DNA of 64,000 nt from assembly GCA_020466095.1 (NCBI GenBank), contig CM035809.1:5940723-6004722 (forward strand), written 5' to 3'. Source of the DNA: Chlorops oryzae (taxonomy: Eukaryota; Arthropoda; Insecta; Diptera; Chloropidae). Shown here one piece after another: positions 1-64,000 of the stretch. How positions within the stretch are numbered: the stretch's first letter is position 1; each line of letters starts with the position of its first letter. Position numbers and translations under genes: made by a program. The notes under the pieces were generated by a model, which worked only from the letters and a program-made list of their open reading frames with translations, did not search any database and was not told the origin of the DNA.

Positions 1-8
1 AACATAGG

Positions 9-114
9 GCCAAGGTGCAATAGTCCGAGAGTCGTACGTGCAACTCTCTCTCTCTCTCTCTCTCTCTCCCCACACTCGCACGTACGCATTACTCTCGGAC
101 TATTGTACCTTGGC
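9..114. repeat. Fold-back inverted repeat with CT-repeat loop
   Basis: Arms at 9-41 and 78-114 are reverse complements with one mismatch and one 4-base bulge (GCCAAGGTGCAATAGTCC against its complement, then CGTACGTGC against GCACGTACG). The loop is a CT microsatellite. It looks like a small palindromic MITE or fold-back element; no target-site duplication could be recognised. Confidence 0.7.
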
Positions 115-3100
115 TCATATAATAAACCATAGAATCAAAACTATTAGACTTACGATTGGAGTTGCAACGGATATCCGCCTCTTTCTTTGTTTTTCAATTG
201 ATGAAGTAAATCAAAAATTTCCAATTAAAATACCCTAAAAGTATGCAACTATTTACTTAAAAGAATTATGGCTAATCGTTTGAACGTGAATATATCCTAT
301 ATGAAGGATTTTATTACATCTGTGTTTTGAAAAAAAATGCTTGGGAGTCTTTAGGCTACATTTTGAGACTAGTCCAGAATACGAGTTGTCACCTTAAACA
401 TAAATATAAGCCGAAAATTTGAGTTAAAAACTTCCAAAATTTTTTTTTGTATAAAACCATAACTGTAACTCAAAAACCTAATGATGTAGTTTGAGTCCCC
501 GTTGCCGAAATAGCGAGAAACCGTTTCAGGTCTATCTGATTTTTGGACTATCACAGTGTAATCAGACAGAAAGCAGTAGCACGGCTGCGGCCATTGATAA
601 TTCCTGCCAAGCAATATTTGAACTTTATTTGACTTTCGACGTTAAATATTGGGTTGCGAAAGGGGAATTGTTATTGCCAATTTACTTGGCAAGAGTGCGT
701 ATTGTTTCAGTTGGTTTTGTTGTCTTTGTTTCAATCTAACTCCTATAGCCACAATTGAGCCATAAATGCGGAAATGATGCCAAAAGCCTATTTGGCTTTA
801 ACTCCTATAAGGAATATTCACACGCTCATACATATACTCATATATTTACTTATATGTTTATACACATTACTCAGTAAATACTTTAGTTGCCTAAAACCAC
901 TTGTGACCACACTTGAGAGCAACGTTAAGGCAAGTCGAGTGCACACAGAAAATTTATTGCCTTGAGGAAGTCATCGAATGTCTTTTGTGGTGCCGTAACT
1001 CGTATCGAGCGCTGCTTTTGTTGCCCTGGGTAAGTTAATGACAATTCAAGAGGAACGAACTTACTGAGAATTTTTATCCTTATAGAAAGCTCCACAATTA
1101 AGCCAAGAAAAGAGAATTCTTTGAACTCTAGGGATATAAAAAGGGCGTTGGGATTTTTTAAGACCTTTGGACCTTCGTAGTTTCAAATCAGTTTCACTGC
1201 ACAATGCCGCACCTCATACTGACTCGTGAAAAATGTATTCCAAATGTATTCCACACGAAATCCAATTCGAATTGTGCCAACAAAAAAAGGTCTTCAGTCG
1301 AACACATGTTTGCATACCCGTAGACAGGAAATCCAATTAAACTTGGAAGAAGAAAGCTGACACGATTTGTGAGGCTGATAAAAAATAATTCTGCTCATTT
1401 GGCTTAATGACGCACAGTATGACACATGTCAAAAATTAATGACGTATGCGGTTCCACTAGTTTTCGTTTGATCAGATGATGAAGGAAAAACGATTTCGAG
1501 TCGAATACTTCTCATAATTTTATGGGACACAAAATCATCAGCATCATCAGATAAGAAACTGTAGCATACTTACAGGGGACCATTAAAAATAAAAAATTTG
1601 TTGCACAAATATCTTACAGTCAATGCTAAAGTAACAAGACAAGAACCAATGCCAGAGGTTAAACATTTCTAACAACAAGTTTTAACGAAATTTTAAGTGG
1701 CTTACAAAGAACGGTTTACCCCCAGAGCCAAGAGATCACAAAGATGACGGTTTACTTTTATGTTTCAGTCGTAAACATTCGCACGTGCTCAAGTGACAAT
1801 TTTTCCAAATGCGCTCCACTTTCCCACGACCTCACGGTGTCAGGTGCAACCGTTGTTGATACATATTTGTTGCGTGAAATCTCACAGGTCATAAAATGCG
1901 GTTAAAACGGAGGATTTAAGAAAATATTTCACAGTTTTGCCTGCTTTGTTTCAAAAGTTGTGCTCATGCGACCTCATGAAGGCAGAACGCATTTCAACCG
2001 GTAGCCATAGTTGGTGATGTTAGAGGAGGAGTTAATAGAAAAAAATAAAGAAACCAAACGAATTTGCTGATAACTAAGGCAATAGATAATATTTCAATTC
2101 AGCACCCAAAAGTATGCATTGAAATATTCCGACTATCTCCGATCGTAATAAATCTGTTTATTCTTGTTGCTATGCCCTTTTAATCCCATCTTCAGGAGGG
2201 GTTTTGAAAGATGTGTGGATAGCTTAAAAGCCTAGATGAAGCTCGGTTTATAAAGGGTTAAAATGCTATGACTTGGATTTTAATTATTCAAATGCATACC
2301 TTTAGGTGCTAAATTTAAATATATTCTATTGCTCTACAAATAAAGAAAGTAAGCTCCGAAAATTATGCTGTTCCTGTCCAATTTAATATAATTAATTATT
2401 TCTATTCCAGCTTCTTTTTTTTAAGTCCTCCATCAATGAAGGATTGGTCGTCATAAATTCCTATTTGGCAATTTAATCTCTTACGCAATGGTACTTTTCT
2501 GTTGCATACATTGCGGATGCCATTGCGTTACGAAATTTCAACTGACGGTAAAGGTTGAATAAAATGCTTCAAAGTGCGGCACAAACTGCAGACCAAAAGC
2601 CACAAGCCTTTCTCTTGTTATGAAACAAGCACAGCCAACATGGCGAAGTGACAACTTTTTTGTGTGTGCGTGTGTATGTGTATGAATACTCAAACGCTGA
2701 ACTTACCCAAACATATCCTAAAAGCAGACTAGTTTTGTTTGGCTTTGCATGGATTTCAAAATTAATGGCAAATCGGATTTGAAACGGAGCTGTATTTATT
2801 CCAAACATTTTGCTCAGAGACCTCGTTGATGGGAATGGAGGATTGGGCAGGGATAGGTGAATTGAAATGTGAAACATGCGAGTGAAACCCATGGGGAGAA
2901 CGTGTGGCAATCTGTATGCATGTTTATTTGCATATTTTATGAACGGCATTGAGGTGCGGTTCGACATTCTTGGATCAGTTTCAGATTCAATATTGAAATC
3001 CATTTTACTCATCTCAAAGAGTTGGAGAAATTTATATTTTTCGTCAAGGCCAAAGCATTTCGCAATCCAGATGGAGAATCATTGATTTTTTTTGGTGTTG

Positions 3101-6100
3101 AATTGAGGAAAAGAAAAACGAAATGAACCCTGATATTTTGTTTATCTTTTTGGGGTAAATGTAGCTAGCTTTAAGACATTGGCATTACTTCGAAGAGCTT
3201 TAAAGGAAAATTTATCATTCATCCAAAAGTTGAAACTGTATATAGGAAGCAAAAAACTATCTCAAAGGATTTTGTTCTGCTCTGAAACAAAATTGATTCT
3301 GGTCACAATTTTTTTTTTACTTGTCCCCAGTCTCTATGCCAATCAATTTAGGGTTCCAAATAATATTTACTTTTGGAATTTTATCTCTTCTTATTCGAAG
3401 GACTAATCAAAAATTGTTCTACGCGCCGAATGGTTATCAACCTTTTTTGTCTTCTGATGCCCTTCTTTATATCCCTAATAAAGATTAATATTTTCCCTCC
3501 GAGTAGAGCAGAGCAATCTTCGCAACTAATGATGAATTTATTTGATTAATTGTGTTGATTAATTGTGTTGGAGAGGAAACTTCATTAATAGGCCAGATCA
3601 AAATCTGTTCATTAATTATTTTGTGCTTATGGGCGAAGTGATTAGTCTAATGGAACTTATGGCGAATTGATGTGGTGTTTTATGTGGTTGGATGTTTCGT
3701 TTGCAAGCGAGAGAGGCAAATAACACTATTTTACATAGTTATACAGTATGCAGCCATTTTTGTGAGAAGTCCAAAATTTTTAAAATATTTTAAACTCAAC
3801 AACTCAACAAGAAAAATGATTTTATTTCTCCTGAAAAAATAATGCTGTAAGCAAGTGTAATTGATTGCCATTAGAAAGGGCGATGATATGCCAAGCTATA
3901 AATTCCACATAGGTATTATCCGTTCATGCACAAAAATTTTTTAAAAATTAATTGAATGTAGAATCCCATCATCCCTCTCGAAGACAAAATTTTTTTGGGG
4001 GATCTGAGGAGATGAAGTTAGTGAATGATGGTTTAAGATTCAAAGCCTTCTGAAAATTCTATGGAAGTAAGTTTCATTTTCCTTGATTTGAATGGTTTGA
4101 AAGTGAAAAAATGAAAAGCTTAGTAAAAAATTTCTTATCCACAATGGTCGAGCTCACATTTGACATTCATCTACGTTCCCGTCGTATACGTAATGTAAAA
4201 ATTTTATGAAGTGACGTTAATCATACGGCATTGGTGCAAATTAAGCTAAGTGAATTTCGTGACTCATCAGCGCATTTGGAAAGCCTAAAGAATTTCTATT
4301 CTTGAAACATCTAAAGTACAACCAAATTTTGAAGCTTCTGAGAATTATAGCAAACAGCTTGAAATCTGATGGCTTATTTGGGAACGATTACTTTCAGTTA
4401 GCAGATTTCCCAAGTTTCGCCTAAGTCCTTAATTGGCTAAGTCTTTGCTCTTGCTCTAGCGGTAAGATTAATTTGTCAATGAATATTTTGAAAAAATATT
4501 CGATCTTATATCGCATGAGCCATTTACGATTGGCGGATATGAATTAAAATTGCTTTAAATTAAATAAATCATTTTCGAATTTTACAATAAAAATTTACAA
4601 CAAAAAATCTTTCAGAAATCCTTTATTCCAATTATCTTACTGATACAATTCCGGCAAGAAATCGGGCACGTTATTTTTTGTTCGAAATTTCGAATTATTT
4701 ATGTGAAAAATGAAATATTTTAATTGCTTTACTTAATTCTTTTCACATACGCAAATAAGACTGCGTAGCAAATTTCTTCGCAAAGGCTTAAAGCGGAAAC
4801 GGAAATTTTTACTCTCGTCAATTGCTTCCGCTTCGTTAAGCTTGTTCGCTTTTTCCTATTGTTCGCGCAAGAATTCACAACTGCCGCCATCATACACGTT
4901 TCCGCGCACATTCGACGATGGAAGGCTTAAAAATAATGACAACAGAAATAAAAGATATAAAAATAAATTTTTATGGTAATGCGACAATTTGCGGCAGTGA
5001 AATTCGTTACTGTCCTTACAAGCTTCGGTAAATTGGCAGCACAATTCGAAAAAAAATTTTTTCAAAGGAAATTAAAAATTCAATAACTTCCATTCATCTC
5101 GCCTTGAATTGAGTATAAAAATTGGTGTCATTAAGTCGTTGCTTTTTATGACTTAATGGTATTCAGAATATAATTTTCTTGACTGAACATAGCAGTATGA
5201 AACAAAAAGTCCTAAAGCGGTTAGCATTTTTTATTTTGAGGGATATTTTTTTAAAATCGGATAATACATTGACGAATGCTTACTGGTAGAAAAATTTGCA
5301 ATAACATTAAAAAAAGCATTTTTTTATTGGAGCTCTTGATTCTTTGTATTATTTATTCCACTTATTTTTCATCAGAAACAAGTGAGTATGAATTAATAGC
5401 CGCTGCTGTGCCGCGCATGCTCAGTGATAACTAACTAAATAAAGTTTGAAATCAATGCTGGATTGTTTTACCTTCGTTCAGAAGAGGCTTTCGCAATAAT
5501 CTTTTGAAAGCGCCATGCGTGAAAGATTCCGAATGGACTGCGAAGTATTCATCAAAGAATCTAATATTTTTTACATATATTTTGTTGGTAGAATTGAGAG
5601 AAACATTGTCTATGCTCCATCCAGAAAGTCGTGTACCTAAACGTCAAGACGAAACGTTCTCAAAAATCATCTAAATGCTTGCTGATTTTTTGTCCAAATC
5701 ATTTCTTAAGTCGGCGAAACCTTTGTTTCTCCTTCCTCCGTGTCCACTGCTGAGTAAAACGTTTTTGTTTGGTCATTTGCCATGCATTTTCCTACCGGTG
5801 CTCATGTCTACGAGCAGACATTCCACACATTCTGGTTTTGGAGATTTTACTCACAAGAGGCGTAGTGCGCATGTTTGGGGATTTGATTGGGGAACCTGAA
5901 TGCGTTTTGCAAGCCTACACGGGCAGACTTAGTCAAAATGGACCGCCATAACAAACGGGACAGCGAAATCTCAAATGGAAACGAGGATGAATTTGAATTT
6001 AAGTGTGTTTAATACAATTTGAAACATTGGATTCTTGAGGGAATCAAAATGAAATTAAACCGCGCATAAAAAAGAAATATAATTAGATGAAGCAGCACAT

Positions 6101-6997
6101 CAATGAATCTAAATTCTTTCCATCATTAAATATGTCACTTCTTATGTAAAAAAAGAATTATCGTTGATTGAATGAAAATGAAAACAGAATTACGATTTTT
6201 ATAATAACTTTTTTTGTCTTAAAATCTGATCTGCGGAAATCAATGAAGAAGTTTTTATTAGTGTTTTGTATTTGAAGAACCTCTGCATAAACGCCTCACA
6301 ACTTCATTGCGTCAAAATTTCCAGTTTCAGCCCTGCTGCATTGAAATTGAGTTCTCCCAGCGTAGATTCACAAGCACTGCTGCCGGTTGGTGACGAGCTT
6401 CAACGACGGAATGCATTAGAATTTCATGTTGATGGGAGTTATGAAAATTTGTCATGTTTGTGCGTGCATTTGTGTGTCGGGCCGTGCGTTGATTGCGGCG
6501 GAAAATTGCTGCGGGTCTCTTCCAAAAGGAATGTCATGGGGCTTGAGCGCTTGATTTCTCCATTATTCTCTCAAACCAGCAGGAATATTGTCCTTGTGTG
6601 GATGCATCGTCCTGTGAACCAGTTTTGTGATGACGCTTATGACTGCGTTTTTTTTTTTTGCAATCGGTATTCATTCGCTAGAAAGCCGTTTGATTTATTG
6701 TATCCATATCATAAGCCCTCACTTCCTTTTTATAGTACGACAATACACTGAGACGATGGATAAATTGAAGAATAGAATGATAAATGTTACAACGATACAA
6801 AACAGACTAATTGACATGGGCTAAACTTTTAATAACAGGGCATTTAGTAGGGGCTTCTGATCGAGGTTATGTAAATCCTTTGAAGTCACAGTTTTTTTTT
6901 TTTTTTTTTTAGATTTTGCTTCATTAGCAGGATATTTCCCATGGTATAGAATGGCAAGTGAAGGAAGCGAGTGGAAAATATTTAAGCTTCACAAATC
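115..6997. other. Intergenic, no gene recognised
   Basis: AT-rich sequence with only short uninformative open frames. The longest, at 2569-3012 minus and 6266-6751 plus, show no signal peptide, domain or fly-like codon pattern. Homopolymer T runs occur near 6650 and 6890. No RNA gene was recognised. Confidence 0.6.
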
Positions 6998-7255
6998 TCA
7001 TTGCCAGGGCTCGGGTTTTGTTGACTTTTATAAATTTAAAGCATACTTTATGGAGTAAAATTTGGTTTAACTCACATAAAGTTAACATTAAATTCAATTG
7101 TTAGGTTCAATATGAATTTGTTAGAAGTTAGAACAACGGTATGAGGTTCAACTTCGCTAATATTATTCGCAAAATGCTGGTAAGAAAAATATTTTACCAC
7201 ATAAAGTATGCTTTAAGTTTATAAAAGTCAATAAAATCCGAGCCCTACTCATTGC
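6998..7255. mobile_element. hAT-type MITE with 8-bp TSD
   Basis: A 242-bp element (7006-7247) has terminal inverted repeats of about 46 bp beginning (C/T)AGGGCTCGG and containing TTGACTTTTATAAA. It is flanked by perfect 8-bp direct repeats CTCATTGC at 6998-7005 and 7248-7255. An 8-bp duplication and a YAGGG terminus are the signature of the hAT superfamily. There is no ORF, so it is a non-autonomous element that would need transposase from elsewhere. Confidence 0.88.
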
Positions 7256-9890
7256 AAAGCTTCAAAAAACGATTTTTTCATTTAGAAGATTGGAAAATAT
7301 GTTAGTTAAAGAGGTAAAAACCTACTCGCGTGGAGAGTAAAATATCCTTCAAATAATACAAAAAACTTTTAAAGCGGGTTTGTTTTATAACGAAAATATT
7401 GAGCCTTAAAGTATGCAAAGCACTTTTAAGGAAATTGTTTTTAAAAACATAATGAGACACAGTTTAAGAACTACAAGAGTTAAATGCTTATTTCTTTTAG
7501 AAAAATAATAAGGACGAAACTATCTTTGAAACTGCGCTAAATGACTACTAAAATTTAGTTATTTATTTCAAAATGAAAGTTATTAATTTTATAATTTACA
7601 TGCTAGGAGCACTGGCAACGGAGGCCTTCGGCTTGACTAATAAAATTATTAGTTTATGTACTTGAAAGCAAGGCATGGATATTTTTTTCCGACTTGAGAC
7701 GAAAAATCTTTCAAAAAATTACTTATGGACTAGCCCTCACCAAATCCCTATCCTTTCCTCTGCAAACGATTAATGTATGAATGAATGAGAAAACTCTTCT
7801 ATTATCCTGGCGTATCCGCATAATTTGATTGAAAAAATATCTTTATTTCCAAATACTTGAATACTCCTCAGCATACATCGCACCAGTTTCAATAAAATTT
7901 GATTGCATGATGTTGGATCCTTTTCATCTTTAGTTCTTTTTTTTTCCTTCTACTAAAAATTATTTAAAAAAATTCTATACAAAGAAAAGAAAACCAAACG
8001 AAGGAAATTTATGCGAACCGTCTATGAAGCATTCGGTTCTGAGAATGAATTGGATGTCCCAATTTATGCCGCCCTGATGAAGTTCATTTTCTTCTCAAAG
8101 GCAAATGGTCATTAATGTGTTAAGGTCTGGCACCCCGATTGAAACTGAGATTGAAATCTTGTGTTCAAATAAAAGGTAAAACGAAACCTGATGGAATTTA
8201 AATAAAAATGCATTGAAAAATGGGGAAGAATACTTATCTTAAGCTGGGGTTCCAGAAATTTCATTTGTTTTGAGTGATTTTTGATAAGAGATTTCAATGT
8301 GTTTGCTAAATTCTTAAAGTGTTTAAGCCAAAGAGTAATTCCTTGCCTTTATTATTGCCTTTTTCGAATAATCTATCACGATATGAGTGTTTCAAATAAG
8401 GTAGGCAATATTTTTAGCAATTTTTTTTATTGAATGAGACATGAGACATAAGTATGACTAGTTTCTTTAATTTCTGTTGAATTGCTTCGGAATTTTAAGT
8501 GCGTTTTTCAAGCAAAAGGGAAAATTACGACTTCGTGATGACATCGCTTGTTCTTTTTCTCATCAATCCTTATCTCAGACATTCAATTTATTTCGTCGCT
8601 TAAGCTCTTTTGTGGTGTCATTCCACACTTAATGCAGAAAGGAATCCGAAAAATCATTCAACACTTGCAGAAAGAAAAATGACTGAACAGTTGTTCTTAT
8701 TTTTGTTGTTATAGAAACGTCTGAAATAATATAATATGTGTCAATTGGGTCATTAATAATCTAAATAATAAGTGAAACCGGTGCTTGGAGAAAGCAAAAC
8801 TATGCTATGAAAAATGTCTTTACCATCAAACTCAACTCATTCTTTGCAATGGAAGAAGGAGAAATGGGAAATGACGTTAAAATCAGGAAAAGACGCAAAA
8901 TGATAGCATGGTTTCAGGCGCTTCCTGTTTCCTGTCAAACAGTGGATAATAAATAGCTTCCTTCATTGGATTTTGAATGCTATTGACTTAGATGCGAGCT
9001 GATTTCTAATGCTCTCAATGGAGGTGAGAGCTTTTCAAAAAAAATTTTCACTTTCGGCGTGGAAAGCAAAATATTTGTCAGTGTAACGTTTTCCTAACTG
9101 CATACGAAATGCAAATTTAATGACTACGAATATGTTGCAAACAATTTATTTAGATCAACTGGAGCTGACAAAATGTCTAGCATTCCCATTTTGCCCAAAC
9201 TGCAAGTCGCACGATGTGCTCACGTCGAAAAATGAGAGAGTTGCCAGCATTTTACTACAAGAAAGGGCAAATGCAGAGAAGGAAACAGAAAAATTTAAGA
9301 ACGGTGAATGAAAATGTTGGGCATTAAGCCACTAAAGACAGGGGAAAGCCTTCACTTACTTAGAGTCTGCTTTAAAATAAACATGGGCACTGACGTGTAA
9401 AAGTTCTTTCTTCTCTCACGTCAAATGGTGTGCAATGTTTGGCATTTCTTATGCCACAAAATTGGTCACTTTCTATATACATTTAAGACGTTTTATGTGA
9501 AGTCTCTTAGCCGTAAATAATACTTAGAGCGATGGATAAACGAAAATGTTGAGGAATTTTTTCGAAAACTTTTGCGTCCTTCTTTGAAGGTTTTGCTGGG
9601 ATTTTATGGTCTATTCTTGAAACATTAAAAAGTTTTGAATATATAATTTGAATGCATTTTAAAAGTGGATCTCCTGAAATCTTATTGAACTTATTTTGTT
9701 TTGAAAGAAATTAATTTCTACTTGTCTAGATCCATTAAAATCTATTTCCCGTTAAAATCTATCGTAATGCACGTTGGGTTGTAAAAAAAGCGCAAAAAAA
9801 TATTTTCTTTACCTTAGCATACTTCATGGAGTCCGTTCAATAACATATCTAAAGTTACCGAACAAAATGTAATGACAGTGGCATGTTATA
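7256..9890. other. Intergenic, no gene recognised
   Basis: AT-rich sequence. Open frames are under about 65 codons and look random. No tRNA, promoter pair or terminal-repeat structure was recognised. Confidence 0.55.
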
Positions 9891-10001
9891 TTGCTTCTGC
9901 AAGAATAATGTTGCAGTAATATTATAGCAATGTGGAAGTTGTAATATTGAAAGTGTAATATTGCAATGTAGCAGAAGTGTGGATTTAGAATATTAATAAT
10001 A

Positions 10002-10240
10002 TAATAGTGGTATTCAAGCAGCTGTGGAAATTGAAGTGTACAAATTTTGACCTTTTGTATGGTAGTTCATGGGAAGAGCAAGTGCAAAACATGTGCAATA
10101 ACATGGCGCAAATTTTGCCCATCAAAATCGATGTGCAATATTTGCCCGGCCGCGGAATTTTTTTTCCATACAAAAATATTTGCACAAATGCAAAATTTGC
10201 GACGTTGAAAAAATTGCACACCTGCTTGAATCCCACTAAT
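10002..10240. repeat. Imperfect inverted repeat, MITE-like
   Basis: The left arm starts at 10002 (TAATAGTGGTATTCAAGCAG) and the right arm ends at 10240; arms are imperfect complements over about 100 bp. This explains the overlapping open frames seen on both strands here. It sits among repeated GCAATATTGCAG-type words that extend from about 9890 to 10330. No target duplication was identified. Confidence 0.5.
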
Positions 10241-10362
10241 ATTGCTGAAATATTGCATATATAAGCAGCGGTTATATTAAAAAGTAAATGTTGCTGAAAC
10301 ATTGTTTGTAATATTACTGGAATACCTATAATAACCCTATAATAAAATAGTTGACATGGCAG

Positions 10363-11267
10363 GTTCAGAAGACCAAGCGCTTCGGAGAATACCGACGACG
10401 AACCGCAGATGTCGACGCGACAATTACTGCAAGTTAACATAGGTGAATTAATGTGCTTCAGTAACATCTAATAACAATTTCGGATATTGTAAATGTATAT
10501 CCTATATTTTCAGCATTATCGAAGGAACTTTTAAAAAAAGTGAACAAGGTTCTATCCAATCAGGATGCTATGAGTAAACGTATCGAAGCCCTTGAGCGAG
10601 GATCTCGTGATGAAAGCATGCGAGAAACAAAAGTGGATAAATTCGACATCTATGGGATAACGACCCAGTGCTTTCGACGGAGAAAGAGTTCGAAGAATTC
10701 GAGGAGAAATTAGGCGACGCGAATATTTTTGCATCTACTGTGAGTATTTCAAATCTGAAAATGAAACTTTAATAATTCTTTACGTAATGATCTTCAAAAT
10801 AGGTTTCGTTTATGATAACCGTAGGAGGAGGAAACTACAAAGAGCTCAGTAGCAATATTTTAAAGCGATTTTTGTCCGACAATCTGGCTGGAAATTTTAA
10901 TATGGCGGGAAAGAATAGAAGAGGAGAACCTCCGAAACGTCGATTTGCGGAGACGCGTTTGCTCCAAGCAATAATAAGTGAGCAAATAACTATGCCATAG
11001 TTTGATGTTGACTAATTATATATAAATTATTGTAGAGGCAGCCCGAAAGAAATCGGAACCAAACAACTCTGGAGTACAGTTTGATGAGGACTCTTTGAAG
11101 AAAAGTTATATTGCAACTTGGTTAGCACAGGCTCCTACCCGAAAGAAAAGAGCACGGTAAACAAATACTTTTAAGACGTTCACATCCTTTTGTTCAATCA
11201 CACAATTTTTACAGGAACAAACAGCAGCAAATTCGTGTAGAGAACGAAGCAGAAGAGTATAGATGAG
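10363..11267 (+). pseudogene. Broken multi-exon gene, DUF4806-like protein
   Basis: Five exon-like blocks read as one protein when GT-AG introns of 58-71 bp are removed: 10363-10442, 10514-10739, 10803-10977, 11036-11156 and 11215-11267, ending in TGA. The phases match at all four junctions. The middle part carries the pattern I associate with the insect DUF4806 domain: an EFEEFEEKLGDAN helix, a short hydrophobic strand, GGGNYKELSSNILKRFL, then a Phe-x-Glu-Thr-Arg-Leu-Leu helix. A Lys/Arg-rich stretch (TRKKRAR) near the C-terminus could be a nuclear signal. A one-base shift near 10640-10660 breaks the frame just before the domain, and no good first exon or start codon is visible, so this is a decayed copy or one with a sequencing error. 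AATAAA lies at 11343-11348. Flanking repeats suggest it may be transposon-borne. Function of the domain is unknown. Confidence 0.5.
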
Positions 11268-11471
11268 AGAAGGTATAGGAAGCGTTGCAATATGAATAAG
11301 AAACTCCTTTTTTTTTGCTAATAATATAATCACGGTATAATTAATAAATGTTCAGTGCATTCAACAAGTTGTAGTTTTTATTTAAAAAGTGCATTTCACA
11401 AAAAGGGAATACATTTCAGCGATATGTCTGAAATAATTTTCATATATTGTTGTAATATTGCAGGAATACCC

Positions 11472-11778
11472 CAGCGGAAAATTATCTACTGCATAACAAT
11501 GTCATCAGTGATGTCATCGATGACATATAGGTGACATTTTCATGCATGACATCTTGGAGGACATGTCATCGTAGAGGGATGCTGTTCACGTGCTTGAATC
11601 TCATTGGCTACTGAAATATAAATTAGGGTTTAGCGTAAGTTGAAGTGGTGAAGTCACCGGTGATTTCATTTCCAACTCCTGTACAAATGTCATACAAAGT
11701 CTGATATGAATTGTCATGCATACAAGATACAAAGTTACCCTGACTTCATCGATGATGTCAGTGGGACATTTGCCGCTG
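11472..11778. mobile_element. Possible MITE with CAGCGG ends
   Basis: The sequence runs from CAGCGGAAAAT at 11472 to ATTTGCCGCTG at 11778; subterminal arms are also inverted (GTCATCAGTGATGTCATCGA near the left, its near complement near the right). A perfect 16-bp palindrome ATGTCATCGATGACAT lies at 11511-11526. No clear target-site duplication is seen. Direct copies of GCAATATTGCAG-like words follow up to about 12030. Confidence 0.42.
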
Positions 11779-12329
11779 TTACTTCAGCAATATTTCAAAT
11801 GCAATGAAAAGGCAGATATTATTATATAGAAGCAAAGTAGAAGCAATGTATGTATCTGCAACATTGCTACAGCATTATCCGGATGGGAAATATTTGCAGA
11901 AACATTCCAAATGCAATGAAAAGGCGGACATTTACATGTTTCAGCAAGGTAGTATCTACTTATATGTCTGCAACATAACTACAACATTACTGCAATGTGC
12001 AATATTGCAGAAGTAATACTGCTGCAATATTGAAGTAATTTAAAATGCCGACTGGGCTATGAATTGAAAACCCACAACCTTTTCCATTATCTTAAAATGA
12101 ATATTTAACTGCGTACGTACATATGCATCCCTGCAGGAAGTGTGAGTAGTTTTAAAGTGGTTTTCATGTCAAAAAAACTAGTCAGACCTATCTACGCTGC
12201 AATGATTTCGCCTATTGAGAATTGACATAATGTTGTCCTACGAATTCTATCAGTGTCAGAATGACTATTGAAATACCAGAAACTGTAAGACCGATTTGAT
12301 ACATTTGAAAGAGAGTATGGTAGCCCTGG

Positions 12330-13600
12330 ATGAAGTGTTTAGCAGCCCTGGATAACAAAGTTGTCCACCAACCTTGCCCCTACGACCAGTCCCTGGGTCT
12401 CTTGTGGGCAGCAGTGATCGTTGGTAGTCTTCCCTTATCGCCGGCTCCCGCCACAGCCTTAGCAGCTGGGGTAATCTCCATCGCTGGTGGTCCGCCTGGT
12501 TGTCTTGTTATGGTGAGATCCGACGTCCTGGGAATGCCGCCCAACGTCCGCTGTTCTGCAGAGCGTCCCTCTTGGAGTGATACCTCTTAAGGAGTCGAGC
12601 TGACTGAAGGAAAACTCGGTCTAGCGCCCCTCTGACTCTTCGTCTTCGTTCCTCCTCTAGGGCTGACTCCCCGTGTGTGACCTAACTTAGGCGACTGGTT
12701 AAGTCCTCAAATGCCGCTTTAGCGTCCTTTTTCCTTGCCATTGTACGTTTCTGGCTTCTCTCTTTTTTTCAGAGAGATGCTCGCAGCGGAGGAGGGCATG
12801 GTTGTGGTAAGTCATCTCGGTTCCTACGTCGTTGGTTATCGGCTCGGCTCCTTACGGAGTCTCATTGTCCACCTCACCTTACGACCGGCGTAATAGCTGG
12901 TCGTGCCCTTCCTTGGCTAAATCCGTTGGGGATTCTACTGGTCCAGGGACTTTGGCGTTGCCGCTCTTTTGTGGTTCTATTGAATTTGAAATTTTGTTCC
13001 CACGAGTAACGAAGAAAGAAGGTCGCTCTGAAAAGAGCTTCGTAATATTCAGACAAGGCTGAATTAAAATAGGAGGCCGCCAGGTATCTTGAGTTTGCTA
13101 CAAGACCTATTCTACCCCACAGGCAAGCTGAAACGCAGCTACCTCAATTAAGGGGGTTTGTTTGGACCAAGATTAATGCTTGCAGTTTCTGCGTGACCAT
13201 CCAGACAACCTCTCATGCCTTCCAAATCACACACCTCCTTACATGGCCCAGTGTGTTTTCCTTCAGTCGCGCGCGGCTATCAGGCGCCTAATGATGAACC
13301 AGAGACATGACCTAGTCGATCATCAGGCGGATGTGCGTCAACACCCACCTACTCCCGGAAATGTTCAGACTTATTCAGCCAGCTGGATTTTAGTCGCCTT
13401 TTACGACAGGTATGCCTTACCCCAGGATAATTCTAATCCCATCATCGGAGGGGGTTCTATGGAATCAGGAACATGAGCTCGGAAGAGATCAGTGTGGACA
13501 TATGCAGCGCTATATGACTTCCGGCTTTCTCCCTTGGAGCATAAATGACGGTCATTTTGAGGAAAAAAGATTGATTGTTTATTTGTTCTTTCGGTCATGA
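12330..13600 (-). mobile_element. Degenerate GC-rich retroelement fragment
   Basis: Base composition jumps to GC-rich relative to the surrounding DNA. On the minus strand there are broken coding-like stretches: a short start MARKKDAKAAFEDL near 12740, an Arg/Glu-rich helix (LEEERRRRVRGALDR) near 12650, and a Pro/Ala/Lys-rich stretch near 12400-12540. These resemble ORF1 of non-LTR retrotransposons, with a 5' UTR-like part toward 13600. No reverse transcriptase is present. The family cannot be fixed; the open frames seen on the plus strand look like shadows. Confidence 0.33.
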
Positions 13601-15874
13601 TGATGATAAAAAAATCTAAAGATAAGGGTCGCTGCCATTTTCTCTCTCCTTTATTAATTTCTTTTCAGTATTGCATAATTCATCAACAGTTGGCCTTATC
13701 ATAAAGATCAACGAATGTGCATGAAACATCTTCACATTTTGAAATTTATTAGAAATTTATGTAAATATATTGCAAAACCTTAGAGCACGTGCAACCAAAA
13801 GTAACAGCAGGACCCGACCAGATCCGCAAGGGAGACAGAAAAACACATAAAATGAAAAACTTTGGCACAAAAAGGATTTGATGTTTTTTGTCCAGGCACT
13901 TCATCTATTTGGACGATGCGCATTCTACGGTCGTACAAGAGTACTATCCTGGCCAATGAAACTCACCTACAGATTCCTATTTGCACTACATGAGACAGAG
14001 GAAATACTTGTAGTTGGGTTGCAGATTGAACCTAAATCCTTAAGTTCGTTTCTACATCATCAGGAGCTTACTTTTATTTTAGTTGCAGATACAATCTTAA
14101 CAGCTTTTAACAAAATTAGTATTAAATTTTACTTTTGAACTGTGCTGCGGGCATCCACCAAAGAGCGCAGCACGATACATTTTGCAATTGCGTACGTGCG
14201 CATGCATGCATGTTTTTCGTTTTCTAAAAATTGTAAAAGAAATTTTAAAAAATTATAAGTTTCACTGTAAAAGCATCGATTCATTTGATATTAATATTGC
14301 TTAGCTGTATGAAACTTCTTACTGCCTTCATCTTGACAGACTTCAAGGGAATCTCCAGTTGCTGGCCACATGTTTTGACGAATTTTCTCAGCATTGAGCT
14401 TCCAGTTGTCAATAAATCCAGATTTTTCATACAAGCAACGAACGAAACACTTTTGAGAATCGAAAAAAAAAAAAAATTAATTTTGTAAACATGCATGGTA
14501 TGTTATCCTCAACCGTGCCCAACCGAACTAATTAAAGGTTCACACGTATGAAATCTGTTCCGAAAACATCTCATATGAGTGCGTACGAAAGAAGCAAGCA
14601 CAGAGTGTTACCAAAACTTTTAACAAACTACCGTCCTTATTTTGCCCACTTCCTTCTGTAATTAATAAGTTGTTTCAAAATATTTGTTCCTATATCTGAC
14701 AGGGCAGTATCGAACAAAAATTCCAGCAGAAGCAATACCTTTTTACTTGTTGCAAATAACAATGTGAAGAAAGATCTGTTTGTTTTCAGGCGAAAATGCA
14801 TTGAGCTCATTAAAATAATCCCCGATTTTATACTATACAATACTATAAAATTTTCTGTGATATCCCAAGTGTACCCTTCGGTCAGTCCTTCATGTTACCA
14901 GTAGTATTCCCCTCACAATTCCACTTTTAATGTATTCAACTGACCTTTTTAACATGGGCCTGTCAATGGAGAGAGACAATTCCCCAGAACGGCTAACCGT
15001 AGGTTAGTTTTTTTTGGGTCAATTTTCGTAATTTTGTCTGGTTTTGGGTTAGTAACCCTGCAGTAATTGGCCGGTCAATTTCCTAAGAAGGACTGGCCTT
15101 TGACCGGTCCAAATCCTACCGGCTTTATCAAGGCAGTTCGCTCCATCGAATTCGGCTAGCCGGCGGTCGGTAATAAACGGGTTGGTTTAAGGGTAGTCTG
15201 TAAATGACGCTTTCATCAACTTAGAATATATATAAGAAATTGGTTTTTTTATTCCGATCTGAACAATTTTGAGGAAGAACGGAAAGTTATATCATCTTAA
15301 CTAAATACCCTTGGACCTCCCCTAATAGATAGAAGTATACTTAGACCTTCCCAGTGGCCAAAATGCTGCTTACAAAAGCGATGAACAGTAACACATTTTG
15401 TAGGCCGTAGGCGGTAATCCATACGACCTCTTATACAATCCTAGTAAACTTTTGTTCGAGCGTGGCCGTTTTGTAGAGCGAACGCCTACCTCAAGCAAAT
15501 AAAGTAGTCGAGGTTGTGTGGTGTTCATGTGGTACGATGCTTACAATCTCGTGTACTTTTTAAGGTATTGGTAGGCAGATCGCCTACAATCTCATATACC
15601 TTGAAGCTATTAATAGGCAGGTCGTTTACACACAACGAATTCGGTGTGCCACTAGTAAGCTTTGCACAAAGTTTAAAAATTCTGATCAAAGAAAAAATTT
15701 ATATGAAAAATTCACTTCGGGTTGAATGGGACTAGAGATGGTGGGCTTGGCGAATTTTGATGAAACCTCGTATTTTTCACAATTTCATTAAAATAAGACT
15801 CTATACCACGTTTCATTATTCTACAAATACTCCTTATAGTTTTTGGCCTCAGATGTATGAAGGGATCCCAACGT
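13601..15874. other. Intergenic, no gene recognised
   Basis: AT-rich sequence with short non-informative frames. A less AT-rich patch at about 14950-15200 contains repeated GGTTAG and CCGG words but no recognisable coding or terminal-repeat structure. Confidence 0.5.
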
Positions 15875-16351
15875 GCGATGTATCGCATAGCTTTACACTG
15901 GATATTGAGCCATACATTTGTATAGATACTCACCGGTGCAGTTTTATCAATAATGTTTGGCATCTCTCCCGTTGCATTAAATTGTTTGAGGTGTTCTTTA
16001 CAAAATAGAAGACAAGAGAATAAAAAAATAAAATTTAATACAAATTTTTTCTTTGCGCTTAGTTTCTAGTTCAATCAAAATTTCTGATTCCATTCTCTTG
16101 GTGCTTTTCTTAAGCCTTATTCTAGGAAAAATTACACCTTTCCGTATAGATGTTACGAAAAATCTAAGGTTCGGGGCGCGAGAGACCACTGTGAACCACT
16201 CCCATTTTCATTTAGGATTATTCTCTCGGCCCAACATGCCAAAGTAGTACAATTCTACTCAATTAGTTTTGCCGTTTCAGATGGACCCCACCCACAGGCG
16301 GACATAGGGACAGACAGACATGTCTAATTGGACTTAGCTTTCGATCATGAT
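15875..16351 (+). repeat. Interspersed repeat, copy 1 of a 478-bp family
   Basis: It aligns along its whole length with 26680-27157 in the same orientation, with scattered substitutions. Shared landmarks are TTACACTGGATATTG, GATACTCACCGGTGCAG, TTTAGGATTATTCTCTCGGC and a distal GGGACAGACAGACATG tail. The tail resembles that of the hairpin-ended repeat at 27587-28270, so the two may belong to related non-autonomous elements. It has no coding capacity. Confidence 0.75.
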
Positions 16352-16766
16352 TAAGAATACATTTATATGTATCGCTCATTTACTACAAGACCGTCACAAT
16401 TCAAAAACTGGATTTTTGAGTAAATATTTAGTTGTCATCTTTTACAGATTGCCTGGTTTTCGGAAACAACGGCATATATTGTGTTTAAACATTGTTCGAG
16501 AAATGGTAAATTACTAATATCCTAATTCCAATAATATCTTCTCTGTATAATTAATAGTAGAGAAATTCAACCCATTTTTTAGAGTGCACTGTCACATTGA
16601 AGGACATTATATTTTAACATTTTTTGAAGTTTTTTTTTTTTTTGCTGAAGTGAGAAGATTCTACAAAAAAATTGCAGGTCTTCCATGGCTGGAAAGTTAT
16701 GCGCAACAAATTAATTGAGATAAAAACCGATTGAAGGTAAAAGTTGTTTTTTAATTGACCTCGATA

Positions 16767-17024
16767 CTAAACCGAAAATTTGAACCAAGTTGTACTGGAT
16801 TTGAACACACCCATTGGAATTGAGAAGCTGGCGTTACAAACAGACACAATTGCACTCAGATCGATTTGATTTTCTTCGTTCCTGTTTCCTTCGCCGCTTG
16901 AATTAATGTCGCTCGCCACAAAAATGTCACCATTGTATTTAACAGATTGTTCTGCTTGGGATAATGGTTGAGACAAAGTCAAACTTAACATCAAAACGAG
17001 AAGCTGGATCGCCACCATAGCCAT
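16767..17024 (-). CDS. Small secreted peptide, family unknown
   Basis: The 85-residue product starts with a convincing signal peptide (hydrophobic core IQLLVLMLSLTLS, likely cleavage after SQA at about residue 24). The mature part is about 60 residues, acidic to neutral, with one cysteine and two N-glycosylation-type sites (NSS, NAS). The ATG is supported by a TATAAAAA box at 17082-17089, which places a start site near 17059 and a short 5' leader, the same layout as the repetitive-protein genes further right. No poly(A) signal was recognised downstream. I do not recognise the family. It could be an accessory-gland or immune-type peptide, or a chance frame; the signal peptide and TATA box together favour a gene. 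Confidence 0.5.
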   Translation of the reverse strand: MAMVAIQLLVLMLSLTLSQPLSQAEQSVKYNGDIFVASDINSSGEGNRNEENQIDLSAIVSVCNASFSIPMGVFKSSTTWFKFSV

Positions 17025-17081
17025 AACTTTGACTGGTTGAGAAAACTACACAAAAACGCCTGTCAATGATTTTGCTCCAGC

Positions 17082-17089
17082 TTTTTATA
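17082..17089 (-). promoter_or_regulatory. TATA box of the small secreted-peptide gene
   Basis: TATAAAAA on the minus strand, 58 bp upstream of the ATG at 17024. An initiator-like TCATTG is nearby but not at ideal spacing. Confidence 0.45.
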
Positions 17090-18588
17090 GTGCCAACAGA
17101 AATTGAGTTGTATTAAATTTATTGCATGCATACTAAATTTCCCATCGACAAAAAGGTGAAAAAAATTAAAGAATTAACTTCTGAGAATTAAATAAAAATG
17201 TATTTCCTGTCGAGGACGATTTACTTAATATTGAGTTGCTTCAATAGAAATTAAAAGAGAAATCTAAATTTTTTACAGCAACCATTCAACGCCATTCAAC
17301 CGATTTACAGGTTAATTTAGTTCTCGTTAACATTTTATATTATTCTCAATTCACATCAAAGCCATTGAAATTGGATAATAAACCTATGACATGACACCTT
17401 TGAATGTTGTGTGTAGCTTTCCGTGATCTAATGTCAATTTTATAAAAGCTTCACACTTATATGCATCGAAAAAATATACAGTGCGAAAATGAGGAAACTA
17501 GAATTGAATTTTTTTTATTATGTGGACATAATGTTTTTTAATAGGTACGTAATTGAGTGATTTTTTGCAATCATCTCCATAGCTACGGTGACCATACATT
17601 GAAATTGAAAAAACAGAAAAAAAGTGTTTTAACTGTGAAAGTATATGAGCTAAACTTCTCTTTTCTTTGATAGCGAATCAACAGATTCCAATTTTTGTTG
17701 CATTCATACGAGAAATGCTCAATTTTTTCCCTCTCTTTATTTAAACCAAAAAAGTTTTAATTTAATTCCTTTTTGGCATTTTTCTATATAAAAACCAAAA
17801 TGGTATTAAATTTAAACTTTAGTTTTTACTGTGCAAGTACATACGTTTTTACAAGGACTGGCTCTTTAATCAAAATTTTTTGTAAAGTATAAAAAGGAAA
17901 GTAAACTACTTGATCAATTTAGTTGAAAATCTTAAGAGTTGTTTCTTGTACTAATTTTTTTCACAATTCGTACCATATCCTCCACATTATAAATCGGAAA
18001 TCAAAAAATTTGGCTACAGGACTTAGTATAAAGAAACACCTTTCAAACCATGCAAAAAGAATATTTAAAAAAAAAATTGTTCATGCAATAAAAGGTCAAA
18101 AGAGCTCCAAAAATGGAAGAAAAATTTAAAAAATTCTAATTTTGTACAATTGCGAAGCTCGTACCGTAAAAACTATAAGCTCTATCTTCATGAAAAGGGT
18201 GTCATTTTATAGGCCATGGTTTAAGCTTTGATACGATATCAACCATGATTAGTTAACAAAGCAGTCATATATATATTTTTCCGTAAAAGCGAAACAACTG
18301 AAGACCTCACACAAAATTGATGGTAGCTCAAAAACTACACCTAGGAAAAAATAAAAAAAATATTTTTGATATTACCAATACCACCCTTATCCGCAATAAT
18401 GAACGAAACAACGACACCAAACTAAAATGTTCAATTTGTTGTCCTGTGTAATTAAACAAAAATTTTTTTTACAAAGTTTGTTTGAAATAAGAGATAACGA
18501 CAATGACTTACTAAGTCGTCTGTCGGTTGTTAGGTATTTTAATTTTTCATTACACATTTTACTTATGAAACTAATTGACAGTTTGTTT
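17090..18588. other. Intergenic, no gene recognised
   Basis: Very AT-rich sequence without informative frames, structural RNA or clear repeats. Confidence 0.5.
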
Positions 18589-19545
18589 CTAAAAGCTCTC
18601 TCTTAGTATTTGTTGTCTATAAGTTAGCACCGTTTTTATATATTGAACCAAATTATCAAAGTTATTATCATCTCCATTTAATATTCTAATTAATTCATTC
18701 TTATTTAATGTTCCTTTGCGAAAGTACAAGACTCTATATTCTCTGAGTATAGGGCAGAACCCGAGGAAATGTTGTATGTTTTCTATTTCGTTCATATTAC
18801 ACTGATCACAATTTCTTCTTCCATTTTGTTTCAAACTAATTCCATTTAATGCGATCATGTCACATCTAGCTTTTATTATCCAGGTTATTTTATTTGTGCT
18901 AAACGTTGCGTATTTAGTGCTTGTGTTGGGGTCAGAATATTTATAAATTCTAGGAGAGCTTTCCAATTTCAAATCATTGATCAGTGTTCTGCTACATTAA
19001 TACCACGACTCCGGGTTACTGGGTGCATTTTGCCACTGTAAATTGACTGAATCGGCAATTTTTTTTAATTTGGCAAGCCAAAAGACACCAGACCGCAGAT
19101 TTTCTTTCGACATGAAGTTCGGAAGACGATCCTCGCCATAAACAAAGAACGTTTTATAAAGGTACATCAAATGAAGATTTAATGTACATAAATTAGCGTT
19201 ATCAAGGTGAGTTTCCAGAGCAAGTGCGTATGTATGTGTGCTCGTAGGCAGTCTGCGAATTTTCTTTAAAAAGCACCATTGCAGCGAATCCACTTCTTCA
19301 AATAGCGTATATCTCCAGATCTGCGCACCATTACTTTGTGTAGCACGACATTCAGCATTGAAAAGCTTAACTTTTACATGTTTTTTGAAAGCTCAATTTG
19401 GCGTCAGTACCACTCCCAGATAGGTATAATCAGAGGTTATTTTGATAGTATCGCTATTAAATGTCAATTTTGCTGCGCTTGACAAGCGTCCGCCTTTTCT
19501 AAACACCATTATCATTGACTTATCCAAGTTGACGGAAAACAGGCA
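18589..19545 (-). mobile_element. 5'-truncated non-LTR retrotransposon (LINE) fragment
   Basis: Minus-strand frames give the 3' end of a LINE reverse-transcriptase ORF. Near 19540-19480 is the thumb motif VNLDKSMIMVFRKGGRLS followed by YTYLGVVLTP; at 19293-18997 a KKIRRLPTSTHTYALALETH stretch; and at 18972-18589 the C-terminal zinc-binding signature CDQC-x8-H-x4-C. There is a nonsense codon after LGVVLTPN and a break near 18990. The palm and endonuclease domains are absent, so it is a dead 5'-truncated copy. The clade is not resolved. Confidence 0.82.
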
Positions 19546-20862
19546 AAGGAGAAAAATGGCCTTTGCCAAGAATATTTAGATAGTAAGCTTTAGTGCGAAT
19601 TGAGTGCCATTGAGTACTTATATTCCTCCTTGACATTCTTTCGACTCAGTAGCTTCATTGTTTAATTTCCCGTTTTATATGACCGGCGTCAGCACAAATT
19701 CAAAAGAGCGAAAAATTCAAACGTTGAGCTCGGCCCAGACGTAAACGAGTCCTATGTTACCTCGTTGACGGACGTTACGAAACTCAGTCAAAACTCTATT
19801 AAATTTCAAAAGAAAAATTCTATGAAGACATGATTGATTTTTTAGAAAATATTTGATATATTTGAGGAAAGTAAAAAAATATTTTTTTTTTAATATTTAA
19901 AAAGTATTTTTTATGTACCTATATAAATATTTTCTGTTGTCCTAAAAAAAATATTTATTTTAAATATAAAAACGTTTTAATAGGTAAGAATACATCTAGA
20001 ATCTAGATGTATCGAAAGCCTGTTCATTAGTGGTCGATTTTGATTCGAAATATGAGGGGGGCGGGGGGGGGGGGGGGCGAGGAGAATTAGTGCGATATTT
20101 TAAATTATGTTTCGTTTGACACAGTGCGTGGGTTCCCTGGGTTAGGGGCCCGGGAGATTGTCACCCCTAAGGCCCCCGATAGTTACGCCACTGTCTGTAA
20201 GCAGCATAAATGTCCCTCAACAATTTTTTTGTTTTGATTTAAATCAATTTGCCCCTAATTATTATATTTTAGTTTAGTTTAGTTATTATATTAATTGGTA
20301 AAACATGAATGCATGGCATTATTAAATAAATTGCCGTCAAATTTTTATTTATTTAAGTTAATTGTCTCATATGTTTATATATCACGAAATTTGTTATATA
20401 CTCAAGTTTTTCGGTAGTTTTGTATTTGAGATTAAATTTATTTCATCTTAAAAAGTTTTAATTTGGCTGAGAAAAATCCCAACTATTTATTAATTTTTAT
20501 GTTAAAGTTAAATAAACGCTTGAGAATTCAAATAAACTCCTTCAAACACATCGCACACTAATCACTAAATCGGCACAACTCAAAATATTGCATTTCTCGG
20601 AAAAACAGCCTACAACTCTCGACTACTGTAAAATCAATTTCTTTTCTAAACTTATATTATTCTTTATTAACTGGAGAATCAATAACAATGTTTAATTTCA
20701 AAGTCTTGTTTTTCCTGCAGTAAAGTGTTGGCGAACATGAAAAAAATGATTGAAAAAATTTTGAATTGTGCCGGTTTAGTGATTAGTGTGCGACATATCT
20801 ACGCTATCTAATTACCCTATTTTTGTCATCAGCACATCCGCTCTCAGTCGAATCACGTTAAA
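19546..20862. other. Intergenic with a G-tract and a hAT-like terminus
   Basis: No gene seen. A run of about 24 bases that is almost all G lies at 20055-20080. On the minus strand the sequence ending at 20193 begins CAGTGGCGTAACTATCGGGG, which resembles a hAT terminal repeat, but no partner end or 8-bp duplication was found. Confidence 0.4.
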
Positions 20863-21040
20863 AATGAGGCTTTTTACCTACACACTATACAAACAGCTTG
20901 TACAAACATCACCGAAAGTCAAAATTTTTTGATGTACGCGCAAGCACAGAAACAGGTACACACTACACAACATGTTTGTATAAACATGGATTTGTGCAAA
21001 TGCTTGTATGGTGTAATTGAGCCTTTATGTTGCGAAATAT
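20863..21040. repeat. Imperfect inverted repeat
   Basis: AATGAGGCTTTTTACCTACA near 20863-20882 is imperfectly inverted at about 21010-21040 (GTGTAATTGAGCCTTTATG), and CTATACAAACAGCTTG pairs with CAAATGCTTGTATGG. It has a MITE-like hairpin structure with no duplication of the target recognised. Confidence 0.4.
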
Positions 21041-21197
21041 CGATACTCCTTTTTTTTTTATCAATATCGATGGAACTCAAATCTCAAGTTCAATGGCTGA
21101 ATGTACACTATTCTAATTGTTCAAATTTCGGCGACGCTCGCCGCCCCTTGACATGTGCTATTGAAATTTAGGCTAAATTCTTGGCGAATCAGCATAT

Positions 21198-21408
21198 GCG
21201 ACCACCATTCCACCTGTTATACTTCTAACCAAACATTTAATTAAATTGAATTGGGTTCTTGAAAAGCTGGAAAGCTCCTTCGATTAACTGGCAAACAATA
21301 CTCAACTGACACAAAAAAGCATTTTCTGTTTGTTATTTATGTTCACTTTAAACCAAATGCTGGGTTTTGCCAAAGTAGAAAATGGCAACAGGTGACTTCA
21401 AAGCATAG
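21198..21408 (+). promoter_or_regulatory. Distal conserved upstream block of gene A
   Basis: About 210 bp beginning GCGACCACCATTCCACC and ending GGTGACTTCAAAGCATA. It is repeated upstream of gene B (36516-36724), of gene C (44433-44642, now cut off by a BEL element) and of gene D (56945-57154). Conservation of a non-coding block at a similar distance in four paralogues reflects common duplication and may mark an enhancer. No specific factor site is assigned. Confidence 0.55.
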
Positions 21409-21483
21409 CAAAGATAATGTATCCAAATATTTTTGTTTATCGCAAATAATATTTTTTCTTATCCCTCTTGTGGTAATTTTTTA

Positions 21484-21756
21484 TTTTTCTTATGAAGGAC
21501 GTCGCTGGTTGACGCAAATGCCTTCGTCGACGTTGTACATCTGCAAAAGAACTTTCCGTTTCTTTAAGCAACTTACTTATTTATGCAAGTAAACAATGCG
21601 TTTAATAAACAGCTGTTCAAATTTTGAATTAAGACAAAAACAACATCTGGCTTTTTTGCAATGCAAATCCCATTAAAAATTTTTGTATAAAAAGGCTGTT
21701 CCATTCTTCAAAAATCAGTAACATCTCTTACACTCAGATAAGATAGACCAACGACA
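21484..21756 (+). promoter_or_regulatory. Proximal promoter of gene A: conserved block, TATA, initiator
   Basis: A conserved block at about 21490-21559 (CTTATGAAGGACGTCGCTGG ... GACGCAAATG ... ACGTTGTACATCTGCAAAAG) precedes TATAAAAA at 21686-21693 and the arthropod initiator TCAGT at 21715-21719. The spacing of 31 bp from TATA to the initiator A is ideal. The predicted 5' UTR is 40 nt, without an intron. The same layout recurs in genes B, C and E. Confidence 0.8.
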
Positions 21757-24700
21757 ATGAGTATCTTATCTAACTTCATTTTCTTCGGCGTCGTTGCGTT
21801 TGCTGCTGTGGACGCTCATAGACATACTTTCTCCGGTAATCATGGCATTGATCATGCCTTATCTCGTCGTGCGAAACACAATCTTGGTGTTGGTCTTGTG
21901 GCGCCTGGAAATGTCTACTTAGATGCTGCCGGTTTGGGACTAAAGACTGGTTTGGAACTATTTGGTGCTGAAATCGGTGGCTCTGGATCAAACGCTGCTA
22001 AAAATTCCGCTTCTCAATGGAGTACTTCTGGATTATCTGCGAGTCAACGGACTTCATTCGGTGCATCAACAAATGGAAATTTGGCTTCTCAAGTGATTTC
22101 TGGTGTACCTACTGCTGGGGCAACATTTAATGGAAATTCGGCTTCTCAGGCACAGTCTGCTGGAGTTACCCTTGGTCAACAAGGTGCTGTTGGAGCAACC
22201 GGTAATGGATATTCGGCTTCTCAAATGATTTCCGGTGGACCTACTGTTGCTCAACAGGCTACCGTTGGAGCAACTGGTAATGGAAATTGGGCTTCTCAAA
22301 TGTATCCTGCTGGAGTTACCGCTGCTCAACAAGGTTCAGTTGGAGCAGCTGGTAATGGAATTTGGGCTTCTCAAATATATCCTGCTGGAGTTACCACTGG
22401 TCAAAGAGGTTCTATTGGAGCAACTGGTAATGGAAATTGGGCTTCTCAAATGTATCCTGCTGTAGTTACCAATGGTCAACAAGGTTCTATTGGAGCAACT
22501 GGTAATGGAAATTTGGCTTCTCAAATATATCCTGCTGGAGTTACCGCTGCTCAACAAGGTTCAGTTGGGGCGACTGGTAATGGAATTTTGGCGTCTCAAA
22601 TATATCCTGCTGGAGTTACCGCTGGTCAAAGAGGTTCTATTGGAGCAATTGGTAATGGAAATTGGGCTTCTCAATTGTATCCTGCTGGAGTTACCGCTGG
22701 TCAACAAGGTTCAGTTGGAGCAACTGGTAATGGAATTTGGGCTTCTCAAATATATCCTGTTGGAGTTACCGCTGGTCAAAGAGGTTCTATTGGAGCAACT
22801 GGTAATGGAAACTGGGCTTCTCAAATAAATCCTGCTGGAGTTACCGCTGCTCAACAAGGTTCAGTTGGGGCGATTGGTAATGGAATTTTGGCGTCTCAAA
22901 TATATCCTGCTGGAGTTACCGCTGGTCAAAGAGGTTCTATTGGAGCAATTGGTAATGGAAATTGGGCTTCTCAATTGTATCCTGCTGGAGTTACCGCTGG
23001 TCAACAAGGTTCAGTTGGAGCAACTGGTAATGGAATTTGGGCTTCTCAAATATATCCTGTTGGAGTTACCGCTGCTCAACAAGGTTCTGTTGGAGCAACT
23101 GGTAATGGAAATTTGGCTTCTCAAATATATCCTGCTGGAGTTACCGCTGCTCAACAAGGTTCAGTTGGGGCGACTGGTAATGGAATTTTGGCGTCTCAAA
23201 TATATCCTGCTGGAGTTACCGCTGGTCAAAGAGGTTCTGTTGGAGCAACTGGTAATGGAAATTTGGCTTCTCAAACGTATTCTGCTGGAGTTACCGCTGG
23301 TCAACAAGGTGCTGTTAGACCAACTGGTAGTAGAAATTCGGGTTCTCAAATGAATTATGCTGGAGCCACCACTATTCAACAAGGTGCTGTTGGAGCAACC
23401 GGTAATGCTGGCCCAATTATAGGCGCAATCATCAAACCGATCAATGTGGATGCTGGTTTAGTACCAAGCACAGGCTTGCCAATCATTTCAGCAAATACCG
23501 GTGCTTCTGGATCAAACGCTGCTCATAATTCAGCTTCTCAAATTAATTCTGCTGGAGCTATCGCTGGTCAGCAAGGTGCCGTTGGAGCAACCGGTAGTGC
23601 TGGCTCAATTAGTGGCGCAATTATTAAACCGATCAATGTGGATGCTGGCTTAGTACTAAGCACAGGCTTGCCAATAATTTCAGCAAATACCGGAGCTTCT
23701 GGATCAAACGCTGCTGAAAATTCTGCTTCCCAATTTAGTCAACAGACTTCTAACGGTGCATCAACAAATGGAAAATCGGCTTCTCAAGTGATTTCTGGTG
23801 GAGTTACCGCTGGTCAACAAGGTGCTGTTGGAGCAACTGGTAATGGAAATTCAGCTTCTCTAATTTATTCTGCTGGAGTTACCGCTGATCAACAAAGTGC
23901 CGTTGGAGCACCCGGTAATGGATATTCGGCTTCTCAAATTAAATCGGCTGGAGTTACCGCTGGTCAACAAGGAAGTGTTGGAGCAACCGGTAATGCTGGC
24001 CAAATTAGTGGCGCAATCATTAAACCGATCAATGTGGATGCTGGTTTAGTACTTAGCACAGGCTTGCCAATTATTTCAGCAAATACCGGTGCTTCTGGAT
24101 CAAACGGTGCTGAAAAATCGGCTTCCCAATGGAGTCAACAGACTTCTAACGGTGCATCCACAAATGGAAAATCGGCTTCTCAAGTGATTTCTGGTAGAGT
24201 TACCGCTGGTCAACAAGGTGCTGTTGGAGCAACTGGTAATGGAAATTCAGCTGCTCAAAATTATTCTGCTGGAGTTACCGCTGGTCAAAGAGGTTCTGTT
24301 GGAGCAACTGGTAATGGAAATTTGGCTTCTCAAACGTATTCTGCTGGAGTTACCGCTGGTCAACAAGGTGCTGTTAGACCAACTGGTAGTGAAAATTCGG
24401 GTTCTCAAATGAATTATGCTGGAGCCACCACTATTCAACAAGGTGCTGTTGGAGCAACCGGTAATGCTGGCCCAATTATAGGCGCAATCATTAAACCGAA
24501 CAATGTGGATGCTGGTTTAGTACCAAGCACAGGCTTGCCAATCATTTCAGCAAATACCGGTGCTTCTGGATCAAACGCTGCTCATAATTCAGCTTCTCAA
24601 ATTAATTCTGCTGGAGCTATCGCTGGTCAGCAAGCTGCTGTTGGAGCAACCGGTAGTGCTGGCTCAATTAGTGGCGCAATTATTAAACCGATCAATGTGG

Positions 24701-26163
24701 ATGCTGGCTTAGTACTAAGCACAGGCCTGCCAATAATTTCAGCAAATACCGGAGCTTCTGGATCAAACGCTGCTGAAAATTCTGCTTCCCAATGGAGTCA
24801 ACAGACTTCTAACGGTGCATCAACAAATGGAAAATCGGCTTCTCAAGTGATTTCTGGTGGAGTTACCGCTGGTCAACAAGGTGCTGTTGGAGCAACTGGT
24901 AATGGAAATTCAGCTTCTCAAATTTATTCTGCTGGAGTTACCGCTGATCAACAAGGTGCCGTTGGAGCACCCGGTAATGGATATTCGGCTTCTCAAATTA
25001 AATCCGCTGGAGTTACCGCTGGTCAACAAGGAAGTGTTGGAGCAACCGGTAATGCTGGCCAAATTAGTGGCGCAATCATTAAACCGATCAATGTGGATGC
25101 TGGTTTAGTACTTAGCACAGGCTTGCCAATTATTTCAGCAAATACCGGTGCTTCTGGATCAAACGGTGCTGAAAAATCGGCTTCCCAATGGAGTCAACAG
25201 ACTTCTAGCGGTGCATCCACAAATGGAAAATCGGCTTCTCAAGTGATTTCTGGTAGAGTTACCGCTGGTCAACAAGGTGCTGTTGGAGCAACTGGTAATG
25301 GAAATTCAGCTTCTCAAATTTATTCTGCTGGAGTTATCGCTGGTCAACAAGGTGCCGTTGGAGCAACTGGCAATGGAAATTCAGCTTCTCAAATTTATTC
25401 TTCTGGAGTTGCCGCTGGTCAACAAGGTGCCGTTGGAGCAACCGGTAATGGATATTCGGCTTCTAAAATTAATTCGGCTGGAGTTACCGGTGGTCAACAA
25501 GGAAGTGTTGGAGCAACCGGTAATGCTGGCCAAATTAGTGGCGCAATCATTAAACCGATCAATGTGGATGCTGGTTTAGTACTTAGCACAGGCCTGCCAA
25601 TTATTTCAGCAAATACCGGTGCTTCTGGATCAAACGGTGCTGAAAAATCTGCTTCCCAATGGAGTCGACAGACTTCTAACGTTGCATCAACAAATGGAAA
25701 ATCGGCTTCTGAAGTGATTTCTGGTGGAGTTACCGCTGGTCAACAAGGTGCTGTTAGAGCAACTGGTAGTGGAAATTCGGCTTCTCAAATGAATTCTGCT
25801 GGAGTTACCGCTGGTCAACAAAGTGCTGTTGGAGCAATTGGTAATGGATATTTGGTCTCTCGAATGAATTCTGCTGGAGCTTCTCCTGGTCAACAGGCGT
25901 CGTACGGTGGATCTGCAAGTGGTGCTTCTGGATTAAACGCTGCTCAAAATTCTGGTTCTCAATGGGGTACTCTTGGAGCATCTGCTGGTCTAAAGGCTGG
26001 AATAGGAGCAATGAATAATGGAGTGTCAACTTCTCAAAGGAATTCTGTTGAATTATCAGGTGGTCAAAGTGCCGCTTCCAGAGGGGCTTTTGTCTTAAAT
26101 TCTGATGGTGCAATATCTGCTGGTGGAGGAAGATCCAGCGTGTTACACATCAAATCGGGTTAA
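21757..26163 (+). CDS. Gene A: secreted 25-residue-repeat protein (silk/glue-like)
   Basis: Single-exon gene, 1468 residues. Residues 1-20 are a signal peptide (FIFFGVVAFAAVDA, cleavage probably before HRH). A unique N-domain of about 70 residues follows, with a dibasic SRRAKHN site and LVAPGNVYLDAAGLGL. The rest is Gly/Ala/Gln/Ser/Asn-rich repeats of 25 residues, type GVTAGQQGSVGATGNGNWAS plus QMYPA, interrupted by seven or so copies of a spacer module (GAIIKPINVDAGLVLSTGLP then IISANTGASGSN). I see no cysteine. The repeat is organised in higher-order units: a 300-bp unit (four repeats) at 22561-23160 that recurs, and a 1059-bp duplication at 23272-25389. Trp and Tyr recur at fixed positions in the first half. 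The strong promoter, signal peptide and low complexity suggest a bulk secreted structural protein such as silk, salivary glue or egg/cuticle coat; no named family is recognised. Confidence 0.88.
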   Translation: MSILSNFIFFGVVAFAAVDAHRHTFSGNHGIDHALSRRAKHNLGVGLVAPGNVYLDAAGLGLKTGLELFGAEIGGSGSNAAKNSASQWSTSGLSASQRTSFGASTNGNLASQVISGVPTAGATFNGNSASQAQSAGVTLGQQGAVGATGNGYSASQMISGGPTVAQQATVGATGNGNWASQMYPAGVTAAQQGSVGAAGNGIWASQIYPAGVTTGQRGSIGATGNGNWASQMYPAVVTNGQQGSIGATGNGNLASQIYPAGVTAAQQGSVGATGNGILASQIYPAGVTAGQRGSIGAIGNGNWASQLYPAGVTAGQQGSVGATGNGIWASQIYPVGVTAGQRGSIGATGNGNWASQINPAGVTAAQQGSVGAIGNGILASQIYPAGVTAGQRGSIGAIGNGNWASQLYPAGVTAGQQGSVGATGNGIWASQIYPVGVTAAQQGSVGATGNGNLASQIYPAGVTAAQQGSVGATGNGILASQIYPAGVTAGQRGSVGATGNGNLASQTYSAGVTAGQQGAVRPTGSRNSGSQMNYAGATTIQQGAVGATGNAGPIIGAIIKPINVDAGLVPSTGLPIISANTGASGSNAAHNSASQINSAGAIAGQQGAVGATGSAGSISGAIIKPINVDAGLVLSTGLPIISANTGASGSNAAENSASQFSQQTSNGASTNGKSASQVISGGVTAGQQGAVGATGNGNSASLIYSAGVTADQQSAVGAPGNGYSASQIKSAGVTAGQQGSVGATGNAGQISGAIIKPINVDAGLVLSTGLPIISANTGASGSNGAEKSASQWSQQTSNGASTNGKSASQVISGRVTAGQQGAVGATGNGNSAAQNYSAGVTAGQRGSVGATGNGNLASQTYSAGVTAGQQGAVRPTGSENSGSQMNYAGATTIQQGAVGATGNAGPIIGAIIKPNNVDAGLVPSTGLPIISANTGASGSNAAHNSASQINSAGAIAGQQAAVGATGSAGSISGAIIKPINVDAGLVLSTGLPIISANTGASGSNAAENSASQWSQQTSNGASTNGKSASQVISGGVTAGQQGAVGATGNGNSASQIYSAGVTADQQGAVGAPGNGYSASQIKSAGVTAGQQGSVGATGNAGQISGAIIKPINVDAGLVLSTGLPIISANTGASGSNGAEKSASQWSQQTSSGASTNGKSASQVISGRVTAGQQGAVGATGNGNSASQIYSAGVIAGQQGAVGATGNGNSASQIYSSGVAAGQQGAVGATGNGYSASKINSAGVTGGQQGSVGATGNAGQISGAIIKPINVDAGLVLSTGLPIISANTGASGSNGAEKSASQWSRQTSNVASTNGKSASEVISGGVTAGQQGAVRATGSGNSASQMNSAGVTAGQQSAVGAIGNGYLVSRMNSAGASPGQQASYGGSASGASGLNAAQNSGSQWGTLGASAGLKAGIGAMNNGVSTSQRNSVELSGGQSAASRGAFVLNSDGAISAGGGRSSVLHIKSG
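22290..23330 (+). repeat. 75-bp coding tandem repeats of gene A with 300-bp higher-order unit
   Basis: GGAGTTACC landmarks recur every 75 bp (for example 22312 and 22387). Every fourth unit is most alike: the lines starting at 22561, 22861 and 23161 share TCAGTTGGGGCGA then GGAATTTTGGCGTCTCAAAT, so the higher-order period is exactly 300 bp. This points to recent unequal exchange in four-repeat blocks. Confidence 0.88.
23272..25389 (+). repeat. 1059-bp tandem duplication inside gene A
   Basis: CAAACGTATTCTGCTGGAG occurs at 23272 and again at 24331, and the following kilobase runs in parallel, including the spacer modules, the unusual AVRPTGS and MNYAGATTIQQ variants, and the GRVTAGQQ repeat. 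The period of 1059 bp equals 353 codons, so the frame is kept. The end of the second copy is approximate. Confidence 0.8.
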
Positions 26164-26215
26164 ACTTTTTGTATTCCAGCCCTGCATTATATAATGCAAG
26201 TATATGTTTCGAAAA

Positions 26216-26221
26216 AATAAA
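26216..26221 (+). terminator. Poly(A) signal of gene A
   Basis: AATAAA lies 53 bp after the stop codon, in a short 3' UTR that is conserved in genes B and C (CCAGCC(C/T)TGCAT ... GCAAGTAT). Confidence 0.65.
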
Positions 26222-26229
26222 ATTATTAA

Positions 26230-26679
26230 AGTTTGGATAATTATAAATCATTTCAGGGTTTTGTTATATATTGGGAATGAAAAATTGCGGGCTTCTCAAA
26301 CAAATGAATTTTTTTTATATAAACATACCTCTGTATCTTCACAATACAACAAACTTTCTTATTTTAAAAAAGCAACCCATAATTTCACTATAGATTATTA
26401 TTTTTTAAGCGTCGCCCACTATAAAAATGGCATTTTTACGCCTCTGTTATTTTCAATTGACTGTGGTCGCTGCAAATATTGTGCGATTGTCTTAATTTTT
26501 TATTTCTACTAAATAACTTGAAGACATGTTTCAACATGTGCAAGTACAAGAATATTTGATAGTTAGAAGTTGGTGAAATTGAAAGTGGGCCTTACGAGGA
26601 GCCGGGCCTTACGTGGTGCACTTACCTTATATATATTTTTGGAAATTTTGTTTTAAATATAGCTCGATGTCTTGATATA
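26230..26679. other. Gene A 3' flank, no gene recognised
   Basis: The first 80 bp or so match the 3' flanks of B and C (GTTTGGATAATTATAAATCATTTCA), then similarity ends. Unlike B, C and D, gene A lacks the long shared 3' flank. Confidence 0.5.
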
Positions 26680-27157
26680 GCGATGTCTCGCATGGCGTTA
26701 CACTGGATATTGGATATTCATTTGTATAGATACTCACCGGTGCAGTTTTATGAATAATGTTTGACATTTCTCTCGTTGCGTTGAATTGTTCGAAATGATC
26801 TTTAAAAAATAAAAGGCAAGAGAAAAAAATTCGATTTAATAAAAATTTTCTCTATGCGCTTAATTTCTAGTTCCATCAATATATCTGAATCCATTCTCTC
26901 GGTGAGTTTCTTTTACCTTATTATAGGAAAAATTACACCTTTTCGTATTGATATTATGAAAAATCTAAGTTTCGAGGCGCGGCAGACCACTGTGAGCCAC
27001 GTCAATTTTCATTTAGGATTATTCTCTCGGCCCAACATTCCAAAGTACTACATTTCTATTTAATTGGTTAAGCCGATTCAGATGGGATCCGACCCACAGT
27101 CGGACATAGGGACAGACATACAGACATGTTTAATTGGACTAAGATTTCGATCATGAT
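26680..27157 (+). repeat. Interspersed repeat, copy 2 of a 478-bp family
   Basis: Full-length relative of 15875-16351 in the same orientation, with GATACTCACCGGTGCAG and the GGGACAGACATACAGACATG tail. Non-coding. Confidence 0.75.
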
Positions 27158-27586
27158 AACGAGTGGCGACAAAGTGGAAAAAATTCAAAGTGTTAAATCG
27201 CTCCAATCTTTGATGCAATTCGATAGTTAATAGTTTAATTAAGAGCATCTTAAAAGGAGTTTAGGAAAAAATAAAATTTAGTCTTCATATGCCAAGTCAA
27301 AAATAGACGGACGCAACGAGTGATTTTTTTTTTAGCGAAAACGACTGAATTGCTATGCTTACTTTGAAGTCGTATTGCTTTGGCACCTCTTATTCAATTT
27401 TAATGAAATTTTTTTTCCTGAATTTTGGACATCAGCTTCAAATAATGGTGTATTATTTATAGCGATTTCTATTTATTTTAAGAATTTAGGAGCTGTTGAA
27501 AGTTTGCCTCTAAACGTTGAAAATCCCATACTCGTTATGGCAATTACTTTTTTATTACAAACAAGACTTTTGTTAACCCAAATCAA

Positions 27587-28270
27587 AACAAGTAAGAAAG
27601 CTAAAGTCGGTCAAGCCCGACTTTGAATTACCCAGCCTCCTGACATTATTGCCTTTCCGTACGAAATTTACACAAAATTAATGTTTGCGGGCTTGACAGT
27701 GGACGGAACGTGCTCGTTCTACGCCTTATGTTTCGAAAGTTACGAAAGTGGCAGTGGGCGGGCCACATAAACTATTTTCCTACAACTTTCCTTCGCCTTG
27801 TTCAACCTATGTTGCGAATTTGAAGCTTCTACGCCTTTTACTTTGGAAGTTACGATAAACCCTTATTTGTGGGCTTATTTGTGGGCGTATTTGTGGGCGT
27901 GGCTCGAAGAGGGTGGCGTCCATTTTTTTCCAGGATATGTCCTCTTTCGTATTTTACCAGCACACCAAATATCAATTAAATGTTCGCAAGTTACAAGCAT
28001 TTTACTGAAAACACGTTAAATTAATTTGTGGGCGTGGCAGTCGGTGGATATCTCCCATTTTTACTTAGGATCATACTCGGATCCCGATATACCTGTGTGC
28101 CAAAATTCGACTTGGTTGGTCCAGCCGTTTCGGAGGAGATCCGGACACAGACAGACGGACAGACAGACATACGGACAGACAGACGGACAGACAGACAGAC
28201 GGACATGTCTAAGAGGCTATTTCCACTATAGCCGCATGTTGCATCTTTCAGCATTATATGGGTATAAAAA
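27587..28270 (+). mobile_element. Non-autonomous hairpin-ended interspersed element
   Basis: The left end is AACAAGTAAGAAAGCTAAAG with an 8-bp-stem hairpin (AAAGTCGG/CCGACTTT at 27603-27624). The right part holds a GACAGACGGACA microsatellite (28148-28206) and ends near GGGTATAAAAAATTAGC. An equivalent element lies in reverse orientation at about 35622-36490. A subterminal hairpin with no terminal inverted repeat is reminiscent of Helitron-like non-autonomous elements, but that assignment is an inference. The overlapping small frames at 28021-28289 are products of the microsatellite. Confidence 0.5.
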
Positions 28271-29078
28271 ATTAGCTGCAACTAAGTGAAACATTTTTTT
28301 TGAGAATTTTTTTCGTAGATGCATTTAATGAATTATTACTCGCTCTGTACTACCAACATTATACGTACATCTCATTAGCACCTACTTGTTTTACAAATAC
28401 TATAATGTACTTTTGTAAGCGCAGCGTAAACTCTTGTTTATATATAAATTATGAAATAAATAAATCAAAATACAAGTTTTCCTTATAAATACTAAATTCA
28501 TTATTTTAATATTAATTTAATTTGCAAACAAGATGCCCGTATGAACATAGTATGTTTACGATAATGACTAAGAGAACCTTTAACTACTTACAATAATATA
28601 AGTAGCTGTGCATTATTTTTAAGGTAAGATTTTTTGTTAATAGTCGTTTGTGATAGAGCTGACGCAGAGGCGTATTTGAGGGGTGTACAATGGGTCCATG
28701 GCCCCCTCCGTGAAGATGATATTTACTCAAAATTGGAGAATACAACAATTATTGTACTTCGATTTTGAACTGAAAATAAAGTATACCCCCTTAATAATAA
28801 CGTGCACTACGCCATTGTGTTTTCCTGTTATTGTTATATTTATAATGATATTTAACGTTTTTGTTTTGATTAGTTTTCTAATAGCTTTACCAAATGCAAT
28901 AAAAATTATAAAGCAAAGTGTGAAAGAAGTTGAAAATAAATTTTTTAATTTTTGGATATTAAAAGTGCTCATTTATAAATTTTTAATAATAAAATATATT
29001 TTTTGAACAAGTAAGTTCAATAAAACAATACCGTTTGCTGTTATTTACTTATAATGATTGTTTTTTAAGTGTTGCCGG
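28271..29078. other. Intergenic, no gene recognised
   Basis: AT-rich. A patch at 28671-28818 begins CAGAGGCGTATTTG and ends with the near complement CACTACGCCATTG, a possible decayed hAT-type MITE without a duplicated target. Confidence 0.4.
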
Positions 29079-30732
29079 CAGTGAAGATTAATGATATTTT
29101 TCAAATTTGGGTGCTTAACAGCATTGCCATGTCTTAATTTTCAAAAGTAGGAGATTTCATTTCCAAAGTTAGTAGATCTCCTACCTTACAATAATCCAAA
29201 ACTAGGAGATCTACAAACTTTTTTTTTAAATTTATTTTAACATTGAAATAAAAACATTTCAACTTTAAATATACATTATAATGTATTTTTAGACGTTGAT
29301 GTATTGATGTATATGTTGACGAATTTTTTTTTATGTACATATAGGTATGTTGGGTTATGTTATACAATCAATTATACATGATGCCATATTTTTTTCATGG
29401 AAAAAAGGGCTTTCCTGAGAAATGTAATGGTTTCGCGGGATTTTGAGGAGAGAAAGAAAGGATAAAAAAAGGATCTCTATTTCAGTGTTTTATTTAGAAA
29501 AATAATCGACGAATTTTATCCAATAGACATATTTAAGTATTCGTTAATAACGTCATCGTCTTCGTTACCGACGTCACTGTCGTTGTCAAGATTCGCTTTT
29601 TGAGTACCATGTTTTGTTTTCTTTGCGATTTGATGCAGTAGCTCTGGTTTGGATTGTATATAGTATAATAATACCTAATATAATAATAATAATATAATAT
29701 TTTTATTTATGTTTATAGTATCGATAGTATCGATGTTTTTTAGACTATCGACGAGTACTAATGAGGTCTTTTACACTAGTCAATTGTTGACCACCAATTC
29801 TTATTTTAATATTTAAAATTCTACAAAATTATATATTGGAAGGGGTATAATGGAGAACTAGTTCTGGTGAAGTTTGAACTAGAAAAACGCCACAGTTTTC
29901 CACTCGGATTTTCTGCAGGGTTAGGATAAAAAGAGAAAAATTAGTAGAATTTAGGAAAAGGTTAGTAGGGTAGAAGATTGAACGAAAAGTAAGTAGATCT
30001 CATAAAAAATTATGAGACCTGGCAACGCTGGTGCTTAATAAGGAAGACTCCAACAAGGCAATAATAGAGCATTTGGAAAAAGTTTGCCGACGAAAATTAT
30101 ATGTAGTTGAATTGGAAAGGTGTAGGAACTTAAAAACAAAATTTCAATTGAAGTGGCAGAAATGTAAAAGAATAAAAATAATTTTTTAAACCCAGCATTC
30201 GGAATAGCTACAAACGAATTTTCAGTTTTCTGGAACACTTGAAAAGGTTAATGAAGATCACTGTGTGAGTAATTTGAAATTATAAAAGAAATGGAAAGAA
30301 TTTTGAAAAGCTATTTATTTCATTTAGGCAAGCACTAGTAGAGGGCGCTCAAGGGTAAGCTTTGAAAGCGCTTCTCTTCGACCTAAAGAAAGAAGAGTGA
30401 AAGAGTTATTAAATACAACGAATGCTGATCTTATTGCGAAAGCTGCAATTCAACAAAACAATGGGCCAGCTCGAAATTGTTTGTGGGTTGAAAAAGCAGT
30501 TGCATTAATGTTTGATCTTAATTTGTCAGTGCGAAAGTACAACGTTTTAAGATCTGCAGTCAATGCTATACACATAGACTGCTTTCCAATCTACTATTGT
30601 ATCAAAGAGTATACTGACGATTTGTTGCCTAAGCCTTTAATTGTCTCAGAAGTTTCCTCCAAAATTCCATTGCAAATTATTCTTAACCGAACTGCAAAAA
30701 GTGGATGTGTCCATCATTATCACAGAGAGTAA
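29079..30732 (+). pseudogene. Transposon-like ORF remnant split by a hAT element
   Basis: Two exon-like blocks are visible. One reads VKINDIFQIWVLN at about 29079-29118 and continues as KEDSNKAIIEHLEKVCRRKL from 30037. The other starts after an acceptor at 30326-30327 and runs to a stop at 30732 (GRSRVSFESASLRPKERRVK, then LNTTNADLIAKAA, ALMFDLNLSVRKYNVLRS, and a C-terminal SKIPLQIILNRTA). The layout of a Ser/Arg linker, an Ala-rich helix and a DLNLS-x-x-Y motif resembles multi-copy transposon-associated proteins of insects and cnidarians, but I cannot name the family. A 912-bp hAT-type element inserted in the first block. No start codon is evident. Probably dead. Confidence 0.4.
29111..30038. 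mobile_element. hAT-type non-autonomous element with 8-bp TSD
   Basis: The element proper is 29119-30030 (912 bp). Its ends are CAGCATTGCCATGTCTTA and the complement of CAGCGTTGCCAGGTCTCATA. It is flanked by perfect 8-bp direct repeats GTGCTTAA at 29111-29118 and 30031-30038. Internal copies of the AGTAGATCTC word occur near both ends. There is no transposase. Removing it joins a coding-like frame across the site, so it landed in an exon. Confidence 0.85.
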
Positions 30733-30779
30733 CGTTACTTTTGAATGTAAATGGGGGTTCGATTGTTGTTCCGGACGTG

Positions 30780-33700
30780 TAACAAGGGTATTATACGTCC
30801 AAATTTTTCGATAAAAAACCCAATACCCCAAAATGTCTTAAAACGCATCAATTTTGCAAATTTTTAGTAATTCTAAGGCAAATAGATGCTATTGCATTTA
30901 ACATTGGCAAAAAAAAAAATTTTGGAATTTTTTAACAAGGGTATTATACGTCCAAATTTTTCGATAAAAAACCCAATACCCCAAAATGTCTTAAAACGCA
31001 TCAATTTTGCAAATTTTTAGTAATTCTAAGGCAAATAGATGCTATTGCATTTAAAATTGGCAAAAAAAAATTTTTTGGAATTTTTTTAACAAGGGTATTA
31101 TACGTCCAAATTTTTTGATAAAAAACCCAATACCCCAAAATGTCTTAAAACGCATTAATTTTGCAAATTTTAATTAATTCTAAGGCAAATAGATGCTATT
31201 GCATTTAAAATTGGCAAAAAAAAATTTTTTTTTAATTTTTTTAACAAGGGTATTATAACATAGGTCCAAATTTTTCGATAAAAAACCCAATACCCCAAAA
31301 TGTCTTAACAACGCATCAATTTTGCAAATTTTTATTAATTCTAAGGCAAATAGATGCTATTGCATTTAAAATTGGCAAACAAAAATTTTTTTTGAATTTT
31401 TGTAACAAGGGTATTATACGTCCAAATTTTTCGATAAAAAACCCAATACCCCAAAATGTCTTAAAACGCATCAATTTTGCAAATTTTTGTTAATTCTAAG
31501 GCAAATAGATGCTATTGCATTTAAAATTGCGTTTTAAGACAAAATTTTGGGGTATTGAATTTTTGTTATCGAAAGGGTTTAGACGTCCATAATACCCTTG
31601 TTCGATAAAAAATTCCAATACCCCAAAATGTTTTATACGCATCAATTTTAAATGCAATAGCATCTATTTGCCTTAGATTCTAAGGCAAATAGATTTGCAA
31701 AATTGATGCGTTTTAAGACATTTTGGGGTATTTGGTTTTTTATCGAAAAATTTGGACGTATAATACCCTTGTTAAAAAAATTCCAAAAAAATTTTTTTTT
31801 GCCAATGTTAAATGCAATAGCATCTATTTGCCTTAGAATTACTAAAAATTTGCAAAATTGATGCGTTTTAAGACATTTTGGGGTATTGGGTTTTTTATCG
31901 AAAAATTTGGACGTATAATACCCTTGTTAAAAAAATTCCAAAAAAAATTTTTTTTTGCCAATTTTAAATGCAATAGCATCTATTTGCCTTAGAATTAATA
32001 AAAATTTGCAAAATTTATGCGTTTTAAGACATTTTGGGGTATTGGGTTTTTTATCGAAAAATTTGGACGTATAATACCCTTGTTAAAAAAATTCCAAAAA
32101 AATTTTTTTTTGCCAATTTTAAATGCAATAGCATCTATTTGCCTTAGAATTAATAAAAATTTGCAAAATTGATGCGTTTTAAGACATTTTGGGGTATTGG
32201 GTTTTTTATCGAAAAATTTGGACGTATAATACCCTTGTTAAAAAAATTCCAAAAATTTTTTTTTTTGCCAATTTTAAATGCAATAGCATCTATTTGCCTT
32301 AAATTATAAAAATTTGCAAAATTGATGCGTTTTAAGACATTTTGGGGTATTGGGTTTTTTATCGAAAAATTTGGACGTATAATACCCTTGTTAAAAAAAT
32401 TCCAAAAATTTTTTTTTTTGCCAATTTTAAATGCAATAGCATCTATTTGCCTTAGAATTAATAAAAATTTGCAAAATTGATGCGTTTTAAGACATTTTGG
32501 GGTATTGGGTTTTTTATCAAAAATTTGGACGTATAATACCCTTGTTAAAAAAATTCCAAAAATTTTTTTTTTGCCAATTTTAAATGCAATAGCATCTATT
32601 TGCCTTAGAATTAATAAAAATTTGCAAAATTGATGCGTTTTAAGACATTTTGGGGTATTGGTTTTTTATCGAAAAATTTGGACGTATAATACCCTTGTTA
32701 AAAAAATTCCAAAAATTTTTTTTTTGCCAATTTTAAATGCAATAGCATCTATTTGCCTTAGAATTAATAAAAATTTGCAAAATTGATGCGTTTTAAGACA
32801 TTTTGGGGTTTGGGTTTTTTATCGAAAAATTTGGACGTATAATAAACCCTTGTTAAAAAAATTCCAAAAAATTTTTTTTTTTGCCAATTTTAAATGCAAT
32901 AGCATCTATTTGCCTTAGAATTAATAAAAATTTGCAAAATTGATGCGTTTTAAGACATTTTGGGGTATTGGGTTTTTTTATCGAAAAATTTGGACGTATA
33001 ATACCCTTGTTAAAAAAATTCCAAAAAATTTTTTTTTTGCCAATTTTAAATGCAATAGCATCTATTTGCCTTAGAATTAATAAAAATTTGCAAAATTGAT
33101 GCGTTTTAAGACATTTTGGGGTATTGGGTTTTTTATCGAAAAATTTGGACGTATAATACCCTTGTTAAAAAAATTCCAAAAATTTTTTTTTTGCCAATTT
33201 TAAATGCAATAGCATCTATTTGCCTTAGAATTAATAAAAATTTGCAAATTGATGCGTTTTAAGACATTTTGGGGTTTGGGTTTTTATCGAAAAATTTTTT
33301 GAAAAATTTTTTTGCAATTTAAGCATCTATTTGCCTTAGAATTATAAAAATTTGCAAAATGATGCGTTTTAAGACATTTTGGGTATTGGGTTTTTTATCG
33401 AAAAATTGGACGTATAATACCCTTGTTAAAAAAATTCCAAAAATTTTTTTTTTGCCAATTTTAAATGCAATAGCATCTATTTGCCTTAGAATTATAAAAA
33501 TTTGCAAAATTGATGCGTTTTAAGACATTTGGGGTATTGGGTTTTTTATCGAAAAATTTGGACGTATAATACCCTTGTTAAAAAAATTCCAAAAATTTTT
33601 TTTTTGCCAATTTTAAATGCAATAGCATCTATTTGCCTTAGAATAATAAAAATTTGCAAAATTGATGCGTTTTAAGACTTTTGGGGTATTGGGTTTTTTA

Positions 33701-35621
33701 TCGAAAATTTGGACGTATAATACCCTTGTTAAAAAAATTCCAAAAATTTTTTTTTTGCCAATTTTAAATGCAATAGCATCATTTGCCTTAGAATTATAAA
33801 AATTTGCAAAATTGATGCGTTTTAAGACATTTTGGGGTATTGGTTTTTATCAAAAATTTGGACGTATAATACCCTGTTAAAAAAAATTCCAAAATTTTTT
33901 TTGCCAATTTTAATGCAATAGCATCTATTTGCCTTAGAATTAATAAAAATTGCAAAATTGATGCGTTTTAAGACATTTTGGGGTATTGGGTTTTTATCAA
34001 AATTTGGACGTATAATACCCTTGTTAAAAAAATTCCAAAATTTTTTTTGCCAATTTAAATGCAATAGCATCTATTTGCCTTAGAAATAAAAATTTGCAAA
34101 ATTGATGCGTTTTAAGACATTTTGGGGATTGGGTTTTTATCGAAAATTTGGACGTATAATACCCTTGTAAAAAAATTCCAAAAATTTTTTTGCCAATTTT
34201 AAATGCAATAGCATCTATTTGCCTTAGAATTAATAAAAATTTGCAAAATTGATGCGTTTTAAGACATTTTGGGGTATTGGTTTTTTATCGAAAAATTTGG
34301 ACGTATAATACCCTTGTTAAAAAATTCCAAAAAATTTTTTTAATTTAACAATAATCTTTTGAAATTTAAAAAAATTTTTTGCTTTTAAGCATTTTGGGGT
34401 ATTGGGTTTTTTTATAAAAATTTGGAATAATCCCTTTTAAAAAAATTAAAAATTTTTTTTTAATTTAAAGAATACTTTTTGAAATTAAAAAATTTTTTTG
34501 CCAAAAATTAAATGCTTTAAGCATTTTGGGGTTTGGGTTTTTTACAAAAAAAAATTTGGAATGCTAGCATTTTTGTTGTTTAAAAAATTTGAAAATTATC
34601 TTTTTAAAATTTTTATTTTTTTTATAAAAATTTGGATTAAATCCCTTTTAAAAAAATTTCAAAAAATTTTTTTTGAATTTTTGAATGTTTTTCCAAATTA
34701 ATAAAAATTTGCTTAGGTTTTAAAATTTTGGGGATTGGGTTTTTAGAAAAATTTGGGTATTTTTTAAAAAAATTAAAAAAATTTTTTTTAATTTTAAAAA
34801 AATTTTTGCCAAATTTAAAAATTTGCAAAATTTGCTTTTAAAATTTTGGGATTGGGTTTTTTTAAAAATTTGGGTAAAAATTTGAAAAAAAAAATTCCAA
34901 AAAATTTTTTTTTTTCCAATTTTAAATCAATGCATCTATTTGCCTTAGAATTAATAAAAATTTGCAAAATTGATGCGTTTTAAGACATTTTGGGGTATTG
35001 GGTTTTTTATCGAAAAATTTGGACGTATAATACCCTTGTTAAAAAAATTCCAAAAAATTTTTTTTTGCCAATTTTAAATGCAATAGCATCTATTTGCCTT
35101 AGAATTAATAAAAATTTGCAAAATTGATGCGTTTTAAGACATTTTGGGGTATTGGGTTTTTTATCGAAAAATTTGGACGTATAATACCCTTGTTAAAAAA
35201 ATTCCAAAAAATTTTTTTTTGCCAATTTTAAATGCAATAGCATCTATTTGCCTTAGAATTAATAAAAATTTGCAAAATTGATGCGTTTTTAAACATTTTG
35301 GGGTATTGGGTTTTTTATCGAAAAATTTGGACGTATAATACCCTTGTTAAAAAAATTCCAAAAAATTTTTTTTTGCCAATTTTAAATGCAATAGCATCTA
35401 TTTGCCTTAGAATTACTAAAAATTTGCAAAATTGATGCGTTTTAAGACATTTTGGGGTATTGGGTTTTTTATCGAAAAATTTGGACGTATAATACCCTTG
35501 TTAAAAAAATTCCAAAATTTTTTTTTTTGCCAATTTTAAATGCAATAGCATCTATTTGCCTTAGAATTAATAAAAATTTGCAAAATTGATGCGTTTTAAG
35601 ACATTTTGGGGTATTGGGTTT
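30780..35621. repeat. Satellite array, about 154-bp unit, with orientation switch
   Basis: Five units run in one direction (starts AACAAGGGTATTATACGTCC at about 30781, 30934, 31088, 31243, 31404), then about 25 run in the opposite direction from about 31690 to 35621. The junction at 31528-31690 is scrambled and holds pieces of both orientations. The unit carries GTATTATACGTCC, CCCAATACCCCAAAATG, AAACGCATCAATTTTGC and GGCAAATAGATGCTATTGC. Units outside 33.2-34.9 kb are nearly identical. Open frames in the array are not genes. Confidence 0.92.
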
Positions 35622-36490
35622 CCATTATGAAAACCCATTATGAAATAACAGGGTGACAAAAGGAGTCGATCTAGCCATGTCTGTCTGTCTGTCTCTCTGT
35701 CGCTCACACTTTAGTTTTTTGTAATTCTCCTAAGCCATGAAAGATATCATATTGAAATTTGGCATGGACTTGAACCAGGTAAATGTCCAAAAAACTGCAT
35801 ACAAATTTTTTTCGTAGTCCCTTCTTGGGTCGTGGGAAGTGGTTCAGAAATTTAAAAAATCACAATTTTTAAGGTTTTTTTCGTGAATAACTTTTTTACT
35901 GTACATCCCAGCTTAACGAAATTCGGTGTGTGTATAGCTACTATGTAGACTTAAGCTTTCGCTGAAAAAAATTGCGACATCGCTATAACTATGGTCATCA
36001 TCCTACAAAAATGATTTTTTTTTTTGCTTCTTCTGATTGTGTATTTTGCCGCCAAATAAAGTCGTCACTTATGGATAAAGTTTGACCATGAACACATTTC
36101 GCGAAATGCGCAAAAATTTGATTTTTACTATTTTGAAATGAGTATTTCGGAGCTAGACAAAATATCCTCTAACGGTTAAAATTTGATCAAGACCACCATT
36201 CGCGAAATGCGCAAAAAATTTATTTTCACTATTTTGAATTGAGTATTTCGCAGCTAGACAAAATGTCCTCTAACGGTTAAAATTTGACCATGCCCACCAT
36301 TCGCAAAAAAATTTTACTTAAATATAATTTCGAGTTTGTGAAGCTAAATCGAAGCACAGATAACGTGTAGGTAAGAACAACGAAAACGGCAGAAATTTTT
36401 GTTAACGTAATGTTTCAACATATTTTAGGCTGAGGAAAAGGTATGTGTGCAATCGGCTTAGCCGATGTAAACTTCTTTACTTGTTTTTGT
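35622..36490 (-). mobile_element. Hairpin-ended interspersed element, reverse copy, with 101-bp subrepeats
   Basis: Read on the minus strand, it begins AAACAAGTAAAGAAGTTTAC with a hairpin (ATCGGCT/AGCCGAT at about 36450-36465) and ends with a GACAGACAGACAGACATGGC tail near 35675. This is the same layout as 27587-28270. An internal 101-bp tandem repeat (starts at 36081, 36182, 36283; ATTCGCGAAATGCGCAAAAA) gives about 2.2 copies. Non-coding. Confidence 0.5.
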
Positions 36491-36515
36491 TTTAACATGC
36501 ATGCTCTTGCGTAGT

Positions 36516-36724
36516 GCGACCACCATTCCACCTGTTATACTTAAAACCAAACATTTAATTAAATGGAATTGGGTTCTTGAGAAGTGGGAAAGCTCCTTGG
36601 ATTAACTGGCAAACAATACACAACTGACACAATAAAGCATTTTCTATTTGTTATTTATTTTCACTTATACCAAATACTGGGTTTTTCCAAAGTAGAAAAT
36701 AGCAACAGGTGACTTCAAAGCATA
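36516..36724 (+). promoter_or_regulatory. Distal conserved upstream block of gene B
   Basis: Close match to the block at 21198-21408 upstream of gene A, at nearly the same distance from the start codon. Confidence 0.55.
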
Positions 36725-36798
36725 ACAAAGATATTGTATCCAAATATTTATATATATCGCAAATAAATTTTTTTCTTATTCCACTTGTGGTCATTTTT

Positions 36799-37072
36799 TA
36801 TTTTTCTTATGAAGGACGAAGCTGGCTGACGCAAATGTCTTCGTCGACGTTGTACATCTGCAAAAGAACTTTCCGCTGCTTTAATCAACTTACTTATTTA
36901 TGCAAGTATGCAATGCGTTTAATAAAAAGCTGTTCAAATTTTGAATTAAGATAAAAATAACATCTGGCTTTTTTGCTATGCAAATCCCATTAAAAATTTT
37001 TGTATAAAAAGGCGTTCCGTTCTTCTAAAATCAGTAACATCTCTTACACTCAGATAAGATAGACCAACGACA
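36799..37072 (+). promoter_or_regulatory. Proximal promoter of gene B
   Basis: Conserved block at about 36799-36875, TATAAAAA at 37003-37010, initiator TCAGT at 37031-37035 (30 bp to its A). The 5' UTR from there to the ATG is almost identical to that of gene A. Confidence 0.8.
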
Positions 37073-39223
37073 ATGAGTATCTTATCTAACTTCATTTTCT
37101 TCGGTGTCGTTGCGTTTGCTGCTGTGGACGCTCATAGACATACTTTCTACGGTAATCGTGGCATTGATCATGCCTTATCTCGTCGTGTGAAAACCAATCT
37201 CGGTTTGGGTCTTGTAGCGCCACGAAATGTCTATTTGGGTGCTGCCGGTTTGGGACTTAACACAGGTTTGGGACTATTTGGTGCTAAGATCGGTGGCTCT
37301 AGATCAAACGCTGCCAAAAATTCCGCTTCTCAATGGAGTACTTCTGGATTATCTGCGAGTCAACGGACTTCATTCGGTGCATCAACAAATGGAATTTCGG
37401 CTCCTCAAGTGATTTCTGGTGAACCTACTGCTGGGGCAACTTTTGATGGAAATTCGGCTTCTCAAGCAAAGTCTGCTGGAGTTACCACTGGTCAAAGAGG
37501 TTCTGTTGAAGCAACTGGTAATGGAATTTGGGCTTCTCAAATGTATCCTGCTGGAGTTACCGCTGGTCAACAAGGTGCTGTTGGAGCAACTGGTAATGGA
37601 AATTTGGCTTCTCAAATGTATCCTGCTGGAGTAACAGCTGGTCAGCAAGGTGCTGCTGCAACTGGTAATAGAATTTGGGCCTCTCAAATAAATCCTGCTG
37701 GAGTTACAGCTGGTCAGCAAGGTGCTGCTGCAACTGGTAATAGAATCTGGGCTGCTCAAATGTATCCTGCTGGAGTTACCACTGGTCAACAAGGTTCTGT
37801 TGGAGCAACTGGTAATGGAATTTGGGCTTCTCAAATCTATCCTGCTGGAGTTACCGCTGGTCAACAAGGTGCTGTTGGAGCAACTGGTAATGGAAATTTG
37901 GCTTCTCAAATGTATCCTGCTGGAGTAACAGCTGGTCAGCAAGGTGCTGCTGCAACTGGTAATAGAATTTGGGCCTCTCAAATAAATCCTGCTGGAGTTA
38001 CAGCTGGTCAGCAAGGTGCTGCTGCAACTGGTAATAGAATCTGGGCTACTCAAATGTATCCTGCTGGAGTTACCACTGGTCAACAAGGTTCTGTTGGGGC
38101 CACTGGTAATGGAAATTGGGCTTCTCAAATGTATCCTGCTGGAGTTACCGCTGGTCAACAAGGTTCTCTTGAAGCAACTGGTAATGGAATTTGGGCTTCT
38201 CAAATGTATCCTGCTGGAGTAACCGCTGGTCAACGAGGTTCTGTTGGAGCAACTGGTAATGGAATTTGGGCTTCTCAAATGTATCCTGCTGGAGTTACCT
38301 CTGGTCAACAAGGTGCTGTTGGAGCAACTGGTAGTGGAAACTCGGCTTCTCAAATGAATTCTGCTGGATTTACCGCTGGTCAACAAGGTGCTGTTAGAGC
38401 AACCGGTAATGCTGGCCCAATTATTGGCGCAATCATTAAACCGACCAATGTGGATGGGGGTTTAGTACTTAGCACAGGCTTGCCAATAAATTCAGCAAAT
38501 ACCGGTGGTTCTGGATCAAACGCTGCTGAAAATTCTGATTCCCAATGGAGTCGACAGACTTCTATCGTTGCATCAACAAATGGAAATTCGGCTTCTCAAG
38601 TGATTTCTGGTGGAGCTACCGCTGACCAACAAGGTGCTGTTGGGGCAACCGGTAATGGATATTCGGTTTCTGAAATGAATTCTGCTGAAATTACCGCTGG
38701 GCAGCAAGGTTCTGTTGGAGCATTTCCGATTGGAAATTCGGATTCTCAAATAAATTCTGCTGGAGCTTCTACTGGTCAACAGGCATTATACGGTGCATCT
38801 GCAATTCGAAATGCCGCTAACAGCATTACTCTTGGTGAATCTGCTGGTCTTGGTATTGATGCAAATCGCGGAGAGCACAATTTGGCTACTAATTTGGAAT
38901 TTAACACAGGTATGGAAGAGCCTGCTGCCAATGTTGGTGCTTCTGGTTCCTACGCTGGTCAAAATTCTGCTTCTCAGTGGGGTACTATTGGAGCATCTGC
39001 TGGTCAAATGGCTGCTAATGGAGCAGCGAATAATGGAGTGTCAACTTTTCAAATGAATTCTGGTGAATTATCAGCTGGTCAAGGTGCTGCTTCAAGAGGG
39101 GCTTTGGACTTAAATTCTGATGCTGCAGTATCTGCTAACGTACCCTTGTCACTTTCAGTGGGAAGTTCTGCTGGTAGACGCAATCAGTTAACACCCGGCT
39201 CGCTAGGTATCAAATTGGGTTAA
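37073..39223 (+). CDS. Gene B: secreted 25-residue-repeat protein (silk/glue-like)
   Basis: Single-exon, 716 residues, closest to gene A in the signal peptide, the His/Arg-rich N-domain (ALSRRVKTN) and the first repeats. Repeats are 25 residues, with some 24-residue variants (AGQQGAAATGNRIWASQ). A 294-bp higher-order unit made of 75+72+72+75 bp is duplicated (GGAAATTTGGC landmarks at 37598 and 37892). It has one copy of the GAIIKPTNVDGGLVLSTGLP spacer, against about seven in A. The C-terminal domain (ADV/ANVPLSLSVGSSAG, ending GIKLG) is shared with C and, as a relic, D. I see no cysteine. The role is inferred as an extracellular structural polymer; no named family is recognised. Confidence 0.88.
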   Translation: MSILSNFIFFGVVAFAAVDAHRHTFYGNRGIDHALSRRVKTNLGLGLVAPRNVYLGAAGLGLNTGLGLFGAKIGGSRSNAAKNSASQWSTSGLSASQRTSFGASTNGISAPQVISGEPTAGATFDGNSASQAKSAGVTTGQRGSVEATGNGIWASQMYPAGVTAGQQGAVGATGNGNLASQMYPAGVTAGQQGAAATGNRIWASQINPAGVTAGQQGAAATGNRIWAAQMYPAGVTTGQQGSVGATGNGIWASQIYPAGVTAGQQGAVGATGNGNLASQMYPAGVTAGQQGAAATGNRIWASQINPAGVTAGQQGAAATGNRIWATQMYPAGVTTGQQGSVGATGNGNWASQMYPAGVTAGQQGSLEATGNGIWASQMYPAGVTAGQRGSVGATGNGIWASQMYPAGVTSGQQGAVGATGSGNSASQMNSAGFTAGQQGAVRATGNAGPIIGAIIKPTNVDGGLVLSTGLPINSANTGGSGSNAAENSDSQWSRQTSIVASTNGNSASQVISGGATADQQGAVGATGNGYSVSEMNSAEITAGQQGSVGAFPIGNSDSQINSAGASTGQQALYGASAIRNAANSITLGESAGLGIDANRGEHNLATNLEFNTGMEEPAANVGASGSYAGQNSASQWGTIGASAGQMAANGAANNGVSTFQMNSGELSAGQGAASRGALDLNSDAAVSANVPLSLSVGSSAGRRNQLTPGSLGIKLG

Positions 39224-39268
39224 AGTTGTATTCCAGCCTTGCATAGCAAAAAGCAAGTATGTATTTCG

Positions 39269-39274
39269 AATAAA
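39269..39274 (+). terminator. Poly(A) signal of gene B
   Basis: AATAAA 46 bp after the stop; a second overlapping one starts 5 bp later. Confidence 0.65.
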
Positions 39275-39299
39275 ATAAAATGAATAAAGTTTGGATAAT

Positions 39300-40690
39300 T
39301 ATAAATCATTTCAATGTTACTTAATACTTTCAGAATGAAAAATGTCGGGATTTTTAAAGAAACAAATTTTCTGAAATATAAATATTTTCGCTCGTTTGAA
39401 ATAGTTTTGGAAACTTATATAATCTCTGCTGTTTCTAGAACACGATATTTAAGTTTTCATAAATCGACAACCCAGTGGTGAATTTACCTTATAGGCAACA
39501 GAAGCAGCTAACTAGGACGGCAATCGTCTTATTGTGCCCCTAAAAATTACTGTACTTGTTGGATGGCACACCAGTAAGGAAGACCAACCAAAAGGATGCT
39601 TAAGCCTCAGCAACAATTCTTTTTTGACTTGTCCAATAGCTTTTCATAGATATGTATCAAAAGCTGCTAGGCTCATTGCAGTACTCCAAGGTAAGGCATG
39701 GGAGAAACTTCCACACTCTACTGCTGCGTCGCTCACGTATAGCTTCAAAATCTCGTGCGAACAGCGGTTGGCTGTGTTATTGTGAGTACAGTTCAATAAA
39801 AAGCATTTTCTTACAAAGTTTCGTTTGATTCGTCGACGTTACACCCCAGTCAGCAATGCGATTTTGCATAAATATTTTCTTCTGGGAATTAATTGATGAC
39901 AAAGGGAAAAATATTATATCCAAAAATTCGTGAGTGGTAAAGAATAAATTCTACGAATGTGGACCAAAAACTTAATAAATTTTTTATGACATCGCAATGC
40001 ATATTTTCAACGACCAATTTCACAATAATCCATATAAAATCTCAATGGCTAAAACTTACACTTCCCGACTAGTATATAAGAGTTCCAGTCGTCATAGCAC
40101 TTGCTTAGAGATAATTAGTTTTTTAGACGCTTGCTTAGAAATAATTTTTCAATACTCACAATACCCCAATGTACTTTTTCCGTAGACTTTTTTATTATTT
40201 TAATATATAACTTCTATACATAGCGCACCCAGTTCTTACAACACGGCGCATACTAGGGCATGTGATCGGAGAAGTGGACAGATACCATATATTGGCAGCG
40301 TACTGTGAACATCATACATTCTGGTATGCACGTACTCGAGCACCTCCTGTACATAGTTCCGGTTAGGAGACCACAGCAGAGAGGGAAAGAATGAGAAAAC
40401 AAATTATTTGAATTTTGTCGCTCTTCACACAAGCCGTCAAGTTCAAAGTTCTCACTTCTAATGGCAGTTCCAATAACTGAAAATATTTTTAAAGAGTCCT
40501 TAGACCAGTTTTAATGAGAGTTTATAACCAATCGATTCTCAGGGAAACCCTAAACATTTCTGTTGATATTTTGTATAAGCTGTCTCGATTGGTGCTGCTC
40601 GTTTCACATGTACTTATGAAGAAAATTTTAAAGATTGTTACCAATATCAGTTTTCCTTTAAAACAATCTCCCTAAGAAAATAGTTTAGAT
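39300..40690. repeat. Duplicated 3' flank shared by genes B, C and D
   Basis: This non-coding stretch aligns with 55150-56165 (after C) and 59290-61106 (after D). Landmarks are CAGTGGTGAATT with AGGCAACAGAAGCAGCT (a hAT-like terminus present in all copies), ACTAGTATATAAGAGTTCC, and CTGTACATAGTTCCGGT. No gene is visible. It shows that the duplicated unit extended more than 1 kb beyond the gene. Confidence 0.75.
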
Positions 40691-43600
40691 CAGGGGTATC
40701 ACCGGCAGTAAATAGTTCCCATACAATTGGCACCTTCGTGGAATTGATGATGAAAATGTATAGCAAAATAAAATAAGGATTAAATTTTTATTTTAAAAGT
40801 TAAATTACACAAGTAAACACGAATTTGGTGTCTGACTTCTGTATATCAGATTCCGACTACTTATATATGAAATTTTCGCGTCAATTTCTAGATTTTTCTC
40901 AAAATCTCAGGAAGTAACATATTAATGTGTTTTGCATTTTACGTAACTTTCTTAAAAGAGGAAGAATGCATCTTTACAACAATGTAGCATGTGTTTCAAT
41001 CAAGGGCTTACTTCAAGATATATAGCCATTCAAATTTAAAATTTTTTAATTTTTTAAAATTTCTTTTCGAAATTTTTTGAACTCATTTTGATATATTTAT
41101 TCAGTAAACATTCTGGAAATCATGCCTCTCTATAACGTGTAAATTTGATATATTTGAAAACTCTTTACAAAAACTTTTCTACAATACAAAAAGTAAATTC
41201 GACAAACTCGATAAATACTTGTGGATTTTAACGTATAAGGTCAAATGCGAAGCCAGTCCCGATGACCATTGAATCAAAGTTTGCGATAGACTAGCGGGAT
41301 ACAGATAGGATCTTAAGTAACGAACCGGAAATTTATCACAAACAGCAGCTCCAGCAACCAACTGAATTAGCGAAGATCACACTCCTGATTCAAACCAGAT
41401 ATTGGAAGCAAACATAACAGTGGAGGATTCTCGGAAGCTAAACATATTGCAAACATACCAAAAATACAACGAAATAGCCACAAGCCAGACACAGAACATA
41501 TTGAAAAAAAATCAAAAGGTTTCTTGTAAGGATTCAATATAAATTAAAAAACTTAAAATGTAGTGCTGGTCATTTATTGATTCTTTTTGGTTTTTGATGG
41601 CCTGATCATGCCTTAAAATTAAAAACGAATGACGGTATAAAATTAAAAATTTAAGAATTTATATTATGATGATTAACACTTATAGCTCGAATAGGGGAAC
41701 AGATGTATTGTATTGTAAAAATAAAAATTAAAATTACACACGCTCTCCAAATAATTATATAAAAGTGTCCAATCCCAATATTCCAATATGTTTGCTATAC
41801 ATATATGCTACAGATCCCAAAATGGGGTTCAGCAGCTACAAAAACAAATTATTATCAGAGTAAACTCCCCAAAACAGCCAAAAATTTTGGTTTTGTTAAA
41901 TTTTTAACTTAACATCACTGACAAAAGGCGTTCGGCCCTGCGGATCGTATTAAACAAGCCACCAGTTTTGAAGTTCACTGAATCAATATTTGAGGTCTTT
42001 ATAGACCCAGCGGCTCCACATATAGCCATTACTTCAAAACAACACCTTAGAATGAAGTTTTTGGTCGCCTTTTTCGAGGTTACTGCGCAACTGAGATCAG
42101 ATGGATTCGGATCCAGTGAACTCGAAAACATATCGTCGTCCCGGAGTTATTTCCTCGTATATCACAATCAACCTTTTGTTGGGAAATTGAAGTTTAAAGT
42201 TTAACATGGCATATAAAAAAAATGGCTCGTTGGAAATCGTTGATTCTGTTTTCCTTATATAAAATGCTTTACTTTTTATTATTTCTGATCATTAATTTAA
42301 AGTTACTTGGAAAAATATTTAAGTTATAGGGTTTTTTTCATTCCAAGAATTTTTGACAATTCATCGTATACGCCACTTTTTTTGGCAACCTGTGTTGGAA
42401 AGTGGATATACGAGCAAATGAATTAATAAAAATTTGATAATGTTTTTTTGTTTTATTTGTTTTGACACGAAAATCGACTTAACAAAAATTTTTTAATGAG
42501 TTCATATAGGAAATTTGTTATTTAAGTATCCGTTTTCCATTTAAAAATAGAAAAAGGAGTCCAAATCATAATCTTATTGTGGAAAAATGACTTAACTCCG
42601 CTTTTCCTGAGAAAAACGACTTGCCACTGCATCAAATAGCGAAATGTTTTTTATACATTAAAGGTAGCATTCAAAAGTCATACCTGATACCTTAAAAATG
42701 TGCCAATTTAAATGATACACATTTCTCTTCTTTTTCTTTTTCCGTGACCTAAACATTTAAAAAAAAAAAATTTCAAAAAAAAAATTCGAATTCTTATTTT
42801 TGTTGGGGAAATTAAATTATTATACGTTATGTAATCAACTAAGCTACAAAATAAAGAATTGATTTGGGTTTTGTTGTTGGTACAACGAAACTGTACCTTC
42901 CACGTTTGTTTTAAGGAGCTGAACTACCTGCATTAGCTTTGTTGTGCTGTTTTGCACTCATTTCCATTTGACTTTGAACAAGTCAGGAATCTATAATCGG
43001 TCTAGCCCGACAATAACACAAACCAAGAAAAATAATTCAAAAGCATCTTATAGTATTCTATTAAAAGGAACAATAAGCGTGAGGACGTATTTAAAGCGCT
43101 TGATAGAGCGGCGTGATCTGTGGTGTTACAAGATGACGTTAAACATAATACAATCGGCTATGGTTTTAAAACAATATCTACAAAGTAAGAATTCAATATA
43201 ATACGGTTCACTGCAAGCGTGAAAATTTCAAAACCATTTTAAGTATTTCAACCCAAAACAAATTGCGCCACAGAAACAAAAAGACATTGAGAGTCTATTC
43301 ATCTATCTTCCAGAAGAAGATGTTAAATACTTTCAAAATTTATTAATTTCAAATAACTTTTTATATTATAAATTTAAAGAAATGCAATTTGTTATATTAT
43401 AATAAGCATTCCACACTATTTTCAGAATGAAAATTTTTGTAGGAGTGTTACTATGATAATTTTTTTTTTTTTGCTTCTTTTGTTTTTTTTTCACACGAAT
43501 AAATCTTTTTTATTTAAAATTAACATAAAAAAATGTTTCTTAAAAAAAATTTTTTTTTGTTACGATGAGATAACACAACAACTTTTAACTGCGCAAATTT

Positions 43601-44432
43601 CATATATAAATCATAGTATATCCACAAAATATGGATATACGATGTTATAACGCGTAGAAACTATCATTTTAAAGGATATACAATTATTTAGCTCACAAAT
43701 ATCTCGTAAACTATATGGTATAGCAACCTGGAGACTCGACAGATGGATAGATCTTGAAAAAGTACGCGGGAAAACGTGCTTATCTCAAAATTTTTAATTT
43801 TGTGATATACGAGGAGATAACTCCGGGACGACGATATGGCATGAATTGTCAGACCGTCAAAATTAAGAATCATGTGTTGTTATTTGCTGGTGTAGTTTGT
43901 TTTGGGTTTTCCAAGTTGAGCTTCGATTTCAAATAAATCGGTAATTCCAATAACGCACGAGCTGAAGGAAGTTTTCTGCTGCAGGATGTGCAGGGAAAAT
44001 GCAATTTCCAATAATGCGTGTGCATGAGCATGTCATTGCTACGGTTTTGGATCTGAACTAGATTCAGTACATTTTCAGGTACTCTTGTATTAGCCTTGTT
44101 TTTTATGAGTGCAGTGTAATTTTCCCTTCAACATAACAAATAATTTATAGAAATTATAAATATAGAACTTGACGCTTAAAAGAAAACATAATTTAATGCA
44201 TATTACTTGATTAAGCAAGAAAACAATGCTCCGTAGTACACAGTACTTTGAAAAAGTACTGAACATTTTCTACAACACTGTTATATTTCTTTTTCAACTG
44301 TTTAACGCGGCTGTCATGTAGCTCACGCGTAGAAAATATTAAATTTTTCGAACTCGTACGTGTGCACGAATCCACGTTACACAGCTCCTGCGCTATTGAA
44401 ATTCAGCCTGAATTCTTGCCAAATCAACATAT
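40691..44432. other. Intergenic; contains part of the duplicated upstream flank of C
   Basis: No gene seen. The segment at about 41925-42130 (CAAGCCACCAGTTTTGAAG ... GATGGATTCGGATCCAGTGA) has a diverged copy at 56640-56825 upstream of D. The segment at 43845-43930 (TTGTCAGACCGTC ... TTTTGGGTTTTCCAAGTTGA) has a copy at 56830-56910. So these belong to the C/D duplication unit, with about 1.7 kb of extra sequence between them here. Confidence 0.6.
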
Positions 44433-44642
44433 GAGACCACCATTCCACCAGTTCTGCTTAAAAAAAAACATTTAATTTAATTGAATTGGGCTCTTGAGAA
44501 GTTTGAAAGCTCCTTCGATTAACTGGCAAACAATACACAACTGACCCAATAAAGCATTTTTTATTTGTTATTTATTTTCACTTTAAACCAAATGCTGGGT
44601 TTTGCCAAACAAACAAACAGCAACAAGTGACTTCAAAGCATA
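44433..44642 (+). promoter_or_regulatory. Distal conserved upstream block of gene C, displaced
   Basis: Matches the distal block of A, B and D. The 8.1-kb BEL element inserted about 45 bp downstream, so the block now lies almost 9 kb from the gene C start rather than under 1 kb. Confidence 0.55.
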
Positions 44643-44689
44643 AAAAAGATGTGCACTCGACAAAATTTCATTGTTTTTCTTTCCCAGCC

Positions 44690-45078
44690 TAAATAACTCA
44701 GTTGTAAGGGGAGGGAAATCCGGAATAAGCCGAGAAATAAGAGAAAACCACCAACAATTAAATTCTGTGAATTCTATTTATCTTTATTGATATATTGTAT
44801 GGGAGAGCTTACGTGGATATTTCCGCAAGGGTTTGGTGATGATGAGAATGAGGTATATTGAGCGATGAGTAAATATGTATGTATACTTGTAGAATTTCCG
44901 TTGCTGAGAAAAGAACGTAATATGCGTGGGAGTGTTGTAAGACAACTGACCTTGTCACGAAGCTGTTTGGCGCCATGACTTTTGCTTTCTTCTCAACATG
45001 TTGCGGAGGTCATGGTTGCATTTATCGAGGGGTCAGTCTTATACCTTGAATAAAGTTAAGCGGCTGTCCACATTAACA
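44690..45078 (-). repeat. BEL 3' LTR (element sense)
   Basis: 389 bp, identical by eye to 52405-52793. It ends with TTATTTA rather than the more usual CA on the element strand. Confidence 0.93.
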
Positions 45079-45089
45079 TTCTCCCCCCC
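45079..45089 (-). promoter_or_regulatory. BEL polypurine tract
   Basis: GGGGGGGAGAA on the minus strand directly abuts the 3' LTR, the expected site of plus-strand priming. Confidence 0.8.
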
Positions 45090-45322
45090 TTGCAGTGCTA
45101 CTGCAAACAATCATCGACAAACCATTGCGGAAACATCAGGTAAACGCATACTGTAAAGAAGGATGGGAATTGTATATGTTACAAGATTTCAAACAAATGT
45201 TAATAATAATTTAAGGATGCAATTCAGGGCTAAGGTTTATTGATATAGATATATATATATATATTTTTTTTTTTTTTTAATTTTTATGAAAGAAACAGTA
45301 ATAGCACGGAGCATTGTTAAAA

Positions 45323-46231
45323 TCAGCTGCTTACGACGCCGGTCAACACATAACCAAAGATGGTAAGTTGTCCCAGTGGCCGTCCATATTGGCCCTCAAT
45401 CATCCCGGAGCGCATAATTTTCGGATACACATCAGCACCCAAAATGAGATCAATTTCCGAAGACTTGTAAAAGTAAGGGTCCGCCAACTTGATCCCCGTG
45501 AACAACGAGCTGATGCGCTCATCGATATTTTGAGAAGGGGTTATTAATTGCAAATGCTCGTGAATGTGAGCCTTAATTGCGATTTCGATATTGAGGTCCA
45601 TTCTAGCCCGCAGGTTTAATGAACATATTTTGTGCTCATTCAAGCGGTCGCATGTGATGTTCAATTTATTCGCACATCTGCCGGCGAGAATGGACCCAAC
45701 TGAATTTGGATCGAGTAGTGATCTTAGTATGTATAATCGTCCGTTGGCCACCACCTTCACGAGTGCCGTGGGCCGCAACGTTGTTCCCATTGATATCCCC
45801 GCAGCACTTATGGACGAGCGAGGTCCTGTACTGTCGCGCCCCTTGGACCACGAGCACGGTGTCCGGTTTTGTGGGAGCCGAGACGAGCGAGGTCTCTCTG
45901 GTTGCCGTTTTCCCAATCGTGCTGCCATGGATCTTGCTGGCTGATGTTGTGATGTATTATAGTCATGCAGTAAGGTGTGATGTGATTCATGACACCGACG
46001 GCAACGGAACGTGCTGGTGCAATTTCGTCGAACATGCGTTTGCGCCAGGCAATTCGAACAGTAGCGATGCAACAGGACTAGTCTCAACCGGCCTTCGAGA
46101 GATTGTTTTAAAAAGAAGGAGCAGTACCGTAAGGCATGTTGTTTTTTGCAGACTAGGCAGTCCATTTTAACTTCGGTGGCACCAATTTGTGATACGGCTG
46201 TAATTGCGCTAGTACTCATGTTGCTATACAA
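45323..46231 (-). CDS. BEL extra ORF: zinc knuckles plus protease-like domain
   Basis: 302 residues, open throughout, located between integrase and the 3' LTR where some BEL elements carry env. The N-terminal third has Cys/His knuckles (CLVCKKQHALRYC, CSNCLAQTHVRRNC, CRRCHESHHTLLH) that parallel those of this element's own gag. The rest resembles the Pao-type peptidase region (DUF1758): LRSLLDPNSVGSILAGRC at the catalytic position, then DLILGADVYPKIM and TIFGYVLTG. The catalytic triplet reads Asp-Pro-Asn, not Asp-Ser/Thr-Gly, so protease activity is doubtful. There is no signal peptide or membrane anchor, so it is not an envelope. It looks like a diverged duplicate of the gag-C-terminal/protease block. 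Confidence 0.75.
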   Translation of the reverse strand: MYSNMSTSAITAVSQIGATEVKMDCLVCKKQHALRYCSFFLKQSLEGRLRLVLLHRYCSNCLAQTHVRRNCTSTFRCRRCHESHHTLLHDYNTSQHQPARSMAARLGKRQPERPRSSRLPQNRTPCSWSKGRDSTGPRSSISAAGISMGTTLRPTALVKVVANGRLYILRSLLDPNSVGSILAGRCANKLNITCDRLNEHKICSLNLRARMDLNIEIAIKAHIHEHLQLITPSQNIDERISSLFTGIKLADPYFYKSSEIDLILGADVYPKIMRSGMIEGQYGRPLGQLTIFGYVLTGVVSS

Positions 46232-46699
46232 AAGAGATTAAAATACGAACAAACAAAAACGCAAAACAAATGAGATGTTGATGAGAAGTTTAGGGATATG
46301 GAAGTAAAACCAGTTTAGAGATGGGTCGCTTAATAACACCCTTAGCCGTTTTAACGTTTGCTACGCGTACCCGATTATCAATGCCGCGATGCACACTTTC
46401 GACCCGACCTAAGCGTCATTCATTCGGAGGTAGATTCTCGTCTTGTATAACGACCAAATCATGAACTTCTACATCCTTTTGGGATAATTTCCATTTATTT
46501 CGTTTTTGTAGCTCTTTCAAATACTCTGATTTCCATCGTGTACAAAATTGTTGGTATATTGCTTTCATCTTTTGATATCTATTAACTAGAGACATGGGAT
46601 TACTTTCAATTTCAATTTCAGGTGAGGGAGAGAAGGGGGCAGCCAGTGAGAAAGTGACCTGGAGTCAAGCGGTTCTATATCCGTAGGATCATCTGAGAT

Positions 46700-49548
46700 A
46701 GGACTTAGAGGTCGAGAGTTAAACATGCCTCAATTCGATGAATGAATCGTGCTGAATTCTTCAAACGTGTATTTGAAATTACCTGCAAAGCGTCGAAAAT
46801 GAAATTTGAAACATTTGACCCCTGCTTCCCAAAGTCCGCCCATATGAGGAGCACCAGGTGGAATGAATTTCCATTCAATCGCTTGATGTGAATAATTACG
46901 TTCAACATCTGTCTTCATGGCTTTTATAAATTCTTTGAACTCTTTATTCAATACTCGAGAAGCCCCAACAAAATTTGTGCCATTATCGGAAAAAATTCTT
47001 GCAGGGCAGCCTCGCCGGGCTACAAATCGAGCGAAAGCGGCTAAGAAAGTGGGCGTCGTGAGGCCACTAACTGCTTCAAGATGTATTGCCTTATTAGCAA
47101 AACAAACGAACAGTGAAACGTAACCTTTCGTGATACTGCATCCTCAACCTCTGTAGCTCTTTATATCAAAAGGACCACAGAAGTCGATGCCAGTCGACGT
47201 AAATGGCCTAGCGATAGTTACTCGTTCTGGGGGCAAGGCAGCCATAATTTGGCTTTGAGATTTCTTTTTATGCACAAGGCAGACCTTACAAGAATGAATT
47301 GTTGATCTAATTAAATTCTTAGCCTTCGGAATCCAAAATTGTTGACGTATCAAACGCAACATAAGTTGATTTCCCCCATGCATACTTATGTCATGGGTAA
47401 AACGAACAAACAGTCGCGTGAATTGAGCTGAATATGGAAGAATGATCGGAAATTTTTCATTATGACTTAGTGATGTGGAACGAGCTAACCGACTTCCCAC
47501 CCGGAGAAGCCCATCAGTGTCGAGAAACGGATTTAACGTACCGAGTTTGCTTTTTGAATCAATTGGGAGGGATTTTGAAAGACGAAAATATTCACTTGCG
47601 AAATAAGCTTTTTGCGCTATTTGAATTAAGTGATTCTGTGTCGATTTAATTTCGGCACTTGTGACGCCCTTAGTGTGTGGAACTTCACACTGAATTCGTC
47701 GCTTTGTGAAACGAAAAACGTACGAAAGCACACGTAAAGCGCGAGCGAAGTTTGAAAACCTATCGATCAGATCTTCAAAATTGCTAAAAAATGCATAATT
47801 AATTTTAATAGCTTTTTGCTCTAAATTTGTGTCTAACGAGCACGAGGGATTCAATTTTGGCCATGCGGACGCTTCTAATTTTAACCATGAAGGCCCTGTC
47901 CACCATAATTGGTTCTTAACGAGATCTCGACTGTTAATCCCTCTGCTAATCATATCCGCAGGATTGTCATGCGAATCAACGTGAAACCAATTTTCGCGAT
48001 TGGTTTTTTCTAAAATTTTCGACACTCTATTTGCTACAAATGCATTCCATGCACATGGTGGCTTCTGAAGCCAAGCAAGAACAATTGTTGAATCCGTTCA
48101 ACAAAATAGAGACCTTTTATGTATTTGGAGCTCTTCGACTAATGCTTCGATCATGTCAGCTAATAGTGTGGCACCACAAAGCTCTAATCGCGGGAGGGAA
48201 ACTGATTTTACTGGTGCTACACGGGATTTTGCGAATATAAGATGAGTTGTAACACACTGTCCATTTGCAACACGAATATATACACATGCTCCGAACGCCT
48301 TTTCGGAGGCGTCACAAAACGCATGATATTGAACCACTGAGGAAGGGGAATAATCTACCCATCTTGGAATGCGAATCCTATCCATATATATTTATGGCTT
48401 TCCATAAAGTCTTTCCACACTTTTAATTGATCAGAAGGAATTTCCTGATCCCAGTCTATTTTTTGCAACCATAAATTTTGCATAAAAATTTTTGCAACTA
48501 TTACGATCGGTGAGAGCCATCCCGCAGGATCAAAAAGTTTCGCAATCATAGAGAGAATTTCTCTTTTTGTATATGAGGGTTTTTCTGAAAAGACAGAAAC
48601 CGTAAAGAAAAAATAATCAGAGTTAGCATTCCAACGAATACCTAACGTCTTGGTGGAACTACAATCTTCAATTTTGAGAAAATCTTCGTTTAAAAGATCT
48701 TTTACTGGGAGTGTATTCAAAACTTCTTTGCTATTGGAAGTCCATTTCCTCATAGTGAATCCAGCAGAATTGGTGGCCTGAATAAGCTGATCTAAAGCCT
48801 CGAGAGTTTCATTGAGAGTATGTGCACCGGCAAGAGCATCATCGACATACATCATATTTTTCAAAATATTTGACGCTAAAGGGAGTGAATGATCAACCTC
48901 TTTGGCTAATTGAATGAGCGTTCGAATTGCCAAATAAGGCGCGCAGTTGACCCCGAAGGTAACGGTGTTCAACTCATATTCTTCCAAGGGATCTAAGGGG
49001 GATTGACGAAAGATTATTCGCTGAAAGGGAGTGTGGGAGTCATGTACTCGTATTTGACGATACATTTTTTCCAAATCGCCATTGAAGACGTAGCGAAACA
49101 ATCGCCATTTCACAATTAAAATAGTGAGATCTTTTTGAAGTGAGGGACCTACATGCAGTATATCGTTAAGACTTTTTCCGCTTCTTGTTTTACAAGATGC
49201 GTTAAAAACAACACGAACTTTAGTTGTCGTACTTTCGGGCTTAAAGACAGCATGATGAGGCAAATAATAATGAGGGAATTGCTCAGAATTCGAAACCTTT
49301 TCCATGTGACCTAACTCAAGATATTCCATGACCACTTTGTCATATTGGGCCTTTAATTCGGGAGATTTTAATAATCGATATTCGTTGCGTAAAAATTGCC
49401 TCTTGGCAATTTCTTTTGACGAACCGATGTCTGTTGTGAGAGATTTAAAAGGCAGGTGTACAATATATCTACCATCAGAATCGCGGGAAGTCGTATTCAC
49501 AAATTTTTTCTTCTTCAGTGAGAAACGCTGTTTTCGGAATATCCTCAA
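46700..49548 (-). pseudogene. BEL pol: RT, RNase H, integrase, with several breaks
   Basis: The block 49548-48355 is reverse transcriptase with the YVDD catalytic motif (about residue 234) and NGDLEKMYRQI. From 48385 the frame changes into RNase H (FCDASEKAFGACV, LPRLELCGA). A TGA near 48098 interrupts RNase H; the frame resumes and continues as WFHVDSHDNPADMISRG and the integrase zinc finger (H-H-C-C, CKVC), to a second TGA at 47144-47146 next to the first catalytic Asp (GIDFCGPFD). Beyond it the frame is open through IFSDNGTNFVG and the IPPGAPHMGGLWEAG motif; near 46700-46760 small indels again break it. Lesions in total: frame changes near 49500 and 48370, two nonsense codons, and about three indels. 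This copy cannot make an intact polyprotein unless the lesions are sequencing errors. Confidence 0.85.
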
Positions 49549-51532
49549 TTTCCCAAAATCTAGCCATTTGTTTATCTAGTAAAAGTTCATTAATAGACGA
49601 CATAAACACTCGGATATTATTAGCCGCCTTTGAGAGAACCGGGTCTAAAATTATCCATCCGAAGACTGTATTTTGTGCCATGAGAGCATCACATGCATTT
49701 TTTCGAATACCATTTAGAAGAATGAAAGGATAAATATCAGCACCAATAAGAATATCAATTTCATTACTTTTCCAAAATTGACTATCCGCAAGCTTGAGAT
49801 CAGAGGGAATTTGTATTTTATTAATATCCAGAGAATATGTAGGAATATTCTCCGTTAAAAATGGAAGAACAAGTCCTGAAACTTCAATTTGAATTTGGGA
49901 ATTATTGGGAGAACCTAAAATGAAGTTAACTGACTTTACTGTTTTAGCGGATACCGTTCTATTAATTCCTGAGATTTGTGCATTAACTTTGGTTTCTGGC
50001 AATTTTAATAATTTTTGAAGACGTTCAGTAATGAAAGTGCCTTCCAATCCTGGATCAATTAAGGCTCGTGTGGTATATACAACGCCATTATGGAGAATAT
50101 TGACCATAGCTGTGCCCAGCAAGACTTGGCGAGATGAAATGGCAACATGAGATTGAACATTAACAGGGTTTTCTGCAGCAAAGCTAGTTGTCGCAGTGGC
50201 AGCTTCCGATTGTGTTTGAGAGTTCGCTACCACTTGAGTAGGATGAGATTGTCTCGAAAAAGTCGCATTGTGATTGGAGCTATGAGAGTTATTGTATGAA
50301 GGCACATTGTCACGATGCAAGAGAGTGTGATGCCTCTTATGACATTTTGAACAATTGTGAGTACTGGTGCAATTTTTAAAAATATGAGAATTGGCAAGAC
50401 AGTTAATACACAAATTTTGCTGTTTCACTTTATTGAACCGTTCCTGAATACTAAGTGCCAAAAATTTTGAACAATTTTTTGTTGCATGTTCCCGCGATGA
50501 ACACACACAACAACCTGATTTACTTGTTTTCGCTTGATATGTGTTGACTCGATTATTTTTAGACGCTTCCGACTGGCCACCTCTCAATGTAGTAGGCGTA
50601 GATTGTGATTTAGACGTAGAGGCTGAGTCAGATTTTTCACGGAAATCAGAGACTGATTCTAATGTATAGAACCGATTTGTCAAAAATGCGTCTAAATCCT
50701 TCCATTTTGGAATTTCAGATTTATCAGTGAGAGTCTGTTCCCAAAGTGCCAGACTGAGAGTTGGCAATTTTGACGACCATAAATATGTAAAAATAGCATC
50801 CCAACTTTCAACATCAATTTTATACATTTCTAATGTCGAGATACAATTATTTATCTCTCGTTGCAAGCTTTTAATACCTGCACTCGACTCATTTGCCACT
50901 GGTTTGAGATTAAATAAAACCTTGAGTTGGCTGTTTACTAGAATGCGTCGATTATCGTACCGATCTACTAAATTTTTCCATGCTACAACAAACCCATCGT
51001 GAGTTAAGGGGCATTTCTTTACGATTTCATTCGCTTCGCCGCGAGTTTTCTGAAGCAAGTGGTACAATTTTTCTACAGGGGACAAGCGAATATTCGAGAT
51101 GTAAATCGCCGTAAATAAATCCCGAAAAGTTGGCCATGATAGGTAGTCTCCTTCAAATATACTAATATCGCACGGAGGTAATTTTAATTGTGATTCGAAA
51201 TGGTCAGTGGGAACATTAAAACCAGCAAAATGACTGGTATCTGACACGTTCAAAGATTTCGAGGCAATTTCTTCCATTTCCGCCACACACTTCAGATACG
51301 CAGCATAACTTTCTTTATATTGAATTTTTAGCACATTAATTTCTTCACTGGATTTGCCCTTCTTAGTTGCATTTTGGAGAGCGCAATGATACTCTCGCTT
51401 GAGCACATCCCATAAGGATTGAAGTTCCTTTTTCTGAATTTCAATAGTGAAATTAGTGTGAGCGGCTTTAGGAAGTTCATCGAAAGATTCGACGAAATCA
51501 GTCACTTGTGTACACAACGTAGTAAACGACAT
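49475..51532 (-). CDS. BEL gag and protease region
   Basis: 685 residues. An N-terminal coiled helical region is followed by the Pao gag core (DUF1759 type) with LPPCDISIFEGDYLSWPTFR at about residues 117-136, three zinc-knuckle-like Cys/His clusters (CCVCSSREHATKNC, CINCLANSHIFKNC, CSKCHKRHHTLLH) near residues 345-410, and a DUF1758-type protease with ALIDPGLEGTFITERL and DILIGADIYPFILL. In this superfamily gag, protease and pol usually form one continuous frame. Here the frame ends at 49475, where pol continues in another frame. A repeated TTTGTGAA word lies close to the break, so a short deletion is possible. Confidence 0.88.
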   Translation of the reverse strand: MSFTTLCTQVTDFVESFDELPKAAHTNFTIEIQKKELQSLWDVLKREYHCALQNATKKGKSSEEINVLKIQYKESYAAYLKCVAEMEEIASKSLNVSDTSHFAGFNVPTDHFESQLKLPPCDISIFEGDYLSWPTFRDLFTAIYISNIRLSPVEKLYHLLQKTRGEANEIVKKCPLTHDGFVVAWKNLVDRYDNRRILVNSQLKVLFNLKPVANESSAGIKSLQREINNCISTLEMYKIDVESWDAIFTYLWSSKLPTLSLALWEQTLTDKSEIPKWKDLDAFLTNRFYTLESVSDFREKSDSASTSKSQSTPTTLRGGQSEASKNNRVNTYQAKTSKSGCCVCSSREHATKNCSKFLALSIQERFNKVKQQNLCINCLANSHIFKNCTSTHNCSKCHKRHHTLLHRDNVPSYNNSHSSNHNATFSRQSHPTQVVANSQTQSEAATATTSFAAENPVNVQSHVAISSRQVLLGTAMVNILHNGVVYTTRALIDPGLEGTFITERLQKLLKLPETKVNAQISGINRTVSAKTVKSVNFILGSPNNSQIQIEVSGLVLPFLTENIPTYSLDINKIQIPSDLKLADSQFWKSNEIDILIGADIYPFILLNGIRKNACDALMAQNTVFGWIILDPVLSKAANNIRVFMSSINELLLDKQMARFWEIEDIPKTAFLTEEEKICEYDFPRF

Positions 51533-52386
51533 TTCTATTTTATTGATTGCTGTCTTTTGCGATTAAAACTGATAAAATAATTTTATCCTTTGAGAGAAAA
51601 AGAAAAAAAATGAAGGGAAGTTCGAAATAAAATCGTGTAAAGTTTATCAAAAACAATCAAAAACTTTTTATGCGCAAAATGAGCTAGGGATACCCACTGT
51701 TCCGAGCACCGGCTGATTTTAAAATTTCACTTAACTTTCTTTGAGAGTAGTTCAATGCACTTGTCAGTGCACTCAAATTAACAAAAAACGAAATCAAAGC
51801 ACTCAAATTAACAAAAGCTAAAGCAAAACGGTTTAGCTGCGTTGCAGTAATGATAGAGCGGCTTTTCTTTGTTATTCCTCTTTACACGATTTTCTCACGA
51901 TTGGCGCTTAGGCTTCGTAGAATACGAACAGTGGCGCGCGTTGGATTCTTTGTTCGGTCTGTGATTGATTGTTGTATGTGTATGTATATTTACAGAACTT
52001 TCGCGGGTTTTTCTTTTAACGGCAAAATACCGACCTGAGATCAGAGGGAATGTACGGTTATATATATACTTTTTTTTTTTTTTTTTTTATTTGGGAATTA
52101 AGCGGCACTTTTTTATTTTATGGGTTCACAAGGAGGGGGAAATTACCAAAAAAAAACCCCAAAAAAATTTAATTGCACGCACCTGGAGTTCGATATGCTT
52201 ATAAGGTGTGATATGGATGATGTGTGTAATGAGTGTAATGTGTGTTATGTTGCTGCTGTGTTGATGATTTGAGTCCTCTCTTTTGCGAGTCGATTTAGTT
52301 CTTTGTCCGAAACCTGCAGCGAGAAAACTATTTATCAGGGATGTGACGGATATGGATGCGAAGATTCCAAATCCGGATAGGCGATA
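51533..52386 (-). other. BEL untranslated leader
   Basis: The region between primer-binding site and gag start contains a long T run (52070-52090 on the plus strand) and no ORF of note. Confidence 0.6.
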
Positions 52387-52403
52387 TCCGGCTCGAAGGA
52401 CCA
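52387..52403 (-). promoter_or_regulatory. BEL primer-binding site, tRNA-Tyr type
   Basis: TCCGGCTCGAAGGACCA on the plus strand equals the 3' end of eukaryotic tRNA-Tyr with CCA, so the element RNA is complementary to that tRNA. One base separates it from the 5' LTR. Confidence 0.85.
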
Positions 52404-52404
52404 A

Positions 52405-52793
52405 TAAATAACTCAGTTGTAAGGGGAGGGAAATCCGGAATAAGCCGAGAAATAAGAGAAAACCACCAACAATTAAATTCTGTGAATTCTATTTATCTTT
52501 ATTGATATATTGTATGGGAGAGCTTACGTGGATATTTCCGCAAGGGTTTGGTGATGATGAGAATGAGGTATATTGAGCGATGAGTAAATATGTATGTATA
52601 CTTGTAGAATTTCCGTTGCTGAGAAAAGAACGTAATATGCGTGGGAGTGTTGTAAGACAACTGACCTTGTCACGAAGCTGTTTGGCGCCATGACTTTTGC
52701 TTTCTTCTCAACATGTTGCGGAGGTCATGGTTGCATTTATCGAGGGGTCAGTCTTATACCTTGAATAAAGTTAAGCGGCTGTCCACATTAACA
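52405..52793 (-). repeat. BEL 5' LTR (element sense)
   Basis: 389 bp, identical by eye to 44690-45078. TSD CAGCC follows at 52794-52798. Confidence 0.93.
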
Positions 52794-52798
52794 CAGCC

Positions 52799-53409
52799 CT
52801 TTCACTACCACTGCCACAATACAACCCAAAGTTATAAGCATTTCACCTTGATTCAATTTTGCTTTCCCTTAGAAATAGCACTACATTGGTACTGCTATTT
52901 AAAATTTTTCACATGGTTTCAATTAAGCTAAGCATTAAATGAATGATACTTGTACGGGAAGATCCAGTGTTGCCTCTTAGCAAAAGAAATGCTTTGCGCT
53001 TATTAGAAAAAGGCACAAGAAGGGCTAAACCACGAGTTTGGATACTGAATGTCTTATATTTTTGTTTTATATTTTTGAATTTATTTGTATATTTTGTTTT
53101 CTTATTGTTCTTGTTGTAATTATTTATTTTTCTTATGAGGGATGTCACGGGCTGACGCAAATGTCTTCGCCGACGTTGTACATCTGCAAAAGAAATTTTC
53201 GTTACTTTAATCAACTTATTTATTAATGCAAGTATACAATGCAATTAATAAAAAGCTGTTCAAATTTTTAATTAAGACAAAAATAACATCTGGCTTTTTT
53301 TGCAATGCATTTGAGGAAAATACCGTAAAAGAATTTTGTATAAAAAGGCTGTTCCATTCGTTTAAAATCAGTAACATCTCTTACACTCAGATAAGATAGA
53401 CCAACGACA
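52799..53409 (+). promoter_or_regulatory. Proximal upstream region and core promoter of gene C
   Basis: Starts at the BEL border and continues the sequence that precedes gene D (CTTTCACTACCACTGCCACA). The conserved block is at 53123-53203, TATAAAAA at 53339-53346, and initiator TCAGT at 53368-53372 (31 bp to its A). Core elements are intact although the distal block was displaced. Confidence 0.78.
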
Positions 53410-55063
53410 ATGAGTATCTTATTTAACTTCATTTTCTTCGGTGTCGTTGCTTTTGCAGCTGAAAACGCTCTTGGACTAACTTTCTCCGCAAATTCTGGCA
53501 TTGATCTAGACTCATCTGCTGGTGTGAACACCAATCTTGGCTTTGGTCTTGTGGCGCCTGGAAATGTCTATGTAGATGCTGCTGGTTTGGGACTAAACGC
53601 TGGGCTGGAACTATTTGGTGCTGAAATCGGTGGCTCTGGATCAAACGCTGCTCAAAATTCCGCTTCACAATGGAGTACTTCTGGATCATCTGCTGGTCCA
53701 ACAGCCTTCTTATGCTTCATCTTCGAAGGCACAGTCGGCATATCAAGTAAATATCGCTAGGGAAACTGCTGATCAACAGGGTGCAGTTGGATCGTCTACA
53801 AATGGAAATTCAGCAAGTAGTCCTAATCTTGGGGAGACTGCTGGCCTTAGTGTTGGCGCAAGCCTTGGAATGCCCAATCTCGATGCTGTAATGGGACTAA
53901 ACACTGGACTGAAACTATCTGGTGCCGAAACCGGTGCCTTTCAACAGACTTCTAACAGTGCATCAAAAAATGGAAATTCGGCTTCTCAAGCGAGTTCTGT
54001 TGGAGTTACCGCTAGTCAACAAGGTGCTATTGGTACAGCTGCTAATGGAAATCGGGATTCTCAAGTGAATGCTGCTGGAGTTACAAGTGGTCAACAAAGT
54101 GCTGTTCGAGCAACTGGTAATGGAAATTTGGCTCCTCAAATGAATTCTGCTGGAGTTGTCGCTGGTCAACAAGCTGCTATTGGTACAGCTGCTAATGGGA
54201 ACTCGGCTTCGCAAATAAATTCTGCTGGAACTACCGCTGGTCAACAAGGTGCTGTTGGAGCAACTGGTAATAGAAATTCGGCTTTTCAAGCGAATGCTTC
54301 CGGACCTAACGCTGGTCAACAAGATGCTATTGGTACATCGGCTAATGGAAATCGGGATTCTCAAGTGAAAGCTGTTGGAGTTACTGGTGGTCAACAAGGT
54401 GCTGTTCGAGCAACTGGTAATGGAAATTTGCCTTCTCAAATGAATTCTGCTGGAATTACCGCTGGTCAACAAGGTTCTGTTGGAGCAACCGGTAATGGAA
54501 ATTCGGCTACTCAAATGTATTCTGCTGGAGTTACGGCTGGTCAACAAGGTGCTGTTGGAGCAACTGTTGATAGAAATTCGGTTTACCAAGTGAATTCCGC
54601 TGAAGTTACCGTTGGCCAACAAGGTGCTGTTGGAGCAACTGGTAATGGAAATTCGGTTTCCCAAAAGAATTCTGCTGAAGTTACCGTTGGTCAACAAGGT
54701 GCTGTTGGAGCCACCAGTAATGTGGATGCTAGTTTAGTACTAAGCACAGGCTTGCCAAAAATTTCAGAAAATAGCGATGCTTCTAGGTTTTACGCTGCTC
54801 AAAATTCTGCTTCTCAATGGGGTACTCTTGGAGCACCTGATGGTCATATGGCTGCTAATGGAGCATCGAATAATGGAATATCAACTTTTCAAAGGAATTC
54901 TGCTGAATTTTCAGCTGGTCAAGGTGCTTCTTCCAGAGGGGCTTTGGACATTAATTCTGATGCTGCAATATCTGCTGACGTACCCTTGTCGCTTTCAGTG
55001 GGAAGTTCTGCTGGTATACGCAATCGGTTTAAGCCCAGCCTGCTTGACATCAAATTGGGTTAA
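53410..55063 (+). pseudogene. Gene C: 25-residue-repeat protein with one frameshift
   Basis: The first frame (53410 to about 53697) gives signal peptide MSILFNFIFFGVVAFAA and the N-domain in the C/D/E style (no SRR site). Near 53696-53700 there is one extra base relative to gene E (GGTCCAACAG against GTTCAACAG), which shifts into a frame ending at 53760. Everything after that, about 450 codons to TAA at 55061-55063, is open in the next frame, with repeats of type AGVTAGQQGAVGATGNGNSA, and has the shared C-terminal SLSVGSSAG ending DIKLG. A short intron cannot fix it: the only GT-AG pair across the site is 9 nt. Long downstream openness suggests a recent null or a sequencing error. No Trp-type repeats are seen. 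Confidence 0.82.
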
Positions 55064-55111
55064 CCTTTTTGTAGTCCAGCCTTGCATAGCAAAGTGCAAG
55101 TATGTGTTTCG

Positions 55112-55117
55112 AATAAA
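55112..55117 (+). terminator. Poly(A) signal of gene C
   Basis: AATAAA 49 bp after the stop codon, in the same context as in gene B. Confidence 0.65.
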
Positions 55118-55149
55118 ATAAAACTAATAAAGCTTGGATAGTTATAAAT

Positions 55150-56165
55150 CATTTCAATGTTATTTCGTGTATTGAGAGTGAAAATTGTCGGGATTTTTAA
55201 AGAAACAAACTTTCTGAAATATATGTAAATATTTTCGCTCGTTAAAAATAGTTTTGGAAACTTATACAATTCTGCTGTTTCTAGAACACGAAATTTAAGT
55301 TTTCATAAATCGACAACCCAGTGGTGAATTAACCTCATAGGGAACAGAGGCAGCTAACTAGGACGGCGAATCGTCTTAGTGTGCCCCTACAAATTACTGT
55401 ACTTATTATGTATATCTAAAAGCAAGGACTTCTGTAGGCGCGTTGATCAGGGGATAATCTTAAGGTTCAAAATTCATTTGTATGTGTGGTTACTGCCACA
55501 CTCTACTGCTGCGTCGCTCAGGTATAGCTTCAAAATCTCGTGCAAACAGCAATTGGCTGTGTAATTGTGAGTACCATTCAGTAAGAAGCATTTTTTACAA
55601 AGTTTCGTTTGATTCGTCGTCGTTACATCCCAGTCACCAATTCGATTTAGCATTAATATCTCCTTTTGGAAAGTAATTGATGACAAAGGGAAAAATATTA
55701 TATCCAAAGGTTTGTGAGTGGTAAAGAATAAATTCTACGAATGTGGACCAAAAACTTAATGAAATTTTTGTGACATCGCAATGCATTATTTTCAACGACC
55801 AATTTCACAATAATCCATATAAGATCTCAATGGCTAAAACTTACACTTTCCGACTAGTATATAAGAGTTCCAGAGTTCCTTGCTTATAAATAATTTTTCA
55901 ATACTCACGATACCCCAATGTACTTTTTCCGTCGTATACACGTACTTGAGTACCTCCTGTACATAGTTCCGGTCAGGAGACCACAGCAGAGAGGGAAAGT
56001 ATGAGAAAATATATTATTTGAATTTTGTCGCACTTCACACAAGCCGTCAGGTTCAAAGTTCTCACTTCTAATGGCAGTTTCTATAACTGAAAATTTTTTT
56101 CAAAGAGTCCCGAGACCTGTCTTTATAAGAGTTGATAACTAATCGAGTCGCAGATACCAAATATC
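55150..56165. repeat. Duplicated 3' flank after gene C
   Basis: Matches 39300-40690 with internal deletions, including the hAT-like CAGTGGTGAATTAACC terminus and ACTAGTATATAAGAGTTCC. No gene is visible. Confidence 0.75.
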
Positions 56166-56944
56166 CTCGTTTTTAAAATATTATAATGCAGTTTTTGGCT
56201 TATAACTTTCACATTTGTCATCCGATCGTCGAGTTCTATGGCTTTAAATGTTCGTTATGCTTCTCGCAAAAACTGTTATGCCTAATAATTTGCACTGCTT
56301 GCTAAGATATGGCTCGATAATTGAGTGAAAAAAGTAAAAGTATGAGCGAAAAATGTCATTTCTGATTTCATAGGAGCCACAATTATAGTCGAAGACTGGC
56401 GGTTAGGCACTTAAAATTTGCGGTCTCCACCTTTCCAAATAAGTTCTATGCGCGTAGCTATATTATACGGTAATTGAGTTATGGCCCTAAATATGGGACG
56501 AAATAGAGAAAATTGAGTTTTTTTTAGCCATACCTCGGAAACGGTACTTAAATTCATCAAACCAATGACTTTTTGAAATGAGGGAGCATTAAGCTAACAT
56601 AAAAAACCATTAGAAAAAAGTGTCGAAACGCTGTAGCATTGTGTTATACAAGCCACAAGTTTTCAACTTTACTGAATCCAAGTTTGAGCTCTTTATAGAT
56701 CCACCGGCTCCACATATACTTCATTACTTCAAAACTACATCGAATAAAATTTTCGGCCGCCTTTTTTAAGGTTACGGCCCATCCAAGATCCGATGGGTTC
56801 GGATTCAGTGAAATCGAAAACATATAAAATGAATTGTCAGACCGTCGAAGTTAATAACCAGGTGTGGGAATTTGCTGGTATCGTTTGTTTTGGATTTTCC
56901 AAGTTGAACTGCGCTTCGCAGTAATTCTTGCCGAATCAGCATAT
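56166..56944. other. Upstream flank of gene D, no gene recognised
   Basis: The part from about 56640 to 56925 is a diverged copy of pieces at 41925-42130 and 43845-43930; the rest is unassigned. Confidence 0.5.
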
Positions 56945-57154
56945 GCGACCACCATTCCACCTGTTATACTTAAGACAAAACATTTAATTAAATTAAATTG
57001 GGTTCTTGAGAAGTTTGAAAGCTCCTTCGATTAACTGGTAAACAATACTCAACTGACACAATAAAGCATTTTCTATTTGTTATTTATTTTCACTTTGTGC
57101 GAAATTCTGGGTTTTGCCAAAGTAGAAAATAGCAACAGGTGACTTCAAAGCATA
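56945..57154 (+). promoter_or_regulatory. Distal conserved upstream block of gene D
   Basis: Same block as upstream of A, B and C. It is followed by the proximal conserved block at 57601-57680, but the TATA/initiator segment is missing. Confidence 0.5.
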
Positions 57155-57721
57155 ACAAAGACGGTGTATCCAAGTGTTTTTCTTAAACGCAAACAATTTT
57201 TTTTGATGTTATGTGTATCTCTGAACCATGTTTAGAGCACTGGGATGGTGCAAGCGACAAAATTTCATTGTTTTTTTTTTGTCCTAGCTCTTTCACTGCC
57301 ACTGCTACAATACAACAAAAAGTTGTAAGCAATTCACCTTGTATTAACTTGGCTTTCCCTTGTAAATTTCATTACGTTGGTAAATTTTTCACACGGTATC
57401 GATAAAGCTAAGCATTAAATGAATGGTATTTGTACGAGACAATCCAGTGATGCAACTTAGCAAAAGAAAAACTTTGCGCTAATTAGAAAAAGGCACAAGA
57501 AGGGCTTAATCACGAGTTTGGATACTGAATGTTTTCTATATTTGTATTATATTTTTGATTTGATTTGTATATTTCGTTTTTTATGCCCCTTGTTGTAATT
57601 TTTTATTTTTCTTATGACAGACTTCGCGGTCTGACGCAAATGTCTTCGTCGACGTTGTACATCCGCAAAAGAACTTCCCGTAACTTTAATCAACTTACTA
57701 ACTGGGGATAGACCAACGAAA

Positions 57722-59310
57722 ATGAGTATCTTATCTTACTTCATTTTCTTCGGTGTCGTTGCGTTTGCAGCTGTAGACGCTCTGCGACTAACTTACCCCG
57801 CAAATCTTGGCATTGATCTAGACTTATTTGGTGGTGGGAACCCCAATCTTGGCTTTGGTCTTGTGGCGCCTAGAAATGTCAATTTAGATGCTGCTGGTTT
57901 GGGACTAAACGCTGGGCTGAAACTATTTGGTGCTGAACTCGGTGGCTCTGGATCAAACGCTGCTCATAATTCCGCTTCTCAATTGAGTACTTCTGGATAA
58001 TCTGCGAGTCAACAGACTTCATTCCGTGCATCAACAAATGGGAATCCGGCTATTCAAGCGAATTCGGCTGGAGTAGCCGTTGGTAAACAAGGTGCTAAAG
58101 CAATTTCCGCTTCTCAAGCGAATTCTGCTGGAGTTACCGCTGGTCAACATGGTCCTGTTGGAGCAACTGGTAATGGAAATTCGGTTTCCCAAATGAATTC
58201 TACTGGAGTTACCGCTGGTAAACAAGGTTCTGTTGAAGCATCCACGAATGGAAATTCGGAAATTTGAAAAATCATATGCTAATTCATTTCCAAATGTTAC
58301 ATCACGATGAATTTCAGCTTTGTTTGTTTCATTGAAATAAATTCGAAAATCTTTTGTGTTGTAATCATAACCCACAAAAATGCCTGCTTTGATTTTCTTG
58401 TCAAGTTTCCTTCTTGTTTGCTTCGGTATATGACAGAAAACTTTAAATCCAAAAACTTTAAGTTGATGGATGTCGCGAACTTTATCAAACCATAATTCCA
58501 TTGGACTTTTACCACTTTCAGAACTAGGTCCGCTGATTTTCAAGGTATAAACAACATAATGTATTGCTTCTGCCCATAAATTCTTTGATAATTCTTTTGA
58601 ATAAAGCACACTGCGAGCAAGCTCTACAATTGTTCGCATTTCTCTTTCTGCGCAACCGTTTTGTTCTGGGGTATATGGAACACTTCTTTGATGCTGGATG
58701 CCTTAATTGGATAATAGCTTTTGAACCCCTTTGTTACAGACCTCAGTTCCCTTAACACTTCGAAAAACGAGCACTAAACTACTTCGATTTTTGACCATTA
58801 TTAAAAATTTTCGTAATTTTTCTTCAGTTGCCTTATATCTTAGAAAATAAACCCATTTGTATCTTGAGAAATCATCCCTCAAAAGATGAAATTCATTCTC
58901 CGCTCTTGTTTGCTCGATTACTGCTCCTTTGAAATGTAATCCGATATTGCTTCCCATAGCAACATCCTTCGAAAACATCACTGATACCATTTTTGTATGC
59001 AATGTTGTGACATCTAAGATGTTCCGCGTAGAATACGAACTGATTAATTTAGTGAATGCTTTCAGGAATTCTGCTGAGTTATCAGCTGGTCAAGGTGCTG
59101 CTTTCAGAGGGGCTTTTGACTTTAATTTTCATGCTGCAATATCTGTAATAACGTACCCTTGTCACTTTCGGTGGGAAGTTCTGCTGGTAGACGCAATGGG
59201 TTTAAATCCAGCTCGCTGGGCATCAAATTGGATTTTATTTTTTTATATTCTAGCCTTGCAAAATAAAGTGCAAGTATGTGTTTTGAAAAAAAGTTAAGTT
59301 TGGATAATTA
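57722..59310 (+). pseudogene. Gene D: dead copy of the repeat-protein family
   Basis: The start codon, signal peptide (FIFFGVVAFAAVDA) and N-domain are readable to residue 92. A TAA then interrupts at 57998-58000, where gene A has TTA. The frame afterwards continues with family repeats (TAGQHGPVGATGNGNSVSQM) to 58259, where about 800 bp of copia-type sequence replaces the middle. Family sequence resumes near 59060 (RNSAELSAGQGAA) and is frameshifted near 59150 (CTGTAATAACG against CTGCTAACG in B). The normal stop and the AATAAA are lost. Upstream, the roughly 175-bp segment with TATA and initiator is deleted between 57700 and 57712 (CTTACTA joined to ACTGGGGATAGACC). This is an unambiguous pseudogene. 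Confidence 0.92.
58260..59060 (-). mobile_element. copia-type integrase fragment inside gene D
   Basis: Minus-strand pieces in different frames read, in order: DDFSRYKWVYFLRYKATEEK with RSVKGTEV in place of the usual Asp-Asn-Gly motif (59002-58703), then PEQNG-like sequence, and from 58639 MRTIVELARSVLYSKEL ... AIHYVVYTLKISGP ... SPMELWFDK, ending KIKAGIFVGYDYNTKDFRIY at about 58330. This is the integrase core and C-terminal part of a Ty1/copia polyprotein. No LTR, protease or RT is present. The open frame continuing left of 58260 is antisense gene D repeat. Confidence 0.85.
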
Positions 59311-61106
59311 TAAATCATTCTAAGGTAATTTCATGTATTGAGAATGCGAATTTTCGGGGTTTCGAAAGAAACACATTTGTTTAAATAAAAATCTTTTGGG
59401 ACAGTTTTTTAAATCGATTAAAATAGTTTTGGAAGCTTTTACATTTTCTGCTGATTCTCGAACACCATATTTAGGTTTTCACAAATAGAGAAACCAGTGA
59501 CGGATTAACATTATAGGCAACATAAGCAGCTGCCTAGGGCGGCAAATCGTCTTAGCGTGCCCCTTGGAAAAACTGTACTTATTAGAAGCCATACAAGTCA
59601 GGACGACAAACCAATGAGATGCTTTATCCTCAGAAATAATTGTTAATTTTGTTTTGTTGCTGCAGGCTTTTGGCCGTAATTAGAGGAAAAAGAATATATC
59701 AGAATTGTTCTTTAGGTCTGATTTGAGTGCAGCTATCATCGTTTTTAGTTTTGATTTTGTTGTTCTGACGATTGCATGTCCGCATATGTCATTGTAAGCT
59801 CCGTTGCATGTTATTTTGTATATTGCATTTGATTTGTCCATTTTATCCATTTTTGATTTTGTATTGCTAAATTATTTATTTAGTGTGTTGTAAGATCTAG
59901 GGGCTAGTTGATACTTATTTTTTTCATATAATTTAGTCTTCTTCAGGTCTTCGGTATCTTCCTTCCACGTATGTCACTCCTTTAAATATATATAATTCTT
60001 TTTAGACTTGTGCGATAAATATTTATAGATATGTATCAAAAGCTGCTAGGCTCATTGCAGTACTCCAAGGTGAGGCATGGGAGAAGCTGTTATATGAACA
60101 CGAAATTTTTGGCCTTGCTTTTGTGGTATTCCTTGTTTAATAGAGGTCTAACATATACCGTGGATATCATAGACGAGCCTGAAAATCTACTAAATGGCTC
60201 ACATAAACTGATCTGTTTTTTTTTAAAGCGAAAATTTCTTTAGGCGCAGTGAGCAGGGGTAAATCTTAAAGTTAAATATGCATTATTTTGTGTTGTCACC
60301 GTCATACTCTAATGATGCGTTGCTTAACAATAGCATTTAAATCTCGGGCGAACAAAGAATCTGGGATTTCATTGATGAAAAAGGGGGAACAAGTTATTTC
60401 CAAAAAGTCTTTAGTGGTCACGAACAAATTTTACAAAAACTTACGCCATTTTAATGACATCGCAATGCAAATTTTCAACAACCAATTCCACAATAATTCA
60501 TATAAAAATTAAATGGCTAAAACTAACACTTTTCGACTAGTATAAAAAAGTTTCAGTCGCCACACTTGCTTAGAAATAATTAATTTTGAGGCGCTGGCTT
60601 AAAAATAATTTTTCAATACTCACAATACCCCAATGTACTTTTTCCGTAGACTTTTTTATTATTTTAATATATAACTTCTATACATAGCGCACCCAGTTCT
60701 TACAACACGGCGCATCCTAGGGCATGTGTTCGGAGAAGTGGACAGATATCATATATTGGCAGCGTGCTGTGAACATAATATATTCTGGTATGCACGTACT
60801 CGAGCACCTCCTGTACATAGTTCCGCTTAGGCGACCACAGCAGAGAGGGAAAGAATGAGAAAACAAATTATTTGAATTTTGTCGCTCTTCACACAAGCCG
60901 TCAAGTTCAAAGTTCTCATTTCTAATGGCAGTTCCAATAACTGAAAATTTTTTTAAGAGTCCTTAGACCAGTTTTCATGAGAGTTTATAAACAATCGATT
61001 CTCAGGGAAACCCTAAACATTTCTGTTGATATTTTGTATAAGCTGTCTCGATTGGTGCTGCTCGTTTCACATGTACTTATGAAGAAAATTTTAAAGATTG
61101 TTACCA
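59290..61106. repeat. Duplicated 3' flank after gene D
   Basis: Matches the flank of gene B (39300-40690), including CAGTGACGGATTAACATTAT with AGGCAACATAAGCAGCTGCC, and at 60640-61100 a nearly identical stretch to 40180-40640. No gene is recognised; the small frame at 60031-60243 is uninformative. Confidence 0.72.
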
Positions 61107-62560
61107 GTGGCGGACTTCACATGTTCGAGGCCCCAGGCGCATAATTGAAGTGGACCGCCTCCCTACCATTTCTTAAATTAGCACAACAGTCAAAAAAAGT
61201 TTTTGTTTTTTTATTCGAAGGTTTTTTTTGAAAAATTAGTTCTTTTTAAACATTTCATTTAATCACTTGATTAAGAAAGTTACAATAAAGTTCACAAAAA
61301 TTATGTTGTTTAGTTCGGATTTTTTTTTTTAGCTTTTAACCACTCTCCATTACAATAACTTCCGTACTTTATAAGACAACTCTTCGAGCTTTACGTTTAG
61401 CGAAAACGTCAATAACGTTTTCATAATCCAGTGATTGTGCTAAATCATTTTCAATACATAGTATCGATCATTCAGATAAATGTGTTTTTGACAGTGAATT
61501 CCTCAAATAGTTTTTACTCTTTTTAAAACGGAAAAGGAACGTTGACCACTAGCATTGCTAACAGGTATAGTTAAAAAAATTCTTAAAATAGTTTCTACAT
61601 TTGGGAAGGTAGATTGCAGAGCTCCGATAATTAATTTGTACATATCAACAGCATCTCTGATATTTTCTTCCTTTACATAACATATAAAATGTTTAATTTA
61701 ATCTTTAAAATAGTCCATATTAATATCAGATTTATATTTCCCTATTAGTCTTTCCACACACTCGTTAAATTCCACGGTGTTCATTTGAAAGTATTGATTA
61801 TAAAATGTTTATATCTAGTAAACATAGATATATTCGGTGTTTGATGTTTTCCTTATTCTGAATTTGTAGAAGTTAGTCAGTTGAAAAATAAAAAGAAATA
61901 GTTTTTAATAATTTTATTGGTCTACCAAAAGACAAAGGATACTGAGGATATCAGGATACTGAGGATATCTACAGGAAAAAGGACTCTGAGGTTATCTTCG
62001 TTATTAGAAAGTCACAAAATAATTGGAAATCTTTTACAACATCCTTGTAGACAACGCTTCTCCTCGCGATTTCCGAAATAAGATCGTCGCAAACGACGTT
62101 ATGAACATTTATAACGAAATTTTGTTCACCACTGAAAAATGTTTCATTATCAATTCTTTCGCCTAACTGTTTTTTTCTTTTACGGACTGTTTCTCTGAAT
62201 TGTCGCGAGTCAGTCAAAAAACTTGCGTCGTTTTCTATTTCATGAAAATCATTTCTTACGGCATTTATGAATTCGGATAAAGATTCTAGAAGCCTAGATC
62301 CATATAATATATTAAATTGTTTTTCCTGTAATTATTTGCTAACGCTATTAAAACGTTGTAGCAATTTATCCCATAATACTGTCAATAATGCTTATCGATA
62401 ATAAGCTTATCGAGCGTTGTGGACGCTTTTTAGCGAAAAGGCGCTATATTCTCGCGCTTGTTTAGCAGAAAGCGGACTTATAACGAGTAATTATATTAAA
62501 GAAAATAACAGCTTCTAAAATTAATATTGTAGCAACATGTTACAGTTTTGCCCTTTAGTG
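61107..62560 (-). mobile_element. hAT transposon remnant (ZMYM1-like)
   Basis: The left end CAGTGGCGGACTTCACATG is a hAT-type terminus. The flank of gene B shows the uninterrupted site (ATTGTTAC then CAATATCAG at about 40635-40650), so the left border is precise. The right border is not recognised; 62560 is approximate. A transposase remnant lies within. Confidence 0.75.
61369..62380 (-). pseudogene. Degenerate hAT transposase, ZMYM1/TTF type
   Basis: From right to left: a LWDKLLQRFNSVSK helix near 62370, LLESLSEFINAVRNDF, FRETVRKRKKQLGERID and FVINVHNVVCDDLISEI (62217-61969), then the C-terminal dimerisation domain with FPNVETILRIFLTIPVSNAS and FSVLKRVKNYLRNSLSKTHL near 61640-61480, ending at TAA 61369-61371. 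At least two nonsense codons interrupt it, and the segment between 61969 and 61680 is in another frame. The catalytic N-terminal portion is absent. Confidence 0.78.
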
Positions 62561-62590
62561 TATATATTTCTTTTTATTATTCCTTTCGCT

Positions 62591-62872
62591 TTTATTTTTC
62601 TTATGAAGAACGTCGCTGGCTGACGCAAATGTCTTCGTAGACGTTGCACATCTGCAAAAGAACTTTCCGTTACTTTACTCAACTTATTTATTTATGAAAG
62701 TATACAATGCGTTTAGTAAAAAGCTGTTCAAATTTTTAATTAAGACAAAAATAACATCTGGCTTTTTTGCAATGCATTTGAGGAAAATCCCATAAAAAGT
62801 TTTTGTATAAAAAGGCTGTTCCGCTCTTCAAAAATCAGTAATATCTCTTACAATCAGGATAGACCAACGACA
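62591..62872 (+). promoter_or_regulatory. Proximal promoter of gene E
   Basis: Conserved block at 62591-62669, TATAAAAA at 62806-62813, initiator TCAGT at 62835-62839 (31 bp to its A), and the family 5' UTR. The distal block present in A-D was not found; the hAT remnant occupies that place. Confidence 0.8.
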
Positions 62873-64000
62873 ATGAGTATCTTATTTAACTTCATTTCCT
62901 TCGGTGTCGTTGCGTTTGCAGCTGTAGACGCTCTTCGACTAACTTCCCCCCTAAATCTTGGCATTGATCTAGACTTATTTGGTGGTGGGAACACCAATCT
63001 TGGCTTTGGTCTTGTGGCGCCTGGAAATGTCAATTTAGATGCTGCTGGTTTGGGACTAAACGCTGGGTTGGATCTATTTGGTGCTGAAACCGGTGGCTCC
63101 GGATCAAACGCTGCTCAAAATTCCGCTTCACAATGGAGTACTTCTGGATCATCTGCTGTTCAACAGCCTTCTTATGGTTCATCTTTGAAGACACAGTCGG
63201 CTTATCAAGTAAATACCGGTGGAGAATCTGCTGATCAACAGGGTGCTGTTGGATGGTCTAATAATGGAAATTTGGCAAGAGACACTGCTGGCCTTAGTGT
63301 TGGCGCAAGCCTTGGATTGCCCAGTCTCGATGCTGTATTGGGACTAAACACTGGATTGACACTATCTGATGCCGAAACCAGTGCCTTTGGGTCAAACGCT
63401 GCTCAAAATTCAGCTTCTCAATGGATTACTTCTGGATGGATTCCGAGTCAACAGACTTCTAACGGTGCATCGACAAATGGAAATTCGGATTACCAAGTGA
63501 TTTCCACTGGACCTATAGCTGGTCAACAAGGTGCTATTAATGGAGCTGCTAATGGAAATTCGGCTTATCAAATGAATTCTCCTGGAGTTATCGCTGGTCA
63601 ACAAGGTGCTGTTAGAGCAACTGGTAATGGAAATTCGGCTTCTCAAATGAATTCTGCTGGAGTTACCGCAGGTCAACAGGGTGCTGTTGGAGCAACTGGT
63701 AATGGAATTTCGGCTTCTCAAATGTATTCTAGTGGTGTTACTGTTGGCCAACAAGGTGCTGTTAGAGCAACTGGTAGTGGAAATTCGGCTTCTCAAATGA
63801 ATTCTGCTGCAGTTACAGCTGGTCAACAAGGTGCTGTTGGAGCAACTGGAAATGGAAATTTGGCTTCTCAAATGTATTCTTCTGGAGTTACCGCTGGTCA
63901 ACAGGGTGCTATAGGTGGAGCTGGTAATGTCAACTCGGCTTCTCAAATGAAACCTGCTGGAGTTACCGCTGGTCAACAAGGTGCTGTTAGAGCAACTGGT
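62873..64000 (+). CDS. Gene E: 25-residue-repeat protein, truncated by window edge
   Basis: Open for 376 codons to the last base of the window. The signal peptide (MSILFNFISFGVVAFAAVDA) and N-domain (LVAPGNVNLDAAGLGLNAGL) match C and D most closely, and it keeps the unshifted version of the segment that is frameshifted in C (VQQPSYGSSLKTQSAYQV). A second SNAAQNSASQW block occurs near residue 180, followed by 25-residue repeats such as AGVTAGQQGAVGATGNGISA with Ser rather than Trp at the variable site. I see no cysteine. The gene continues past the window, and the array may too. Confidence 0.88.
   Translation, partial: MSILFNFISFGVVAFAAVDALRLTSPLNLGIDLDLFGGGNTNLGFGLVAPGNVNLDAAGLGLNAGLDLFGAETGGSGSNAAQNSASQWSTSGSSAVQQPSYGSSLKTQSAYQVNTGGESADQQGAVGWSNNGNLARDTAGLSVGASLGLPSLDAVLGLNTGLTLSDAETSAFGSNAAQNSASQWITSGWIPSQQTSNGASTNGNSDYQVISTGPIAGQQGAINGAANGNSAYQMNSPGVIAGQQGAVRATGNGNSASQMNSAGVTAGQQGAVGATGNGISASQMYSSGVTVGQQGAVRATGSGNSASQMNSAAVTAGQQGAVGATGNGNLASQMYSSGVTAGQQGAIGGAGNVNSASQMKPAGVTAGQQGAVRATG

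Follow-up and report, generated by a model that had tools for sequence, protein, structure and literature searches.

We report here a tandem array of intron-free genes which, as judged from their sequence, probably form a lineage-restricted fly family encoding a secreted, disulphide-free structural polymer. The window, that is the whole stretch of 64,000 nucleotides analysed, corresponds to C4:5940723-6004722 within the 442-Mb genome of Chlorops oryzae and contains five copies of the gene; two further copies lie to its right:

21757..26163, + strand: g1, intact, open reading frame without introns, 1468 residues
37073..39223, + strand: g2, intact, 716 residues, C-domain complete
53410..55063, + strand: g3, promoter, N-domain, repeats and C-domain kept, one surplus base near 53695
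57722..59230, + strand: g4, dead copy, 3' end still recognisable
62873..64000 and on to C4:6006501 (window-equivalent 65779), + strand: g5, intact, 968 residues
C4:6025736, right of the window: g6, intact, 972 residues
C4:6045370, right of the window: g7, open for 1443 codons, then frame lost

The first-pass annotation had proposed five paralogues on one strand sharing a start, an N-domain and a repeat. This was borne out, since N-domains start at 21757, 37073, 53410, 57722 and 62873, all on the + strand, and arrays of a 75-bp (25-residue) unit were detected by Tandem Repeats Finder in all five. Two of the five are broken. The open reading frames of g1 and g2 run uninterrupted from ATG to stop, and that of g5, which the window truncates, is complete in the genome sequence. 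The frame of g3 is broken by the extra base near 53695, and g4 is dead: its promoter (TATA and initiator) is gone, an in-frame stop is found at 58000 and a truncated SH3_retrovirus-domain fragment lies inside it. We read this fragment, from its domain match, as copia-like; g3 is perhaps a pseudogene, or else its lesion is an assembly error. The array also extends past the window, where g7 loses its frame because of a 16-bp deletion relative to g6 and where three further 3'-end matches, perhaps representing two relics, were found. Altogether the array spans 87.6 kb from the ATG of g1 to the original stop of g7 and comprises seven N-domain loci, four of them intact (g1, g2, g5 and g6) and three broken (g3, g4 and g7). 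A whole-genome search with the N-domain (E up to 1; 48 of 48 candidates scored) gave 47 matches, all of which fall in the array or in two allele-like copies and nowhere else in the 442 Mb.

The first of these allele-like copies, contig C173, is 98.0% identical to the g1 region over 7.1 kb and its open reading frame has the same length as g1. The second, at C4:3.68-3.69 Mb, resembles the g2 region piecewise over about 10 kb, with identities of about 96-99.6%; its gene, near C4:3687145-3689366, carries one additional 75-bp repeat and is frameshifted by a 1-bp coding gap. This distant stretch probably belongs to the other haplotype and was misplaced during assembly. It lies (C4:3670001-3700000) 2.3 Mb from the array and is flanked by runs of N.

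We also looked at what surrounds the genes. Two other features were delimited between them:

30778..35621, no strand: AT-rich tandem satellite with a unit of about 153 bp, between g1 and g2, its right end less regular
44690..52820, - strand: BEL/Pao retrotransposon with 422-bp LTRs at 44690-45111 and 52405-52820, 96.9% identical

The BEL/Pao element, which carries DUF1759, Peptidase_A17, RVT_1 and integrase zinc-binding domains, is inserted in the duplicated 5' flank of g3, about 0.6 kb upstream of the gene. Dispersed intergenic repeats about 90% identical to each other pair 39881-40643 with 60360-61106 and 40324-40542 with 55934-56153, and a short open stretch on the - strand (16770-17045) has a signal-peptide-like start and no Pfam match. 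To the right of the array, two mariner-type transposase-like open reading frames were spotted by eye (C4:6071599-6072423 and C4:6079694-6080759). To the left of the window, at 9 to 11 kb, the - strand carries two exons, one for an SH2 domain and one for a tyrosine kinase. When the kinase exon was compared with the PDB, EGFR was the label of the top match and C-terminal Src kinase that of the next four, and we read the two exons as a putative Csk gene. Beyond them are a gene with metaxin-type domains (GST_C_6 and Tom37) and a gene with MBD2/3 domains.

The encoded proteins share a common architecture. A hydrophobic start, judged signal-peptide-like from hydropathy and by eye, is present at all seven N-domain loci and ends in V-D-A in six of them and in E-N-A in g3. 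In g1, it is followed by the N-domain, the 25-residue repeats, spacer modules and a shortened C-domain. The 75-bp unit is present in 17.1 copies in the first array of g1 (score 1774), 12.7 in g2 (score 1367), 10.1 in g3, 1.9 in g4 and 7.0 in g5 up to the window end, and most of each protein consists of repeats and spacers. The C-domain, annotated earlier as common wherever readable, is indeed found in g1, g2, g3 and, in broken-up form, g4, the C-terminal part of g5 being beyond the window; the final part of g1 is shorter and different from that of the other copies. The twofold size range (1468 against 716 residues) was confirmed, as was the lack of cysteine, none being present in the g1, g2, g5 and g6 proteins, the g1 allele, the g3 open frame or the N-domain pieces of g3 and g4. 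Gly, Ala and Ser together amount to 46.0-49.5% of the four intact proteins; in the whole mature proteins Gly and Ala dominate, with 2.3-3.0% Pro, 6.8-7.6% Thr and 10.6-13.6% Ser.

The genes also share a simple promoter, delimited in g1 as follows:

21686..21721, + strand: g1 core promoter, TATAAAAA starting at 21686, TCAGT initiator (A at 21717), 40-nt leader

The TATA element was found at 37003 for g2, 53339 for g3 and 62806 for g5. In g1, g2, g3, g5, g6 and g7, the same TATAAAAA stands 30-31 bp 5' of the A of TCAGT, the leader measures 36-40 nt and AATAAA follows the stop within 63 nt. Within the window, the simple promoter noted at first pass is common to g1, g2, g3 and g5 and missing in g4 only. 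Compact TATA-type genes tend toward high expression. We then scanned 600 bp of the promoter region of each of these six genes for motifs. Forkhead-like motifs numbered five in g1, three in g2, two each in g3 and g5 and one each in g6 and g7 (0.78 expected), and GATA motifs three each in g1 and g2, two each in g3 and g6, one in g7 and none in g5 (1.26 expected). One octamer was present in each of g1 and g2 and none in g3, g5, g6 and g7, while TCACGT and AGGTCA were absent from all six regions. The scan points to no particular gland and, since the promoters are recent duplicates, it assigns no tissue.

The composition, the signal-peptide-like start and the compact TATA-type genes all fit the bulk extracellular polymer suggested at first pass; against it speaks the breakage of three of the seven N-domain loci, in the case of g3 perhaps through the assembly alone. 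In such a scheme, the chain start would direct the protein into the secretory pathway, and the 25-residue repeats rich in Gly, Ala, Ser, Gln and Asn, together with the spacers, would constitute most of a material laid down outside the cell, for which glue, a silk-like thread, a mating plug or an egg or cuticle coat are candidates. Chain length shifts by whole 75-bp units gained or lost, as observed between copies and between alleles.

To assess coding status, we compared gaps inside and outside the reading frames, counting internal gaps only. Between g5 and g6, the coding gaps measured 3, 15, 75 and 75 bp, 4 of 4 being multiples of three, versus 0 of 5 in the flanks. No coding gap separated g1 from its allele-like copy (one of four flank gaps was a multiple of three), and g2 differed from its copy by coding gaps of 75 and 1 bp (none of three in the flanks). 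Simulated neutral change of 9% per site introduced on average 6.6-14.2 stops per intact gene, whereas none was observed over 716-1468 codons. At 2%, which is about right for the most recent copies, the simulated genes stayed free of stops in a fraction of 0.11-0.23 for g2, g5 and g6 and of 0.03 for g1. Coding identity was 98.1% between the g1 alleles versus 98.0% and 99.6% in the flanks, 98.9% between the g2 alleles versus 99.2% and 99.5%, and 96.2% between g5 and g6 versus 98.2% and 92.0%, the 3' flank being the lower; it seldom exceeds that of the flanks, this last flank being the exception. Between repeat units dN/dS was about 0.84 with no third-position excess, in a set of 128 units (35 from g1, 12 from g2, 22 each from g5 and g6 and 37 from g7; g3 absent) from which 24-residue variants and poorly fitting units had been removed and in which some units are spacer pieces in bad register. 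The repeats themselves are weakly constrained: frame and composition are preserved and the exact repeat sequence is not. Several ratios for the whole N-domain or C-domain exceed 1, within subfamily B (g3, g5, g6 and g7; subfamily A comprises g1 and g2, and g4 was left out) and in the C-domain, on few changes. An array of decaying repeats devoid of protein function, held open by chance and recent duplication, would account for the breakage of g3, g4 and g7 and the 3'-end relics, for a repeat dN/dS near 1 and for stop-free frames that are not rare under 2% neutral change. Nevertheless, gaps preserve the frame, not one stop is seen at subfamily-level divergence, the start and residues 42-92 show constraint when the two subfamilies are compared and the promoter is conserved, which makes decay very improbable. 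Altogether, the frame and substitution patterns support the array as a coding family.

Next, relatives were sought. The first-pass annotation had recognised no family and proposed searching with the N-domain alone. In a collection of 5.8 billion proteins, residues 1-110 of P0002 drew 1505 candidates at E up to 1 and no homologue. Full-length P0002 at E up to 0.01, with scoring of the 7989 candidates that had the most words in common with it, gave none either. As this search requires shared 5-residue words and a length of 0.55-1.75 times the query, distant relatives may escape it. As a control, the BEL/Pao open reading frame matched 179 proteins in the same collection; among the 120 listed, 97 were named flies (including Rhagoletis, Bactrocera, Zeugodacus, Eurosta, Musca, Lucilia and Drosophila), one was a moth and 22 had no name, the best of those listed being from Rhagoletis at 46% identity. 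The collection therefore includes flies. The four intact proteins (P0001 and P0002 from the window, g5 and g6) had no Pfam match above cut-off, and P0002, g5 and g6 had none at all up to E 0.1. For P0001, a 15-residue stretch scored 24.4 bits with a family of phage tail proteins, below the cut-off of 27, and was taken as chance. No match was obtained for six sequences in NCBIfam, a prokaryote-oriented library, or for P0002 in the PDB up to E 10, so that on all these counts the absence of a recognised family was upheld. Pattern searches returned three stretches from a viral contig collection and 595 from a genome contig collection, none of them a relative; Rfam at the gathering threshold and a tRNA scan returned nothing, and a literature search with the family's peptide strings found no match.

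We also modelled the repeats with AlphaFold2. Eight repeats gave three strands per 25 residues at a mean pLDDT of 55.4 and a pTM of 0.51, and the whole 716-residue protein a pLDDT of 34.5 and a pTM of 0.33; the second alignment used included the g3 frame from an upstream TTG, the first residues of which are out of frame. The three strands per repeat could suggest an ice-binding protein or another beta-solenoid, with 25-residue rungs forming a flat binding face. With this mean pLDDT, a best fold match at E 0.19 and nothing at E 0.001 or better, and with random repeats likewise drawn as solenoids by AlphaFold2 according to PMC11795689, such a protein appears extremely improbable. Low-confidence beta-solenoids being a known AlphaFold2 artefact, we claim no fold.

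We then asked how replacements are distributed along the N-domain. Between subfamilies A and B, pN/pS was 0.20 for residues 1-20, 2.40 for residues 21-41 and 0.35 for residues 42-92. Within B, the ratios of 0.91 for residues 1-20 and 0.59 for residues 42-92 indicate weak constraint, and any two copies differed on average by 7.7 replacements in residues 21-41, with no synonymous change. Similarly, g1 and g2 gave 0.00 and 0.29 for the outer blocks and five replacements without any synonymous change for residues 21-41. The enrichment reached p 0.003-0.035 by Fisher's test and p 0.002-0.014 by window permutation in four contrast sets that overlap and one of which contains the dead copy g4, the block and its length having been picked after viewing the alignment and the permutation covering all windows of that one length. 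Because the block was seen before testing, the hotspot is good, non-final evidence of selection. By these ratios, constraint between the subfamilies is seen in the putative signal peptide and in residues 42-92. Residues 21-41, the predicted start of the mature protein, diversify between these more constrained blocks, through either selection or locally relaxed constraint, a hotspot that the first-pass annotation did not mention. The family is thus fast-evolving, as first described, but its divergence is not uniform.

This pattern allows several readings. The proteins could be a secreted ligand, a salivary effector or a mucus-like factor in which the N-terminus is active and the repeats are a spacer, as the hotspot and the weak constraint on the repeats might suggest; however, the greater part of each protein is repeat and spacer, open for up to 1468 codons, and conservation extends to residues 42-92 and to the C-domain, so that we find this quite unlikely. 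They could also be seminal fluid or mating-plug proteins with an N-terminus diversified by sexual conflict, which overlaps with a structural polymer and adds a tissue and a cause. The replacement hotspot, the copy turnover and the fact that our searches found no relative in other flies would agree with this, yet the composition suits many secreted materials equally and we regard it as rather unlikely. Within the structural polymer reading that we prefer, a more specific proposal is possible, if on balance doubtful: from the sequence features, the array may encode an independently evolved silk- or adhesive-like polymer of one fly lineage, free of cysteine and built on a 25-residue repeat unmet elsewhere, its N-terminus positively selected and the other terminal-domain parts kept, possibly with paralogue-specific assembly or recognition tags. 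If made in bulk, the polymer would represent a new repeat chemistry for fly secretion, achieved without disulphides, and the effect of repeat number and of a selected N-terminal tag on a secreted material would become addressable. The small tandem array supplies a series of alleles and paralogues within one species.

Finally, we compared the array with known secretions. Insect silk fibroins and sericins are repeat-built, rich in Gly, Ala and Ser, and secreted; the Chlorops proteins share this build and richness, with more Gln and Asn than is usual there, and the searches above gave no homologue. The silk of hilarine dance flies is made in a silk organ and drawn into fibre; an independently evolved fly silk of this sort, with a sequence of its own, could resemble the Chlorops array, and no paper on its sequence was among the best 8 of 10 matches of a literature search. 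In contrast to the cuticle, chorion and peritrophin families recognised by Pfam, the Chlorops proteins have no domain above cut-off, a comparison that covers the families with a Pfam model. The closest described kind is that of fast-evolving repetitive secretion proteins such as the glue of the late larval Drosophila salivary gland. According to PMC6352337, the glue proteins (Sgs1/3/7/8/Eig71Ee, Sgs4 and Sgs5) have a signal peptide, a variable repeat number, conserved C-termini and a rapid turnover; their repeats are rich in Pro, Thr and Ser, Sgs4, Sgs7 and Sgs8 are cysteine-rich, Sgs4 is intronless, and in the Sgs1/3/7/8/Eig71Ee family the signal peptide is interrupted by a phase-1 intron. 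Compared by these descriptions, the Chlorops genes differ from the glue in their low Pro content and dominant Gly and Ala, from Sgs4, Sgs7 and Sgs8 in having no cysteine, and from the Sgs1/3/7/8/Eig71Ee family in that the g1 and g2 frames lack the signal-peptide intron. Like the glue genes, they combine a signal-peptide-like start, variable repeats and a conserved end and, like Sgs4, have an intronless frame. While we do not claim membership of such a family, the Chlorops array may, by this analogy, work like a glue or a silk.
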